Shown in pieces: positions 1 to 64,000 of a stretch of 64,000 nt of DNA. How positions within the stretch are numbered: the first letter of the stretch is position 1; the number at the start of each line of letters is the position of its first letter. Origin of the DNA: Zingiber officinale (taxonomy: Eukaryota > Streptophyta > Magnoliopsida > Zingiberales > Zingiberaceae). The position numbers and the translations under genes were made by a program. The notes under the pieces were generated by a model. That model saw only the letters and a list, made by a program, of their open reading frames with translations, did no database searches and was not told the origin of the DNA. The stretch lies in contig NC_055996.1 in assembly GCF_018446385.1 (NCBI RefSeq), forward strand, positions 130,372,532 to 130,436,531, read 5' to 3'.

Positions 1-352
1 CAACTTTCTAGTCACCCATTAATAGTGAACTCACAACATATTGTCACACTATGCTATGATTTCACTATCAATCGAATTCAACTAAGGAATGAAATAGCAA
101 AGCTTGAAATAGAACCTAATCTAGTAATGAAGTCACTGCAGTAAATGAGAAACTAATTGCATCTAATGATTTCTGAATGAAGTAAAGAACTAACCCTGCT
201 TGTGATTGAAAATGCAAATTTAAACAACTAACCTAAACTATTCCTTAACAAAGAAACCTAAGATAAGCATAATGAAACTAAATTAACAACTAAACAAATT
301 GATAAAAATTGAAATATGACTAAAGAACAAATAAGATCAAGAATCAACTAAT

Positions 353-568
353 CTATACATCAGATCCCTTTAGAATTTTTGCAAGAAAAAAAAATAGAAT
401 GGAAGAGTAAAGAAATAGAATTCAGAATCTAAGAACAGAGACAAAATTGCAATTACAAAACTATACATCAGATCCCTTAAGAATTTTTGCAAGAAAAAAA
501 AATAGAATGGAAGAGTAAAGAAATAGAATTCAGAATCTAAGAACAGAGACAAAATTGCAATTACAAAA
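353..568. repeat. 108-bp tandem duplication inside the left Athila LTR
   Basis: Two nearly identical 108-bp units lie head to tail (353-460 and 461-568), each starting with ctatacatcagatccctt. The matching LTR at about 56.49-56.6 kb has only one unit, so the doubling happened in this copy after the segmental duplication. Confidence 0.85.
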
Positions 569-1440
569 CTAAGTGAGCAAAAGCATTAAACGAACTAGAA
601 TTTCAGAAATAAAAACATGTAAAATAGAATTGCGTCAACATAAGTTCAGAATCTAAAGGAACAAAACATCCCAATTCCCTAACCACACTCCAACATTCCT
701 TCTCCTTGGCGTTACACAAGGAACCGCAATGACACTTCATGCGATGTCGGAAGAAAAAAACCTCAACTACAACTCAGTCGTGAAGAGCTAAGAATGCCCA
801 AGAAACCTCCCAAGTGAACAAAGACCAATCAGGACTGTCAATGAACCGAAATATAGAATTGTGCAATCCGGAATCACTGCCTCCTAGATGAAGGCTGCGG
901 AAGATGGAATGTCATTGGAGGAGACTCGGCAACACTGGAAGAATGCTGCTTGTGTTGCCAAGGTGAGGATGGACAAAAAGATCAAAGGAACGCCTCCTAA
1001 TCAGTGGCAGAAACAAGAAATCGTGGATTGGAATCACTCCCGAGAAACCTTCGCCGGTGGTTCCTGAAGATCGGAAGTTGATCGCTGATAGTTGAAGACT
1101 TCAATGCCGGTGGACGAGTGCTGAGATGCAGATCTGGAATTGGAATGAGGCTATTTGTCCATGCAAGCAAGAAGACGACACGGTGAACAGTAGTGCAAGC
1201 CACTATTCACTGTGCCAAACTTGGGTTTTATACTCTGTGTGGTTTGGTCGGCATAGCGGCTTGAGCTGGGTTCAAGTGGAATTTTTTAAGGGCAATTGAT
1301 GAGAGGTCAAACTTGGGTTAAGCTCAATGGGTTGGAAAGTGAGGTTTGCACTTCTTCATTAGTTGAATGAACGAAGCCTCCACTCGAATCATGCATCAAT
1401 TTAAATGTCCTACAAGACCAAATTCAAATTAGGACAAATA

Positions 1441-1445
1441 TCTCA
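1441..1445. repeat. target site duplication TCTCA, left
   Basis: TCTCA precedes the TG of the 5' LTR and is repeated directly after the 3' LTR at 18506-18510. The matching position in unit 2 reads continuously through TCTCATGCATTAAG without an insertion, which confirms the empty site. Confidence 0.92.
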
Positions 1446-1851
1446 TGTTGGATATAATTATCCTTATTAGGTGGGCTTATTTGTAAGTTGCACATATGAA
1501 TACGATCTGAACTCGTTTAAGTGATATAACTTAAAGTTATTGAGTTTTTGGGTTATTAGATGTGGATCTCATATGTGTAAAACCCATTATCTGCATCCAT
1601 TATCATCTATGGGCTGATAATAGATGTGCACTATATAATTGGCTGGTTCCTAAAGGATTAGGGCATCCTTTTGAGACGTCTCTTCATTCCCCATTGATGA
1701 AGAGGATTTGACACTGTCAACCCTAACTCCTCTAGAAGACAACCTTCTTCTTCTTCCTCAGGATTGTTGGATCGATGAACCCTACATGAAGAACAATGAC
1801 AATTTCGCTGCATTCGGAATTTATACGGCGTAGGTTTTACAAGAACTATCA
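1446..1851 (+). repeat. 5' LTR of the copia element
   Basis: Starts TGTTGGATATAATTATCC and ends AAGAACTATCA. It is 406 bp long and pairs with the 415-bp 3' LTR at 18091-18505. Confidence 0.9.
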
Positions 1852-1853
1852 AT

Positions 1854-1865
1854 TGGTATCAGAGC
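1854..1865 (+). promoter_or_regulatory. primer binding site (initiator tRNA-Met type)
   Basis: TGGTATCAGAGC, two bases after the 5' LTR. It is the standard copia primer site, complementary to the 3' end of initiator methionine tRNA. Confidence 0.88.
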
Positions 1866-3189
1866 CACAGGTTCTGTTTCATCGTTTTCATTGGCAATAA
1901 AATTTAAGTTTTTTTATCGATTTGTTGTTTGTATGCTAGATCAAGTTTTCCTAGTATACTATAATTTTTTATCGTCAAACAAATTATGTAAAAGAAAACC
2001 TAGGAAAGACTTGATTTTCCATGTAGAGATGGTTTAATCGATTGATTTGGTCGGCCAATTGATTACCAATCAATTACCAAGTCTAAAATATCAAACAAAA
2101 TCTATAGAAATTAATTAAAGATTTTTCTTAATTGAATCCATGCCAAAACTTGCGATGGGATAACTTTTTAATCGATTAGATTTTTTTTTTCAATCTATTA
2201 AAAAGTTTAAAAGATCAACGTTAATTGATTGGATTTGTTCGAATCGATTAACATCGTCTATTTCTTTCTTTTGTTCATGAAATAGTAAACAAACTGTTTT
2301 CATTTACTATTTCAACAATGTGAAACAATAAACGAAAACAAAAGAAAAAATGCATTAAATATTTTTTTTATTTTTTTAATGCATGAATAATTAAGGGATT
2401 CAATAGTATTAAATAATACTATTTAATTATAGAACTTAAAGCAGTTTTAGCTTCTTAAGGGAGGGTTCTATATACAATCATGTAGTCGTATATAGTAGGC
2501 TTTCAAATCGATTGGAATAATCGATTGGATCATACCAATCAACTACCATAAGGTATCAATCGATTAATAAATCTAATTTTATGTTGTTAAGGCTAATTAA
2601 ATAATTTCTGTTCGAATTAAGTTCCTAGAGTTTTCTTGGGTATATTTACACAACGTGCTACTAAGTTGAACTAATGTGTTGGCCCAAAGGAAGATACCTT
2701 AGATAGGTTTAGTGCATTTTGTGTTGGTAGACGTATATCTATGCTAAAAGGAATCGGCCCAAAGGAAGGTTACTTTTATGCCAGATATATGCATAAGGTA
2801 GCTTACAACTATGGAACAAAGTATTATTTTATTCAGATCATGCACAAAATATGTTAGCTCAAAGGAAAACATATTATGTGGTTGATTAAGGTTGCTGTGA
2901 GTTATGGACCAAAATATAACTCATATAAAGTATCATATTATGTGCACAATGGTTGGTCCAAAGGAAGGCACATTGTGTGGCCAATTAAAGTTTGAGTTAT
3001 ATTAGAGTATATCGCTAATAAATAATATGTCGGCTTAAAGGAAGGCACATTATGTTGTACTTGGTATCTTATAAAGAGCTCATTATATGCATTTAAAATT
3101 TTATTTTATTTACATAATTTTATATTACTTATATGTTCTTGGCTTTAATTAAATCGTAAGTTTAAATAAATTTCTCTCTTTAAATTTCA
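1866..3189 (+). other. copia leader region, no gene recognised
   Basis: A+T-rich leader between the primer site and the gag region. It contains repeated AATCGATT-type motifs (about 2035-2580). It also has several loosely repeated segments with a ggcccaaaggaag-like core at about 2670, 2760, 2860, 2945 and 3030. No coding region is seen. Confidence 0.55.
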
Positions 3190-3990
3190 GTACAATCTAT
3201 AACTGCCAGCATTAATAACATCCCAACATTAACTGATTCAAATTTTACTGAATGGAAAGAATATGTGATCGTAGTCTTAGGTTGCATGGACTTAGACTAT
3301 GCATTAAGGAATGATCGCCCCGCACTTCTGACCAGTGCTAGCACTATAGAGCAGAGGGCTAAATTTCAGCTGTGGGAGAAATCAAATCACATGTGTCTGA
3401 GTATCATGAAGCTTTCCGTACCAACACCAATAAAGGGTTCAATAACGGAGGGAGGAGATACTAGGAGTTTCCTGAACCAATCAACAGACCAATTCACCTA
3501 AAATGAAAAGGCCAAGACTACCACACTTCTTACGAAGTTGGTAACCATGCGGTACAATAGTAAAGGAAACATAAAGGAGTACATTATGGAGATGTCCAAT
3601 ATAGTGACAAGTTTGAAAGCACTAAAACTTGATATGTCTAAGTGTATGTTAGTGCATTTCGTCTTGATGTCTCTGCCTGCATGGTTCACTCCTTTAAAGA
3701 TATCGTATAATATTCAAAAGGAAAAGTAGACATTGAATGAGCTCATTGCTCAATGTGTGCAAGAGGAGGGGAGACTAAAGATTGAGATATCTGAGAGTGC
3801 TCACTTAGCATCTTGTTCTCAAAGTACGAGTAAGAAATGAAAGAGGATCAATAACAAAGGAAAAGGAAAATAAACTGCAGATTCTGGAGGCAATGAATTG
3901 CCATAAGGAGCACAAGAAGTAGGATAAGAAATCCACTTGTTTCTTTTGCAAGAAGAAAGGTCATATGAAGAAAGATTACCTCAAGTACAC
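3190..3990 (+). pseudogene. copia gag region with zinc knuckle (fossil)
   Basis: Translated pieces resemble copia gag: a WKEYVIVVLGCMDLDYALR stretch near 3255-3310 and a CCHC-like knuckle (CFFCKKKGHMKKD) near 3940-3975. The region is broken. Confidence 0.75.
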
Positions 3991-4238
3991 CAACTAACAT
4001 GTAAAGAAAGATAAACTTCTCAACTTTATTAGTTCAGAAGTCAATCTAGCTATTGTACCCACTAACACTTGGTGGATAGATACCGGTGCTACTACTCACA
4101 TAAGTGTCACTATGCAGGGTTGTCTCACGAGTCGACGTCCGCTCGATGGTGAAAGATACGTCTATATAGGAAATTGAAAAGAAGGTTGAAATTGAGTCGA
4201 TTGGTGTTTTTAGGCTCTATTTAGGAACTAATATTTTT

Positions 4239-5290
4239 TTGAATTTAAAAAATACAATTATTGTACCATCTTTTCAACAAAATTTAATTTCATTTTCTTG
4301 TTTAGATAAATCACGTTATTCTTGTTCATTTAAAAATAGAATTTTCAGTATTTTCTTTAATTCAGTGTTGGTTGGTAATGGTTCCTTGGTTGATAAGCTT
4401 TATATATTGAACACCTTTACTCCTATGGTTGACAACGTAATAGTGTATAGTATAGATATAAAATGTAAATTGACCAACGAGAATTTTTCCATGTTGTGGC
4501 ATAGGCGTTTAGGATATATATCTAAACAAAGTCTAAAAAGGTTAATGTCACATGGAATTCTCGATTCCCTTGATATGTCAGACTTTGATATCTAAATAGA
4601 GTGTGTTAAGGGAAGACCACAAATAAAAGAACAAGGGGACTAGCCGTTATAGTGATATTTTGAAGCTAATACATACAGACATTTGTGGACCATTCCCTAA
4701 GGTACCTTGGAATAGACACACATATTTTATTAGTTTCATATACGACTATTCTAGATTTGGCTATCTATACCTTATTCATGAGAAGTCACAATCTTTGGAG
4801 ATGCTTAAAATTTTCAAAGCCGAATTTGAACTTTAACTAGGTAAGAAAATTAAAGTCGTCCGATCTGACCCTGGACGTGAATATTACGGTCGATATGATA
4901 GATCAGGTGAACAATGTCTAGGACCTTTTACGAATTACCTTGCTGAGTGTGAGATTATGCCTCAGTATACCATGCCTGGTACTCCCAATCAGAATGGTAT
5001 AGCCGAATGTCGCAATCGAACCCTAAAAAACATGGTAAGAAGTATAATGACTTTCACTTCTCTACCAGAGTGCTTGTGGGATGAAGTACTCAAGACTATA
5101 GTTTACCTACTCAATAGAGTACCTAGTAAGGCAGTAACTAAAACCTCATTTGAGATCTGGATGTGTAGAAATCCTAGCATTAGATATTTACACGTTTAGG
5201 GTTGTCCAGCTGAAGCTAGGCCTTACAAGCCTAATGAAAGAAAATGGGACTCAAGAACAGTTAGCTGTAATTTTATAGGTTATTCTGAGA
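4239..5290 (+). pseudogene. copia pre-integrase and integrase region (fossil)
   Basis: The pre-integrase signature WHRRLGYISKQSLKRL is near 4497-4545. Integrase core-like segments follow, including HTDICGPFP near 4675 and GTPNQNGIAECRNRTLKNM near 4978-5035. This order, protease-side then integrase then RT, is diagnostic of copia. Broken. Confidence 0.8.
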
Positions 5291-5659
5291 AGTCAAGAGG
5301 GTATAAATTTTATGATCCCTCTAATAGATCTTTCTTCGAAACAGGAAATGCCAAGTTCATTGAGGACAGCGGGAGTGATAAGGTCAGGGAAATATCTTTT
5401 GAGGAATGCGTTGGCAATCCTCCTGTGATCACTACTAGTGCGACCAATAGTGGCGTAGTTACCACACTGCATATTATGGATATTACACATCCAGTGAGCA
5501 TAGTGAACCAAGATATTCCATGACATCTCCAATGTAATTAGAGGAGCCTGCCACTGAAATTGAAGTGTTGACTCATATTGATGAGCAAGTACCTTAACCA
5601 CCTTAAACACAAGTGCCTTTAAGGCGATCCATAAGGGAATAGAGAACCACAAATTCTCA

Positions 5660-6489
5660 TGATTATGTTTATCTCCAAGAGCATGGCTTTAACATAGGGT
5701 TAGAAGGTGATCCTACATCTTTCCAAGAAGTCAAACAATGCTCTAACCCTAAAAGGTGGATTAATGCCATGAAAGAAGAGTTGAAGTCTATGGTAGACAA
5801 TGCCATTTGAGAACTTGTCGAATTGCTTGAAGACAAGAAGCCGATTGGATGTAAATGAATATTTAAAACCAAGTGGGATTCAAGGGGTAATATTGAAAAG
5901 TATAAGGCTTGTCTTGTTGCCAAGGGATTCACTCAGAAAAAAGATATTGATTACAAGGAGACTTTCTCACTTGTGTCGACAAAAGACTCTCTTAGAGTAA
6001 TCATGACACTTGTAGCTCATTATGATTTGGAGCTACATCAAATGGATGTAAAGATTGCATTCCTCAATAGAGATATAGAGGAGTCTATATATATGGTGTA
6101 ACCAGAGAACTTTGAGTCTAAAGATTTAAAGCATCTAGTATGTAGATTAAAGAAGTTCATTTATGGTTTAAAGCAGGCATCTCGTTAATGGTACTGAAAA
6201 TTTAATCAAGTGGTTACCTCATTTGGATTTAAAGAGAATCCCATTGATCAATACATATATTCAAGTTCAATGGAAGTAAGTTTGTTATACTTGTTTTGTA
6301 TGTAGACGATATATTGCTTGTGAGCAATAATAAGGGTATGCTACATCAAACCAAGTCATTTCTATCAGGTAATTTTGAAATGAAAGATCTTAGTGAAGCA
6401 TCCTTTGCTTTAGGCATACAAATCTATCATGATCGTTCAAGATACATTCTTGGACTTTCACAACATGGCTATATTGAAAAGGTGCTTAT
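5660..6489 (+). pseudogene. copia reverse transcriptase region, upstream part (fossil)
   Basis: Segments of the copia-type RT (RVT_2) are recognisable: KEELKSM near 5774, the FYGLKQA-like motif near 6160, and YVDDILLVSNNKGML at 6299-6343, the catalytic-box region of copia RTs. The coding region is interrupted at 6489 by the SIRE-like insertion. Broken. Confidence 0.8.
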
Positions 6490-7548
6490 TGTTGGTGCGG
6501 TTAGCACTAACGATTTAACCCAGGTTTTGATGAATGACAAATCAGGTTAAGTTAGTTTATTGTTGTCTGACACTTTGATCAAGTGTGCAGGAGAAGTCCA
6601 GACAGGTCGACGGGCTGACCGGATGTCTGGCACGAAGCCCATCTAGGTCGACGGGCTGACCGGATAGCTGGCACGAAGTCCAAGCGGGTCGACGGGCTGA
6701 CCGGACGCTTAGGCACGAAGTCCAGACGGATCGACGGGCTGACCGAACGTCTGGCAGGTAAGTGAGGTAAGTCACTGGAGGGGAGTGATTACGAGGACGC
6801 GTTCCCGGGAAGGGAACATTAGGCGTCAATCCGACTTAGATCCATTTCGGATATCTAAGTCGAGATTGTGATTAGATTCCGGTCTCGGAAAGACGGAATT
6901 TAAGTCATACTCTTTTTCTATTACTTTGTTGAACTTTAACTATGCTAACAATATGTTTTACAGGATCTATTTGTCTCGGACTAACCTTGTTTTGCAGGAA
7001 AGTTGTTCGCTGAAAAAAGGTGGTCCGAGCGCCCGGAGGGGATCCGGGCGCCCGGGAGGCACCCGGGCGCCCTGGAGGCAAAAATTATCCTGACCGCGCG
7101 TCGCCACTTGGAGCTCGCTGGTTGGACTTGCCACGTCTCACCAGGGCGCCTGGAAGGGATCCAGGGCGCCCCGAGCTTCATATAAAAGATGGGGCGGAGG
7201 CAGAGATAACAATCAACTCAGAACTCTCAGACTGCTTGCTCTACTACTCTGCGCTCCTGCGACGCTAACGAAGATCCGACGATATACTCCTTTCCTGTTC
7301 TTTAATTCTTGTCGGTATTTTCGTTATTTTGCTAGCATTACTGTACCTTAAATTGTAATCATTTTTGAACTGCTAGAAATTGCCCAACGAAAGTACTCAC
7401 GGAGTACGGGCCTTCGAGTAGGAGTCGTCACAGGCTCCGAACGAAGTAAAATTCATTGTGTCCAACTTTTATTCCGCTGCGTTTATACTCGTTATTTTTC
7501 GAATCGATATTCACCCCCCCCCCTCTATCGACGTTTCACGATTCAACA
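6490..7548 (+). repeat. 5' LTR of the SIRE-like element
   Basis: Begins TGTTGGTGCGGTTAGCAC and ends with ATTCAACA; 1059 bp. It contains a run of imperfect units built on GGTCGACGGGCTGACCGGA at about 6600-6760, and a C-tract at 7512-7523. Confidence 0.9.
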
Positions 7549-7550
7549 AG

Positions 7551-7562
7551 TGGTATCAGAGC
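7551..7562 (+). promoter_or_regulatory. primer binding site of the SIRE-like element
   Basis: TGGTATCAGAGC, two bases after the LTR. Confidence 0.87.
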
Positions 7563-7963
7563 AGGTACCGCTTTGATTTGGTGCAACCACCAGTCAGGCA
7601 AAGAGGGATGTTTTTTAAAGAAAAATTAGATATCGTTCGTCTTTAAAATAAAACCTTACACCTTTCGTTTTTTCCCTCCAAAACTGTTTTTGAAAAACAC
7701 ATCATCATCTTTTCACCGTTGCTTAGTATTGATAAAATATTACATTTTCAAAATTTTGGAATAATATTTTTTTATTAATATTTTATTATTTTTCGAAATT
7801 AGTGCAATATTATATTCTTTCTCCAGCACTGCTAATCCAAGACCAAGTCTTGGGATTTTTTGTTTGTTTCTCTTGTCGGGAAATTATGACTCTTCTAGAA
7901 GGACGGAACCCCTGCGAACCACCACCATACGATCATGAAGACTTCAACTACTGGAAGTGATTA

Positions 7964-8836
7964 ATGGAATGCTTCTTAGGAAGCGTAGACATCGATTATA
8001 TGCTAATTTTGAGGAAACCTTCTCAAAACTCGGAACTGAACAAAAAGGTAAGTAACATTATTTGTAATGTTTTACCTAACAATATTTTATGCAGATTAGA
8101 AAAGTACAAGAATGCATATGAGCTGTGGACCCAGTTGATCAAGCTTCACGAGACGCCGATGGAGCTAGAAGATCAAGTTAAAATCAAATATGGACTCGAG
8201 TCAAATCCAACGGAGAAGCCTACTGAATTAGGGGTTGCGCTCAAGGTTAATAATATTTACCAAAATACCCCTGCTAATAGTAGTTTAAATAATCAGCATG
8301 ATGATAAGTATGAAATTTGTCCAAGTATGGTGCATGATAACCTAGATTTAAATGATTTAAATTCAAAATCACAAAATAATCTAGACTCTGATCAAGTCAA
8401 TCAAGACTCTGATCAATTTGGCATCAACCTTGACTTGGTAAAACAGAACAATGACCAAATCAATTCAAATAATTTAATTAATTCAGAAAATTTAAAATTA
8501 GGTGAGCATTTAGACATAAATAAGTCAAACATTAAAATAAATTTGAATTTAAATGCTAAAAATGAGAAAATGGATAAAATCAATAAATACCTTGATAAAA
8601 TATTTAATAATCAAGATAAAATTAGTCTAGAAAATGCTATCCAAAACCAAGATAATTTAATTAATAAAAAATTAAACCTTAAAGATAAAACTAATCTAAT
8701 AAATTCAATTAACCATATCAATTTAAAAGGCAAAGAAAATATAAGGATAAAATCAAACACTTTGATAAAATCAAAACTGAATTTAACAAACTTAAAATTA
8801 AATGTTAAAGATAACATATTAAACAAAAATAATTAG
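7964..8836 (+). pseudogene. SIRE-like gag region with an Asn/Leu/Lys-rich tail (fossil)
   Basis: The first roughly 90 residues resemble copia/SIRE gag: a W-x-x-L-MECFLGSVDIDY type start, then LEKYKNAYELWTQLIKLHE, the usual helix-rich gag core. The rest is a low-complexity tail dominated by N, L, K, D and I. Similar composition continues without a recognisable domain to about 9100. I do not assign a function to the tail. The element is treated as a fossil. Confidence 0.65.
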
Positions 8837-9129
8837 GAAATTTCAAAATTAACAATTAATAAAAAGCTAAAAGATAAACCGTTAAGAAAATATAATTCAA
8901 ACAGTTTAGTTAATTTAAATTTAAAAATAAATAAAAACTTAAACTTTAAAAATAAGCTATTAAAGAAAGATAATTCAATTAACCCAATAAAATTGAAATT
9001 GAAAGAAAATTCAAATAATAAATACACTCTCTTAAAGAAAGATAATTTGACCAATTTAATTAATTCAAAATTAAAATTAAATTACAAATTAAACATTAAA
9101 ACTTAACTAAAACCAACTCTAATTATACA

Positions 9130-9680
9130 AAAATCTTAAATTAAAGGCCGATAATTCAGGGGAGGCTCCAGAATAGTCGACACCTCCAAAACCAACCTAC
9201 CCGAAAAGGGTAACCCCAACCAACCTACCCGACAGGGTAATTAGGACTAGTTAAAGAGGGTTCAAGTTTAACTTGAATCATGATACTGGTGAAGTTTTTT
9301 GATGATAGTACGTTGGGGAAGCTTGGGCATCGCATATCTAGAAAGATATGACTTCAATCTGGTGCATTTGGCCAAGTGGAACCGACCGAAGCTACCTTTA
9401 AATGGATCCTAACTAGTTAGACCAAGGTTTAGTACTAAGCTTCGTGGATAGGACTATTCGGAAAAGCTCGAAAGGTTGGTTACTTCTAATGACGTCCAAG
9501 TGACTCACCAAGCTTAGAAGTTTATCCGAAGAATGCCTATTTGTTGAGACCAAAGTTAAACCTGAATCTAACACAAGTTAAACCAAACTCTGTAATTAAA
9601 TCTAATTCATCTCACAAAATTATAAGATTCCCTGATTGATAATATAGATCGGGTGAGATGAATAAGGATTAAATTAATTA
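9130..9680 (+). other. SIRE-like element interior, no gene recognised
   Basis: Moderately complex sequence between the gag tail and the A+T array. Pieces such as AGCTTCGTGGATAGG look like ordinary retroelement interior, but no conserved domain can be read. Confidence 0.45.
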
Positions 9681-9689
9681 ATTTTCAAA

Positions 9690-11420
9690 CTAAATTAAAA
9701 TTAATTAAAATTAAATTTTGAATTTCAAATTAAAATTATATTTCAAATTTCAAATTAAAATTAAATTTTGAATTTCAAATTAAAATTAAACTTTGAATTT
9801 CAATTAAAATTAAATTTTGAATTTCAAATTAAATTAAATTAAAATTAAATTAAAATTAATTTTTTTAAAAATCTATTTTAAAAATTAAACTTAATTTTTT
9901 TTAACTTAAAAATTTATTTTAAAACTTAATTTTTTTAACTTAAAAATTTATTTTAAAACTTATTTTTTTTAACTTAAAAATTTATTATTTTAACTTAAAA
10001 ATTTATTTTAACCTAAAAATTATTTTAACTTAATTATTTTTTTTTTAAAAAAAATTCTTTTAAAAATTCTTTTAAAGACTTTTAAAACTTATTTTAAAAA
10101 TTCTTTTAAAAAAAAATATTTTAAACTTTTAAAAACCATTTTAAAAATTCTTTAAAAAATATTTTAAAAATTCTTTAAAAACTCTTTTAAAAAATCTTTA
10201 AAAACTTTTTTAAAAATTCTTTAAAATTTTTTTAAAAAAATTCTTGAAAAACTCTTTTAAAAATTCATTAAAAACTTTTTTAAAAATTCAATAAAAACTA
10301 TATTAAAAATTCTTTAAAAACTATTTTAAAAATTATTTTAAAAACTCTTTTAACAATCATTTTCAAAACTTTAAAAATTCTTTTAAAAAGTATTTTAAAA
10401 CATTTTAAAAATTATTTTAAAAACTCTTTTAAAAAGCATTTTAAAAATTCTTTTAAAAATTCTTTTAAAAATTATTTTAAAAACTCATTTAAAAATCATT
10501 TTAAAAACTCATTTAAAAATCATTTTCAAAACTTTAAAAATTCTTTTAAAAAGTATTTTAAAACATTTTAAAAATTATTTTAAATACTCTTTTAAAAAGC
10601 ACTTTAAAAATTCTTTTAAAAATTATTTTAAAAACCCATTTAAAAATCATTTTCAAAACTTTAAAAAGTATTTTAAAACATTTTAAAAATTATTTTAAAT
10701 ACTCTTTTAAAAAGCACTTTAAAAATTATTTTAAAACATTTTAAAAATTATTTTAAAAACTCTTTTAAAAATCATTTTAAAAACTTTAAATATTCTTTTA
10801 AAAATTATTTTAAAACATTTTAAAAATTATTTTAAAACATTTTAAAAATTATTTTAAAAACTCATTTAAAAATCATTTTCAAAACTTTAAAAAGTATTTT
10901 AAAACATTTTAAAAATTATTTTAAATACTCTTTTAAAAAGCACTTTAAAAATTCTTTTAAAACATTTTAAAAATTATTTTAAAAACTCTTTTAAAAATCA
11001 TTTTAAAAACTTTAAAAATTATTTTAAAAATTATTTTAAAAACATTTTAAAAATTATTTTAAAAACTCTTTTAAAAAGCATTTTAACTTTAAAAATCCTT
11101 TTAAAAAACTATTTAAAAAATTATTTTAAAATTTTTTTAAAACTATTTTAAAAATTATTTTAAAAAAAATACTTTTAAAAATTATTTAAAAAAAATTCTT
11201 TTAAATTTTTTTATAAAAAAAACTATTTTAAAAATTATTTTAAGAATCTTTTTTTAAAACAACTCTTTTAAAAAAAATCCTTTTAAAAACTCTTTTAAAA
11301 ACTATTTAAAACTTCTTTTAAACCATTGTATAGATTCTTTTAAAAAAAAATTATTCTTAAACTTTAAAAAGTATTATTTAGATTTTAAACTTTTTTTTCC
11401 TTAAACATTATTTTTCTTAA
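9690..11420. repeat. A+T array built on TTTTAAAA palindromes
   Basis: About 1.7 kb consisting almost wholly of TTTTAAAA and TTTTTAAAAA palindromes spaced roughly 10-20 bp apart. Higher-order copies of segments such as ATTATTTTAAAAACTCTTTT recur. A looser A+T-rich zone continues to about 12480. No coding potential is visible. Confidence 0.85.
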
Positions 11421-12819
11421 AATTATTTTTAAACTTAATTTAACCTAACTGAATATTAAAACTTAAATTAAAACTTAATATTGAAATTACAATTAAAATT
11501 TAAAAATTTAACTTAAACTTAAAACTTAAAACCAAATTAATCACTAATATTAATTTAAATCTAAAATCAAAACTGAATTGAACGTATGTTAATTGCCATT
11601 AAATAATTATCATTTTAAAATCCTTTTAAACACTATTTTAGAAATCCTGTTAGAAATCCCTTAACAATATTAATAATAATAATTCTTTTAAATCCATTTA
11701 AAACTTATACACCTAACTTAAAAACTTAAATTCCGTTAACTTTAACTTTAAACTTAATTATGTAATTAATAAGCATAACTTAACTGTTTAAGTTTAACTT
11801 CATTTGAGAACTAAAATTGACTTGAATTAAACCTTACTTAACTGTGTCTAATAATTTTAACTTCATGCTAACTTCAAACTAAATTAATCCCACTTAAAAG
11901 GAAGTAAATAAAAAAAAAGTAATTATAACTAACACTCTCATTGACAACTCAATCAATTAATATGAAATTTAAATTATTTTATTAAGTATTAAATTATTAA
12001 ATCAACTAAAAATTAATCAATAAATTATTGATAATGGCCAACTGTTTTTGATTTAATAAAGTTTATCTTATTAAACCTTAAACTGAAGCTCAACCACCTG
12101 AATCTAATATTAATTATTGATTAATCAAATTCAAATAAACAATTATATCAAGGATACAGAGATAAATATGTAAATAATATAAGGGTTACCAAATCCCTTA
12201 GATCACTTAGGTAGATAAATGTGTTAGGGCTTGAAATTTAACACACTCAAACCTTAGCATTATATTAAGGGGGAGTAATAAATAAGGAGGATTAATAAAT
12301 TAAAGGAGTATCAAATTCAGGGGGAGGTTTACTTTTTAATTATCTCCTTAAGTGTTATTTTTTAATCTTCTCTAGAAAATTCTACCTCAATTTTAAAAAA
12401 AAAATATCTACTTTGAATATTTTTAGCAAATATTTTCAAATTTTATGTCAGGTTTAGGGGGAGGAATTAATTAAAAATTTCCCTTTACATAAAATATTTT
12501 AAATTTTGTTTGAAAAATGTTTTCTTAAAAATTTCTTAAACCTACTTTTGAAAACTAACTCTTATAAAACTAAGTTGTTTTTAAGAATTGGGTTTTACTT
12601 TTTATTGAAAATTGATTTTGAAAATTAGATTTACCTTAGTTTTGAAAATTGTGGAAATTAGATTTTTCAAAACTTAAGTTTACAAACTAAGCTTCTCAAA
12701 ATCCATTATGCTTACTTGAAATTAGATTTAAACTCCCCCAGATTTACTTGACATTATTTATTATTTTGTCTGAAGTCTGTATTTATGCTTACTTAATCCA
12801 TGCTTACTTTTGATGAATG

Positions 12820-12824
12820 CCAAA
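12820..12824. repeat. target site duplication CCAAA of the solo LTR
   Basis: CCAAA stands before TGTAACGACCC and is repeated at 15561-15565 after TCGTTACA. Confidence 0.88.
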
Positions 12825-15560
12825 TGTAACGACCCAATTTTCCTTATTTTGAGTTCTGAATATCTTCAAAAATATTTGAAAATGCTTTTAAGATATTCTA
12901 GAGATTTTTAGGAATTTTTAGAGTATTTTTATGCAATTTTTGGAGTCCGTTTGGTATTTTTACCGAGTGGAGAAAGTTTAAAAGAAAAATAAAATAAAAA
13001 CCAAAGTGCAAGAGCTGGGATTCGAACCCAGCTTCTCGGGCCCAAGCAGTAAGCGGCCCAACCAACCGAGCTGAGCTTGTTTTGTTAACTAAGTGGGGGA
13101 ACAAATTTATTTAAGTAGTAGATGGAACCAAAATAATCCAGGTTATTTAAGGAGGTAAATTTCTTCCCGAGCCCTAAAAAAATTCTTTTTCCCCTCTTTT
13201 TCTCTCCCGACGACGCCATCTTCTCCTCTCGGGCGAAACCGCCGCCAAGTCTAGGGTTTCCTCCTCTCGACGTCGGCGAGGCGTTTTCCGGCCGGTCTCC
13301 ACGCGTGGGTGACCATTCCGGCAAGGGGAACTCGGGAAACACAAGAAAAAGGGAGAAATCGGAGCTCCACCGAAACCCTAGAGCGTTTCCTTCGGATTGT
13401 AAGTCCAAGAACCGGAGGTAAGTGCTTCTCACCTGCGGTAGGAGTAGCTTCCGGGGTTTTCGTTTGCGTTTTGTTATTGTGTAATGAACAAGAGCAGTTT
13501 TTTTCATTCTAGAGTATGGAATTGATTGCAACCCTTGTTTTACAATTCGGTTTAAGATTTGGGATAGGTTCTTTTGGCTATTTTTAATACACGGACAGAA
13601 TCTTGATGTTTCCTTTGTTTATCACAGCAGATTTTTGATGTGTTTACCTCACAATTCAAGCATGTTTAAGTAGATACAAATTACTTCAAGCTACAGCATG
13701 ATGAAAGATTGTTGGTTTATGAATAAGTTAGTTGTTACAAGCTTGATGTGTAGAAACTTTTGCTGCTGTGAGCTTAGCTAAGATTACCATCTATGACCAT
13801 GTAGTTCTGTTATTAGCTGTTGAATCCGGTTTGAACACATCATGTTATATTTCAGCGATATAGTTGTTCTTTCTTTAATTATTGTGGAGTTTATTTGAAC
13901 ATGTACTGGATAATACTTTATATCAGTGCCATGTAGTTTAAAATCTCTTGTTTGTTGAATAAATGAGAGAAGTACAAGTAAAGCAATATTAAGATACAAT
14001 CTGATCCTAAGTTTCAGAAGTTAGAATCAAGGCACACTAAGTGCTTAAATAGATGCCAAGGCATTTATTTAGAAGAAGTGATTAAAGAAGTATATAAAGA
14101 AAAGTATTTTACTTTTAAAGGGCATGTACCGGACACAAGGTCCAAGGGATGGGCTCCAAGTTACCCGTAGACATAAGGTCTAGAAGTGTCTTAATGGTTT
14201 TGGGATTAGCTACCTCAATTCTCATTAAGAAAGGCGCGCAAAGTGGTACAATGCCGGGCCCAAGTAAAGTTGAATATTATTTTTAAAGTATACAAGTATT
14301 AATTTGGAAACAAACAGAACAAGTTCTTTTATCAAAGTTGCAAATTGTAGCAAATTAAATTGTTGTTTCCTTTAGAGATGCATGATGTAGTTCCATTTGC
14401 TATTTTCATGTTGAGCATGTATTTCCCTGCTTTCTTTTATGCTTATGCATTCCGTATCGGATTTTGTGAGTAGAAAGCACTTACTAAGCTTTTAGCTTAT
14501 AGATACTACCTTTCCTCCTACTGCAGATACAGATAAAAATAAAGGAAAGGCTAAAATGACATAGAAGAAGGCGACAAGGAGACATTGATGGTGTGTGTGT
14601 GGTGGCTGTTATGGAAACTTGGAATCCTGCTAGAGAAATCTGGAAATGTTACTTGCTAGTATTTTTTTTGAGTTCTACCATAGTAGAATTACATTGCCAT
14701 GCTAAGGATGGTTAGATGCTCAGTATTTTTGGGTGCATGCTAGAATTCTGCGTGAGTTTTGTTTTATGGAAGATATTGCATATGAAGTTCGGATTTTAAT
14801 TGCTCGGTAGTCTTATGTGAATGCTGGTATGCTATGTGAATTTTGTTCTATGGAAGAAATTGGCATGGGATGTTTGGTTGTTATAAGCTCAGTATTTTTA
14901 TGTGTATGTTGGTATTCAATATGAGTTTTGCTTAAATGGAAATCTGTCATATGATTAACTCCTGCTGTAGTATACATGAATAGCTAGTAAGTTCCTAGGT
15001 TCGGTATTCCTTTTGTACTGCTGGGATTTTAATTCGCTATGAAGTAGTGTGCTAAGCACTCGTTTATTGTTGCTAAAAATGTTAATGTGATAATGATTCT
15101 GTTCAGTATCCTGCTGTAGTATTAACTTCTGCTGTCCAGTATTAATTTCTGCTATAGTGAAGATGATTCAATGTGATGTTTGGATTGTTTTTTTTTTAAA
15201 AAAAAAAATGCAGTAGCTTTATTAGCTTCTCTTTTTGTTTCTGTACGGATATAGAATGGGATGAATGCAAGATAGCAAATGATGTAGCAAGCAGTAGGGG
15301 TATTTAAGCTTCACCTATTTGTATGTTATACTTACTTGCTGCTTCATTTATTTGCATGTTTGATTCTGTGAAAAGATAAACAAAAAAAAAAGAAAAAAAT
15401 ATATCAAGGAATTTGATGCTGCCATTTAGAGGCATGTTCTGATATATGATATGTTTTCTAATAGTTTAAAACATCTCTGGTCTTAAAGTAAGTAGTACAA
15501 TAGTTAGTAGAATCAGTAGCGGTCACTCTCAGAGTAGTAGTAAGGAGGGTGTTCGTTACA
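12825..15560 (+). mobile_element. solo LTR of a Tekay/Del-like Ty3 element
   Basis: This is a 2736-bp block with terminal inverted ends TGTAACGA and TCGTTACA and a perfect CCAAA 5-bp duplication, inserted in the SIRE-like element. Long LTRs with TGTAACG/CGTTACA ends are typical of Tekay/Del chromoviruses. There is no internal coding region, primer site or second LTR, so it is best explained as a solo LTR left by recombination. A GC-rich leader-like part (13190-13430) and a tRNA-like antisense segment (13009-13079) lie inside. Confidence 0.85.
13009..13079 (-). other. antisense tRNA-like segment within the solo LTR
   Basis: On the minus strand the segment reads like a tRNA. It has a D-arm-like CTCAGCTCGGTTGGTTGGG and a perfect T-arm with a 7-bp stem around TTCGAAT. 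The B-box is GGGTTCGAATCCC (13017-13029). The acceptor stem does not close convincingly, so it is a tRNA-derived or tRNA-mimicking part of the LTR and not a working tRNA gene. Confidence 0.6.
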
Positions 15561-15709
15561 CCAAAGGGGGAGGGTAGGTGGTTAAGTTAGCTAAACCAAT
15601 TTGAAAATACAAACTAACTTTAGAACCACATAAATGCAAATGCATGTTGTTTCTTGCATATGTTTTCACTAACTTAACCAGGTTGTCATTCCATCAAAAA
15701 TGGGAAGAT

Positions 15710-16731
15710 TGTTGGTGCGGTTAGCACTAACGATTTAACCCAGGTTTTGATGAATGATAAATCAGGTTAAGTTAGTTTATTGTTGTCTGACACTTTGATC
15801 AAGTGTACAGGAGAAGTCCAGACAGGTCGACGGGCTGACTGGATGTCTGGCACGAAGCCCAGCTAGGTCGACGGGCTGACCGGATAGCTGGCACGAAGTC
15901 CAAGCGGGACGCTTAGGCACGAAGTCCAGACGGGTCGATGGGCTGACCGGACGTCTGGCAGGTAAGTGAGGTAAGTCACTGGAGGGGAGTGACTGCGAGG
16001 ACGCGTTCCCGGGAAGGGAACATTAGGCGTCGATCCGACTTAGATCCATTTCGGATATCTAAGTCGAGATCGTGACTAGATTCCGGTCTTGGAAAGACGG
16101 AATCTAAGTCATACTCTTTTTCTATTACTTTGTTGAACTTTAACTATGCTAACAATCTGTTTTACAGGATCTATTTGTCTCGGACTAACCTTGTTTTGCA
16201 GGAAAGTTGTTCGCTGGAAAAAGGTGGTCCGGGCGCCCGGGCGCCCTGGAGGTAAAAATTATCCTGACCGCGCGTCGCCACTTGGAGCTCGTTGGTTGGA
16301 CTTGCCACGTCTCACCAAGGCGCCTGGAAGGGATCCAGGGCGCCCCGAGCTTCATATAAAAGATGGGGCGGAGGCAGAGATAACAATCAACTCAGAACTC
16401 TCAGACTGCTTGCTCTATTACTCTGCGCTCCTGCGACGCTAACGAAGATCCGACGATATACTCCTTTCCTGTTCTTTAATTCTTGTCGGTATTTTCGTTA
16501 TTTTGCTAGCATTACTGTACCTTAAATTGTAATCATTTTCGAACTGCTAGAAATTGCCCAACGAAAGTACTCACGGAGTACGGGCCTTCGAGTAGGAGTC
16601 GTCACAGGCTCCGAACGAAGTAAAATTCATTGTGTCCAATTTTTATTCCGCTGCGTTTATACTCGTTATTTTTCGAATCGATATTCCCCCCCCCCCCCCC
16701 CCCCCGTCTATCGACGTTTCACGATCCAACA
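15710..16731 (+). repeat. 3' LTR of the SIRE-like element
   Basis: Preceded by a purine tract (AAAATGGGAAGAT). It begins TGTTGGTGCGG and ends CGATCCAACA. The C-tract near 16686-16705 is expanded compared with the 5' LTR, and a repeat block near 15905 is shorter. Confidence 0.9.
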
Positions 16732-17490
16732 CTTATAAGGTATGGTATGCAGAATTGTATACCTAGTGACACACCTATGTCAAGAGGTGACAAGTTTAGC
16801 TTGCAGCAGTGTCCATAGATTGAACTTGAAATAAAGGAGATAGAATAATTCCCATATGCGTCAGCAGTGGGAAGCCTCATGTATGCACAAGTTTGTACTC
16901 GACCAGATATAACATTATAGTGGGAATGTTAGGCAGATATGTAAATAACTCAGGACCATCGCACTGAAAAGCGGTAAAGAGAGTGATGCAGTATTTGCAA
17001 AGAACTAAAGGATATATACTCATGTAACGCAGATCAGATCATCTGGAGGTGATTAGATATTCAGACTTCGATTTTGCTGGATGCTTGGATAGCAGGAGAT
17101 CTACTTCGAGCTATATTTTCATGCTTGTTGGAGGGGTTATATCTTGAAAGAGCATTAAATAAACGCTAGTAGCCACTTCTACTATAGAGGCAGAGTTGGT
17201 AACATGCTATTAAGCATCCAATCACAGGATTTGGTTACAGAACTTCATCACAGCATTGTAGATTATTGATGGCATCGACAGGCCATTGAGGATCTACTAT
17301 GATAATAAAGCTGCAGAACTTTATGCCAAGAATAACTATAATTGTTGAGGTATAAACACATTCCCATCAAGTTTCTAGCAGTTAAAGAAAGAGTTCAGAG
17401 TTGTTAGATTATGGTAGAACACATTAGCATAGATTCCATATTGGCCGATCCACTCACCAAAGGCTTGGTGCCTAGCTAAAGTGTTTGATG
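16732..17490 (+). pseudogene. copia RT/RNase H region, downstream part (fossil)
   Basis: Continues the outer copia element after the SIRE-like insertion and its TSD. Translated pieces resemble the end of copia polyproteins, such as the ADPLTKGLVP-type C-terminal motif near 17446-17478. Broken. Confidence 0.7.
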
Positions 17491-18090
17491 CGCATGTTGT
17501 TGATATAAGAGTCCTTCTTATGGAAGAAGAACTCATCTAGTAAGAGTTTGTATTTATTACTCTATGTTGATTAATAAAGATAAATATTTATTTTGATTAT
17601 TTTACATACTTAAAGTTCAAAACATTAATGGGAATTTATATATTTGTTTGACACCTGACTATGATATCCTTATTTATTGTTGCTATTTAACATTTGATGT
17701 TTGTAAATATGAAACAGATTCCTTTTGGAATCATACAGTTTGGATCATAATTTGCTATTGTAGTTCAGCATAAAATATTTTGTAAATATGATCTAATATC
17801 TTTTGAGATCATCTTAGGACTAGTTAGAAATTGACATGTATTGATCACATTTCATGTAATTTTCACTTTATATATCTATGTCTTGATCTATGTTATTAAT
17901 GATATTGGTATTGTGATTACGTTGGGGCTTGTTACGATCATATACAATAGCTATGCCTTTTTTAGTCATATACCAATGAAGTTAATGGACCAGATTGTTT
18001 ATAGGGATATTTTGTACTAATAAAGTTTGATATCAACTATAGTTTTACTTGTATTTCACATACAAGCCACATATAACCCAAGTGAAAAAT

Positions 18091-18505
18091 TGTTGGATAT
18101 AATTATACTTATTAGGTGAGCTTATTTGTAAGTTAATCATGTGAATACGATCTGAACTCGTTTAAGTGATCTAACTTAAAGTTATTGAGTTTTTGGGTTA
18201 TTAGATGTGATCTCATATGTGTAGAACTCATTACCCGCATCCATTATCATCTATGGGCTAATAATGGATGTGCACTATATAATAGGTTGGTCCCCAGAGA
18301 ATTAGGACATCATTTTGAGACGTCTCTTCGTTCCCTATTGACGAAGAGGATTCGACGCCATCAACCCTAACTCCTCCGGAAGACCAATCTTATTCTCCTT
18401 CTTCTTCTTCGCCAAGATTGTCGGATCGACGAGCTCTACATGAAGAACAATGACAATTTCGCTGCGTTCAGAATTCATGCGGCTTAGGTTTTATAAGAAC
18501 TATCA
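18091..18505 (+). repeat. 3' LTR of the copia element
   Basis: Begins TGTTGGATATAATTATAC after an A-rich polypurine-like tract, and ends AAGAACTATCA. The TCTCA duplication follows at 18506-18510. Confidence 0.9.
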
Positions 18506-18616
18506 TCTCATGCATTAAGATGAAGAATATATTTAAGCTCAAAATGATTCTTAATTTGTAAACATTTAAAATGTGGTAATTAGCAAATGTAATTTGCTCA
18601 AAATTATCCAACATCA
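18506..18616 (-). mobile_element. Athila-type LTR, right part (unit 1)
   Basis: Resumes the LTR interrupted at 1445 and ends with CATCA. It matches 57450-57557. CATCA is the inverted counterpart of the TGATG that starts the second copy at 55873. Confidence 0.82.
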
Positions 18617-19577
18617 ACCGTATCAAATAAATGAATTATCAAGGGGTGGTGGGCTGTCGTCGACCGCCTAGGCAGCACTAGGCGAGGATTTTTTTGAACA
18701 GTGTCTGTGCACATTGAATGCCAGACCAGTCAAGAAAAATTTATCGAAATTAAACAACCAATATTTTACCATGTGAATCATTTAAGAAATCATCATAATT
18801 TTTTATATTTTTAAAATTTAAATTGTTTTTATTAAAACTCTAAAATTAAAAAAATGAATAAATTTAAGAAATCCTCATGATTTTAATGATTTATTTTTAA
18901 AAAAATGAGCTTTTAAAATCATCAATGACTTTTATATGAAATTTCTTAATAAAATAATTAAAATTTTACTTTTTTTTATTTAGTTAGGTTCAATCCAGTT
19001 ATATTTTTGTATTTAAATAAAAAAATTTATTTTATATTTTAATTTAGACTGATAGGTAAAAAAAGGTATTTTTTTTAGAGAAAAATGAATGATGCGCCTT
19101 CTAAAAATTCTAGAGCTTTGAGTTTATCCTCTCGTAAAACGCTGAGGATAAAATAAAAAAGAAAAACAATCCGCATACAGATTTTAAATCAAACAGTCTA
19201 TCATTTTTTAATAAATAATCAGAGAAAAGGGTTTCGACTCTTGGAAATTGGAATCTATCCTTTAAATTCTCCTTTTCTTAGAAGTAACAAGATTAATATT
19301 AGGTAAGTCATTAATATTATAATATAATTAGTTAATATGAAATAAATTTATTACTATATAACAAATAATTGTATAGAGAATTTTATCCTTTCAAGAATAT
19401 TTTAGACATCAATGCTTGCATGTAATCAATCAATTAATTTGATGATACATATATATAGAAATTTATTTGTAGTTACAAAAAAACATTTATGTCATATTTA
19501 ATATTACATATATATACAGACCTCATATTTAGTACATATTAACCTGTCATTTATTTTGGTTCTAGAATTTTTTATAA
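18617..19577 (+). other. upstream region of neprosin-like gene 1
   Basis: A+T-rich DNA between the Athila LTR and the gene. From about 18706 it is closely colinear with 57575-58428 in unit 2. The first roughly 90 bp are specific to unit 1 and include a small hairpin, CGCCTAG...CTAGGCG. No other gene is seen. Confidence 0.7.
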
Positions 19578-19585
19578 TATAAATA
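19578..19585 (+). promoter_or_regulatory. TATA box of neprosin-like gene 1
   Basis: TATAAATA lies 51 bp upstream of the ATG, implying a very short 5' UTR of about 20 bp. The same motif stands at 58429-58436 before gene 2. Confidence 0.6.
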
Positions 19586-19628
19586 GATATTCACACGAGA
19601 AGAGAAGTAGGAGCAAAATCGTTTCATC

Positions 19629-21394
19629 ATGGCGTCAATGCGCCTTATTTTCTCGTCGTTGCTCTTCTCTCTTTTGCTTTGTTCAATTGAAGGAAGAAAC
19701 AATATTCCCTTGACTGAAGAAGAAGATCTGGAGTTAGAGAATGAACTCCAAAGCCTCAACAAACCCCCGGTCAAAACCCTCAAGGTATATCAGTTCTATT
19801 CATTTTGATAATATTATTGTCATATTGATGATATATAATTTTGTTTTTTTTCTACGTTTACTTCGCTGCTGCAGTCCTTCACTGGGGATCTTTTTGACTG
19901 CATCGAAATGTACAAACAACCTGCATTTGATCATCCTGCTCTGAAAAATCATAAGCTACAGGTATTTAATTAACTATATACATGATTTTTTATATTAGCC
20001 AACAAATAGATTTACTTAATTTATATGTATGTGTTTGCAGATACGACCAAGTTTTCAAACGAAGAACAATGTGACTATGGATGAAAAAATCAAATCACTT
20101 TTAGATCAAGGCTTCAACGATACTTGTCCTCTAGGAACTGTTATCATTCGTCGAACTCGAAAAGAAGATCTAATCATAGCGAAAGAACTACCCAAATACT
20201 TCAGGAACAATGGCTCTAGATATCATGTTCTTGATTCTTCCGAACAGAATTATGTAAATAGCAAAAACACTCACAAATATCATCACAAAAGTAGAGTTCC
20301 AGCAGTTAGTTAATTCCTTAATTAAATTAATTGAATGATAATACTGTTGAATTTGTGAGTGCAGTATGCGATAGCTGAGAGCGAAAACGGTCGTTACCAT
20401 GGCTTTCAATCAAAGGTCACTACGTGGGCACTCCCAAATGTGCGGCCAAATCAAGTCTCTCAAAATCAAGTATGGCTGATGGGAGACGTCGATGGTGATT
20501 ATGACGACCTGAATGTTATTCAAACCGGATGGCACGTAAGTTGCCCTGATATATATACATTCATATGCATGCATATTTCTCATAAAATCAATTTGTTGAT
20601 TCTTGTAATTAATTTCCTTTTATTATTATTATTATTTCAGGTTTATCCCCAGCTATATAAGGATACTTCTAGTCGTTTTTTCACTTTTTTTACCGTAAGT
20701 TTATATACTCTAAAAACAACTAAACTGCGCTTTTTTAAAAGTGTCTTAAGTATATACCTACCTCACACATGGTAATGTATACATTCAGATCGACGGTTAC
20801 CAGACGGGCTGCATGAACTTAAATTGCAAAGGGTTCGTACAAGTTTCAGCAACCCTTGGACCTGGATTTGCCTTCACCGGTAGTGACCTTTCTACGTACG
20901 GAGGCAAACAAGCATACTTTGGCTTTCAAATACTAAAGGTGGTTTAGTTATATATATTGTATTTATATACTGAATGATTGTATATATTTTTAAACGTATA
21001 TGTTTCATATATATAATGGATGCAGGATCCTGAACGTGGTAACTGGTGGTTGTCAATAGTGGATAGGAATCTTGGATATTGGCCAAAGGAGCTTTTCCCT
21101 AATTTAGACGTGTCGAAATTGATACAATTTGGAGGTCAAGTGCGTACACCCAACGATGTGCCGTCTCCTCCCATGGGGAATGGTCATTTACCCCATGAAG
21201 GGCATGGTAAAGCCAGCTTTTTTACGAATGCACAGTTCATAGGGGAAGACAACCAAGCTTACACTCCGGGAGAGGGCAGTGCGTCTCTGAAAACGAATGC
21301 AGATGCCAAATATTATCAAGTCGTAGGAGATCCTCCATCCAGAGGTAGTTGGGATGTTGGTTACGGTGGACCGGGTGGGTTGGTTGCTGGGTAG
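19629..21394 (+). CDS. neprosin-family protein, gene 1 (seven exons, 399 aa)
   Basis: Exons: 19629-19784, 19875-19961, 20041-20253, 20365-20535, 20641-20694, 20789-20938 and 21026-21394. All have GT-AG borders in phase 0, giving 399 residues. Residues 1-22 form a signal peptide (hydrophobic [12 protein letters not shown]), so the product is likely secreted or vacuolar. Residues about 30-150 match the neprosin activation peptide ([10 protein letters not shown] motif). Residues about 155-399 match the neprosin domain (DUF239), with [13 protein letters not shown] and GYWPKELF. Family members such as Nepenthes neprosin are glutamic prolyl endopeptidases. Here the expected glutamates appear to be Gln (Q315 in FGGQV; Q205 in IQTGW or Q182 in NQVS), so it may be inactive or altered. 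No stop or frameshift is seen. A TATA box and poly(A) signal frame the gene. The start was chosen because it gives the signal peptide and matches gene 2. Confidence 0.92.
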
Positions 21395-21436
21395 TTACGT
21401 TATACTACTGACTGATTGTGACATCATTGTTATAAT

Positions 21437-21442
21437 AATAAA
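21437..21442 (+). terminator. poly(A) signal of neprosin-like gene 1
   Basis: AATAAA lies 43 bp after the stop codon and is conserved at 60249-60254 in gene 2. Confidence 0.55.
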
Positions 21443-22000
21443 TCGTAATCTCTTTATCGAATAAGAAAGGAAAGGTTTTGTTGACGACCTGATGTATCAT
21501 TTATACTCATTGCAATGCACTTTTCATGGACAACTTTGTATCTGCATTTTACTTAAAAGGGGAGTTTTAATGGATAAAATTATTGTCGAATAATTAGCCT
21601 TAAAGACATGAGTTTGAGTTAAGAAAATAGCCTCGTGTACTATAATGCAAAATAAAAGTATGTATAATAGATTCAATGTGATTGGATCTCACCCCTTAAA
21701 ATTTAATATTAATGGAAGTTTTTTATAATCTCCATTTTAAGTAATAATTTATAAAATTTGAATAGAAAACAAGAATATCATCTACCAATATATAGGAATT
21801 ATTACAAAAAATGGGGGTAAAATGTCCAAGGGAGATGTATGTGCCAAGAATTGAAATGCTAAAAAATGAATATTTATAGAGGAAAATTGAATTTGTCAAA
21901 CATTATTCTTGGCAAGCCAAACATATGTTGATAATTTTAAATTAACTTAATAAAACTTTTAAGGCAATCTACTTTTAATTAATTAATTTTTCAAAACTTA
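21443..22000. other. downstream region of gene 1, shared with unit 2
   Basis: A+T-rich sequence colinear with 60255-60830. No gene is seen. The homology stops at the TTA where the first Tourist-like insertion begins. Confidence 0.7.
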
Positions 22001-23165
22001 GGGGGCGTTTGGTTTAGGGGAATAGGAGTGGGGAATGGGAATGAGAATCATTGATTGTCATTGTTAATGTTTGGATTATGGGAATAGGAATACAAATAAG
22101 AGAATGAATCCTTGAAATTGGGTAATAGCTCATTCTCATGTACCTCCCCTTCAATGAGCCATTACCCCATTTTCATCAATCAAAATATTTCCTTATTCCA
22201 AAAATACCCTTGACCTAAAATTAAAATTTTCTCCCTTAATATCAAATATCAAAATATATTTATTTATTTTTTCTTTTGTATCACTTCTCTCTCCTTGTTC
22301 TCTCTCATCATATTTTCTCTCTCGTCATTTATCACACACTTTCTCTCTCCTTAATCTCTCCTATCACACTCTTTCTTTCTCATTACACTTTATCTCTCAT
22401 CATACTTTCTCTCTCCTCAATCTCTTCCATCACACTCTCTTCCTTCTTTTTTTCTCATCATACTTTCTCACTCCTCAATCTCTCCCATCACACTCTCTTT
22501 TCTCTTTTTTTCTTATCACACTTTCACTCTCGTCATATTTTCTCTCTCCTCAATCTCTCTTGTCACACTCCCTCCTTTTTTCCTCAACACACTTTCTCTC
22601 TCATCATACTTTCTCTCTCCTCATTCTCTCTCATCACACTCACTGTTCTCTTTTTTCTCATCACACTTTCTCTCTCATCTTACTTTCTCTCTCACCGTAC
22701 TTTCTCTCTCCTCAATCTCTCTCATCACACTCTCTCACCTCATTTTTTTCTCATTACATTTTGTCTCTCTTCATCCTCACCCATCATACTTTCTCTCACA
22801 TCATATTTTCTCTCTCATCTTCTCTTATCATGTTCTCTCTTATCACACTCTCTTTTCTCATTTTTTTTATCACACTTTCTCTCTCTTCATTCATTGGCAT
22901 CACACTTTCTCTTTCATCATACTTTCTCTCTCATCATTCTCTTTCATCATATTTTTCTCTCACATTAATCTTTCTCTCATATATAATTTTTTCTCTTATT
23001 TTTCTTTAAGGGTAAAAAAGGAAATTTTGATTTATTCCGATAGAAAATATGCAACTAACCAAACATTGCTTTTAAGAGTGATATCCATGCTCATACCCAT
23101 TCTCATTCCACAATACAATAATTCCCATTCCGATTCCTATTCCTAGGAATAAACCAAACGACCCC
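22001..23165. mobile_element. Tourist/Harbinger-type MITE-like insertion with a pyrimidine-rich core
   Basis: Ends are inverted: GGGGGCGTTTGGTTTAGGGG on the left and AATAAACCAAACGACCCC on the right, the GGG...GTTTGG type of Tourist elements. The flanks are TTA and TAA, so the target duplication is imperfect. Unit 2 lacks the element. The core (22262-23012) is almost pure C/T. Confidence 0.65.
22262..23012. repeat. C/T-rich simple-sequence block
   Basis: A degenerate array of CTCTCTCATCACACTTTCTC-like units. Open frames across it translate to Ser/Leu/His-rich low complexity and are not genes. Confidence 0.85.
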
Positions 23166-23499
23166 TAAGGTAATCGACTAATCTTTAGGGCGTGTTTGGT
23201 TCGGGGTTATCCTTGATAACCTTGGTTATCCATCCAAGGTTATCCTTGATAACCTTGTTTGGTTTAAGTAATTGATGATTCCTAAGTCATGATGGATGCC
23301 TGACACATCAGCAATTTGGGCATATAACCCGGAATCACAAAACCTAAGAAAAGTGGGGTTTTCCTGAATTCCGGGGTTAATAAAAATTTTAAGAAAAAAT
23401 TACCCTTCATTATTTACCATTTGAGACAAAAATAACCCTAAAGATCTATCAAATTTCAATCTACCATTTGGACAACATTCTCTCTGGTTTTCCTACTGC

Positions 23500-24110
23500 A
23501 CCGCCTCCGCACAGGCTAACAGCGCGTGGACGAGGCAGATCCAGCCTCCTGCGTGTCGACTACTACCACCGGCAGAGGAGACGCAACCGAGGTCGCCGCA
23601 TCCGTCGTCGAGGACGACGATGAGGAAGGCGAGCTGTAGAACTTGATCCTTTTCGAATCCCTCGGCGACGGCGCGACATCCAATTGGGAATCAGAGCCAA
23701 AGGCGAATCACCCTGTTGCACGCTCGGCGGGGGGAGCAGGGACTGGCATCGGCTCATAAACTTCCGTCGATGCGCGCTGCGTGACAAGGGGAAGCTCGAG
23801 GAAGCGATTCCGTCGGCCGAGGGAAGAGGAATCGTCGAAACGCGGGGGCGGCGAGAGTGGGGGAGGAGGTGCGTTAAGCTCGGAGAGGATGTCCACCCAA
23901 GTCGAGATGTGAACGGTGTCAGCTGCAAGGTGGGAAAGTAGAGCGTCGTTGCTGGTTGTGATGCTGGTTCCCATGACCATCTCCGCCTGCTCCAGTGTGC
24001 GACATCCGCCATGTCCGATGACCGGACCTTCTCCTGCTCTCCTCCTTCAACCGCCCCGCCGTACCTGCAGTCCCCTTGGTGCTCCCGTTTCATACTGCCA
24101 GATTCTGGTA
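23500..24110 (-). other. GC-rich possible gene fragment inside the Harbinger-type element
   Basis: Much richer in G+C than its surroundings. The minus strand gives open frames (23563-24198 and 23708-23980), the second with a non-repetitive stretch TTSNDALLSHLAADTVHIST. I recognise no family. It could be a captured host gene piece or a GC-rich leader. The composition jump is what I see; capture is inference. Confidence 0.35.
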
Positions 24111-24335
24111 TTTTTTTATACGGAAGTTCGTCACAGTCTGGTCCGCTGAGAACACTGCAAAAACCGCAAGAACACTTCTCCCATCTGTCTATCTCCATGT
24201 ATAGCGAGCTAAATCTTCTTCAATTAAATTAATTCCATCATAAAAATCTAATCTTTATCTATTATGTTTACTTTTGTGATTTTGTTGGAACAGGATCAGG
24301 CACACAGGAAACATAAAATAATAAACAAAAAAATC

Positions 24336-24338
<3 letters not shown>

Positions 24339-24398
<60 letters not shown>
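24339..24398. repeat. (AT)n microsatellite
   Basis: About 60 bp of uninterrupted AT dinucleotides inside the Harbinger-type element. Confidence 0.95.
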
Positions 24399-24401
<3 letters not shown>

Positions 24402-24625
24402 TATTAATAATATAATATTATCATTATTAAAACAAGGATAATATGGTAAAATATCACGTTAAGTTATATACTAAAACCTCCAAACAAATAAGATTTTATT
24501 GGATTACCTAAATTGAACCAAACAACCAATGGTTATGTTTCATTCCCTATAACCTTGGTTATGCGATTACTTGGTAATCACATAACTAAGGTTATGTGTT
24601 ATAACTTGAACCAAACACACCCTTA

Positions 24626-25384
24626 AGGTAATATGCAACTAACCAAACGACCCCTAATTATTTTTTTTAGTCCAAGTATCAAGTTCTTCAAATCAACTAA
24701 TCTTTAAGGTAATCGACTTAATCTCACGGAAGTTTTCAACGACTATCAGGATAAATTGAAAAGTACTCACACAGATCTATCTAAATAACTAATATTTTAG
24801 ATATGTTTCTTACACTAGACAAAATCCCAAACAATACACCCCCACTAAGATTAGAAGCTAATCGTAAGTATTATGGATTATGGTGCATGACTTTTTTAAT
24901 CAAAGAACAAAATAATTTGGAAAGATGCACTTAGTTTTTATTTTTTATTTTCGGTAAAGGCATCCTTAAAAAAATATCAAAAGGATTTTCAAAAATATTA
25001 TTATTTTAGAATATAGTAGCTATTTAAAAGTACTTAATTTAAATAAAATTACCACTTAAAATACACTTATATTAAAATAGTTTTCCTGAATTTAATCTAA
25101 ATTATTCAAACTAAATCAAAATCACTCTAGATTAAATCACTTTAACACAATTATAACAATTATTGTAATTATTATCATAAATTCTATAAATATATTTATT
25201 TTGATCAATTTTGAATAATTTAAATTAAATTTTTAAAAAATATTTTAATATAATAATACTTCATATATAATAATTTAAAATAAAAGTACTAAATAAATTT
25301 ATTTTAACATATTATATATAACAATTATAGACATAATTGATATAATGAAACTAAAATGATATTTGTGAGGTGAAAAATATAATA
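24626..25384. other. intergenic DNA shared with unit 2
   Basis: A+T-rich sequence. From about 24690 it is colinear with 60830-61500 of unit 2, apart from the SINE there. No gene is seen. Confidence 0.6.
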
Positions 25385-25640
25385 GGCAATAACTAATTAA
25401 ATCCTACAATTGGGCCATTTGGACTTTCTTATTAGATTTCATTTAACTCATTCGTTTTCCATTTGCTAATTGTATTTAAAATCATCTTATTTTAATTGAT
25501 CCTTTTTTTTTTTTTTGCAAAATCTTAATTTCTTTTTCATGTCTCATCAAAACCTTCTCTCTTTAATTTATAAAGGATACCATCAAGTGTTCCAATTGGG
25601 TATCCCAACCTTATCCAATCCCAACTTTGCTTTTATATAT
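25385..25640. repeat. duplicated intergenic segment, copy a
   Basis: Matches 27230-27480 in order (core CCATTTGGACTTT, then CATTTAACTCATTCGTTTTCC, then CCAACCTTATCCAATCCCAA). Unit 2 has this block once, near 61545-61742, so the repeat arose within unit 1. Confidence 0.75.
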
Positions 25641-25862
25641 ACACACACGCACAACTGATGTAGACTAGGTATGATAATTTCATCTGAATTTAATAAGTAA
25701 TTTGATATCCGATCTGAATGGAGGAGGATATGGAGAGAATTTTATACCTAATTATAGTAAATGAATATTCTTATTTAGGTATGGGTATTTCAAGTATGGG
25801 TATTTCGAGTATAGGTATGAAGACGGATGTGGTAAAATTCTATCTATACTTTACCCGATACC

Positions 25863-25924
<62 letters not shown>

Positions 25925-26270
25925 CCATCTTAAAAAAAAGTCTTAGTTTGCCTCTTTATCTGGTCATCAACTAGTATCTTATCTTCGTTTCCACGAGAAA
26001 TGTTCATCCAATCGAAAGAGCGTGAGACGAGAAAGAGCTGACGTGAGAGGAGGAAGAGCTGACAAATACATTGAATTTTTTTTTTTAAAAAAAAATGAGA
26101 ATGGTGAGTATGATGAGTAGAATATGAATACCCGAAACTCCGACAGGTATAGAGATGAGTATGAAAGTTAAATACTCGATGAGTTTGAGGATGAGTATGA
26201 GTATAGATATAATAAATGGAGATGGGTACAGAGGATATGAAATCCTACCCATTGTTATCCTTATTGCAGA
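25641..26270. other. insertion specific to unit 1, unclassified
   Basis: This roughly 630-bp block is absent from unit 2 and from the second internal copy at 27450. It contains GGTATGGGTATTTC-type repeats, CCCGATACCCGATA, and an (AT)n run at 25866-25921. It is probably a non-autonomous transposon, but I cannot assign a family or clear target duplication. Confidence 0.45.
25866..25921. repeat. (TA)n microsatellite
   Basis: More than 50 bp of TA repeats. Confidence 0.95.
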
Positions 26271-27229
26271 CTTGGTCCGTGATAGCGTATTTTTTTAATT
26301 AATTAATTTATTTTGTTAAGCTTTCGGTTATGTTAAAAAAAATTTACTTTTAGAATTTAGGGTTGGGATTGTATTATAATACTTAATAAAAAAATTAAAT
26401 TAATTTTTTTTGAGGTTTGTACAAGATGTGTGTTGGGTAAGATCCTTTTATATATATGAAAAATGACGTGCAGAAGGGAAAATCTCAAGTAAAATCTAAG
26501 GGATAGACATATAAAATGATGGAGCCCATAAAAGTAAAAATGATAGGTCATTAATTTATGTGTCTATCTTTTTTTTCTGATATTTTTTCTCTTATATATA
26601 TATATATATATATATATCCCCGATCCCTGCCTCCATTGTTTGACACCGTCCTCACCGCCATTCCTTGTCAGATTCCTCACCCCGACTTCCAAGTTCCCTT
26701 TCCCCTCTCGACAAGCTTGTCCTCACCGAGACTCCAAAGTTCCCTCTCCTCGCTAGTCACTGTGACTTTTCTCTTGTCCTCGCCACGACTCCAAAGCTCC
26801 CTCTCCTCACCATGACTCTTCCTCGCCGCGATACTTAAGTTCTATGTCTTAGGAGCAAACTCAGCCAACGCCACCCAACACTAGGACCGATAACAACTCT
26901 TTTTCTTTCCTAATGACTATAAACTTAGCTTTGTCAATTTTGTTGTAGGCATGGCTTATCTTCTATTTAATTAAATCTTTTTTTTCTATTCATTTAACTT
27001 TGTTGGATACGAATTAACAGAGTTAGTGTGGTGTGATTTAGGTACCGATGGTATAAAAAATAGTAGAATGTTTAAAGCTACTTTGAATTGCACAAAATTA
27101 AGACTTTTGTACAGTGAATGTTTTGTTATAGGTTAATAGATCATCATCATCAAACAATTACTTTTAATTATAACTTTATAAGTGATGAGAAAAAGTCTTT
27201 TATTTGACTAAGTTCACCAAATATAATTA
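26271..27229. other. intergenic DNA shared with unit 2, including a leader-like GC-rich block
   Basis: Colinear with 61830-62620. The part at 26620-26900 is C-rich and contains repeats of a CGACTCCAAAG-TTCCCTCTCCTC motif, matching 61990-62280. It resembles an untranslated first exon (a CAGGACCG|GTAACG donor-like junction is seen in the unit 2 copy), but no protein can be read. Confidence 0.5.
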
Positions 27230-27600
27230 TCACTAATTAAATCCTTCAATGGGGGCCATTTGGACTTTTATATTAGATATCATTTAACTCATTCGTTTTC
27301 CAGTTGCTAGTTATATTTAAAATCATCTTATTTTAGTTGATCCTTCTTTTTTAAAATCTTAATTCCTTTTTGATCTCTCATCAAAACCTTCTCTCTTTAA
27401 TTTATAAAGGATACGATCAAGTGTTCCAATTAGGTATTCCAACCTTATCCAATCCCAACTTTGGTCCGCGCTAGCGTATTTCTTGTTTTTCTTTATTTAA
27501 TTTTTTTAAGCTTCTGATTATGTGAATAAGAAGGGTTGAATTATAATAAAATATTAAGTATAAAACAAATCTCAAATCAATTTTTTTAAGGTTTGCACGG
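27230..27600. repeat. duplicated intergenic segment, copy b
   Basis: Second copy of 25385-25640, continuing into sequence matching 26275-26420. Together they indicate a tandem duplication with a period of about 1.85 kb. Confidence 0.7.
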
Positions 27601-27936
27601 GGAGGTCTGAAAATTGGGAGGCCAAGGAGTCGAGCGTCGACTTGATTACTCTATCTTAGAACCACCTCAACATGTTTTAACAATCTTCTCTTATTCACGT
27701 GCCGCACACTAATAATTCTCCGGATCGTAGTGTCTTTATTTTTTTCAAGCACATTTATCACAATATAGAAGATATTATCAAAGAATTTTTTCTCAACATA
27801 CATCATATCTAAATTATGTTAAATGAGTAGATACTTCCAATATGATAGCTCCTAAAAAATGCTTCTTTTCTTCCAACCACACTTGTGTTGGTCTCGTGAG
27901 GCCGACAACAGGGGGTGAATTGCCTGAAATTACAAA
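27601..27936. other. gap to the first Tekay-like LTR, nothing recognised
   Basis: A+T-rich sequence without a readable gene. ACAAA at 27932-27936, just before the LTR, could be one half of a target duplication; no partner was found. Confidence 0.4.
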
Positions 27937-28186
27937 TGTAACGCCCCGTCTTCTACTGTCTAGGCTATAAGGCCGGGGGTTACATTATGCTAAACTGTTC
28001 TTGGAATATCACTAAATACCAAGGTGCGGAAAAACTGAAATAATTTAAAATTTCTACTAATTGCTATCAAATCTGGAATATATTCCAGATACACTTTTAT
28101 TATTGTACATATGCTAAAGAAGGAAACTTAACTTTCTATTTGGTCAAAAACATGAAATTAGACACTTCTAGTTGAAATCAGACATT

Positions 28187-28487
28187 CCAATCGATCGGCT
28201 GATGGATTGGAGTTGTCTGATCGATCCACTGATCGATTCAACATGCTACTGTGCATGGGGTCAATTCTGGATCGATCGGCTAATCGATCCAGCCTGGCCA
28301 ATCGATCCAGAGATCGATTCAAAAGCTCTCTGTTCGCGGGATTAAAACTCCCGATCGATCCGCTGATCGATCCATGGCCGATCGATCAGTTGATCGATTC
28401 ATCAGCTTTCTGTACGCGGCAGATCGCTTCCCAATCGATCGGTTGATCGATTGGGGACCCTCCAATCAATCGGCTGATCGATTGGAG
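28187..28487. repeat. degenerate array of CGATC-rich palindromes
   Basis: Ten or so imperfect copies of a 20-24-bp palindromic unit of the form ATCGATCGGCTGATCGAT, separated by unrelated spacers. It lies inside an LTR. Confidence 0.8.
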
Positions 28488-29574
28488 TTCTGATTTCTGC
28501 GATTCCTGCTGCATTTCACCTCTATTCCACATACAACACAATTGTATCAACTTAAAAGCATTTCTAACTTGCTAAGCATGTCATTACTCTCATCATACCT
28601 AATTATTTAACCAACATCAAGACAACTAGTGGTCTAAGCATAATATAGTGCACACATTCATAATTCATGACACTTAATACTCTAGAAGTGCAGAAATTAA
28701 CCAAAACTGAAATACTGAGTCCTTAGGTGGGCTACTCCCCAAGGGTCTTTATTCCAAGTTCCTGCTCACACACACCTTGACGCATTGCCCTCCAGCCTCC
28801 GCTAATCCATCTTTTCTTTGCCTTTATCTGCAGTATAAGGAAAAATGAAACTATAAGCTTGGGAGCTTAGTAAGAAACCATCTACCTCACAAAACATGCA
28901 TTCGAAGAAATCATGCTTTCAAAAGATGCTACTCGAAATACATGCTGATAATCATGTTGAAAATACTAAAACATGGCATATCGACAATTAAGTCATGCTA
29001 ACAAATACTGAACAAGGAGAAACTAATCTTTGTATCAACAAGCTAACTAAATCGATACATAAGCTAAGTTATTCGTTATAACATTAAGCAAACTAAGCTG
29101 GAGCTAAGCTGTATTCACATATCTGGTTTGTCAAGTTTGAAAACTATTTTCATACATAGATAAAAATAATAATCATGTTGTTGTTGGGCCCGACAACTGT
29201 ACTTGCTATGCGCACATCACTAACTAGGCCTGAGATAGCAAGTCCCGAATCTAGTATGGGTACTAGGTTATCTAAACCTAGGGACGACTATGGGAGCCCA
29301 ACCCAAGGACAACTGAGAGTCCAGTACAGTGCCTCTAATAAAGTAAAATATTGTTTATAAACTAATTTATCTTATCTTGCTTTTACTAGGTTATCTGAAC
29401 CTAGAGCTAGGTTATCTGAACCTAGAGGCGACTATGGGAGCCCACCCATTGGACCGTAGTCCCATATAAACTGAAGCAAGGCTATGTATGCTATTTAAAA
29501 ATGTAACTATGACATTTAACTGAATTACTAAAATGCCTACTGTAGTATCACTACAAGAAAAAAGACATACAACA

Positions 29575-29990
29575 ACGGTTTTTCACCGTTGTCGTAGGCC
29601 ATTTTTAACTGTTGTTAAAGGCTGTGTTGTTAAAAGGGGTGGCAAACGACAACAGTTTTTAACCGTTGTCTACGAAGGCAAAGACAACATTTTAACAACG
29701 GTGAAAAACTGTTGTCTTTTCCTACAAAGACAACAGTTTTTCACCGTTGTCTTTGAGCGTATGCCTAGGCTCTTCAACAACAGTTTTGAACTGTCTACAA
29801 CAACGGCTAAAAAGCGTTGTCTTTTTAGTCAATGACATCGGTTTGACAACGGTTAAAAACCGTTGTCTTTTTAGGCAACGATGTTAAATAACATCAGTTT
29901 GTCACTATTGTCTTTTAACGCCATTGACAACAGTTTGACATATTTAAACTGATGTCTTTGGGTACAATATACAACATTTTGACAATAAAT
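29575..29990. repeat. left sub-terminal repeat zone of the CACTA element
   Basis: Repeated units AACGGTTTTTCACCGTTGTC and GACAACAGTTTTTAACCGTT in both orientations. Confidence 0.85.
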
Positions 29991-31204
29991 AAAAAACTTA
30001 TTAATCTTTTCCTACTCAATGGTTTATAAAAAACATCCAGTGCAAATTTCATTGATAAAAAACCTACATAATCAATATTTACAATGCAAATATTCCAACA
30101 TTCAAACATCACAAAAGTACCAAACATCAACATTCAAACATCACAAAAGTTTACACAGCCAAAAGTTTATATATATCACACATATAGTCCAAAATATCAT
30201 GTTTTGTTGGAGCACGTCTTCTCTACCTGTGCATCTTCTAAACTGCCTGAGTGTCTTCTAAACTGCAGCCTTTTCTGGTTTCTCCTCCCTCCTAGCTTCT
30301 CTTTTCTTCTCCTTTCACAGAAACTGCAGCATATGATTGCAAGTAAATTCATTTCCCAGGAGTAAATGGCATAAAAAATGGATCTCTTGGAAATTTCACA
30401 CCTGACCTTATTACAGTTTTACAAAAACTCAGAGTAGTATGTCTTAAAAGACCAGCTATATGGCTTTACAAGTAACTCTTAAGTATGGTAAACCAAACCT
30501 ATCAACTTTACATATATCAAAAAAAATTCTATCCAATTTGAAGCATATAGAATCTAGCTAAATTCACAGAGCAAGCAATGGCTTAGAGCAACAACCATAT
30601 TCTGGTTCTATCATCGAGCATCAAAAAAGCATTATAGAATCTAGCTAAATTAGACATGAAAAATCAAGTTCCAACTTATTTCCGGAGCATACAAAATCAC
30701 AAATACAAACAAGGGCTGAAGCAACAAAGCAGCACACAGAGAATTAAACAAACAAGCTTTACTAATTTAAATTCACAGAGCAAGCAAATTGATCAACCCA
30801 CAATTATCATAAGGATCTACTCTCTTGATACTCAAATAGACTCAGTAAACGGCCTAACTTCTAGCAGGAATCAAAATTCCTAACTATATTAGCATTTTCC
30901 CCAATTCATATTCGAATAAAATTCTCCGACAATCATGCAAAAGAATAGAGATGGTTTATTTAGTTTTTATACGGAATAGAGAGTAGAAAAGAGCAATCCA
31001 AACTTCCGACAACATCATAGAGGATACCGCTAATTAGATCATGGAAATCACATAGATAGAACTAGTAAAGAACATAAAAGCCCAAGATTTAACGATGAGA
31101 CTGAGGGATTTAACAAAGGACCTGCATCTAACCATGTATCAAACTAGAAATTAATATGATCTTCACCTAAACGCCATCTAATCTGCTCTTCTGCTACGTT
31201 TCTC

Positions 31205-31385
31205 ATCTGTAACGTCCTGTGCAGTTGCTAGATGTTTAAGTCTTGTTAAACAATGAGAGCGAGGATTGTTTAAGTCCTGTGCAGTTGCTAGATCATGTTT
31301 AACGTTGAATACTAATTGATTTCTGTAACGTCCTGTAACGTTGAATACTAACGTCCTGTGCAGTTGCTAGATCATGTTTAACGTC
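31205..31385. repeat. shuffled short repeats in the CACTA interior
   Basis: GTCCTGTGCAGTTGCTAGAT appears three times, and GTAACGT / AACGTTGAATACTAA pieces are interleaved in changing order within 180 bp. Confidence 0.75.
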
Positions 31386-31902
31386 CTAGCTCTCATCTAA
31401 TTCGAACAATGCTCATTGGATGCTCGAAAGCTTCAGGTTCGATATGCTTAGTTAATAGCCTTAACATGTGATTTTTGCAAAACATATGACATGATAATTG
31501 TAATTAGATTTTTTTTTTACTTGTAAAAAATCGCTATGGGCATTGAAACATAACAGACTTTATTGATCTGAACACTTAACATCACAAATGTTCAAGCTTG
31601 CCACTTTTCCCTGCATCAATAATGCATTGAAACAAGGTATCACGCAACCAATCCAGGACAGTTTGCATGTCATTCGAAATTGAAAAGTAAACTTTTGTTA
31701 GCAAAAAAGACAACTTGATAACATGCACTTTGGAGGTGAGACTAGGGGAAATTATCAGGTCATTTTACACTATAATGGAATAAATCCTAGTTAGGACCTG
31801 ATTAATATGGAACTAAACAGGCTACACTATACAAAAAAGTAAATTTCAATAGAGGGAGAATACATATAAAAATCATACTTTTAGTTCAAAGATGGAACAA
31901 AC

Positions 31903-32186
31903 CTGAGCACGAATAAAGCCAGAAAGAGCAAAAGTGGTATACTGGCCGGTGTACACTCCATTATCATCCAAGTGTCCAATATTGATTTGGATGGATGCGT
32001 GATCCTTGGCAGTGATTAGTCTGTTCGTAGCAGAACTAGGGGAGAAAACGAAAGTTGGAAAAAACATCACAATAGTCAACATAATCGATCAATATATCCA
32101 TGCTACAGAAGATCTAATTACTAATAAGATAATCACCATTTTCTAAGGATATAAAGATTCATCATTTCACCCGCTTCGTTCTGCAT
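31903..32186 (-). pseudogene. RPS21: captured fragment of ribosomal protein S21 (eS21) gene
   Basis: Two exons are readable on the minus strand. The first (32186 down to 32137) encodes MQNEAGEMMNLYILRK plus part of a Cys codon. The second (32035 down to 31903) completes the Cys and gives [20 protein letters not shown] onward to GFIRAQ. Both borders have GT/AG splice signals at the positions plant RPS21 genes use. About 61 of the usual roughly 82 residues are present; the last exon (after GFIRAQ) was not found. The reading frame is open, but the fragment lacks its own 3' end and lies inside a CACTA element, so it is a captured piece and not the functional gene. Confidence 0.88.
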
Positions 32187-32352
32187 CTTGAAAGTGATAT
32201 CGCTTCCCAAGATTCACAAATATGTGACCAAATCACCTGATAACACAATAAAAACATTTAGGAAAAAATATTTGACCAAATCACCTTATAATAAACATAG
32301 CCTTCAAGCACATAAAATACGAAAATAAAATTCAAGAAACTCACAGACATAC

Positions 32353-32500
32353 CACTACTTTGTGGACCCATGATAGAAACTACAGCATAGGAGAATCCAT
32401 GCTCTGCCAACTTCACTGACTTCATAAAGTGTTCAAGACTCGTGACATTGAATACACCATCTCCGTCAATCAGTTGGATAGAGCAACATTCATTAGCCAT
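32353..32500 (-). pseudogene. RHD3: captured 5' exon of an RHD3/SEY1-type ER-shaping GTPase gene
   Basis: The minus-strand exon starts at ATG (32500) and encodes [20 protein letters not shown] onward to [14 protein letters not shown], then a GT donor. This is the N-terminus of plant ROOT HAIR DEFECTIVE 3 proteins, dynamin-like GTPases that fuse ER tubules, and includes the start of the P-loop (GPQSSGKS). The next exon, with KST, is absent and an RPS21 piece follows 166 bp downstream instead. An acceptor-like AAGCAG precedes the ATG, so the 5' UTR intron may also have been captured, from about 32510 to 34200. Only about 50 of more than 800 residues are present. Confidence 0.85.
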
Positions 32501-34300
32501 TTCTGCTTAAAAAAAAGAAGAAAACAGTAATTGATGTGAGGTCAAAAACAATCCTTTAACCGACACAATAGACATCAATTGAATTATTGCATTATGGAAG
32601 TGAAGTAATAATCCTTTAACATGACAGACATAATAGATTACTCATATCACAAGCCAATGCATATAACTTATCATACAACTATACTTATTGGTATTGATGG
32701 AGTCTATTTGTTGGTCCATTCCATTGGATTGTAGGTTATTTTCTTTGTAACGACTTGGATGCTGAGATCTCTAGTTATGGTATCATCTCCTAGAAGCCAA
32801 CATGACTACATGAAAGGCAAGCAAGGTCATGGATTCTAGTGAGTACTTAGATAGCTTGAACCTTCCTAAAGTATCATCTCTAGTTATGGTACAATCGTTT
32901 TTCAGAAACTTAAGGGGAAGTTGTTGATGTAGTTGTACTTGAGTTGGACTCATTTTAATGTGTTAGTAAAATGTATGACGTTATGTTTAAGTTGGACAAA
33001 ACCTCTATATCTTGAAGCTTTAATCCATACAACAAACTTTAATGAGAAAAGTAAATGACCAAATTAAAGATAAAAATATGTTATAGCTACATGCGCAAAA
33101 GGCAAAAATAACATATTCTGATGCATAAAGCAGTTATTGGGCTGCGCGAGTAATCCAATAAAGCATCAGGCTGAAGACATTCAGAACATAAAAATAGGGG
33201 AACTTAAAGAACAGTGATTATTGGGCTATCAGATCAAATACCAAACTAAAGCATCAGGCTGAAGACATTCAGAACATAAAAATAGGGGAACTTAAAGAAC
33301 AGTGATTCCTGTTTCATTAATTCAGATATCATTTATTTGTGACACCCAAGAAATGTTGCAAGTATTCTGCAAACAAATCGAAGTAACATCAACCTTAAGT
33401 TTAGCATGGAAAACTTTTGATCGGGTTAAGTAGACATTACTGTCCTGTCTGAAAGGATCTCTTACTTCCAAAGGCAAGTAATTATCCTACAATAGTAGAA
33501 AACACAAGAGGAGAAAACTAAGTAATCTCAAGACAAAAGCAAGATGGATAAGTGAAGTATCAGATAACATAAAGAAGTAGCACCAGGGTTGCAATATCAT
33601 CAACGCAACCATTGGTGTCGACTTATCACACCTCAGTACGTAGCTCATCGGTTGTCCCAAAGCCAACCACATATCCCTCAAAAGGTCCACCATAGTCCAT
33701 CTAAGGAGCCTCCTTCATCCATGGATTGACGCAGTAAATCAGCTTCGACTTTGTAAAAACAACCTCTCCGCCTTTCCCTTACAACACCTCCTTCGAATCA
33801 GAAATTAAAAAAAAAAGGAAAACTTTTTCCAATCTGGAGTGCATTCCCACCATCGAACTGCATTTCGATCCCGCACAAACGAAAAAATAATAATAAATAC
33901 AAGAATCAGATGAAGGCGTAAAGAAGTTCACCCCTAGTACAGCAAAGAATACCAGCGCATGGCCCGTTGGTCGGGATCAAACCCAAAAAGCAAGGAAACC
34001 TAGCATCAAACTCAAGCTCTCCTAAATACCATCAATTCTCCTTACTTCGGGCACCAGCTTCCTTGGTCGGGATGCATCGTAGGGCTCAGTACTCGAAAAA
34101 CATGGATATGCGAGAGAACTGGGAATCGACTCCGCGGAACGCTAGTCGGAAATGTCTACGACGAAGGAATCAGATCTATGGGCGATGACAAGCTGATTAT
34201 TGGGCTGCGCGAGTAATCCAGCTTTGCCCTACAGGGAAGCGTCGCCCTCGCGGTCAGTGACGACTGGGAGGAGGATTTGTAGAAGTAGTGATTATTGGGC
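32501..34300 (-). other. CACTA interior upstream of the RHD3 piece
   Basis: No protein family is recognised. The stretch at 33660-33700 reads MDYGGPFEGYVVGFGTTDEL on the minus strand after an in-frame start, but I cannot place it. A 70-bp segment is duplicated (about 33158-33225 and 33237-33305), and GGGCTGCGCGAGTAATCCA recurs at about 33140 and 34202. It may include the captured leader of RHD3. Confidence 0.4.
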
Positions 34301-34317
34301 AGCGCAGCTTGGAAAGG

Positions 34318-34440
34318 AATGGAGAAGGGGCAACGGGTTTAGGGCTTGGAGAGGAAAGGAGAAGGGGCGACAGGTTTAGGGCTTGGAGAGGAAAGGAGAA
34401 GGGGTGGTGGGTTTAGGGCTTGGAGAGGAAAGGAGAAAGA
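34318..34440. repeat. minisatellite of about 45-48 bp, three units
   Basis: The unit contains TTTAGGGCTTGGAGAGGAAA and GGAGAAGGGG and is repeated three times near the right end of the CACTA element. Confidence 0.75.
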
Positions 34441-34574
34441 AAAATGTGAAGTAGATGAAGAGATCGTAAAGGAGGGGGAATGCGGCGGTAAAAACATTTC
34501 GAGGAGAGGGAAAGAAAAAACGCGGCGGCAAAAAATGGTGAAAGGGAAATATGGTGAAGGGAAAAATAATGGTA

Positions 34575-34850
34575 TTCAACAACACTTAATAGACAACGGT
34601 TTTTAAAAACTGTTGTTGTAATCCCAAAAAATAGTGTACATAGACAATAATTTTCAAAAACTGTTGTCGTACCCTTTAAAAACCGTTGTTGTATCCCCAA
34701 AAAAACATAAATAGACAACGGTTTTTAAAAACCGTTGTCATAGGCCAAAAAAATTACTAAACGACAACAGTTTTTGTTAAAACCGTTGTTAAAAGGTAAA
34801 AAGACAACGGTTTGGTATAAAACCGTTGTCGTTTGAATGTTGTTGAATGA
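34575..34850. repeat. right sub-terminal repeat zone of the CACTA element
   Basis: Inverted and direct copies of GACAACGGTTTTTAAAAACC-type units mirror the left zone. Confidence 0.85.
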
Positions 34851-35364
34851 CATTTTTCTTGTAGTGTATATAACTGTACTAGGCATTTTATCGAGCACCT
34901 GACGTGCTCTAATTCTGCATATGGTTGCACTAAGGGTATAAAAGCGAACTAAGAATATAAAAGCATACAAATAGCTACTTATACTGTAGGTGAGGGGTTA
35001 CTCACCTCCTGCGCTAAGTTTTCTTACAATCCGATCGCTAGATTTCCGGAGAAGAAGATCTCTTCGACAATCTTCTTACGTCTACGCGTTCTTCTCGCGG
35101 AGAGGAACGTCCTCGTGCCGGAGTTGTCGTCGGAAAGTGCTCCTACGACCCTAGGGATGGAACCCTAGGTTTCCTTGGGCTTGGCGTGAAGAGAGGGTGC
35201 GGGAGAGAGAGATGTTCGGCGGTGAGGGTTTGAGAGAGAAAAGAAGTTGTCGTTCAAGAATAATAAGTTCCCTCTTAAATTTCCTATTTATATTAAGTGA
35301 TTAATACACCCCAACTAAACCTTAAATATAATTGCTCTCCTTCTCTTTCAGCACACCCCTGCTG

Positions 35365-35436
35365 GGGCCCCTTGGTTACTAAGTCATCCTATAAGTCATA
35401 GAGTCCATAGGTCTCGGGTTCAATTCCCGCTTAGGC
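35365..35436 (+). other. antisense tRNA-like segment in the Tekay-like LTR
   Basis: Contains a B-box-like CGGGTTCAATTCCCG (35415-35429) that can form a T-arm, preceded by a CTATAAGTCATAGAG anticodon-arm-like hairpin. It is opposite in sense to the LTR, which reads on the minus strand. It lies about 135-205 bp from the LTR's 5' end, close to where the unrelated-looking solo LTR at 12825 has its own. Confidence 0.5.
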
Positions 35437-35569
35437 TATTTTATGTTTTTGTTTAATTTTGCTACTTCTGCTACTCCAAAAATTCTATAAAAATATTCTA
35501 AAATTCCAGAAAAAAATAATAGAATATTTCTAAAATTAATTTGTGAATTTTCGGGCGTTACTATCCCCC

Positions 35570-35955
35570 ATACCTTATAAAAAGTTCGTCCTCGAACTTA
35601 GAATAACTCTGGGTACTTCTGTCTCATACTAGCTTCTGTCTCCCAAGTTGCCTCTTCTGTTGTGTGATTTTGCCAAATAACTTTTACTAATGGTACCTCC
35701 TTATTCCGTAATTTCTTAACTGCTCGGTCTATTATTTGAATAGGCCAACTGTCATAGCTGAGGTCTTCGCGGACTTGTACCGACTGGGGCTCAATCACCT
35801 GGGTGGCATCTGGGATATGCTTCTTCAGCATGGAAACATGAAATACATTATGGATAGCTGACATCTCCTGGGGTAGTTCTAGCTCATATGCTACCTTGCC
35901 AACTCTTCTGGTGATAAGGTATGGTCCCACATATCTGGGATTGAAATAACCAGGA
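35570..35955 (-). pseudogene. Ty3 integrase C-terminal region (fossil)
   Basis: The minus strand gives RYVGPYLITRRVGKVAYEL, then HNVFHVSMLKKHIPDATQV, then WENHTTEEATWE-like residues. This is the integrase C-terminus and chromodomain-like end of Tekay-type polyproteins, lying directly next to the LTR as expected. Confidence 0.8.
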
Positions 35956-38117
35956 GAATACTGTACTAACCAGGACCTGGTACAAAGATAAATAGTCTGA
36001 GAGGTATAGAAGTCCTGTATGCATGCCAAGCATGGGCATCCAACCAATATGCAGCAAATAAATGCAGCAAACACAATCACAAGAAATAAATGCATCAATG
36101 CGTATGATGCCAATGCAGTCATGGTCACCCCTGACGCTAGTCAGTCATCTCACACACAATGGTGGGACCGAGTGGGTAGGGTTGTGACAACCGTGCACTC
36201 TGCATCACTACTCCTGATGAGTGACCGAGTGGACGGGATGCTGTCGGAGTACACACATACTCCTACCCCAAATCATAAATGGGGGAGCGCAATGCTCTCA
36301 TCTCCCGGTACACAATGACGGGGAGGGATCTCGACGTGCTACCACGCTGAAATCACACTACCCATGAGCGGACCAACGGAGCACCGAACAAGCAAACTGA
36401 CATGCTACCACGCTGCGTCACGCTACCCATGAGCGTCACAACGGATCACCGAACAGTGATGAAACTGGCGATGTGCTCGACAATAATGGAGCAATATATC
36501 ATGCAGCATGCAATCATGCGAATAGTGCATGACACTAAGCATGGTAATATACTGAACCAATCTATATACATATATGATGTGCACCATAGTCAATAAATCA
36601 TATCAAGGGTACACAGATCAGATAAGATATCACACCTAGGTTCTGAACATGGTGAAGCATGGTTATATCACTACCCCTAAGCATGTATAATCAGGTAAGC
36701 AATAACATGAGATGCAAAACAAACAATCAACCAAGCATGTAACAGGTATCGGGTAGTGACTAACCGAAACAAAAATAAGAAACATAATTATTGCTATTTG
36801 TTAAATTCACTACTATGCATATCAAAGACATAAAGTCAAAAGTACCCGCCTCCAATAAGAAATGGTCCAATCCGATAATCGAGATACTCGTCTCGCGTCA
36901 AGGTCTTGTATATTAAACATAAGGTCTAGTTTAGCTAATTCTATCATACAACAATTAGCCAAACTAAATTCTAATCCAATTTAAGAAGTTCTAAATTGGA
37001 TCCAACTAATCCATCCAACACAATTAATGAACCCTAATCAACATATAACAATCTATTTCTTAATTCCAACTCAATCTACAACACGAATACAACTCTCTAC
37101 TTCTTACCTCAATTCTTCTTCAGCCGTTCTGTAATTGCAACAGACCCAATCAGCAATGGGATGGCTGGAATTGAGGAAACCCCAATCTGCAACCCGGTCA
37201 GAACCAAAAGAAAAAAAGGATGGTGGCACTGTAGAACCTGGTGGTCAACAAGGGTGGTCAATCGTGCTTGTCGCAGTTGCAACTTGCTCCAGCAAAGGTC
37301 ACTGCAACAAGGCATCACCCAGATCAGAGACATTGAAATCGGCAGCCCTAGAATTGCGATCAGTAAGCCAACCTACTGACATTACCTGAACCGGTGCCCT
37401 TCTTTCCCCCTGCCGGCAACTGGTGGACGGAAAAGGTCGGCCCGATACTGAGTCTAGGGCACGGGAGGTGACACTAAGGGCACGAGCACAGAGGAGGTCG
37501 CGCGATCGGCTGGCACCACTGTGCTGGCTTCGTGCGGGAAGAAGGCGGCAAAGTGACGGCGGTTGTGGCCCAAATCTAGGACAGAGGGCGTCCGAGAAGA
37601 AATCGGTTGGGAAAACTCGGGATGGAGGAAGAGGAGAGAAGGCCGACACTGCTCGGCGTCGGCGGAGATGCTAGGGCACAGAGGGACGGCGATCGGCGCT
37701 GGGGAAACAGTGTCGGCAGTGGCGTCGGGGTTGGCTAGGGCACAGACCGGCGGTGGCTCAGCGGAGAAGGAGAGAAAGGGGAAATCGGTTGGGGAAGAAG
37801 AAGGGAAGGCTTAAATTGCTAAGGAGAAAAACCGCTGCGGCGGTTAGGGCCGGCGTCGGGCGCGAGCGCGGGCGGGGTGTCAGCACGCGAGTGAGTTCGG
37901 CGAGAGAGAAAAGAAACGAAGAAATAAAAGAAAAGTAAAGAAATAAAATAAATAAATAAACAATTCCTCACTTAAATGGGTAGCCTAAACAGGCTTTCCC
38001 GGGCCTCGTTTTTATCCCCGTAAACGTGTCCATACGAGCTCCGAAAAATTCCCGAAAAATTTTCAAAAATTCCGAAAAATTTCCTTATTAATATTCGCTT
38101 ATTTTCGGTATTTTACA
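35956..38117 (-). mobile_element. partial Tekay-like LTR
   Basis: Colinear with 39685-41858 of the LTR described below: shared CTGTACTAACCAGGACCTGG at the left, shared TATTTTACA at the right. It includes a GC-rich leader-like zone (37380-37930). Short frames in this zone are composition artefacts. Part of a broken element. Confidence 0.75.
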
Positions 38118-38639
38118 CGCATGGATCTTCTGAGGAAATATGTTTTTCCGCTGCACGTTTGCGTATTTAGCAACATATTTCCTTACAAGAATCACCTCCA
38201 TAATTATGATTCAATCCAAGGAATTGTGGATTCAAAAAAATCAAAGCAAGTTCTAGAGTGACAATCACACAAGTGCATCACACAAATAAGGCTCAATCCT
38301 TACTAAGTATGAAAATTATCATCTCAATTCATCAATCTAGAATCCATCTCTAAGTAGTAACCTCATGTAATCCTAGATTCCATTTATGACAATAAATTCC
38401 AAACTTAATAATCAAATTTAACTAACCTTCAAAATTCTCTAAAATGACATAGAGAAGTGCCAAGGAGTACATTTTATTCCTAAAACTAGAAATCTATTTA
38501 TTAATCAAAAACGAGATTTATTACATGAAAAAGCAAAAATTGAAAATGGAAACTAAAGGATTATTCATGCAACAAGTAAAGACATGGATATGTACAAGCG
38601 AAAAATAAGTGTGAGATGGAAAAAAAAACTCCCCTTTAA
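38118..38639 (-). other. Athila-like 3' untranslated region
   Basis: A+T-rich sequence between the partial LTR and an Athila integrase end. No gene is seen. CGCAT directly after the LTR may be a target-duplication half without a partner. Confidence 0.4.
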
Positions 38640-39057
38640 GGTGGGTAGATGGCATCATTAGTGTTCATTTCTTTCTCCACTAGCCCATTCACTCCCTCAT
38701 GAAACTTCTTAAGCCGATGTCCATTAACTTTAAAGATCCAACCAGTAGACACCTCCTGTATCTCAATCTCTATAAGAAAAGATGTTAGTAACACAAAAGG
38801 CCCCTCCAATCTTGATCTCAACTTACCTTTAATCAATTTGAGACAAGATATGAATAAAAGCACTTTGTCACCAATTTAGAATTCTTTTACCACAATGTGT
38901 TTGTCATGGAAGTTCTTGGTTTTTCTTTATAGATCCTTGAGTTCTCATATGCTTCCAATCTAATTTTCTCAAGTTCTCGAAGTTGCAATTTCCTTTCCTC
39001 TTCAATCGCACTAGCATCGAAGTTGCATGGTTTTATTGCCCAATAAGCCCTATGTTC
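38640..39057 (-). pseudogene. Athila integrase C-terminal piece (fossil)
   Basis: The minus strand gives LKLIKGKLRSRLEGPFVLLT and IFKVNGHRLKKFHEG, the typical Athila/Ty3 integrase end. The segment 38690-39057 is repeated at 44800-45157. Confidence 0.75.
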
Positions 39058-41858
39058 TGTCATGCCCCGGGGGAGTCCCTGCTAGAAGAAATTTCGGCAA
39101 CATCTCCCCTGTACGGGTGCCAATCTGAAACTATCTACAATGTCTTCAGGGCCACATATACATCGGCCAACACGGCCGGAACAACAACAATAAATAATAA
39201 TGCAATCACCACGTAGTTTAATAGTAAAACTAAACAAATGCAACGATAAAGAAAAACCAAGTCAAAAATCCTACTCAACTACACCCATAAAGCTCAAAAC
39301 CGATATTTTACTCCGCTACACCCATAAAACACAAATCCCAACGATCTCACCTCTTCTGCCATCCAGGCAGGCATGTAGCAAAAACATATCCAATAAAACT
39401 CATCGACAATAAAGGTAACACAATATCCAAATGTCAAAACTAGAAGTCTAAAAGTACAATAAGAAAACCAAAAGATAAAACACATCCTCGCGCTTTGCAG
39501 GGAACTAGCGACTGGAACTCCTCCGGACAGCCTCAACTTGAAAATAGTAAATATCCACGGGGTGAGTCAACTCCTCAGCAGGTAATATTGACATGCATAG
39601 TAAGAAAATAACAACTAGCACTAATCATGCGTACAGTCTCCTGATATAAGAATGATAAATACAACTGAAATAAATAGAAGAAAACTGTACTAACCAGGAC
39701 CTGGTGTATGGATAATCAACCGAGAAGTATAGAAATCCTGTATGCATGTCAAACAAATGCATCCATCTAATATGCAGCATACAAGTACAGCAAACACAAG
39801 CAATAAATGCATCAATGCGTATGATGCCAATGACATGTCTTGGTCACCCCTATTCTCCGGTCAACCGTCTCACACACGATGGTGAGACCAAGTGGGTAGG
39901 GATGTGACAACCGTACACTCTGCCATCACTGCTCCTGATGAGTGACCGAGTGGACGAGATGCTGTCGGAGTACACCTATCCTCCTACCCCAAATCATAAG
40001 TGGGGGAGCGCAATGCTCTCATCTCTCTGAGACAATCCAGAGGAGGGATCCCTGACGTGCTATCACGCTGTGTCACGCTACCCATGAGTGGACCAGCAGA
40101 GCACTGACAGAGCAAACTGCCACACACCCTGCTTGATATACCATGCACTAACCCATGATTGGTTGTGCGTGCAGATCCATGAAACTGACAATGAGCTCAA
40201 CAATAATGGGGCTACCAATAGCACAACATGTAATCATGCAAGATGGTGCATGATACTAAGCATGGGAATATTCTGAACTTATCCATCTCTACATAATGTG
40301 TACCATAGGACAAAGAATCAAATCAAAGGTCTATGTACACAGATCAGATAAGGTATAAAAACCTAGGTCCTGAACATAATGAAGCATGGTTACGTCACTA
40401 CCCCTATAAGCATGTATAATCAGGTAGGTACTAACATGAAGTGCATAACAAGTAACAAAACAAACATGTAACAAGTATCGGGTAGTGACCAACCGATGTA
40501 GATAAGAAACATAATCATTACTATTTGTTAAAAACATTACTATGCATATCAAATGACAAATCTAAAAAAAGATAAGTCAAAGTACCCGCCTCCAATAAGA
40601 GGATCATATCCGGTCCAAATCCGACGTCGAGATACTCGTCTCGCATCAAAGTCCTATGTCACCAATATAAATATATTTTATTTAGCTAAATTCATATGAA
40701 ATAGCTAAATAAAATCTCTAACACTAAATTAGGTCAAAACCCTAATCATACCATTAGATTAATTCCAAACCTAATCAATTTACACATAAACAACTTAAAC
40801 TTTAAATAAATTTTTGTACTATTCATTTCTTATCCTTTCCTAGCTTCAATTAAGTGTACGTTACAACAAGAGAAACAATTTCTCTACACCTTACCTCAAT
40901 TCACAGTCACTGTTGCTATACCGTTAGGGTTTGTTTTGCTGCTAGAAATACCAGGAAACACCACAGCTCTTTCCGGACACCTCTTTATTGCCCGGATCCA
41001 AAAGGAAGCACCCAATCAGCACAATACCGAGATGAGATACACAAATCACCACTAGGAAGCGTACCTACCTCCAAGATCACCACGACCAGGGAGGAAAAAG
41101 AAAGAATCAGCCACCGTGCTAGGGCACAGAGGAGGTTGGGAGATGATGGAGAGAAATCAGCTGGCGATTGGTTCGCGTGAGGGCGGACATCACCTGTGAT
41201 CGGGAGACGACCGTGGCGTCGGGAGTGGGGCGTCGGCTGAAGAGACAGAGAAGAAGGTCGGCGTTGAGCAGAGATCCGACAAAGAAGCACTAGCGGCGAC
41301 GGAATCGGGAGAAAGGCCGACGGTCGGCGTCGCTAGGGCACGGCTCAAGAAAAGTGCGCTGGATCTGCCCTAGTGCTAGGGCACACACGGGGGTGGTGGA
41401 TCCGTGGATTCGGAGGCGCCTGCGGTCGGGGGTCAGCGTCGGCACAAGAAGAGAAGAAGATGAAGATCCTCGGCTGGATCAGGAGAGAAAAGGGAAAGGG
41501 AACAGAGATCGGTAGTGGCGAGGAAGAGGAAGCGAAACAGAGGGGATCTGCGATGGCTTTACTTGCGAGGCGTGCGGCGATTTTGTGGCGCCAGTTGGGA
41601 GCGGTTAGGGCAGAAGATCGGAGGCTCGGCGCGAAGGAGGAGGGAATGGCATCGGGCACGGGTTCGGTGGAAGAGAAAGAAAAAGGAAATAAAAAGAAAA
41701 AGAAAAATCAACTTTTCCTCGCTTAAATGGGGTACCATAAATAGGCTTTCCCGGGGTCCAGTTTTATCCTCGTAAATCAAGTCATACGATCTCCGAAAAA
41801 TTCTAAAGATTTTAGAAAATTCCCTTATTATTATTCGCCATTTTTTTAGTATTTTACA
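39058..41858 (-). mobile_element. 3' LTR of a second Tekay-like element
   Basis: A 2801-bp LTR with TGTCATGCCCCGGGG at one end and TATTTTACA at the other. On the inner side a purine tract is read on the minus strand (AGTGGGGGAGAA). It contains repeats around GTGACCGAGTGGACGAGATG (39930-40020) and a GC-rich leader-like zone (41040-41700). Confidence 0.8.
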
Positions 41859-44541
41859 TTCTCCCCCACTAATAAAAAATTTGGACCCCAAATTTCGTTA
41901 TCTACCATCAGCAAGTACTAACAACAGATAGAAAGTATAAATGCTGAACGGAAAATAACCCACATACCTCAAGTAAAAAGGTGGGGGTATCAAACTCGGA
42001 TCGTATCCTCGAGCTCCCAGGTAGCCTCCTCATCCGAATGATGCTGTCATCCGACTTTAACGAGTTGGATAGTCTTGTTTCACACCTGACGCTCTTTCCT
42101 GTCCAGAATCCGTACTAGAACTTCATCATAAGTGACGTCAGGCTGAAGGGAAACTGAGACATCTGCCAGCACATGTGTCAGGTCGGGTATGTATCTTCTC
42201 AACATAGATACGTGGAATACGTCGTGGACGCTTGCCAGGGACGGTGGTAGTGTCAGCCGGTAAGCTACTGCTCCAATCCTCTCCAGGATCTGGAAAGGGC
42301 CAATGTACCTTGGAGCTAGCTTACCTCTGAGGTCAAATCTCTTCACCCCTTTCGTGGGTGAAACTCACAAAAATACATGGTCACCTGTAGAGAACTCCAT
42401 GGGTCTCCATCTCCGATCAGCATAACTCTTCTGCCGGTCCTGCACCTCTGACATCCTCCGTCTGATAGTACGGACCAACTTTGCCTCATGCTGAGCTCTA
42501 TGAGGTCCCAACAGCTGGGCCTCCCCAACCTCATCCCAGAGGGTGGGTGTCCGACAAGGCCTACCATACAACGCTTCAAACGGTGCTATCTGGATAGCCG
42601 AATGAAAGCAGTTGTTGTAGGCGAACTCTACCAATGACAAATGGTCCTCCCAACTGCCTACAAAATCCAATACACAAGACCTCAGCAAGTCCTCTAGAGT
42701 CTGAATGGTCCACTCTGACTGTCCATCTGTCTGCGGATGGAAGGTTATACTGAAATGGAGCTGAGTGTGTAAGGCCTGCTGCAGACTCTGCCAGAATCGA
42801 GACGTGAACCAAGGGTCTCTATCCGAAATAATAGTCAAAGGGACACCATGTAATCTGATGATCTCCTGGCAATACAGATCTGCCAATCGATCCAGGGAAT
42901 CAGTCTTCCAGATCGCTAAGAAGTGCGTGGATTTGGTTAATCGATCAATGATTACCCAAATCGCATCATGGCCTCGTCGTGTCCTTGGCAAATCCACCAT
43001 AAAGTCCATGGTAATGTGTTCCTATTTCCACTCAGGAATAGGAATCCGCTGAAGTAATCTGGCAGGTCTCTGGTGCTCAGCCTTCACCTGCTGACAGATT
43101 AGACATCTTGCTACAAATTCTGCAATGTCTTTCTTCATGCCGTTCCACCAGTAGGAACGCCTCAAATCTCGATATATGCGGGTCCCACCTAGATGGATCG
43201 TAAATCGAGAGCGATGAGCCTCTTCAAGTAGCTCCTGTAAGACCGGGTGAGACTGAGGTACGTATAATCTACCTCGGAAGTATATAATACCCTCCTCATC
43301 TCGTGTGAATTCGGTCTGTTGCCCGGAAGCTATTTGGCTGCCAATAAACTGTAAATGCTGATCACCGACCTGGACCTCTCGGATCCTAGTCCTAATCGAC
43401 GACTGAGCAATCATGGTAACCAACATACCCTGCTCTGTCCGTCCCTGCTCCTGAAGGCCCAACTAGGAGAATCCCTGAATCAAGTCCGTGACTAAAGCTC
43501 GAAAGCAAGCCAAAGTCCCTCTGGACTTCCTGCTGAGTGCATCGGTAACCACATTAGCTTTCTCTGGGTGGTAGCTAATGGTACAATCATAATCCTTCAA
43601 ATACTCCATCCATCTCCTCTGTCGGAGATTAAGCTCCTTCTGGGTGAACAGATACTTGAGACTCTTATGGTCAGTGAGAATCTCAAAGGTAATACCGTAT
43701 AGATGATGCCGCCAAATCTTCAGAGCAAATATAATAGCAGCCACTCCAAATCATGCACTGGGTGGTTCTTCTCATGCTCCTTCAACTGTCGAGAAGCATA
43801 GGAGACTACCCTGTTGTGCTGCATCAGAACAGCGCCCAAACCCTGAAGAGATGCGTCGGTGTAGAGCACGAATCTGTCCTCTCTGAAGGGTAAAACCAAA
43901 ATCGGAGCGGTGGTGGTGGTGCCGGGTACATCGCAGGCTCGATCAAAGCAGGTGCGGGGTATGCCGGTAGTACCCCTGGTGGTACCGTAAATACGGTAGG
44001 GGTGGGTACAGCGGGTGCAACCGAGGTAGGTACCTCTAAAGGAGCCATCGGGATTTAAGAGCCCGACGTGCTCGCAGTATCCTGAGTCTGTCCCTGACCG
44101 ACAGGCTCAAACCCAGTAGGGATCTCTGGCGAGTCTGTTGCCAGAGATTCCAAGGTCCTCTTACGTGGCCGTCCAACACCACGTCTTGCAGCTACTCGTG
44201 TAGATCTCCTCATATCTGTTAAGTTATAAAATAAATATCACTACAAGTATAAAAATTATAAAATTAACCTTTATACCTATTTGCCGTTTGGAGATGTTCC
44301 ATCGCTGTTCAGTCCCCATATATAACCTCAGAATTCCGTATGAGTAAATCAATGGAAATCCATACAAATCTGAAAATAAGTACCCAGGTTTACTGGTAAA
44401 CTTGGGCTAACCCTAAAATCCAGAACACCAAAAGCAGGTATCGTAACCCGCTCTGATACCAATAAATTGGTATCAGATTAAATCTTGAAAATCCATAACA
44501 CGAAAAACAAACAACTATCGCCAACTTGGCTCTGATACCAA
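41859..44541 (-). mobile_element. interior of the second Tekay-like element (fossil, incomplete)
   Basis: On the minus strand, from right to left, I recognise four parts. They are a primer site (44528-44540), a gag start (MRRSTRVAARRGVGRPRK-like, near 44210), an RNase H end ([20 protein letters not shown] region, 43463-43744) and an integrase. The integrase has a zinc-finger part near 43080-43190, an ITMDFMVDLPRT core near 42950-43010 and a C-terminal end at 42080-42346. The element is broken and clearly incomplete for its family. Confidence 0.82.
42080..43462 (-). pseudogene. Tekay-like integrase region (fossil)
   Basis: Segments in family order on the minus strand: the HHCC zinc-finger part (RCLICQQVKAEHQRPARLLQ), the catalytic core (VDLPRTRRGHDAIWVIIDRL, HPQTDGQSE) and the C-terminal region ([20 protein letters not shown]). 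Identified as Ty3 chromovirus integrase. Broken. Confidence 0.85.
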
Positions 44542-44542
44542 A

Positions 44543-44799
44543 TAATTTGGTCCTCAAATTTTGTTATCTACCATCAGCAAATACTAATAATGGATAGAAA
44601 GTATAAATGCTGAACGAAAAATAACCCATATACCTCAAGTAAAAAGGTGGAGGTATCGAGCTCGGATATTATCCTCGAGCTCCCAGGTAGCCTCCTCGTC
44701 TGAATGATGCTGTTATCCGACTTTAACCAGTCGAATAGTCTTGTTCCGCAGCTGACGCTCTTTCCGATCCAGAATCTGTACCGGAACTTCCTCATAAGT
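44543..44799 (-). pseudogene. second copy of a Tekay-like integrase end (fossil)
   Basis: Near copy of 41880-42130 in the same orientation, fused directly to the Athila segment starting at 44800. Confidence 0.75.
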
Positions 44800-45157
44800 G
44801 AAACTTCTTAAGTTGGTGTCCATTAACTTTAAAGATCCGACCAGTAGACACCTCCTGTATCTCAATACTCCATAAGAAAAGATGTTAGTAACACAAAAGG
44901 CCCCTCCAATCTTGATCTCAACTTACCTTTAATCAATTTGAGACAAGATCTTAATAAAAGCACTTTGTCACCAATTTAGAATTCTTTTACCACAATGTGC
45001 TTGTCATGGAAGCTCTTGGTCTTTTCTTTATAGATCCTTGAGTTCTCATATGCTTCCAATCTAATTTTCTCAAGTTCTCGAAGTTGCAATTTCTTTCCTC
45101 TTCAACCGCACTAGCATCGAAGTTGCATGCTTTTATTGCCCAATAAGCTCTATGTTC
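44800..45157. repeat. direct repeat of 38690-39057
   Basis: About 360 bp of Athila integrase end is present twice, flanking the second Tekay-like element. Both copies run to CTATGTTC. Confidence 0.8.
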
Positions 45158-47170
45158 AATCTCCACTGGTAGATGACAAGCTTTTCAATACATGATCTTG
45201 TATGGAGACATTCCTATAAGGGTCTTATAAGCAGTGCGGTAAGCCTATAATACATCTTCAAGCCTTTTACTCTAATCTTTTCTGTCAGGTTCCACTATTT
45301 TTTCAAGAATATCTTTGACTTCTCTATTTGACACCTCAGCTTGCCCATTTGTTTGAGGGCGATATGGAGTAGAAACCTTATACGCCACGCCATACTTGCT
45401 TAGCAAAGCTTTCATGTGCCTATTACAAAAGTGAGACTCTTGATCACTTATTATCACCTTGGGTACTCCAAACCTACAAAAGATGTGTGACCTGACAAAA
45501 CTAACAATAACTGAAGAGTCATCAGTACTAGTGGATTAGCTTCCACCAATTTGAAAACATAATCAATTGCTAATAAAATGTATAAAAATCCTAATGAAGT
45601 AGAAAATAGATTCATAAAATCGATACCCTATACATCAAAAATCTCACAGAATAACATGAATTATTGAGGCATTTCATTCCTAGGTCTTATGGTCCCAATC
45701 CTCTGACACCTATCACATGACTTATAAAAAACATATGCATCATGGAACAAGGTGGGCCAATATAATCCACATTCTAATACCTTCCTAGCAATTCTCTGGG
45801 ATCCGAAATGGCCACCACACTCTAAAGAATGACAAAAACTGAGTACAGAATGAAACTCATAATCAGGAATGTATCTCCTAATGATTTGGTCACTACAAAA
45901 TTTTCACAAAAAAGGATCATCCCATACATAAGACTTTGCATCACTTTTTAATTTGTTCTTTTGAGCTTTTGTAAATTGTGCAGAAAAGACATGTGCTACT
46001 AAAAAACTAACCAGATCTTCATACCATGGTGACTCACCATGGAGCTGTAGGAGCTGCTCATCTAGAAATGCATCAGTAAAAGCCGTGTGATCTAAATCTC
46101 CCTCGATCCTGCTCAGGTGATCTGCCACTAGGTTCTCTTTCCCACTCCTATCGCGTATCTATATGTCAAATTCTTGAAGCAGAAGCATCTATCTAATCAA
46201 CCTAAGCTTTCATCTGGTTTCTTGAGGAGGAATTTCAATGCTAGAGATAAAAAAAATAACCACATGAGAATACAACAAATATGATCTAAATTTATCCAAT
46301 ATAAAAATAATAGTTAAAAACTCATTCTCCGTGGTAATGTAATTTGCTTGTGCAACATCCAACGTTCTTGAAGTGTAACGAATAACATGTGGTGCTCCAT
46401 CTACTCTCTGTGTAAGTACAACTCCCACTGTATAATTTGAAGCATCACACATTAACTCAAAAGGAAGGCTCCAATCTGTGTTCTAATGATGGGTGTCGTA
46501 ATAAGAGCTTCCTTCAGCTTCTCAAAAGCCTCTTTTCACCTTTGATGAAAATAGAAAACCACATCCTTCTACAATAACTGAGTTAATGGAAGAGTAATTT
46601 TGCTGAAGTCTCTTATAAATCTTCTGTAAAAACTTGCATGACCAAGGAAAACTCGAACATCCCGCACGCACACAGGGTAAGATAAAGAATATATAACACT
46701 TATTTTAGCAAGATCTACCATAATTCCTTTCCTAGAGCCTATATGACCTAAGACAATGTCATGCTCAACCATAAATTGACATTTCTCAAAATTTAAAACC
46801 AAATCAGTCTTAATGCATCAACTCAAAACTCAAGATAAATTTTCTAGACATGCATCGAAAGATGAACCGTAAATCGAAAAATCATCCATGAAAACCTTCA
46901 TATAATACTCTAATAAATCACCAAAAATGCTTACCATATGGAAGGTCCCTAGAGCGTTACAAAGTCCAAATGACATACGTCTATACACGAATGTACCGAA
47001 AGGGCAAGTGAAGGTAGTCTTCTCTTGATCCTTCGGATCGATGCAAATATGAAAATATCCTACACAACCATCTAGGAAGCAATAATGTGATTTTCCTGTC
47101 AATCTCTCTATCATCTGATCAATAAAGGGTAATGATCCTTTTTGCTTGCCTGATTCAGCTTCCTATAGTC
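45158..47170 (-). pseudogene. Athila integrase, RNase H and RT regions (fossil)
   Basis: Minus-strand segments: YRPQTNGQAEVSNREVKDIL (integrase core end, 45272-45457), MADHLSRIEGD (RNase H to integrase linker, near 46128), YTSRTLDVAQANYITTENEF (RNase H), and DPKDQEKTTFTCPFGTFVYR with FGLCNALGTF (RT fingers/palm, 46830-47114). Broken. Confidence 0.85.
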
Positions 47171-47732
47171 CACGCAAACTCTCTATGAATTCTAAACTCT
47201 AGTGGGCACCAACTCATTATCTTCATTTGCTACTACTATAAGCCCTGATTTCTTAGGAACCACATAGATCAGACTCACCCATTTGTTGTAAGAAATAGGA
47301 TAAATGATACTTGGTTACAGAAGTCTAGTCACCTCTTTCTTTACTACGTCAAGGATCAATGAGTTTAGTCTTCTCTATGGTTCTCTCATTGGTTTCACAT
47401 CCTCCTCTAAATAAATTCTGTGAATATAATTGAAGGACTGATTCTAGGAATATCAGCAAGTGTCCACCCAATAGCTTTCTTGTGTTGTCGCAGAATTCCC
47501 AATAATCTCTATTCTTGATTTGACTCTAAATTCTGGGCAATAATAACTGGTAGTTGTTGTTCATCTCCCAAAAATGCATACTTGAGATGCTCAGGTAAGG
47601 GCTTTAACTCCGACTGCTATGACTGAATAATTGAAGGTGGTGATTCTTAGGGTATGACTTCTACTATGCAATCCCCTACACTTACATAGTCACCTTTTCC
47701 TAACTCAGATGACACTTTAATCAGAAATATTC

Positions 47733-48188
47733 TTAGGGTATTGCTTTCACTGTGCCATCCCCTACACTTGCATATTCTCCCTCAAATGAAAATGGACAAC
47801 AAATAGCTCTCAACTCATCTACTCCAAAATACCCATCAACATCGATAGAATCCTCAGAATCATATCTAAACTCATCAATATCAGAAATATCCAACTGTGA
47901 AACAAACTCAAAAAACAAGTCCAAGCTAATAAACTCATATGATATATCAATGCTAAGAATAGAGTGGTGCTCTGACGGGTGCTTCATAGCATCAAATAAA
48001 TTGAATTGAACCACTGTATCCGCGATCTCCATCGATAGTGTCCCTACATGTTCATCAATCTTTGTTCTTGTAGTCTTCAGGAAAGGTCTACCAAGAATGA
48101 GTGGAGACTTATTTGCAAGTAAATCCCCCTCCATATCCAGGATGTAAAAATCTACAGGAAAAATAAGTTCTCTCACCTTCACTAACAC
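47733..48188 (-). pseudogene. Athila protease region (fossil)
   Basis: The minus strand gives VKVRELIFPVDFYILDMEGD and LILGRPFLKTTRTKIDEHVG, the ILGRPFL end of the Athila aspartic protease. Confidence 0.8.
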
Positions 48189-48511
48189 ATCTTCAATTAC
48201 TCCAACTAGATGAGCTTGGCTACGGTCAGCTAACTGAATAACAACTCCTATCGGTTGTAGAGGCCCAATTCCAAGTGTCTAAAAGATTGATTTTGGCATT
48301 ACATTGATTGATGCTCCTAGTTCCAACATAGCATCTTCGAAAACACAACTTCCAATCACACAAGGCACCGTGAAAATTCTATGATCTTCACATTTCTGAG
48401 GTACTAGTTGAAAAGTACTGAAACATTCTTTCCCATGCTGCTAAATTCATTCCCCTTAAATATATTTTTGTACACGCATAGATCCTTGAGAAACTTGACA
48501 TATTTTAGAAT

Positions 48512-49596
48512 TTACTTGATCATAGTTAACAAAGTCATATTCACCTCTACTTTGCTAAATAAATTCACAAGGGCTTGAAACTCTCTAGCTTTCTCTTTCT
48601 CTACATTCTTTCTTTGCTGAATTTTTCTTTGAGGAAAAGTTAGTGGAATGTGAACTTCAGTTTCTTGTTGTTGTGAATCTTTCTCCAAATCTTCAATTTC
48701 AATGGGAGTCGAATTTGAAGAAGTTGCTTGAAATGAAACAAAATTATTCTTAATTAAATCTAGAATGGAAGTGTTTGCCTGTTGGAAATTCTGCTGAACT
48801 GGTTTAGAAGCTTGAAAGAGGTGCTGTTGGAATTGATTTTGGAATTGGATTTGCAGGGTTGTTTTGAATTGAATTTTGAACTGGAATTGCTTGATCAATA
48901 TGAGCTTGACTTGTGTTGGAATTTGACATATTCGGAGCAAAATCCAGTGGAGGTGTAGAACTTATTGAGGCTGGAAAAGTGTCTATATTGAAATCTATTT
49001 GAGCTAGAATTTTCTTTACTGGTTCAGTTGTAGTTCTTCCACTTTGAAGAGTCAATGCACTTACATTTCCTTTAGCATTTGGAATTGTTTGTGAAGGTAA
49101 TTGACTCAATCCTTGAGCTTGCATTTGATTCATGTTAGTAGCTAGCTGCCCGATTTGTCTTTCAATGTTTTGTAGAGTTGAATTTGTCCTTTGCTAATGT
49201 TGTTGTTGTTGCAGAATAATTTGCTGTTGCTGTAGAAATTGCTACATTAATTCCTCCATCTTCTGTTGCTATTGATGTGAATTTGCCGCGAAAGAATTAT
49301 TGTAGCTATTTTGATTCACATGGTGTGTCGGTTGAGAAGAGGATGAAGAATATGAATGCTGAAAATTCAGTAAAGGGTGCTGAAAATTTTGTGAAGGTTG
49401 AAATTCCTGCTGGAAATTTGTTTGTTGATTTTGTGACTGGAATTGCTGCTGAAATGGAGCATATACTTGCTGTTGGAACTGATTGGAATGCTAAAATTGC
49501 TGATTTTGATGTGAAATTGGTTTAGAACATTTTGAACAACAAATGACTGAAATTGTTGATGTTGAAACTGAATTGGAGCATAGATTGCTAGAATCC
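48512..49596 (-). pseudogene. Athila gag C-terminal linker region (fossil)
   Basis: Gln/Asn-rich linker typical between Athila gag and protease, including the KGNVSALTLQSGRTT motif near 49050. The nested SINE interrupts its upstream part. Confidence 0.65.
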
Positions 49597-49613
49597 TTGT
49601 AAAGGTTGTTGAA

Positions 49614-49682
49614 GCCCCCAAAGCGTAGCGCAGATGGTGGGCGCATGACATCTCTAGCATAATGAGTAGGGTTGATTCTCAG
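49614..49682 (+). mobile_element. tRNA-derived SINE, 5' part
   Basis: tRNA-like head with A-box TAGCGCAGATGG and B-box-like GGGTTGATTCTC. The SINE is interrupted by the Pack-MULE and resumes at 54467. A 17-bp target duplication in Athila DNA flanks it, TTGTAAAGGTTGTTGAA (49597-49613) and TTGTAAAAGTTGCTGAA (54589-54605), two mismatches. Confidence 0.82.
49674..49682. repeat. 9-bp target duplication of the Pack-MULE
   Basis: GATTCTCAG at 49674-49682 and again at 54458-54466, directly flanking GGGGCCGGATC and its inverted copy. Nine bases is the Mutator-superfamily signature. Confidence 0.9.
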
Positions 49683-50278
49683 GGGGCCGGATCTTCTGGA
49701 TCCGAAATCCCTGGTCCCCTCCTGGACCACATTTCTCATATAAAATCCTCCCTCACGCACGAAGCACGTGCACGCGGCAACGCACAGAAAAACAAGCCCT
49801 AGCCTCTTCCTCTCGTCGCCTCCCTCCAGCGAGCCTGTCCCCCACGTTCCAGCCCCCGGCGACCTCCCTCCCACGACCTCTCTCCCTCCAGCGCCCGCGG
49901 CGACCTCCAGCGGCCTCAGCGTCGCCTCCCTGCCTCCAACGCCGTCTCCAGCGCCGGCCTCCCTCGTCGCCACCCTCCAGCGCCGATCTCCAGCGCCGTC
50001 TCCAGCGCCGCCTCTTCCTCTCGTCGCCTCCCTCCAGCGAGCCCTGTCCCCCCTCCCTCCGACGTTCCAGCCCCCGGCGACCTCCCTCCCACGGCCTCCG
50101 GCACCCGCAGCGAACTCCAGCGGTCTCAGCGTCGCCTCCCTCCCTCCAGCGCCGTCTCCAGCGCCCCGCGGCGACCTCCAGCGGCCTCAGCGTCGCCTCC
50201 CTGCCTCCAGCGCCGGCCTCCCTCGTCGCCACCCTCCAGCGCCGTCTCCAGAATTCTATTTCTCCTCTTGAGATCCAA
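49683..50278. repeat. left long terminal inverted repeat of the Pack-MULE
   Basis: Pairs in inverted orientation with 53820-54457. It contains a short GC-rich minisatellite. Its inner end shows a splice-donor-like AAG|TAAGTG / CCAA|GTAAGTG at about 50279, so it may serve as an untranslated first exon. Long open frames in it are by-products of composition. Confidence 0.85.
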
Positions 50279-50784
50279 GTAAGTGTATCTTTCCCCCTTT
50301 TTTTTTTTTTTGATGAATATTCAATATCCTTAAGGCATTTAGTCTAGTAATACGGGTTCTATTTTGCCATCTCAGATACTTGTTCTCTTCCAACTGATGA
50401 TGACAAATCACGCATGAATTAATTGGCTAATCCCTGTCCTTTTGATAAAAATAGTTAAATGCTTCCCATAAGTAATTTATTTTCAGGGGTTAAAAGATAT
50501 GCTTGCACCGAACAGAGATTAAGTTAAGAAGCTGGATTACTAATTGATAGCTGGAATTTCAATACAAGGCCAATAAGATAGTCCAAAGATGAGAACCGTA
50601 TAAACTATGCCTTTTAAACCTCAATGACATTAATGCATTCAAGTAATGAAATGAATCTGTTTTATTTAGTTCAATTTTAGTATTGGTTAAAGTGATTTGT
50701 AATTTTGGAATCTGAGCGAGACAGATAACTGATTCTGTTGATGTTTATTTATGTAATAATGCATATTTGGTAATTTTCATACAG

Positions 50785-52142
50785 GCTTTTATTCTACTGT
50801 GCTTTGCGTTGCTCGCGTGAGATGATTGCCTCTGATGATGGATCCAGGAGCTTGCTGCTTGTTGTTAATAGAAGGCTCACTGCACTATCATTCCATATCA
50901 GAGAGTACTTTTGGGTTGACATGAAGAAGATCAATGAGATTTATCGCTACAAGACTGAAGAATACTCCCAAGGTGCTACTAACAAATTCAACATCTATCC
51001 GGAGCAAATTCCTAGTTGGCTAGTTGATTGGATTCCTGAAAAAGGTGGCTACTTGATCGGGAACCTTCAGCCAGCTCACATGGATTTCTGGTTCTTCTCA
51101 CTGGGTAATCTATGGGCTATCACTTCATCTTTAACCATTCCAAGACAAGCCGAGGAGATTCTAAACCTGATGGAGAAAAAATGGGAGGATTTCATCTGGA
51201 ATATACCTCTGAAGATATGTTACCCTGCGTTAGAATATGAAGAATGACACATAATTACTGGAAGTGATCCGAAAAATGCGTAAGTAAAAAACCCAACATA
51301 GCCTTCTGTTTAATGAGAGTCTCATCTTCATGGCTTAGAACTTGAATCAGTTTTCTATCATCTTTCACCAATATGATATATTGATGATGTTAGTGATATG
51401 AAATGCTACTAGTTATTCTAAAAGCAAAAGTAATAAGTCACCATAAACTCAAAAGTTCTCTTTGATGATTGTCATAATTGCTAAGTATCTTGATCTAACA
51501 ACACTCGATAATTTGTGAATCACATTTCCGTCATTCTTTACTAATATGACAAATTGTTGATGTTAGTGATACCAAATATCACTTGTTATTCTAAAAGCAT
51601 AGGTAACATGTATCCATAAAAGTTACCTTTGATGATTGTTGTAGTTGCTTAGTTTCTTGATCTAATAACACTAGATATTTTGCAGGCCTTTCATATCATA
51701 ATGGTGGACCATGGCCTACCCTACTATGGCAGGTATTAAAGTGTTCATCGATAGTTCTCTAACACTCTATTACTTCCAATCGTGTTACTAAATGAGTTGC
51801 CTTTGTGATTTTCTAGTTCACATTGGCTTGCATCAAGATGGGCCGGCCTGAATTAGCTCATAAAGCTGTCTCGGTAGCTGAGAAAAGGCTTTCGAACGAT
51901 CAATGGCCTGAATACTATGACACCTGACCGCAAGATTCATCAGTAATCAATCATGATTGTATCAAACATTGACAATTGCTGGGTTTCTGGCATCAAAGTT
52001 GCTACCGGAGAATCCAAAAATGGCATCCATATTCACATTTCAGGAAGATATGGAACTACTGGAAGGCTGTGCCTACAGTCTGACAAATCATCCTCGTGCC
52101 AAATGCTCACGACGCGTTCCAAAAGCGCAGGTCCTTGTATAA
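50785..52142 (+). pseudogene. captured alkaline/neutral invertase (GH100) 3' fragment
   Basis: Exons at 50785-51279, 51686-51732 and 51817-52142 have GT-AG borders. The first encodes [55 protein letters not shown] and [20 protein letters not shown], all hallmark A/N-invertase sequence. The last encodes [38 protein letters not shown] and the family's typical C-terminus KAQVLV. These cytosolic or organellar enzymes hydrolyse sucrose to glucose and fructose. Only the last roughly 260 residues of about 550-650 are present. There is a stop in place of Trp just after LEYEE (51245-51247). The reading frame is shifted in the small exon (51686-51732). Another stop replaces an expected Arg before LYQT (51953-51955). 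It is a decayed fragment, unlikely to make enzyme. Confidence 0.92.
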
Positions 52143-53700
52143 CTTGTTGAAGATACGCAACCATTCTTTGATGCTTGTACTGTATATAAGAAAAAGGAAA
52201 ACCATAGATGGAAGAGGGATCCACCTCCACACAACATTGTTTCCTCATTGAGATATGCTCTTTTTTTTGTTGAGCTACCATGATGGTGACTGTGTATCAG
52301 TGATGTGTAAAAGATTTGGCCTTTGTAACAAAAAATATGTATGTTTTGATGACACATTGATTCATATAACTTTTTTTTTTATATTCATGTTGATCCATGT
52401 TTTGTATAGAAAGGAATTTTTGTAATTAACACCCAGCAACCTTGAAAGAATATTTATTATTTTGTATGTAATCAAAATGCAAATTATGCTTTATAGCTCA
52501 GATAAGTTCTGTAGGCGATTCACAAAATAAATCAATGCAAATTTCATAATAATGATCCTTATTAGTCGCCAAATTGCTAACGCTGAGTGCAGTGCAAAAA
52601 AAAAACACTCTTATGAAATGAAGTTTTGGGCTTCATTGAATCATTGAAAGAAATAGAACAATGGGAAATGGAACACAATCTTAATGACTTGAATATCTTA
52701 TTTGGGATTTCCTAGTAGAATGCTACAAGAAAATTCTTGGTGAAATAAATTACAAACTCAGATGAGTTAATTTCATATAAATTTGCTGTAAATAATTGAT
52801 ATACACTGTGCCTCAAGCATAAGCAACACATGTATTAAGAAGAAAATAATACTAAGGGATCATCCACGGACTTTTCCTTCAATATTTAGGCTTCAAAATT
52901 AGTCTCATCATTCTCCATCACTAGATCAACATCCATTATATCTCGACAGCCAAAGAGCTAGCAGCTTGGGAGTAGGTCAGAGACCAAGCAACTATTCTTG
53001 GTGCCCGTCCTGCATATCCACAATTTTTTTTTTTAAAAAAAAATCTGCATTAGCAATCTAAGAAAGGGTAAACTTCAGTCAGTCAATACTCTATAGTCAG
53101 GAGTATGGAACCTGATCAGCGTGAGAAACAAAGTCAACTCATCTCTGACTTCTTACTTGTTCCGAGATCTCCTGTGTGCTTGCTTTATCTTTAAAAAAAA
53201 TACGTTCATTTTTTGTCTTGAACCCAGTTGGTGCTTAGTTCTCTTTCTTATTTGCACAATGATAGTTGGATCTGAAAGACAACAGAAAAAGAAAATGTGT
53301 AGAAGTGGATGCACTTAATCCAACTGAAAACTCTATAAATTCATCTAACAGACATTGTCTCCAAACCTGTTCATAGGAGAAAATAACAAGATGTCGTGAC
53401 ACACTTAAAAATGTTCTCCAGATTTCATAACTTCTACGCTAAATGCACTGCCAGTTTACATGTCAATAACATCTACACATATGACAGTAGAATGAATGCA
53501 AACCCACAAGTAACTGAATAACATAACCAAATATATATTACTAACAAAGTATGACCATTAGAAGTACAATTGACAGGATTTTATGCAAGTTAAAAATGAA
53601 GAATTGGTGAAGCTTAGCTTAGGTAGCAAAAGGGTTGTATGTAAGAAAAGAATAAATGAATTGCAAATAACACGAAATTCTAGAATTAAGAACAATCCAC
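52143..53700. other. Pack-MULE interior after the invertase fragment
   Basis: Probably begins with the captured invertase 3' UTR. The rest is A+T-rich, with no recognised protein. Confidence 0.5.
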
Positions 53701-53747
53701 ACATAAAAATGGAGATGACTGGAATATTTGAGAAGATGTAGAGGACC

Positions 53748-53860
53748 AACCTTTGACAAAGATCTTCAAAGATCAAGATCCGTTCCAAATGCACAACACC
53801 GCTTGCATTGCTTAAATAATCTTCAAATTGCTCTGTCCACACGGTGCCAAGGACGGAGGT
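53748..53860 (-). other. unidentified exon-like segment next to the right MULE arm
   Basis: The minus strand reads TVWTEQFEDYLSNASGVVHL and on to FEDLCQ, then a GT donor-like junction. It is non-repetitive and protein-like but I do not recognise it. It could be a second captured exon read outward from the right arm. Confidence 0.35.
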
Positions 53861-54457
53861 CGCTGGAATCGAATTCGAGGTCGCTAGAGGCCGCTGGAGG
53901 TGGAGGACGGGAGGTTGCTGGAGGTCAGCGATGCTGAAGGGAGGCGGCACTGGAGGTCGGCGATGCTGGATGTTGAGAGGCTAGGGCTTTTGTGCGGAGT
54001 TGGCGCTGGAGGTCGACGCTGAGAGAGCGCTGGAGGGAGGGAGGCGACTGGAGAGGACGCTGGAGGGAGGGAGGCGACGCTGGAGTTGGAAGATGCTAGG
54101 GCTTTTGTGCGTTGGCGTGTGCAGGAGGGCGGCGCTGGAGATCGGCGCTGGAGGGTGGCGACGAGGGAGGTCGGCGCTGGAGACGGCGTTGGAGGCAGGG
54201 AGGCGACGCTGAGGCCGCTGGAGGTCGCCGCGGGCGCTGGAGACGGCGCTGGAGGGAGAGAGGTCGTGGGAGGGAGGTCGCCGGGGGCTGGAACGTGGGG
54301 GACAGGCTCGCTGGAGGGAGGCGACGAGAGGAAGAGGCTAGGGCTTGTTTTTCTGTGCGTTGACGCGTGCACGTGCTTCGTGCGTGAGGGAGGATTTTAT
54401 ATGAGGAATGTGGTCCAGGAGGGGACCAGAGATTTCGGGTCCAGAAGATCCGGCCCC
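53820..54457. repeat. right long terminal inverted repeat of the Pack-MULE
   Basis: Inverted partner of 49683-50278. It ends GATCCGGCCCC just before the 9-bp duplication. Confidence 0.85.
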
Positions 54458-54466
54458 GATTCTCAG

Positions 54467-54588
54467 GAACTGATGACCTTGGGTTTATCCCACCATGCGC
54501 CTATGACCTGTGTACCTACATGTACCTTCCTCTATATCGATGGGGCCGATACTAGGGGGGCCCTAAGGTAGCAGATTTACCTTTTTTT
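54467..54588 (+). mobile_element. tRNA-derived SINE, 3' part
   Basis: Continues the SINE from 49682 (GAACTGATGACCTTGGG onward) and ends in a T-run (54582-54590) before the second target duplication. The total SINE is about 190 bp. Confidence 0.8.
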
Positions 54589-54605
54589 TTGTAAAAGTTG
54601 CTGAA

Positions 54606-55592
54606 TATTATGTAAATTCTGATTTGGAGGTGGTTGTTGGTAGAATGAATTACCGTACTTCAAATTAGGATGATCCTTCCATCTCGAATTGTAGGTAGTT
54701 GAATTGGGGTCATATCTTTGTTGGAATTGAGGCCTAGCTATAGCTACCAATGATTCATCTTGATGGAGATTTGGACATAAATTTTAAGTGTAATCTTGAC
54801 TCGAACAAATGCCACAAACCCTCATGACTTGAACGGGAAAAACTAAAGTTTGGTTAGCATTATTCAATGCCATTTGTTTGACCAAAGACGTCAACTCCAA
54901 CAATGAACTCTTGATTTCCTTTTGCTCTTTAGATACCAATTGAACTTCATCGACCCTCTAGTAGTAAGTTCTACTCCCAAATTGTTGAGAATTTTCGGCC
55001 ATATTTGAAATAAGCTCCCTAGCTTATTCTGGAGTCTTATTAACCAAAGCTCCTCTAGCTACTATATCAATCATGCTCCTACCATGGGGAGTAATCCTTC
55101 ATAAAACTATTGAATAAGTAAATGATCACTGATTTAATATTGAGGACAACTTGAACACAATTTCTTGAACCTTTCCCAATAATCATAAAGAGTCTCTCCT
55201 ACAACTTGTTGAATTCCGCAAATGCTCTTCCTTATAGTTGTGGTTCTTGAAGCTGGAAAGTATTTCTCTAAAAATGCTCTCTTCCTATCAATCCAACTCA
55301 TAATAAATCTGACTGGAAGATAATATAACCATTCCTTTGCTGCTCCTGACAAAGAAAATGGAAAAGCTCTCAGCTTGATATCTTCACCTGAAATGCCCTC
55401 TGGCTTTATGGCTGAGAAAATCACATGGAACTCATGTAAATGCCTGTTAGGATCTTCCCCGAATAAACCTTGAAACTTAGGAAGCAAATGTATTAAGTCT
55501 GATCTAAGCTCAAAATCCACTGCCAGATCTAGATAGGTAATGCAAGAATACTTGTAGGCCATATCAGGAGCCGCAAGCTCCTTCATAGTCAA
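54606..55592 (-). pseudogene. Athila gag region (fossil)
   Basis: The minus strand gives FQGLFGEDPNRHLHEFHVIF, LRAFPFSLSGAAKEWLYYLP, FLEKYFPASRT and GETLYDYWERFKKLCSSCPQ (55134-55592), the conserved retrotransposon gag core of Athila/Ty3 elements. Broken. Confidence 0.88.
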
Positions 55593-55872
55593 GTTGTTTT
55601 TTGCCGTTGAAGTAACTTAAATTTGAGGATTATTTTTAGAAATTTCTGGTGTCCTCTCTTGAATTCTCAAAGCTCTAAAAGTCCTCTCAATCTCTGGATC
55701 AAGTCAAGTAACTTATCACACGAAGACCTAGTCATGAAACAAAATCAATTATTAGAACACAAGTATTAAGGTAATAAGATCAAGAAAATGAAAACAAAGG
55801 AAAAAAACAAAACTATGCACAATCTAAAACAAACACACAATTATTTCGTTCCCCGACAACGACGTCAAAATT
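55593..55872 (-). other. Athila leader with primer binding site
   Basis: Untranslated leader. On the minus strand CGTCGTTGTCGGGGAACG lies just after the LTR (about 55850-55867), close to the TGGCGCCGTTGCCGGGG-type primer site of Athila elements. Confidence 0.7.
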
Positions 55873-57557
55873 TGATGACTGTGAAGTTGAGTGTCAAGAG
55901 TGGCCTTCAAATTAACAATTTACAATTCAATGAACCTCTTAACTATACAATTATGTTGTAATAAAGAGTCCAAGATTGGATCTCTCGAGGAACTAACAAT
56001 TAAATGTTTGTCTTAGACTTAGAACTATTTTGGGGTTTCCATCATAGACATGAGGGTTGTTTGGCTTTTGGATTAAGGTCTAGTAATAAAATAGCAAAAC
56101 AAGTATGAGATTAACCCTAATGAAATGAACAACTTCCTATCCACCTATTAATAGTGAACTCACAACATATTGTCACACTATGTTATGCTTTCACCATCAA
56201 TAGAATTCAACTAAGGAATGAAATAAAAAAGCTTGAAATGGAACCTAATCTAGTGAATGAGGTCACTACAGCAAAAGAGAAACTAATTGCATCTAATGAT
56301 TTCTAAATGAAGTAAAGAACTAACCTTGATTGTGACTGAAAACGCAAATTTATACAACTAACCTAAACTACTCCTTAACAAGGAAACCTAAGCTAAGCTT
56401 AATGGAACTAAATTAACAACTAAACTAATTGATAAAAATTGAAATACAACTAAAGAACAAAAAAGATCAAGAAACAATTCTAATCCATATAACATATCCC
56501 TTTGGAATTTTTGCAAGAAAAAATAGAATGGAAGAGTAAAGAAATAGAATTCAGAATCTAAGAATAGAGACAAAATTGCAATTACAAAACTAAGTGTGCA
56601 AAAGCTTTAAATGAACTAGAATTGTAGAAATAAAAACATGTAAAACAGAATTGCATCAACATAAGTTCAGAATCTAAAGGAACAAAACATCTCAATTCCC
56701 TAACCACACTCCAACATTCCTTCTCCTTGGCATTACACAAGGAAACACAATGACACTTCATGAGATGTTGGAAGAAAAGAACCTCAGCTACAACTCAGCC
56801 ATGAAGAGTTAAGAATGCCCAAGAAACCTCCCAAGTGAACAAAGACCAATTGGGACTGTCAACGAACCGAAATATGGAATTCTGCAATCTGGAATCGCTG
56901 CTCGTAGATGAAGGCTGCGGAAGATGAAATGTCGTCGGAGGAGACTCAGCAACACTGGAAGAACACCGCCTGTGTTGCTGAGGTGAGGATGGACCAAAAG
57001 ATGGGAGGAACGCCTCCTAATCAGTGGCAAAAATAAGAAATCGCGGACTGGAATCACCATCGAGAAACCTCCGCCATTAGTTCCTGATGATCGGAAGTTG
57101 ATTGCCGGTAGTTGAAGACTTGAACGTCGGATGCTGAGATGCAGATCTGGAATTGGAACGGGGCTATGCGTCTGTGCGAGGAAGAAGACGGCACGGTGAA
57201 CAGTAGCACAAGCCACTTTTCATCATGCCAGACTTGGTTTTTATACTCTGTGTGGTTCGGTCCAACGCAGTGGCTTGAGCCCAGTTCAAGTGGAATGTTT
57301 TAAGGGCAATTGATGAGAGGTCAAACTTGGGTTGAGCTCAATGGGTTGGAAAGTGAGGTTTGGACTTCTTTATTGGTTGAATGAACCAAGCCTCCATTTG
57401 AATCATGCATCAATTTAAATGTCCTACAAGACCAAATTGACAAATATCTCATGCATTAAGATGAAAAATATATTTAAGCACAAAACGATTCTTAATCTAT
57501 AAACATCTCAAATGCGGTAATTAGCAAATACAATTCATTCAAAATTACCCAACCTCA
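55873..57557 (-). repeat. Athila 5' LTR (unit 2)
   Basis: 1685 bp from TGATGACTG to a CATCA-like end (here CCTCA). Its right three-quarters match 1-1445 plus 18511-18616. It is intact in the sense that no nested element interrupts it, unlike unit 1. Confidence 0.82.
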
Positions 57558-58428
57558 ACTAAAAAGACGTTGAATGTCAGACCAGTCAGAAAAAATTTAT
57601 CGAAATTAAACAATCAATATTTTACCATGTGAATCATTTAAGAAATCATCATAATTTTTTATATTTTTAAAATTTTAAATTTTTTTACTAAAACTCTAAA
57701 ATTTAAAAAATGAATAAATTTAAGAAATCATCATGATTTTAATGATGTATTTTTTTTAAAAAAAAATGAGCTTTTAAAATCATCAATGACTTTTATATGA
57801 AATTTCTTAATAAAATAATTAAAATTTTACTTTTTTTTATTTAGTTAGGTCGAGTTATTTTTTTGTATTTAAATAAAAAAAATTATTTATTATTTTAATT
57901 TAGACTGATAGGTAAAAAAAGGTATTTTTTTAGAGAAAAATGAATGATGCGCCTTCTAAAAATTCTAGAGCTTTGAGTTTATCCTCTCGTAAAACGCCGA
58001 GGATAAAATAAAAAAGAAAAACAATCCGCATACAGATTTTAAATCAAACAGTCTATCATTTTTTAATAAATAATCAGAGAAATGGGCTTCGACTCTTGGA
58101 ATCTATCCTTTAAATTCTCCTTTTCTTAGAAGTAACAAGATTAATATTAGGTAAGTCATTAATATTATAATATAATTAGTTAATATGAAATAAATTTATT
58201 ACTATATAACAAATAAGTGTATAGAGAATTTTATCCTTTCAAGAATATTTTTGACATCAATGCTTGCATTAAGCAATCAATCAATTAAGTTGATGATACA
58301 TATATAGAAATTTATTTGTGGTTACAAAAAAAACATTTATGTCATATTTAATATTACATATATATATAAGGGCCTCATATTTAGTAGATATTAACCTGAC
58401 ATTTATTTTGGTTTTAGAATTCTTATAA
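57558..58428 (+). other. upstream region of neprosin-like gene 2
   Basis: Colinear with 18700-19577. No other gene is seen. Confidence 0.7.
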
Positions 58429-58436
58429 TATAAATA
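58429..58436 (+). promoter_or_regulatory. TATA box of neprosin-like gene 2
   Basis: TATAAATA, 42 bp upstream of the ATG, equivalent to 19578-19585. Confidence 0.6.
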
Positions 58437-58477
58437 GATATATGTACATGAGAAGAAGAGCAAAATAGTTTGTCATT

Positions 58478-60210
58478 ATGGCATCAATGTGCCTAATTTA
58501 CTTGTCATTGCTCTTCTCTCTTTTGCTTTGTTCAATTGAAGGAAGAAACAATATTCCCTTGACTGTGGAAGAAGATCTGGAGTTAGAGAATGAGCTCCAA
58601 AGCCTCAACAAACCCCCGGTCAAAGTCCTAAAGGTTTAAGTCTGATTCATTTTAATAATATTATTTGCCATATTGATGATATATAATTTTTTCTTTTTTT
58701 ATGTTTACTTCGCTGCTGCGCGCAGTCTTTCACTGGGGATCTTTTTGACTGCATCCAAATGTACAAACAACCTGCATTCGATCATCCTGCTCTGAAAAAT
58801 CATAAGCTACAGGTATTTAATTAACTATATACATGATTTTTTATATTAGCCAACAAATAGATTTTCTTAATTTATATGTATGTGTTTGCAGATTCGACCA
58901 AGTTTTCAAACGAAGAACGATGTGAATATGGATGAAAAATTTAAACCAGTTTTAGATCCAGGCTTCAACGATACTTGTCCTCTAGGAACTGTTCTCATTC
59001 GTCGAACTCGAAAAGAAGATCTAATCATAGCTAAAGAACTACCCAAATACTTCAGGAACTATGGCTCTAGATATCATGTTCTTGATTCTTCCGAACAGAA
59101 TTATGTAAATATCATCGCAAAAGTAGAGTTCCAGCAGTTAGTTAATTCCTTAATTAAATTAATTGAATGATACTCCTGTTGAATTTGTGAGTGCAGTATG
59201 CGATTGCTGAGAGCCAAAACGGTCGTTACCATGGCTTTGAATCAAAGATCACTACGTGGGCACTTCCAAATGTGGGGCCAAATCAAGTCTCTCAAAATCA
59301 AGTATGGATGATGGGAGACGTCGATGGTGATTATGACGACCTGAATGTTATTCAAACCGGATGGCACGTAAGTTACCCGGATATATATATACATTCACAC
59401 GCATGCATATTTCTCATAAAATCAATTTGTTGATTCGATCTTGTAATTATTATTATTATTTCAGGTTTATCCCCAGCTATATAAGGATACTTCTAGTCGT
59501 TTTTTCACTTTTTTCACAGTAAGTATATATATTCTAAAAACAACTAAACTACGTTTTTTTAAAAGTGTTTTAAGTATATACCTACCTCACACATGATAAT
59601 GCATATATTCAGACCGACGGTTACCAGACGGGCTGCATGAACTTAAATTGCAAAGGGTTCGTACAAGTCTCAGCAACCCATGCACCTGGATTTGCCTTCA
59701 AAGGTGACAACCTTTCTACGTACGGAGGCTTACAAGCATACTTTGACTTTCGAATACAAAAGGTACCTAGTGTTGTTTATATATATATACTGAATGATTG
59801 TATCTATTTTTAAACGTATATGTTGAATATAATGGATGCAGGATCCTCAAAGTGGTAACTGGTGGTTGGCAATGGACCGTGCCAATCTTGGATATTGGCC
59901 AAAGGAGCTTTTCCCTAATCTAGACGTGTCGAAATTGATACAATTTGGAGGTCAAGTGCGTACACCCAACGATGTGCCGTCTCCTCCCATGGGGAATGGT
60001 CATTTTCCCCAAGAAGGGTATGATAAAGCCAGCTTTTTTTTGTTTTCACGGTTCATAGGGGAAGACAACCAAGCTTACACTCCGGGCGAGGGCAGTGCGT
60101 CTCTGAAAACGAATGCAGATGCCAAATATTATCAAATCGCAGGAGATCCTCCATCCAGAGGTGACTGGGATGTTGCTTATGGTGGACCGGGTGGGTTGGT
60201 TGCTGGGTAG
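58478..60210 (+). CDS. neprosin-family protein, gene 2 (seven exons, 399 aa)
   Basis: Exons: 58478-58633, 58726-58812, 58892-59104, 59197-59367, 59465-59518, 59613-59762 and 59842-60210. All are phase 0 with GT-AG borders, identical in length to those of gene 1. It has a signal peptide (residues 1-22), an activation-peptide domain and a neprosin domain. No stop or frameshift is seen. It differs from gene 1 at 48 of 399 residues by my count, against 17 codons changed only silently. Changes cluster in exons 6 and 7 (for example SIVDR to AMDRA, TNAQ to LFSR). It shares Gln at the positions where catalytic Glu is expected (NQVS, IQTGW, FGGQV), so that change predates the duplication. Likely a secreted protein. 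Activity cannot be judged from sequence alone. Confidence 0.92.
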
Positions 60211-60248
60211 TTATACTACTGAACTAATTGTGACATTATTGATATAAT

Positions 60249-60254
60249 AATAAA
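60249..60254 (+). terminator. poly(A) signal of neprosin-like gene 2
   Basis: AATAAA, 39 bp after the stop codon. Confidence 0.55.
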
Positions 60255-60891
60255 TCGTAATCTCTTTGTCGAATAAGAAAGGAAAGGTGTTTGTTGACGA
60301 CATGATCGATCTATCATTTATACTAATTGCAATGCACTTTTCATGGACAATTTTGTATCTGCATTTTGTTTAAAAGGGGAGTTTTGACGATAAAATTATT
60401 ATCGAATAATTAACTTTAAAGATATGAATTTGAGTTGTGAAAATAGTTTCTTGTACTATAATGTAAAATAAAATTATGTATAATAGATTCAATGTGATTG
60501 GATCTTTCCCCTTGAAATTCAGTATTAATGGAATTTTATGCACCAAACTGTCATTTATAATCTCCATTTTAACTAATTATTTATAAAATTTGAATAGAAA
60601 ACAAGAATATCATCTACAAATATATAGGAATTATAAAAAAATGGGTGTAAAATGTCCAAGTGAGATGTATGTGCCAAGAATTGAAATGCTAAAAAATGAA
60701 TATTTACAGAGGAAAGTTGAATTTGTCAAACATTAATCTTGGCAAGCCATACATGATAAATTTAAATTAACTTAATAAAACTTTTAAAGCAATCGATTTT
60801 TAATTAATTATTTTTTAAAACTTAGAGTTCTTGAAATCGACTAATTAATCTTTGAGGTAATCGGTCAACCCTCATGGAAGTTTTCCAACGA
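60255..60891. other. downstream region of gene 2, shared with unit 1
   Basis: Colinear with 21443-22000 and then 24680-24740. It represents the empty site of the Tourist-type insertions of unit 1. No gene is seen. Confidence 0.7.
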
Positions 60892-60906
60892 TTAGGTTCT
60901 AAGATG

Positions 60907-61190
60907 GTAGCAAAAGGTGAATATATACATTCGTCCCTAGTATCCCCGTTAATCTATCCTAGGACCAACACGGAGGAGGTAAATCATGAACGATTACTAG
61001 CTTTTGGAATAGTAACTAGCACATAAAGGAGGTATTTACATGGATGAGGTAAATCACGAGCGGCTACTAGCCTTTGGAATAGTGATTAATACATAAGGGA
61101 GGTATTTATCTCGGCTTTATCGAGATTCAAACCTCATATCTCATGATGACAACACTTCATGTGCTAACCATTAGACTACTCCGAGGAGAT
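60907..61190 (-). mobile_element. tRNA-derived SINE, present only in unit 2
   Basis: On the minus strand it starts with a tRNA-like head: A-box TAGTCTAATGG and B-box GGTTTGAATCTC. A perfect 15-bp target duplication, TTAGGTTCTAAGATG, flanks it (60892-60906 and 61191-61205). An internal segment around GGTAAATCATGAACGATTAC is repeated at about 60979-61032 and 61047-61100. Confidence 0.85.
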
Positions 61191-61205
61191 TTAGGTTCTA
61201 AGATG

Positions 61206-61744
61206 ACATTATGGATAATGGTGCATGACTTGTTAATTAAAGACCAAAATAATTTGAAAAGATGCATTTATTTTTTATTTTTTTATTTTCGCCAAAGGCA
61301 TCCTAAAAAAAAAACAAAAAGTCAAAAATATTATTATTATAGAATATAGTAGCTATTTAAAATTACTTAATTTAATTAAAATTACAACTAAAATACACTT
61401 ATATTAAAATACTATTTATGAATTTAATCTAAAGTATTCAAACTTAATCAAAATCACTCTAGATTAAATCACTTTAACACAATTATAACAAAAATAGTAA
61501 TTATTATCTTATTTGTGAGGTGAAAAATATAATAGGACAATAACTAATTAAATCCTACAATTGGGGCCATTTGGACTTTTCAATTAGTTAACTCATTCGT
61601 TTTCTATTTGCTAATTGTATTTAAAATCATCTTATTTTAATTGATCCTCTTTTTTTTTTTTTTTTTTTGGCAAAATCTTAATATACAAAGGAGACGATCA
61701 AGTGCTCCAATTAGGTATCCCAACCTTATCTAATCCCAACTTTG

Positions 61745-61818
<74 letters not shown>

Positions 61819-62630
61819 CGTCCGATTATCTAAAAAGATTTTATTTTTAGGTTTAGGGATTGTATTATAATATTAAGAATAAATATAATTTTAAATTAAC
61901 TTTTTTAGGTTTGCAAGGGGTGTTATTTATTATTATTTTTTTTTTGCCTTCTTTGCCTCCCCCACCCAAATTTTCTTTTCATTTGTTCCTTCTCTTCGAC
62001 GAAATCCTCTCCTCTTTTTGACACTGTTTTCGCAGCCACTCCTCGTCAGATGCCTCGGCCCAACTTCCAAGTTCCCCTTCCCCTCTTGACGAGCCTATCC
62101 TCGCCGAGACTCCGAAGTTCCTTCTCCTCACCAGTCACCGTGACTCTTCGCCCGTCCTCGCCGAGACTCCGAAGTTCCCTCTCCTCACCGTGGCTTTTCC
62201 TCGCCACGACGCTTAAGTGGTTATATGTCTCAGGAATAAACTCAGCCGACACCGCCCAACACCAGGACCGGTAACGACTCTTTTTCTTTCCTAATGGCTG
62301 TGAACTTTGTCTTATGTTTAATTAAATCTTTTCGCTATTCATTTAACTTTGTTGGATACGGATTAATAGAGTTGGCTTGGTGCGATTTGGGTACCGATGG
62401 TAAAAAACTCGTAGGATGTTTAAAGCTACTTTGAATTGTACAAAAATTAACACATATTTGTGAAGTGAATGTTTTGTTGAGGCTAATATATCATCATCAT
62501 CAAAAAATTATTTTTGGTTGCAACTTTATAAGTGATAAAAAAACTGAGTCTTTTATTTGACTGTTTAATAAATTCATATAAGTCATGCCTAAAGGTGTAC
62601 CAAACGTAATTATCACTGATTAAGATCTAG
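61206..62630. other. intergenic DNA shared with unit 1
   Basis: Colinear with 24885-25640 and 26300-27220. It includes an (AT)n run (61748-61816) and the C-rich leader-like block at 61990-62280 with CCGAGACTCCGAAGTTCC repeats. No gene can be read. Confidence 0.55.
61748..61816. repeat. (TA)n microsatellite
   Basis: About 68 bp of TA repeats at the position where unit 1 has a different insertion. Confidence 0.95.
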
Positions 62631-62631
62631 G

Positions 62632-64000
62632 GTATACCAAACACATTCCTAGAAAAATTATCGCCTTTGACATTTCGTGACTACTATCAAAGTATAAAGA
62701 ATGTTATTGGAAATTCTATAACACCTAATGAATTTGATTGATAAACCTAGTTAGCCTAATCTGACTAGTCCTTGGGTGATCAGTCCGACGCCGACCCACG
62801 GAATTTTTCCATAGGCCACCAGGGTAAATCGGAAAACGCTCGTGGCGGGCGGCCAAACCGTAATATCGTTTGGTTGTGCGTCCCATTTAGAGGAAAAATT
62901 CTTGTAAATTCACCATAGCAGGGGATAAAATCACGGGTGCCTGCATGACAATCTGGATGCCCTACCGCTGCACCATAGCCCCAGGGGCAACACTAGATGA
63001 ATTTGAGAATTCATGGAAAGATGTTATTAAGTGTGCTAACTTGGAGAAAAATGATTGGTTGTCATTGATGTACGAATTGCAACACAAGTGAGTGCCAACA
63101 TATTTTAGCTACGTATTTTATGCTAGAATGTCAAAGAGTCAAAGATACAAAGGTTCACATGCATTTTTCAAGAGAAATGTCTCAAATAAGAACTCATTGA
63201 TAGGTTTTTATCATCCATTTTAATAGAGCACTAAGATACCAAAGACATGTAATGAGTTAGTTGCTGACTATATTGATATGAATGAGCATCCTATAATTAA
63301 AATAAATTGGCTAATAGAAATTCAAATGATTAAACGGTACATGAAAAAGAAATGGATGGAGTTTCAATGTGAAATGAATGAAAGTTAAGGTTATTGTATG
63401 CAATAAGTATCTATAGGAGTTGAGTTAGTGGTTTATCATGTCATGAATTTTCAAAGTTGTTCTTCCTCTAAACCAAGGGTCCTCACGTATGACAAACAAA
63501 GGGACTACATATCTTGTAGTTGTAGAAAATTTGGGTTTGATGGCATTCCATGCAGGCATATGTTAATTTTTTTTCATATCAACCAAGTGTCTCATTTGCT
63601 TGATAAGTATATACTCAAACGATGGACATAAGATGCAAAGGTTGGAGCAATATATACTTTGAGGAAACAAAATTTCATTGATAATCCTGAAAGTTTTTTG
63701 ATGTCAAGACACTCGAAGTTATCATATAAAGCTCCAGTATTAATTGATGATGCATCTTTGATTGATGAGGGGATAAAATTCTTGAATAAACAATTCGATT
63801 GTATCTATAACAAAATTTAAAAGATTAACAATATGTGACAATGAAAGTCAAAGGAAGAAATTCATGGATGAGACCCTTGTTATTCTTGATTCTACTTCAG
63901 TAAGAACAAATGGATGTGGTAAGAAATTGAAATAATCAAAAGAGACGTTAGCCTCAAAGTTCCGGCTATGTCATGGATGCAGACATCGAGGTATGCCACG
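62632..64000 (+). pseudogene. FAR1-related / MULE transposase-like gene, decayed and cut by the window end
   Basis: Plus-strand pieces match the C-terminal half of FAR1-RELATED SEQUENCE proteins, domesticated MULE transposases: LSPLTFRDYYQSIKNVIGNS upstream of a SINE, then TLDEFENSWKDVIKCANLEK and VPTYFSYVFYARMSKSQRYK. A SWIM zinc finger follows (CSC...GIPCRHML, about 63508-63565), then YILKRWT and a GCGKKLK-type tail near the end. A TGA stands where the family has Trp (63089-63091), and several later stops interrupt the frame. It is either a host FRS pseudogene or part of a dead MULE. The 3' end lies beyond the window. Confidence 0.8.
62740..62986 (-). mobile_element. tRNA-derived SINE inside the FAR1-related pseudogene
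   Basis: On the minus strand it begins near GGGGCTATGGTGCAGCGGTA, with A-box TGGTGCAGCGG and a degenerate B-box. The flanks AACACCTAATGAATTTGA and AACACTAGATGAATTTGA form an imperfect target duplication. Removing the SINE joins PNEF-D to the DEFENSW part of the FAR1-related frame, which supports the insertion. Confidence 0.72.

Follow-up and report, generated by a model that had tools for sequence, protein, structure and literature searches.

A tandem array of putatively secreted, catalytically dead neprosins with a probably diversifying ex-catalytic domain in Zingiber officinale

Two neprosin-like genes of Zingiber officinale, c1 and c2, are probably (at roughly 0.7) members of a tandem array of putatively secreted, catalytically dead neprosins whose ex-catalytic domain is diversifying. 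Both genes lie in the window, a stretch of 64,000 nucleotides, and both encode proteins in which the two catalytic glutamates are replaced by glutamine, a point missed by an earlier sequence-only reading. Neprosins have been studied as active prolyl endopeptidases.

Each gene has 399 codons in seven exons of 156, 87, 213, 171, 54, 150 and 369 bases, with all introns GT-AG (Table 1), bearing out the earlier description of both as intact with identical exon lengths. A tblastn search with both proteins revealed no neprosin copy in the window beyond these two; matches outside c1 and c2 were short and at chance level (E above 3). Programs for splicing and site models were custom-written.

Table 1 Positions of the neprosin-like genes, catalytic codons and duplicated segments in the window
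Feature	Position	Strand	Remarks
c1 (copy 1), neprosin-like gene	19629..21394	+	7 exons, stop included
c1 exons	19629-19784, 19875-19961, 20041-20253, 20365-20535, 20641-20694, 20789-20938, 21026-21394	+	spliced model without frameshift or stop
c2 (copy 2), neprosin-like gene	58478..60210	+	7 exons, stop included
c2 exons	58478-58633, 58726-58812, 58892-59104, 59197-59367, 59465-59518, 59613-59762, 59842-60210	+	spliced model
c1 exons 4-7, ex-catalytic domain, putative diversifying part in array	20365..21394	+	selection tests across array
c2 exons 4-7, ex-catalytic domain	59197..60210	+	selection tests across array
c1 codon 205 CAA (Gln) at pitcher neprosin catalytic Glu188	20521..20523	+	alignment to PDB 7zu8 sequence
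c1 codon 315 CAA (Gln) at catalytic Glu297	21137..21139	+	alignment to PDB 7zu8 sequence
c2 codon 205 CAA (Gln) at Glu188	59353..59355	+	alignment
c2 codon 315 CAA (Gln) at Glu297	59953..59955	+	alignment
Duplicated segment around c1	18711..22001	+	90.6% identity to 57567-60825 (window self-comparison)
Duplicated segment around c2	57567..60825	+	window self-comparison
Third upstream-flank copy	1..1851	.	1-1424 like 56130-57438; 1446-1851 like 18091-18505; neprosin gene absent downstream

The c1 and c2 proteins match PF14365 (E 9.6e-25 and 5.1e-23; 87.9 and 82.3 bits against a cut-off of 39.2) and PF03080 (E 1.2e-58 and 2.5e-58; 198.4 and 197.4 bits against a cut-off of 22), giving a Neprosin activation-peptide domain followed by a Neprosin domain with full-length profile matches, and their N-termini are hydrophobic as judged by eye. 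The oxyanion-hole residues Gln173 and Trp175 are kept (Q187 and W189 in c1) and are invariant across the 19 seven-exon models of the array, and the pro-domain plug lysine (Lys118) is kept as well. The C-terminal cysteine pair is missing, and the site aligned with the Pro128 self-cleavage site, where the alignment is weak, lacks proline; dyad-keeping genes of this genome have no clear equivalent either. As described in passages of PMC9343461, neprosins with the single changes E188Q and E297Q were folded, yet inactive and without self-activation. Taking a homologous domain with lost catalytic residues as the criterion, c1 and c2 are putative pseudopeptidases. It is most improbable that they remain peptidases through another catalytic set, such as the cysteines proposed for Arabidopsis LOTR1: passages of PMC8794472 report failed complementation by a LOTR1 in which alanine replaces C255 and C260, and suggest a Cys/His centre, and the cysteine pair of the TGC..L.C motif (235 and 240 in c1, probably corresponding to C255/C260) is kept in all ten array genes inspected, but the aligned cysteines of pitcher neprosin, C219-C224, are joined in a disulfide there, and changing E188, E297, Q173 or W175 abolishes activity (passages of PMC9343461).

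The array spans ~0.7 Mb and holds nine intact genes on each of the counterpart contigs C11 and C12, besides broken or partial copies (L012a, L012b, L013, L018b and L029) and the loss of the exon-4 acceptor in L026. Gene order and similarity suggest that C11 and C12 are alleles, and the pairing of large contigs suggests a haplotype-resolved diploid assembly. All selection tests leave out the five broken or partial models, with L026 retained in several comparisons, including the counterpart counts and one restricted site-model set. Glu297 is lost in 18/18 intact array genes (Q, V, I or A instead), and position 188 is Gln in 16 of them. Among 41 loci read outside the array, both glutamates occur together with Q173 and W175 in 27 of 28 high-scoring loci and in 1 of the 13 that belong to other arrays and lineages. 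The scan of genome contigs included one bacterial relative, L001; no relative was found on the viral contigs scanned.

Compared with each other, c1 and c2 differ at 48 codons with an amino-acid change and 17 that are silent only, and at 29 against 4 in the 172 codons of exons 6-7, exactly as counted previously; masking a mis-aligned block (c2 codons 287-292) changes the latter to 24 against 4. The further claim that exons 6-7 evolve above neutral did not hold for this pair, as omega was 1.5-1.75 and not significant (for 1.75, 2dL 1.73) and dN was not above the local introns. Maximum-likelihood omega was 0.74 over the whole gene (2dL against 1 of 1.18) and, once the block was masked, 1.00 over exons 4-7; exons 1-5 were significantly constrained (omega 0.34, 2dL 7.94). 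The earlier figure for intron 2, 1 of 79 bases, is correct, but none of the other five introns has diverged so little; all introns together differ at 44/526 bases (0.084), intron 6 at 14/79 and the flanks at 94/1492. The reading that this pair on its own demonstrates positive selection is rejected.

Along the 3.2 kb alignment, differences between c1 and c2 are over-dispersed (variance/mean 2.55, with 0/2000 permutations as high), as the sequence-only reading had noticed, but its named cluster, SIVDR/AMDRA, is best fitted by two in-frame 3-bp indels, a loss and a gain a few bases apart, rather than by five replacements. Because non-coding differences cluster equally (variance/mean 2.43, 0/2000 permutations as high), clustering per se is not a mark of protein-level selection.

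Once other array members were added, the catalytic part appeared to be diversifying, and the proposal of positive selection or functional divergence survives at that level. Over exons 4-7, omega was 1.66-2.15 in all nine pairs of c1 with six and c2 with three genes of group 2, the main subgroup (p 0.002-0.04), pairs that are not independent because one deep branch is common to all; it was 1.0 for the window genes against L011 and for L014-L015. Over exons 1-3, window-versus-group-2 omega was 0.59-0.89 and differed from 1 in 0/9 pairs, so pro-domain constraint is unclear there, with pro-domain omega of up to 1.42 for c2 against group 2. Replacement-to-silent counts for exons 4-7 were 171.5:40.5 in four C11 paralogue pairs versus 77.3:40.7 in nine positional counterpart pairs (p 0.002), and C12 paralogue pairs likewise differed from counterpart pairs (p 0.005); exons 1-3 showed no such difference (C11 p 1, C12 p 0.61). 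Between C11/C12 counterparts, the per-site N/S ratio in exons 4-7 was 0.41 over seven pairs (lower-tail p 2e-6), a count that omits L016/L025 and L017/L026 with 35 of the 77.3 replacements, and 0.57 over all nine; this constraint is consistent with a function.

Independent paralogue pairs were picked by closeness, and all 36 C11 pairs and averages over 171 pairs were also computed. Pooled against silent sites alone, the close paralogues gave no significant excess (four C11 pairs, p 0.09; three C11 group-2 pairs, p 0.10; four C12 pairs, p 0.22). Against introns 4-6 the excess was significant in C11 group-2 pairs (p 0.005) and C12 pairs (p 0.0009) and not in the C11 pairs including the window pair (p 0.14). 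Catalytic omega exceeded pro-domain omega in 35/36 C11 array pairs, the remaining pair being undefined. In genes with both glutamates (24 of the 28 such loci, using only pairs with catalytic dS of 0.02-1.2 and including counterpart pairs), catalytic omega was at most 0.40 and lay below pro-domain omega in 36 of the 42 pairs with both defined, and none of the 58 pairs examined had dN>dS. Other inactive-type loci (L050-L054, L057-L059 and L062), several in tandem clusters, resemble c1 and c2 in having lost at least one dyad residue and lacking the C-terminal cysteine pair; they differ from the array in that Gln173/Trp175 are changed too and in a catalytic omega of 0.25-0.74 in the eight compared (on C3, C9, C12 at 102 Mb, C21 and C22), with dN>dS in 0/28 pairs, a comparison that is not like for like because silent divergence is larger at these loci. 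Diversification common to all inactive neprosins is rejected on these values.

Using site models on ten genes, we obtained 2dL(M7-M8) of 61.0 for exons 6-7, 18.0 for exons 4-5 and 1.5 for exons 1-3; in C12 group 2, exons 1-3 also gave a 2dL of 12.5. Simulation calibrated the test for exons 6-7. Recombination inflates the test, with 12 of 28 null simulations above the nominal 5% cut-off, but the M8-M8a statistic for exons 6-7 was 60.5 against a maximum of 20.3 in those 28 simulations with recombination between blocks, whose M0 omega (0.56-1.07) brackets the simulated mean (~0.67 by hand arithmetic). The statistic was 61.8 without L011 and with c2 codons 287-292 masked. Sites with omega above 1 are thus supported in exons 6-7 even when recombination and alignment are allowed for, and site classes in exons 4-7 have omega 4-8. 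Selected sites, taken from naive empirical Bayes M8 posteriors on the unmasked ten-gene set, crowd the last 59 residues (9/59 versus 6/188, p 0.002). Enrichment in the substrate cleft was rejected (at P>0.75, 4/15 versus 24/232, p 0.07; p 0.07-0.62 across thresholds); the S3 position (Tyr194, 211 in c1) is among the variable sites, as is the old E297 position in two of three restricted sets.

Gene conversion with other paralogues, named earlier as what could refute selection, is present in the array but does not by itself push dN above dS. Exchange shows in group-2 genes whose nearest relative shifts from exon to exon, in an exon 6 identical or almost so among several genes diverged elsewhere, and in the patchiness of c1/c2 differences in non-coding sequence as well; in exon 7, where c1 and c2 differ at 12 positions within the first 79 bases and at 4 between 165 and 182, the partial copy L013 is c1-like at 11 of the former and c2-like at all 4 of the latter. 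That conversion alone makes the patches, with selection unneeded, is nevertheless quite improbable. Conversion transfers silent differences just as it does replacements, and so is by itself no source of pairwise omega above 1, and the null simulations with recombination stay below the data for exons 6-7. Among intact copies, c1 is closest to L021 in 8/8 blocks, and c2 is closest to L022 in 7/8 with one tied, c1/L021 being closer in exon 5. L013 shows 46 and 53 differences from c1 and c2, against 30 between c1 and c2, so what it shares with either may be ancestral.

Relaxed constraint, a reading in which the domain has drifted neutrally since catalysis was lost and the array is in decay, accommodates an omega of ~1.0 between c1 and c2 over exons 4-7, the non-significant pooled excess over silent sites, the decayed copies and the splice-acceptor loss in L026, and omega values at other inactive-type loci mostly above those of both-Glu genes. 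We consider it unlikely, given the omega of ~2 between window and group-2 genes, the site classes above 1, the constraint between positional counterparts and the survival of nine intact genes per chromosome copy.

Comparison across the array supports an ex-catalytic domain that diverges between paralogues, with mosaic segment exchange, and exons 1-3 (putative signal peptide and pro-domain) that evolve more slowly. A c1/c2-type protein would be secreted and folded and would not self-activate, because it would be unable to cut; it may instead work by binding, each paralogue with its own preference: either for a peptide or a protein of the wall, taken up in or beside the former cleft, or for a partner that docks on the C-terminal face. 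Reproduction or defence is its probable setting, though on weak grounds. In a fuller scenario, which we regard as rather doubtful, the dead protease has become a secreted, hypervariable binder: with catalysis and the C-terminal disulfide gone, the ex-catalytic domain would have been free to change, and positive selection together with gene conversion would diversify it beside a steadier pro-domain, as a variable and a constant part. Such a binder could recognize proteins from pathogens or herbivores, or act in recognition between pollen and the ovule. If true, this lineage, having lost the dyad and multiplied in tandem, changes most rapidly in the part that stays conserved in its relatives, and would show variable binding as a new use for a plant protease fold. 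Because c1 and c2 naturally carry both changes that singly gave folded, inactive neprosin in the laboratory, natural ligands could be fished directly with their proteins.

A literature search, thin on subscription journals, gave no report of a dyad-lost diversifying neprosin array among the matches listed, and 'neprosin' with 'positive selection' had no match. The pitcher plant neprosin (PDB 7zu8/7zva), a glutamate-class prolyl endopeptidase with 37% identity over the aligned part, shares with c1 and c2 the two-domain layout, the cysteines of disulfides C52-C98 and C219-C224, and Gln173, Trp175 and Lys118; it differs in its catalytic glutamates, both Gln in c1 and c2, and in its disulfide C358-C379, as the C-terminal part of c1 and c2 is without any cysteine. 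The array also resembles Arabidopsis LOTR1/HOLO, a putative secreted wall protein with its pro-domain reportedly attached, from a large duplicated family of 42 further proteins with both Neprosin domains; passages of PMC8794472, compared by description, mention neither a lost Glu dyad nor diversifying selection. Pseudopeptidases of other clans have metallopeptidase folds, and passages of PMC11266112 do not mention tandem arrays among them in which the ex-catalytic domain diversifies; like the array, inactive ADAMs and collagen-binding M14 carboxypeptidases have lost catalytic residues, and they have taken on non-catalytic, partly extracellular binding.

The two neprosin-like genes of the window, copy 1 (c1) and copy 2 (c2), lie in a tandem array on contig C11 of the 3.09-Gb assembly, with a collinear array on C12. 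Both arrays were located by searches with the Pfam model, the c1 protein and c1 exon 7, whose match counts are lower bounds; gene models were then built from 20 retrieved stretches. Position 297 (pitcher-plant neprosin numbering), half of the catalytic glutamate dyad, lacks Glu in all 18 intact array genes (Q 6, V 8, I 2, A 2), and position 188 is Gln in 16. Glu188 in the other two, L018a and L028, could reflect either reversion or retention.

Coordinates of arrays, genes and other features (window positions unless a contig or locus is named)
Feature	Location	Remarks
Window	C11:130372532-130436531	
C11 array	130.13-130.82 Mb	intact (9): L010, L011, c1, c2, L014-L017, L018a; partial or broken (4): L012a, L012b, L013, L018b
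C12 array	143.17-143.84 Mb	intact (9): L019-L025, L027, L028; damaged: L026 (exon-4 acceptor lost), L029 (broken)
c1	19629-21394 (+)	
c2	58478-60210 (+)	
Third neprosin upstream flank	1-1851	joined parts matching flanks of both copies; no gene behind
LTR retroelement remnants	4170-5199, 35598-36140, 42365-44106, 55134-55616	lie around c1 and c2 and in the interval separating them; carry gag, integrase and RNase H domains
Very low G+C (0.187)	8001-12000	strand skew; rest of window differs
CT-rich repeat	22158-23146	long, immediately downstream of c1; open in all three + frames; looks like low-complexity sequence
L018a	C11:130.815 Mb	sole intact array genes with Glu188 are this and L028; Val at 297
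L028	C12:143.825 Mb	Val at 297
L061	C9:148.58 Mb	both Glu, inside C9 cluster; its two read neighbours (L050, L051) lack the dyad
Bacterial relative	L001 1054-2613	intronless neprosin; both catalytic Glu and pro-domain region; the contig is catalogued in a Nitrospiraceae metagenome bin

Both window copies are intact: each has 399 codons without an internal stop, GT-AG introns and seven exons, whose lengths match between the copies. The codon tally of the sequence-only reading was reproduced exactly (48 replacement to 17 silent differences; 29 to 4 in exons 6-7), but its impression that exons 6-7 look above neutral was not borne out by this pair alone. By the Nei-Gojobori method, omega was 0.74 over the whole gene (bootstrap 0.49-1.35); exons 1-5 gave 0.37, and exons 6-7 gave 1.53 (0.82-3.59). 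Maximum likelihood (ML) put the three values at 0.74, 0.34 (2dL 7.94 against omega 1) and 1.75 (2dL 1.73). An apparent run of replacements, SIVDR/AMDRA, was rejected as such, the sequences reading as two 3-bp indels, one a deletion and the other an insertion. With this block masked, omega was 1.43 for exons 6-7 (counts 24:4) and 1.00 for exons 4-7. In this pair, therefore, exons 1-5 are constrained and the former catalytic domain (exons 4-7) changes in a neutral-like way. The two copies differ at 44 of 526 intron bases and at 94 of 1492 flanking bases; the 1/79 quoted for intron 2 is correct but is the low extreme, intron 6 being highest (14/79). Changes are clustered as described, but non-coding sequence is about as clustered as the whole c1/c2 alignment.

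Across the array, the former catalytic domain is variable. Among 171 pairs of 19 models, which are far from independent, mean dN over mean dS was 0.45 in exons 1-3 (dN>dS in 7 pairs), 1.29 in exons 4-5 (126), 1.98 in exon 6 (139) and 1.30 in exon 7 (113). Pairwise ML, which requires no tree, gave omega 1.66-2.15 (p 0.002-0.04) for exons 4-7 in all nine pairs run between c1 (six) or c2 (three) and genes of group 2, the main array subgroup, these pairs having one deep branch in common; exons 1-3 of the same pairs gave 0.59-0.89, none significantly below 1. Further group-2 values for exons 4-7 were 3.21 (L017-L018a, p 0.013), 2.43 (L016-L018a, p 0.026) and 1.50 (L010-L016, p 0.32); omega was only 1.0 for c1 versus c2, c1 and c2 versus L011, and L014-L015. 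Nine pairs of positional counterparts, C11/C12 partners taken as alleles from order and similarity, had replacement-to-silent counts of 77.3:40.7 in exons 4-7 (per-site ratio 0.57); the corresponding counts were 171.5:40.5 for four paralogue pairs on C11 (odds ratio 2.29, p 0.002) and 195.7:51.3 for four on C12 (p 0.005). In neither comparison did exons 1-3 differ. Pooled paralogue pairs were not significant against silent sites alone (p 0.09-0.22). Against introns 4-6, C11 group-2 pairs and C12 pairs were significant, and C11 pairs including the window pair were not.

Site models on ten genes gave 2dL (M7-M8) of 1.5 in exons 1-3, 18.0 in exons 4-5 (uncalibrated by simulation) and 61.0 in exons 6-7. 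For exons 6-7, M8-M8a reached 60.5, against a maximum of 20.3 in 28 null replicates simulated with three block trees; 12 of these exceeded 3.84, so nominal p values are unusable. In restricted, unsimulated sets the exons 6-7 signal was 61.8 (nine genes), 28.5 (C11 group 2) and 22.2 (C12 group 2), the last giving 12.5 in exons 1-3 as well. All 15 sites with M8 posterior >0.9 in the ten-gene set fall in exons 4-7, nine within the last 59 residues (p 0.002); Tyr194, an S3-subsite position, is among them. The position of the former E297 had a posterior above 0.95 in two of the three restricted sets, and taken together the cleft residues showed no enrichment. Six of the 34 c1/c2 replacements in exons 4-7 lie on high-posterior sites (one, codon 291, within the mis-aligned block), versus nine of the remaining 213 codons (p 0.009).

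Gene conversion, which the sequence-only reading had named as a competing source of clustered changes, is in evidence within group 2, where copies are mosaic and the closest relative differs from one exon to the next. Within exon 7, L013 (a partial copy) agrees with c1 early on and with c2 later; since c1 and c2 are closer to one another than L013 is to either, this pattern may represent ancestral states only.

The genome holds at least 192 profile matches. We read 41 non-array loci, chosen non-randomly and, on paired contigs, probably alleles rather than independent genes: both Glu with Q173 and W175 occur in 7 of the best 8 by profile, 20 of 20 further high-scoring loci and 1 of 13 from other clusters or lineages, and the remaining 13 of the 41 lack at least one dyad Glu (L060 has Gln at 188, its sequence as read not extending over 297). 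In the control set of 24 both-Glu loci, catalytic omega was 0-0.40 and dN exceeded dS in none of 58 pairs with catalytic dS 0.02-1.2. Of the 42 both-Glu pairs in which catalytic and pro-domain omega are both defined, 36 have the lower value in the catalytic domain; of 36 C11 array pairs, 35 have the higher value there (the other undefined), so the relation is mostly reversed in the array. Among the 28 both-Glu loci, 27 carry a C-terminal cysteine pair (L040 unread); none of ten printed array genes does, nor any of nine loci of the C9/C21/C3-type lineage. L006, L055 and L056 (E/S, T/S at the dyad), which have lost part of the dyad, retain it and form separate inactive-looking lineages. The protein tree has a branch with 97% ultrafast-bootstrap support that sets all both-Glu sequences, together with pitcher and bacterial neprosin, apart from the rest, a topology that fits an old dyad loss followed by amplification.

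Array proteins are predicted to be secreted and would bind without cutting. As they would not self-activate, the pro-domain would stay attached or be cut by other enzymes; LOTR1 is reported as unprocessed (PMC8794472). Reports that DUF239 genes are enriched, together with defensin-like genes, in the Arabidopsis central cell (PMC3266888) and make up 4 of 28 hub genes of a pineapple ovule-correlated module (PMC7483743) lend weak support to a reproductive role. Both window proteins carry Neprosin_AP and Neprosin domains, and their closest solved structure is pitcher neprosin (37% identity over the aligned part), whose E188Q and E297Q mutants are described as folded, inactive and without self-activation, and whose Q173A and W175A mutants likewise lack activity (PMC9343461). 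c1 and c2 share Q173 and W175 with pitcher neprosin, but each has glutamine at both positions where that enzyme has E188 and E297.
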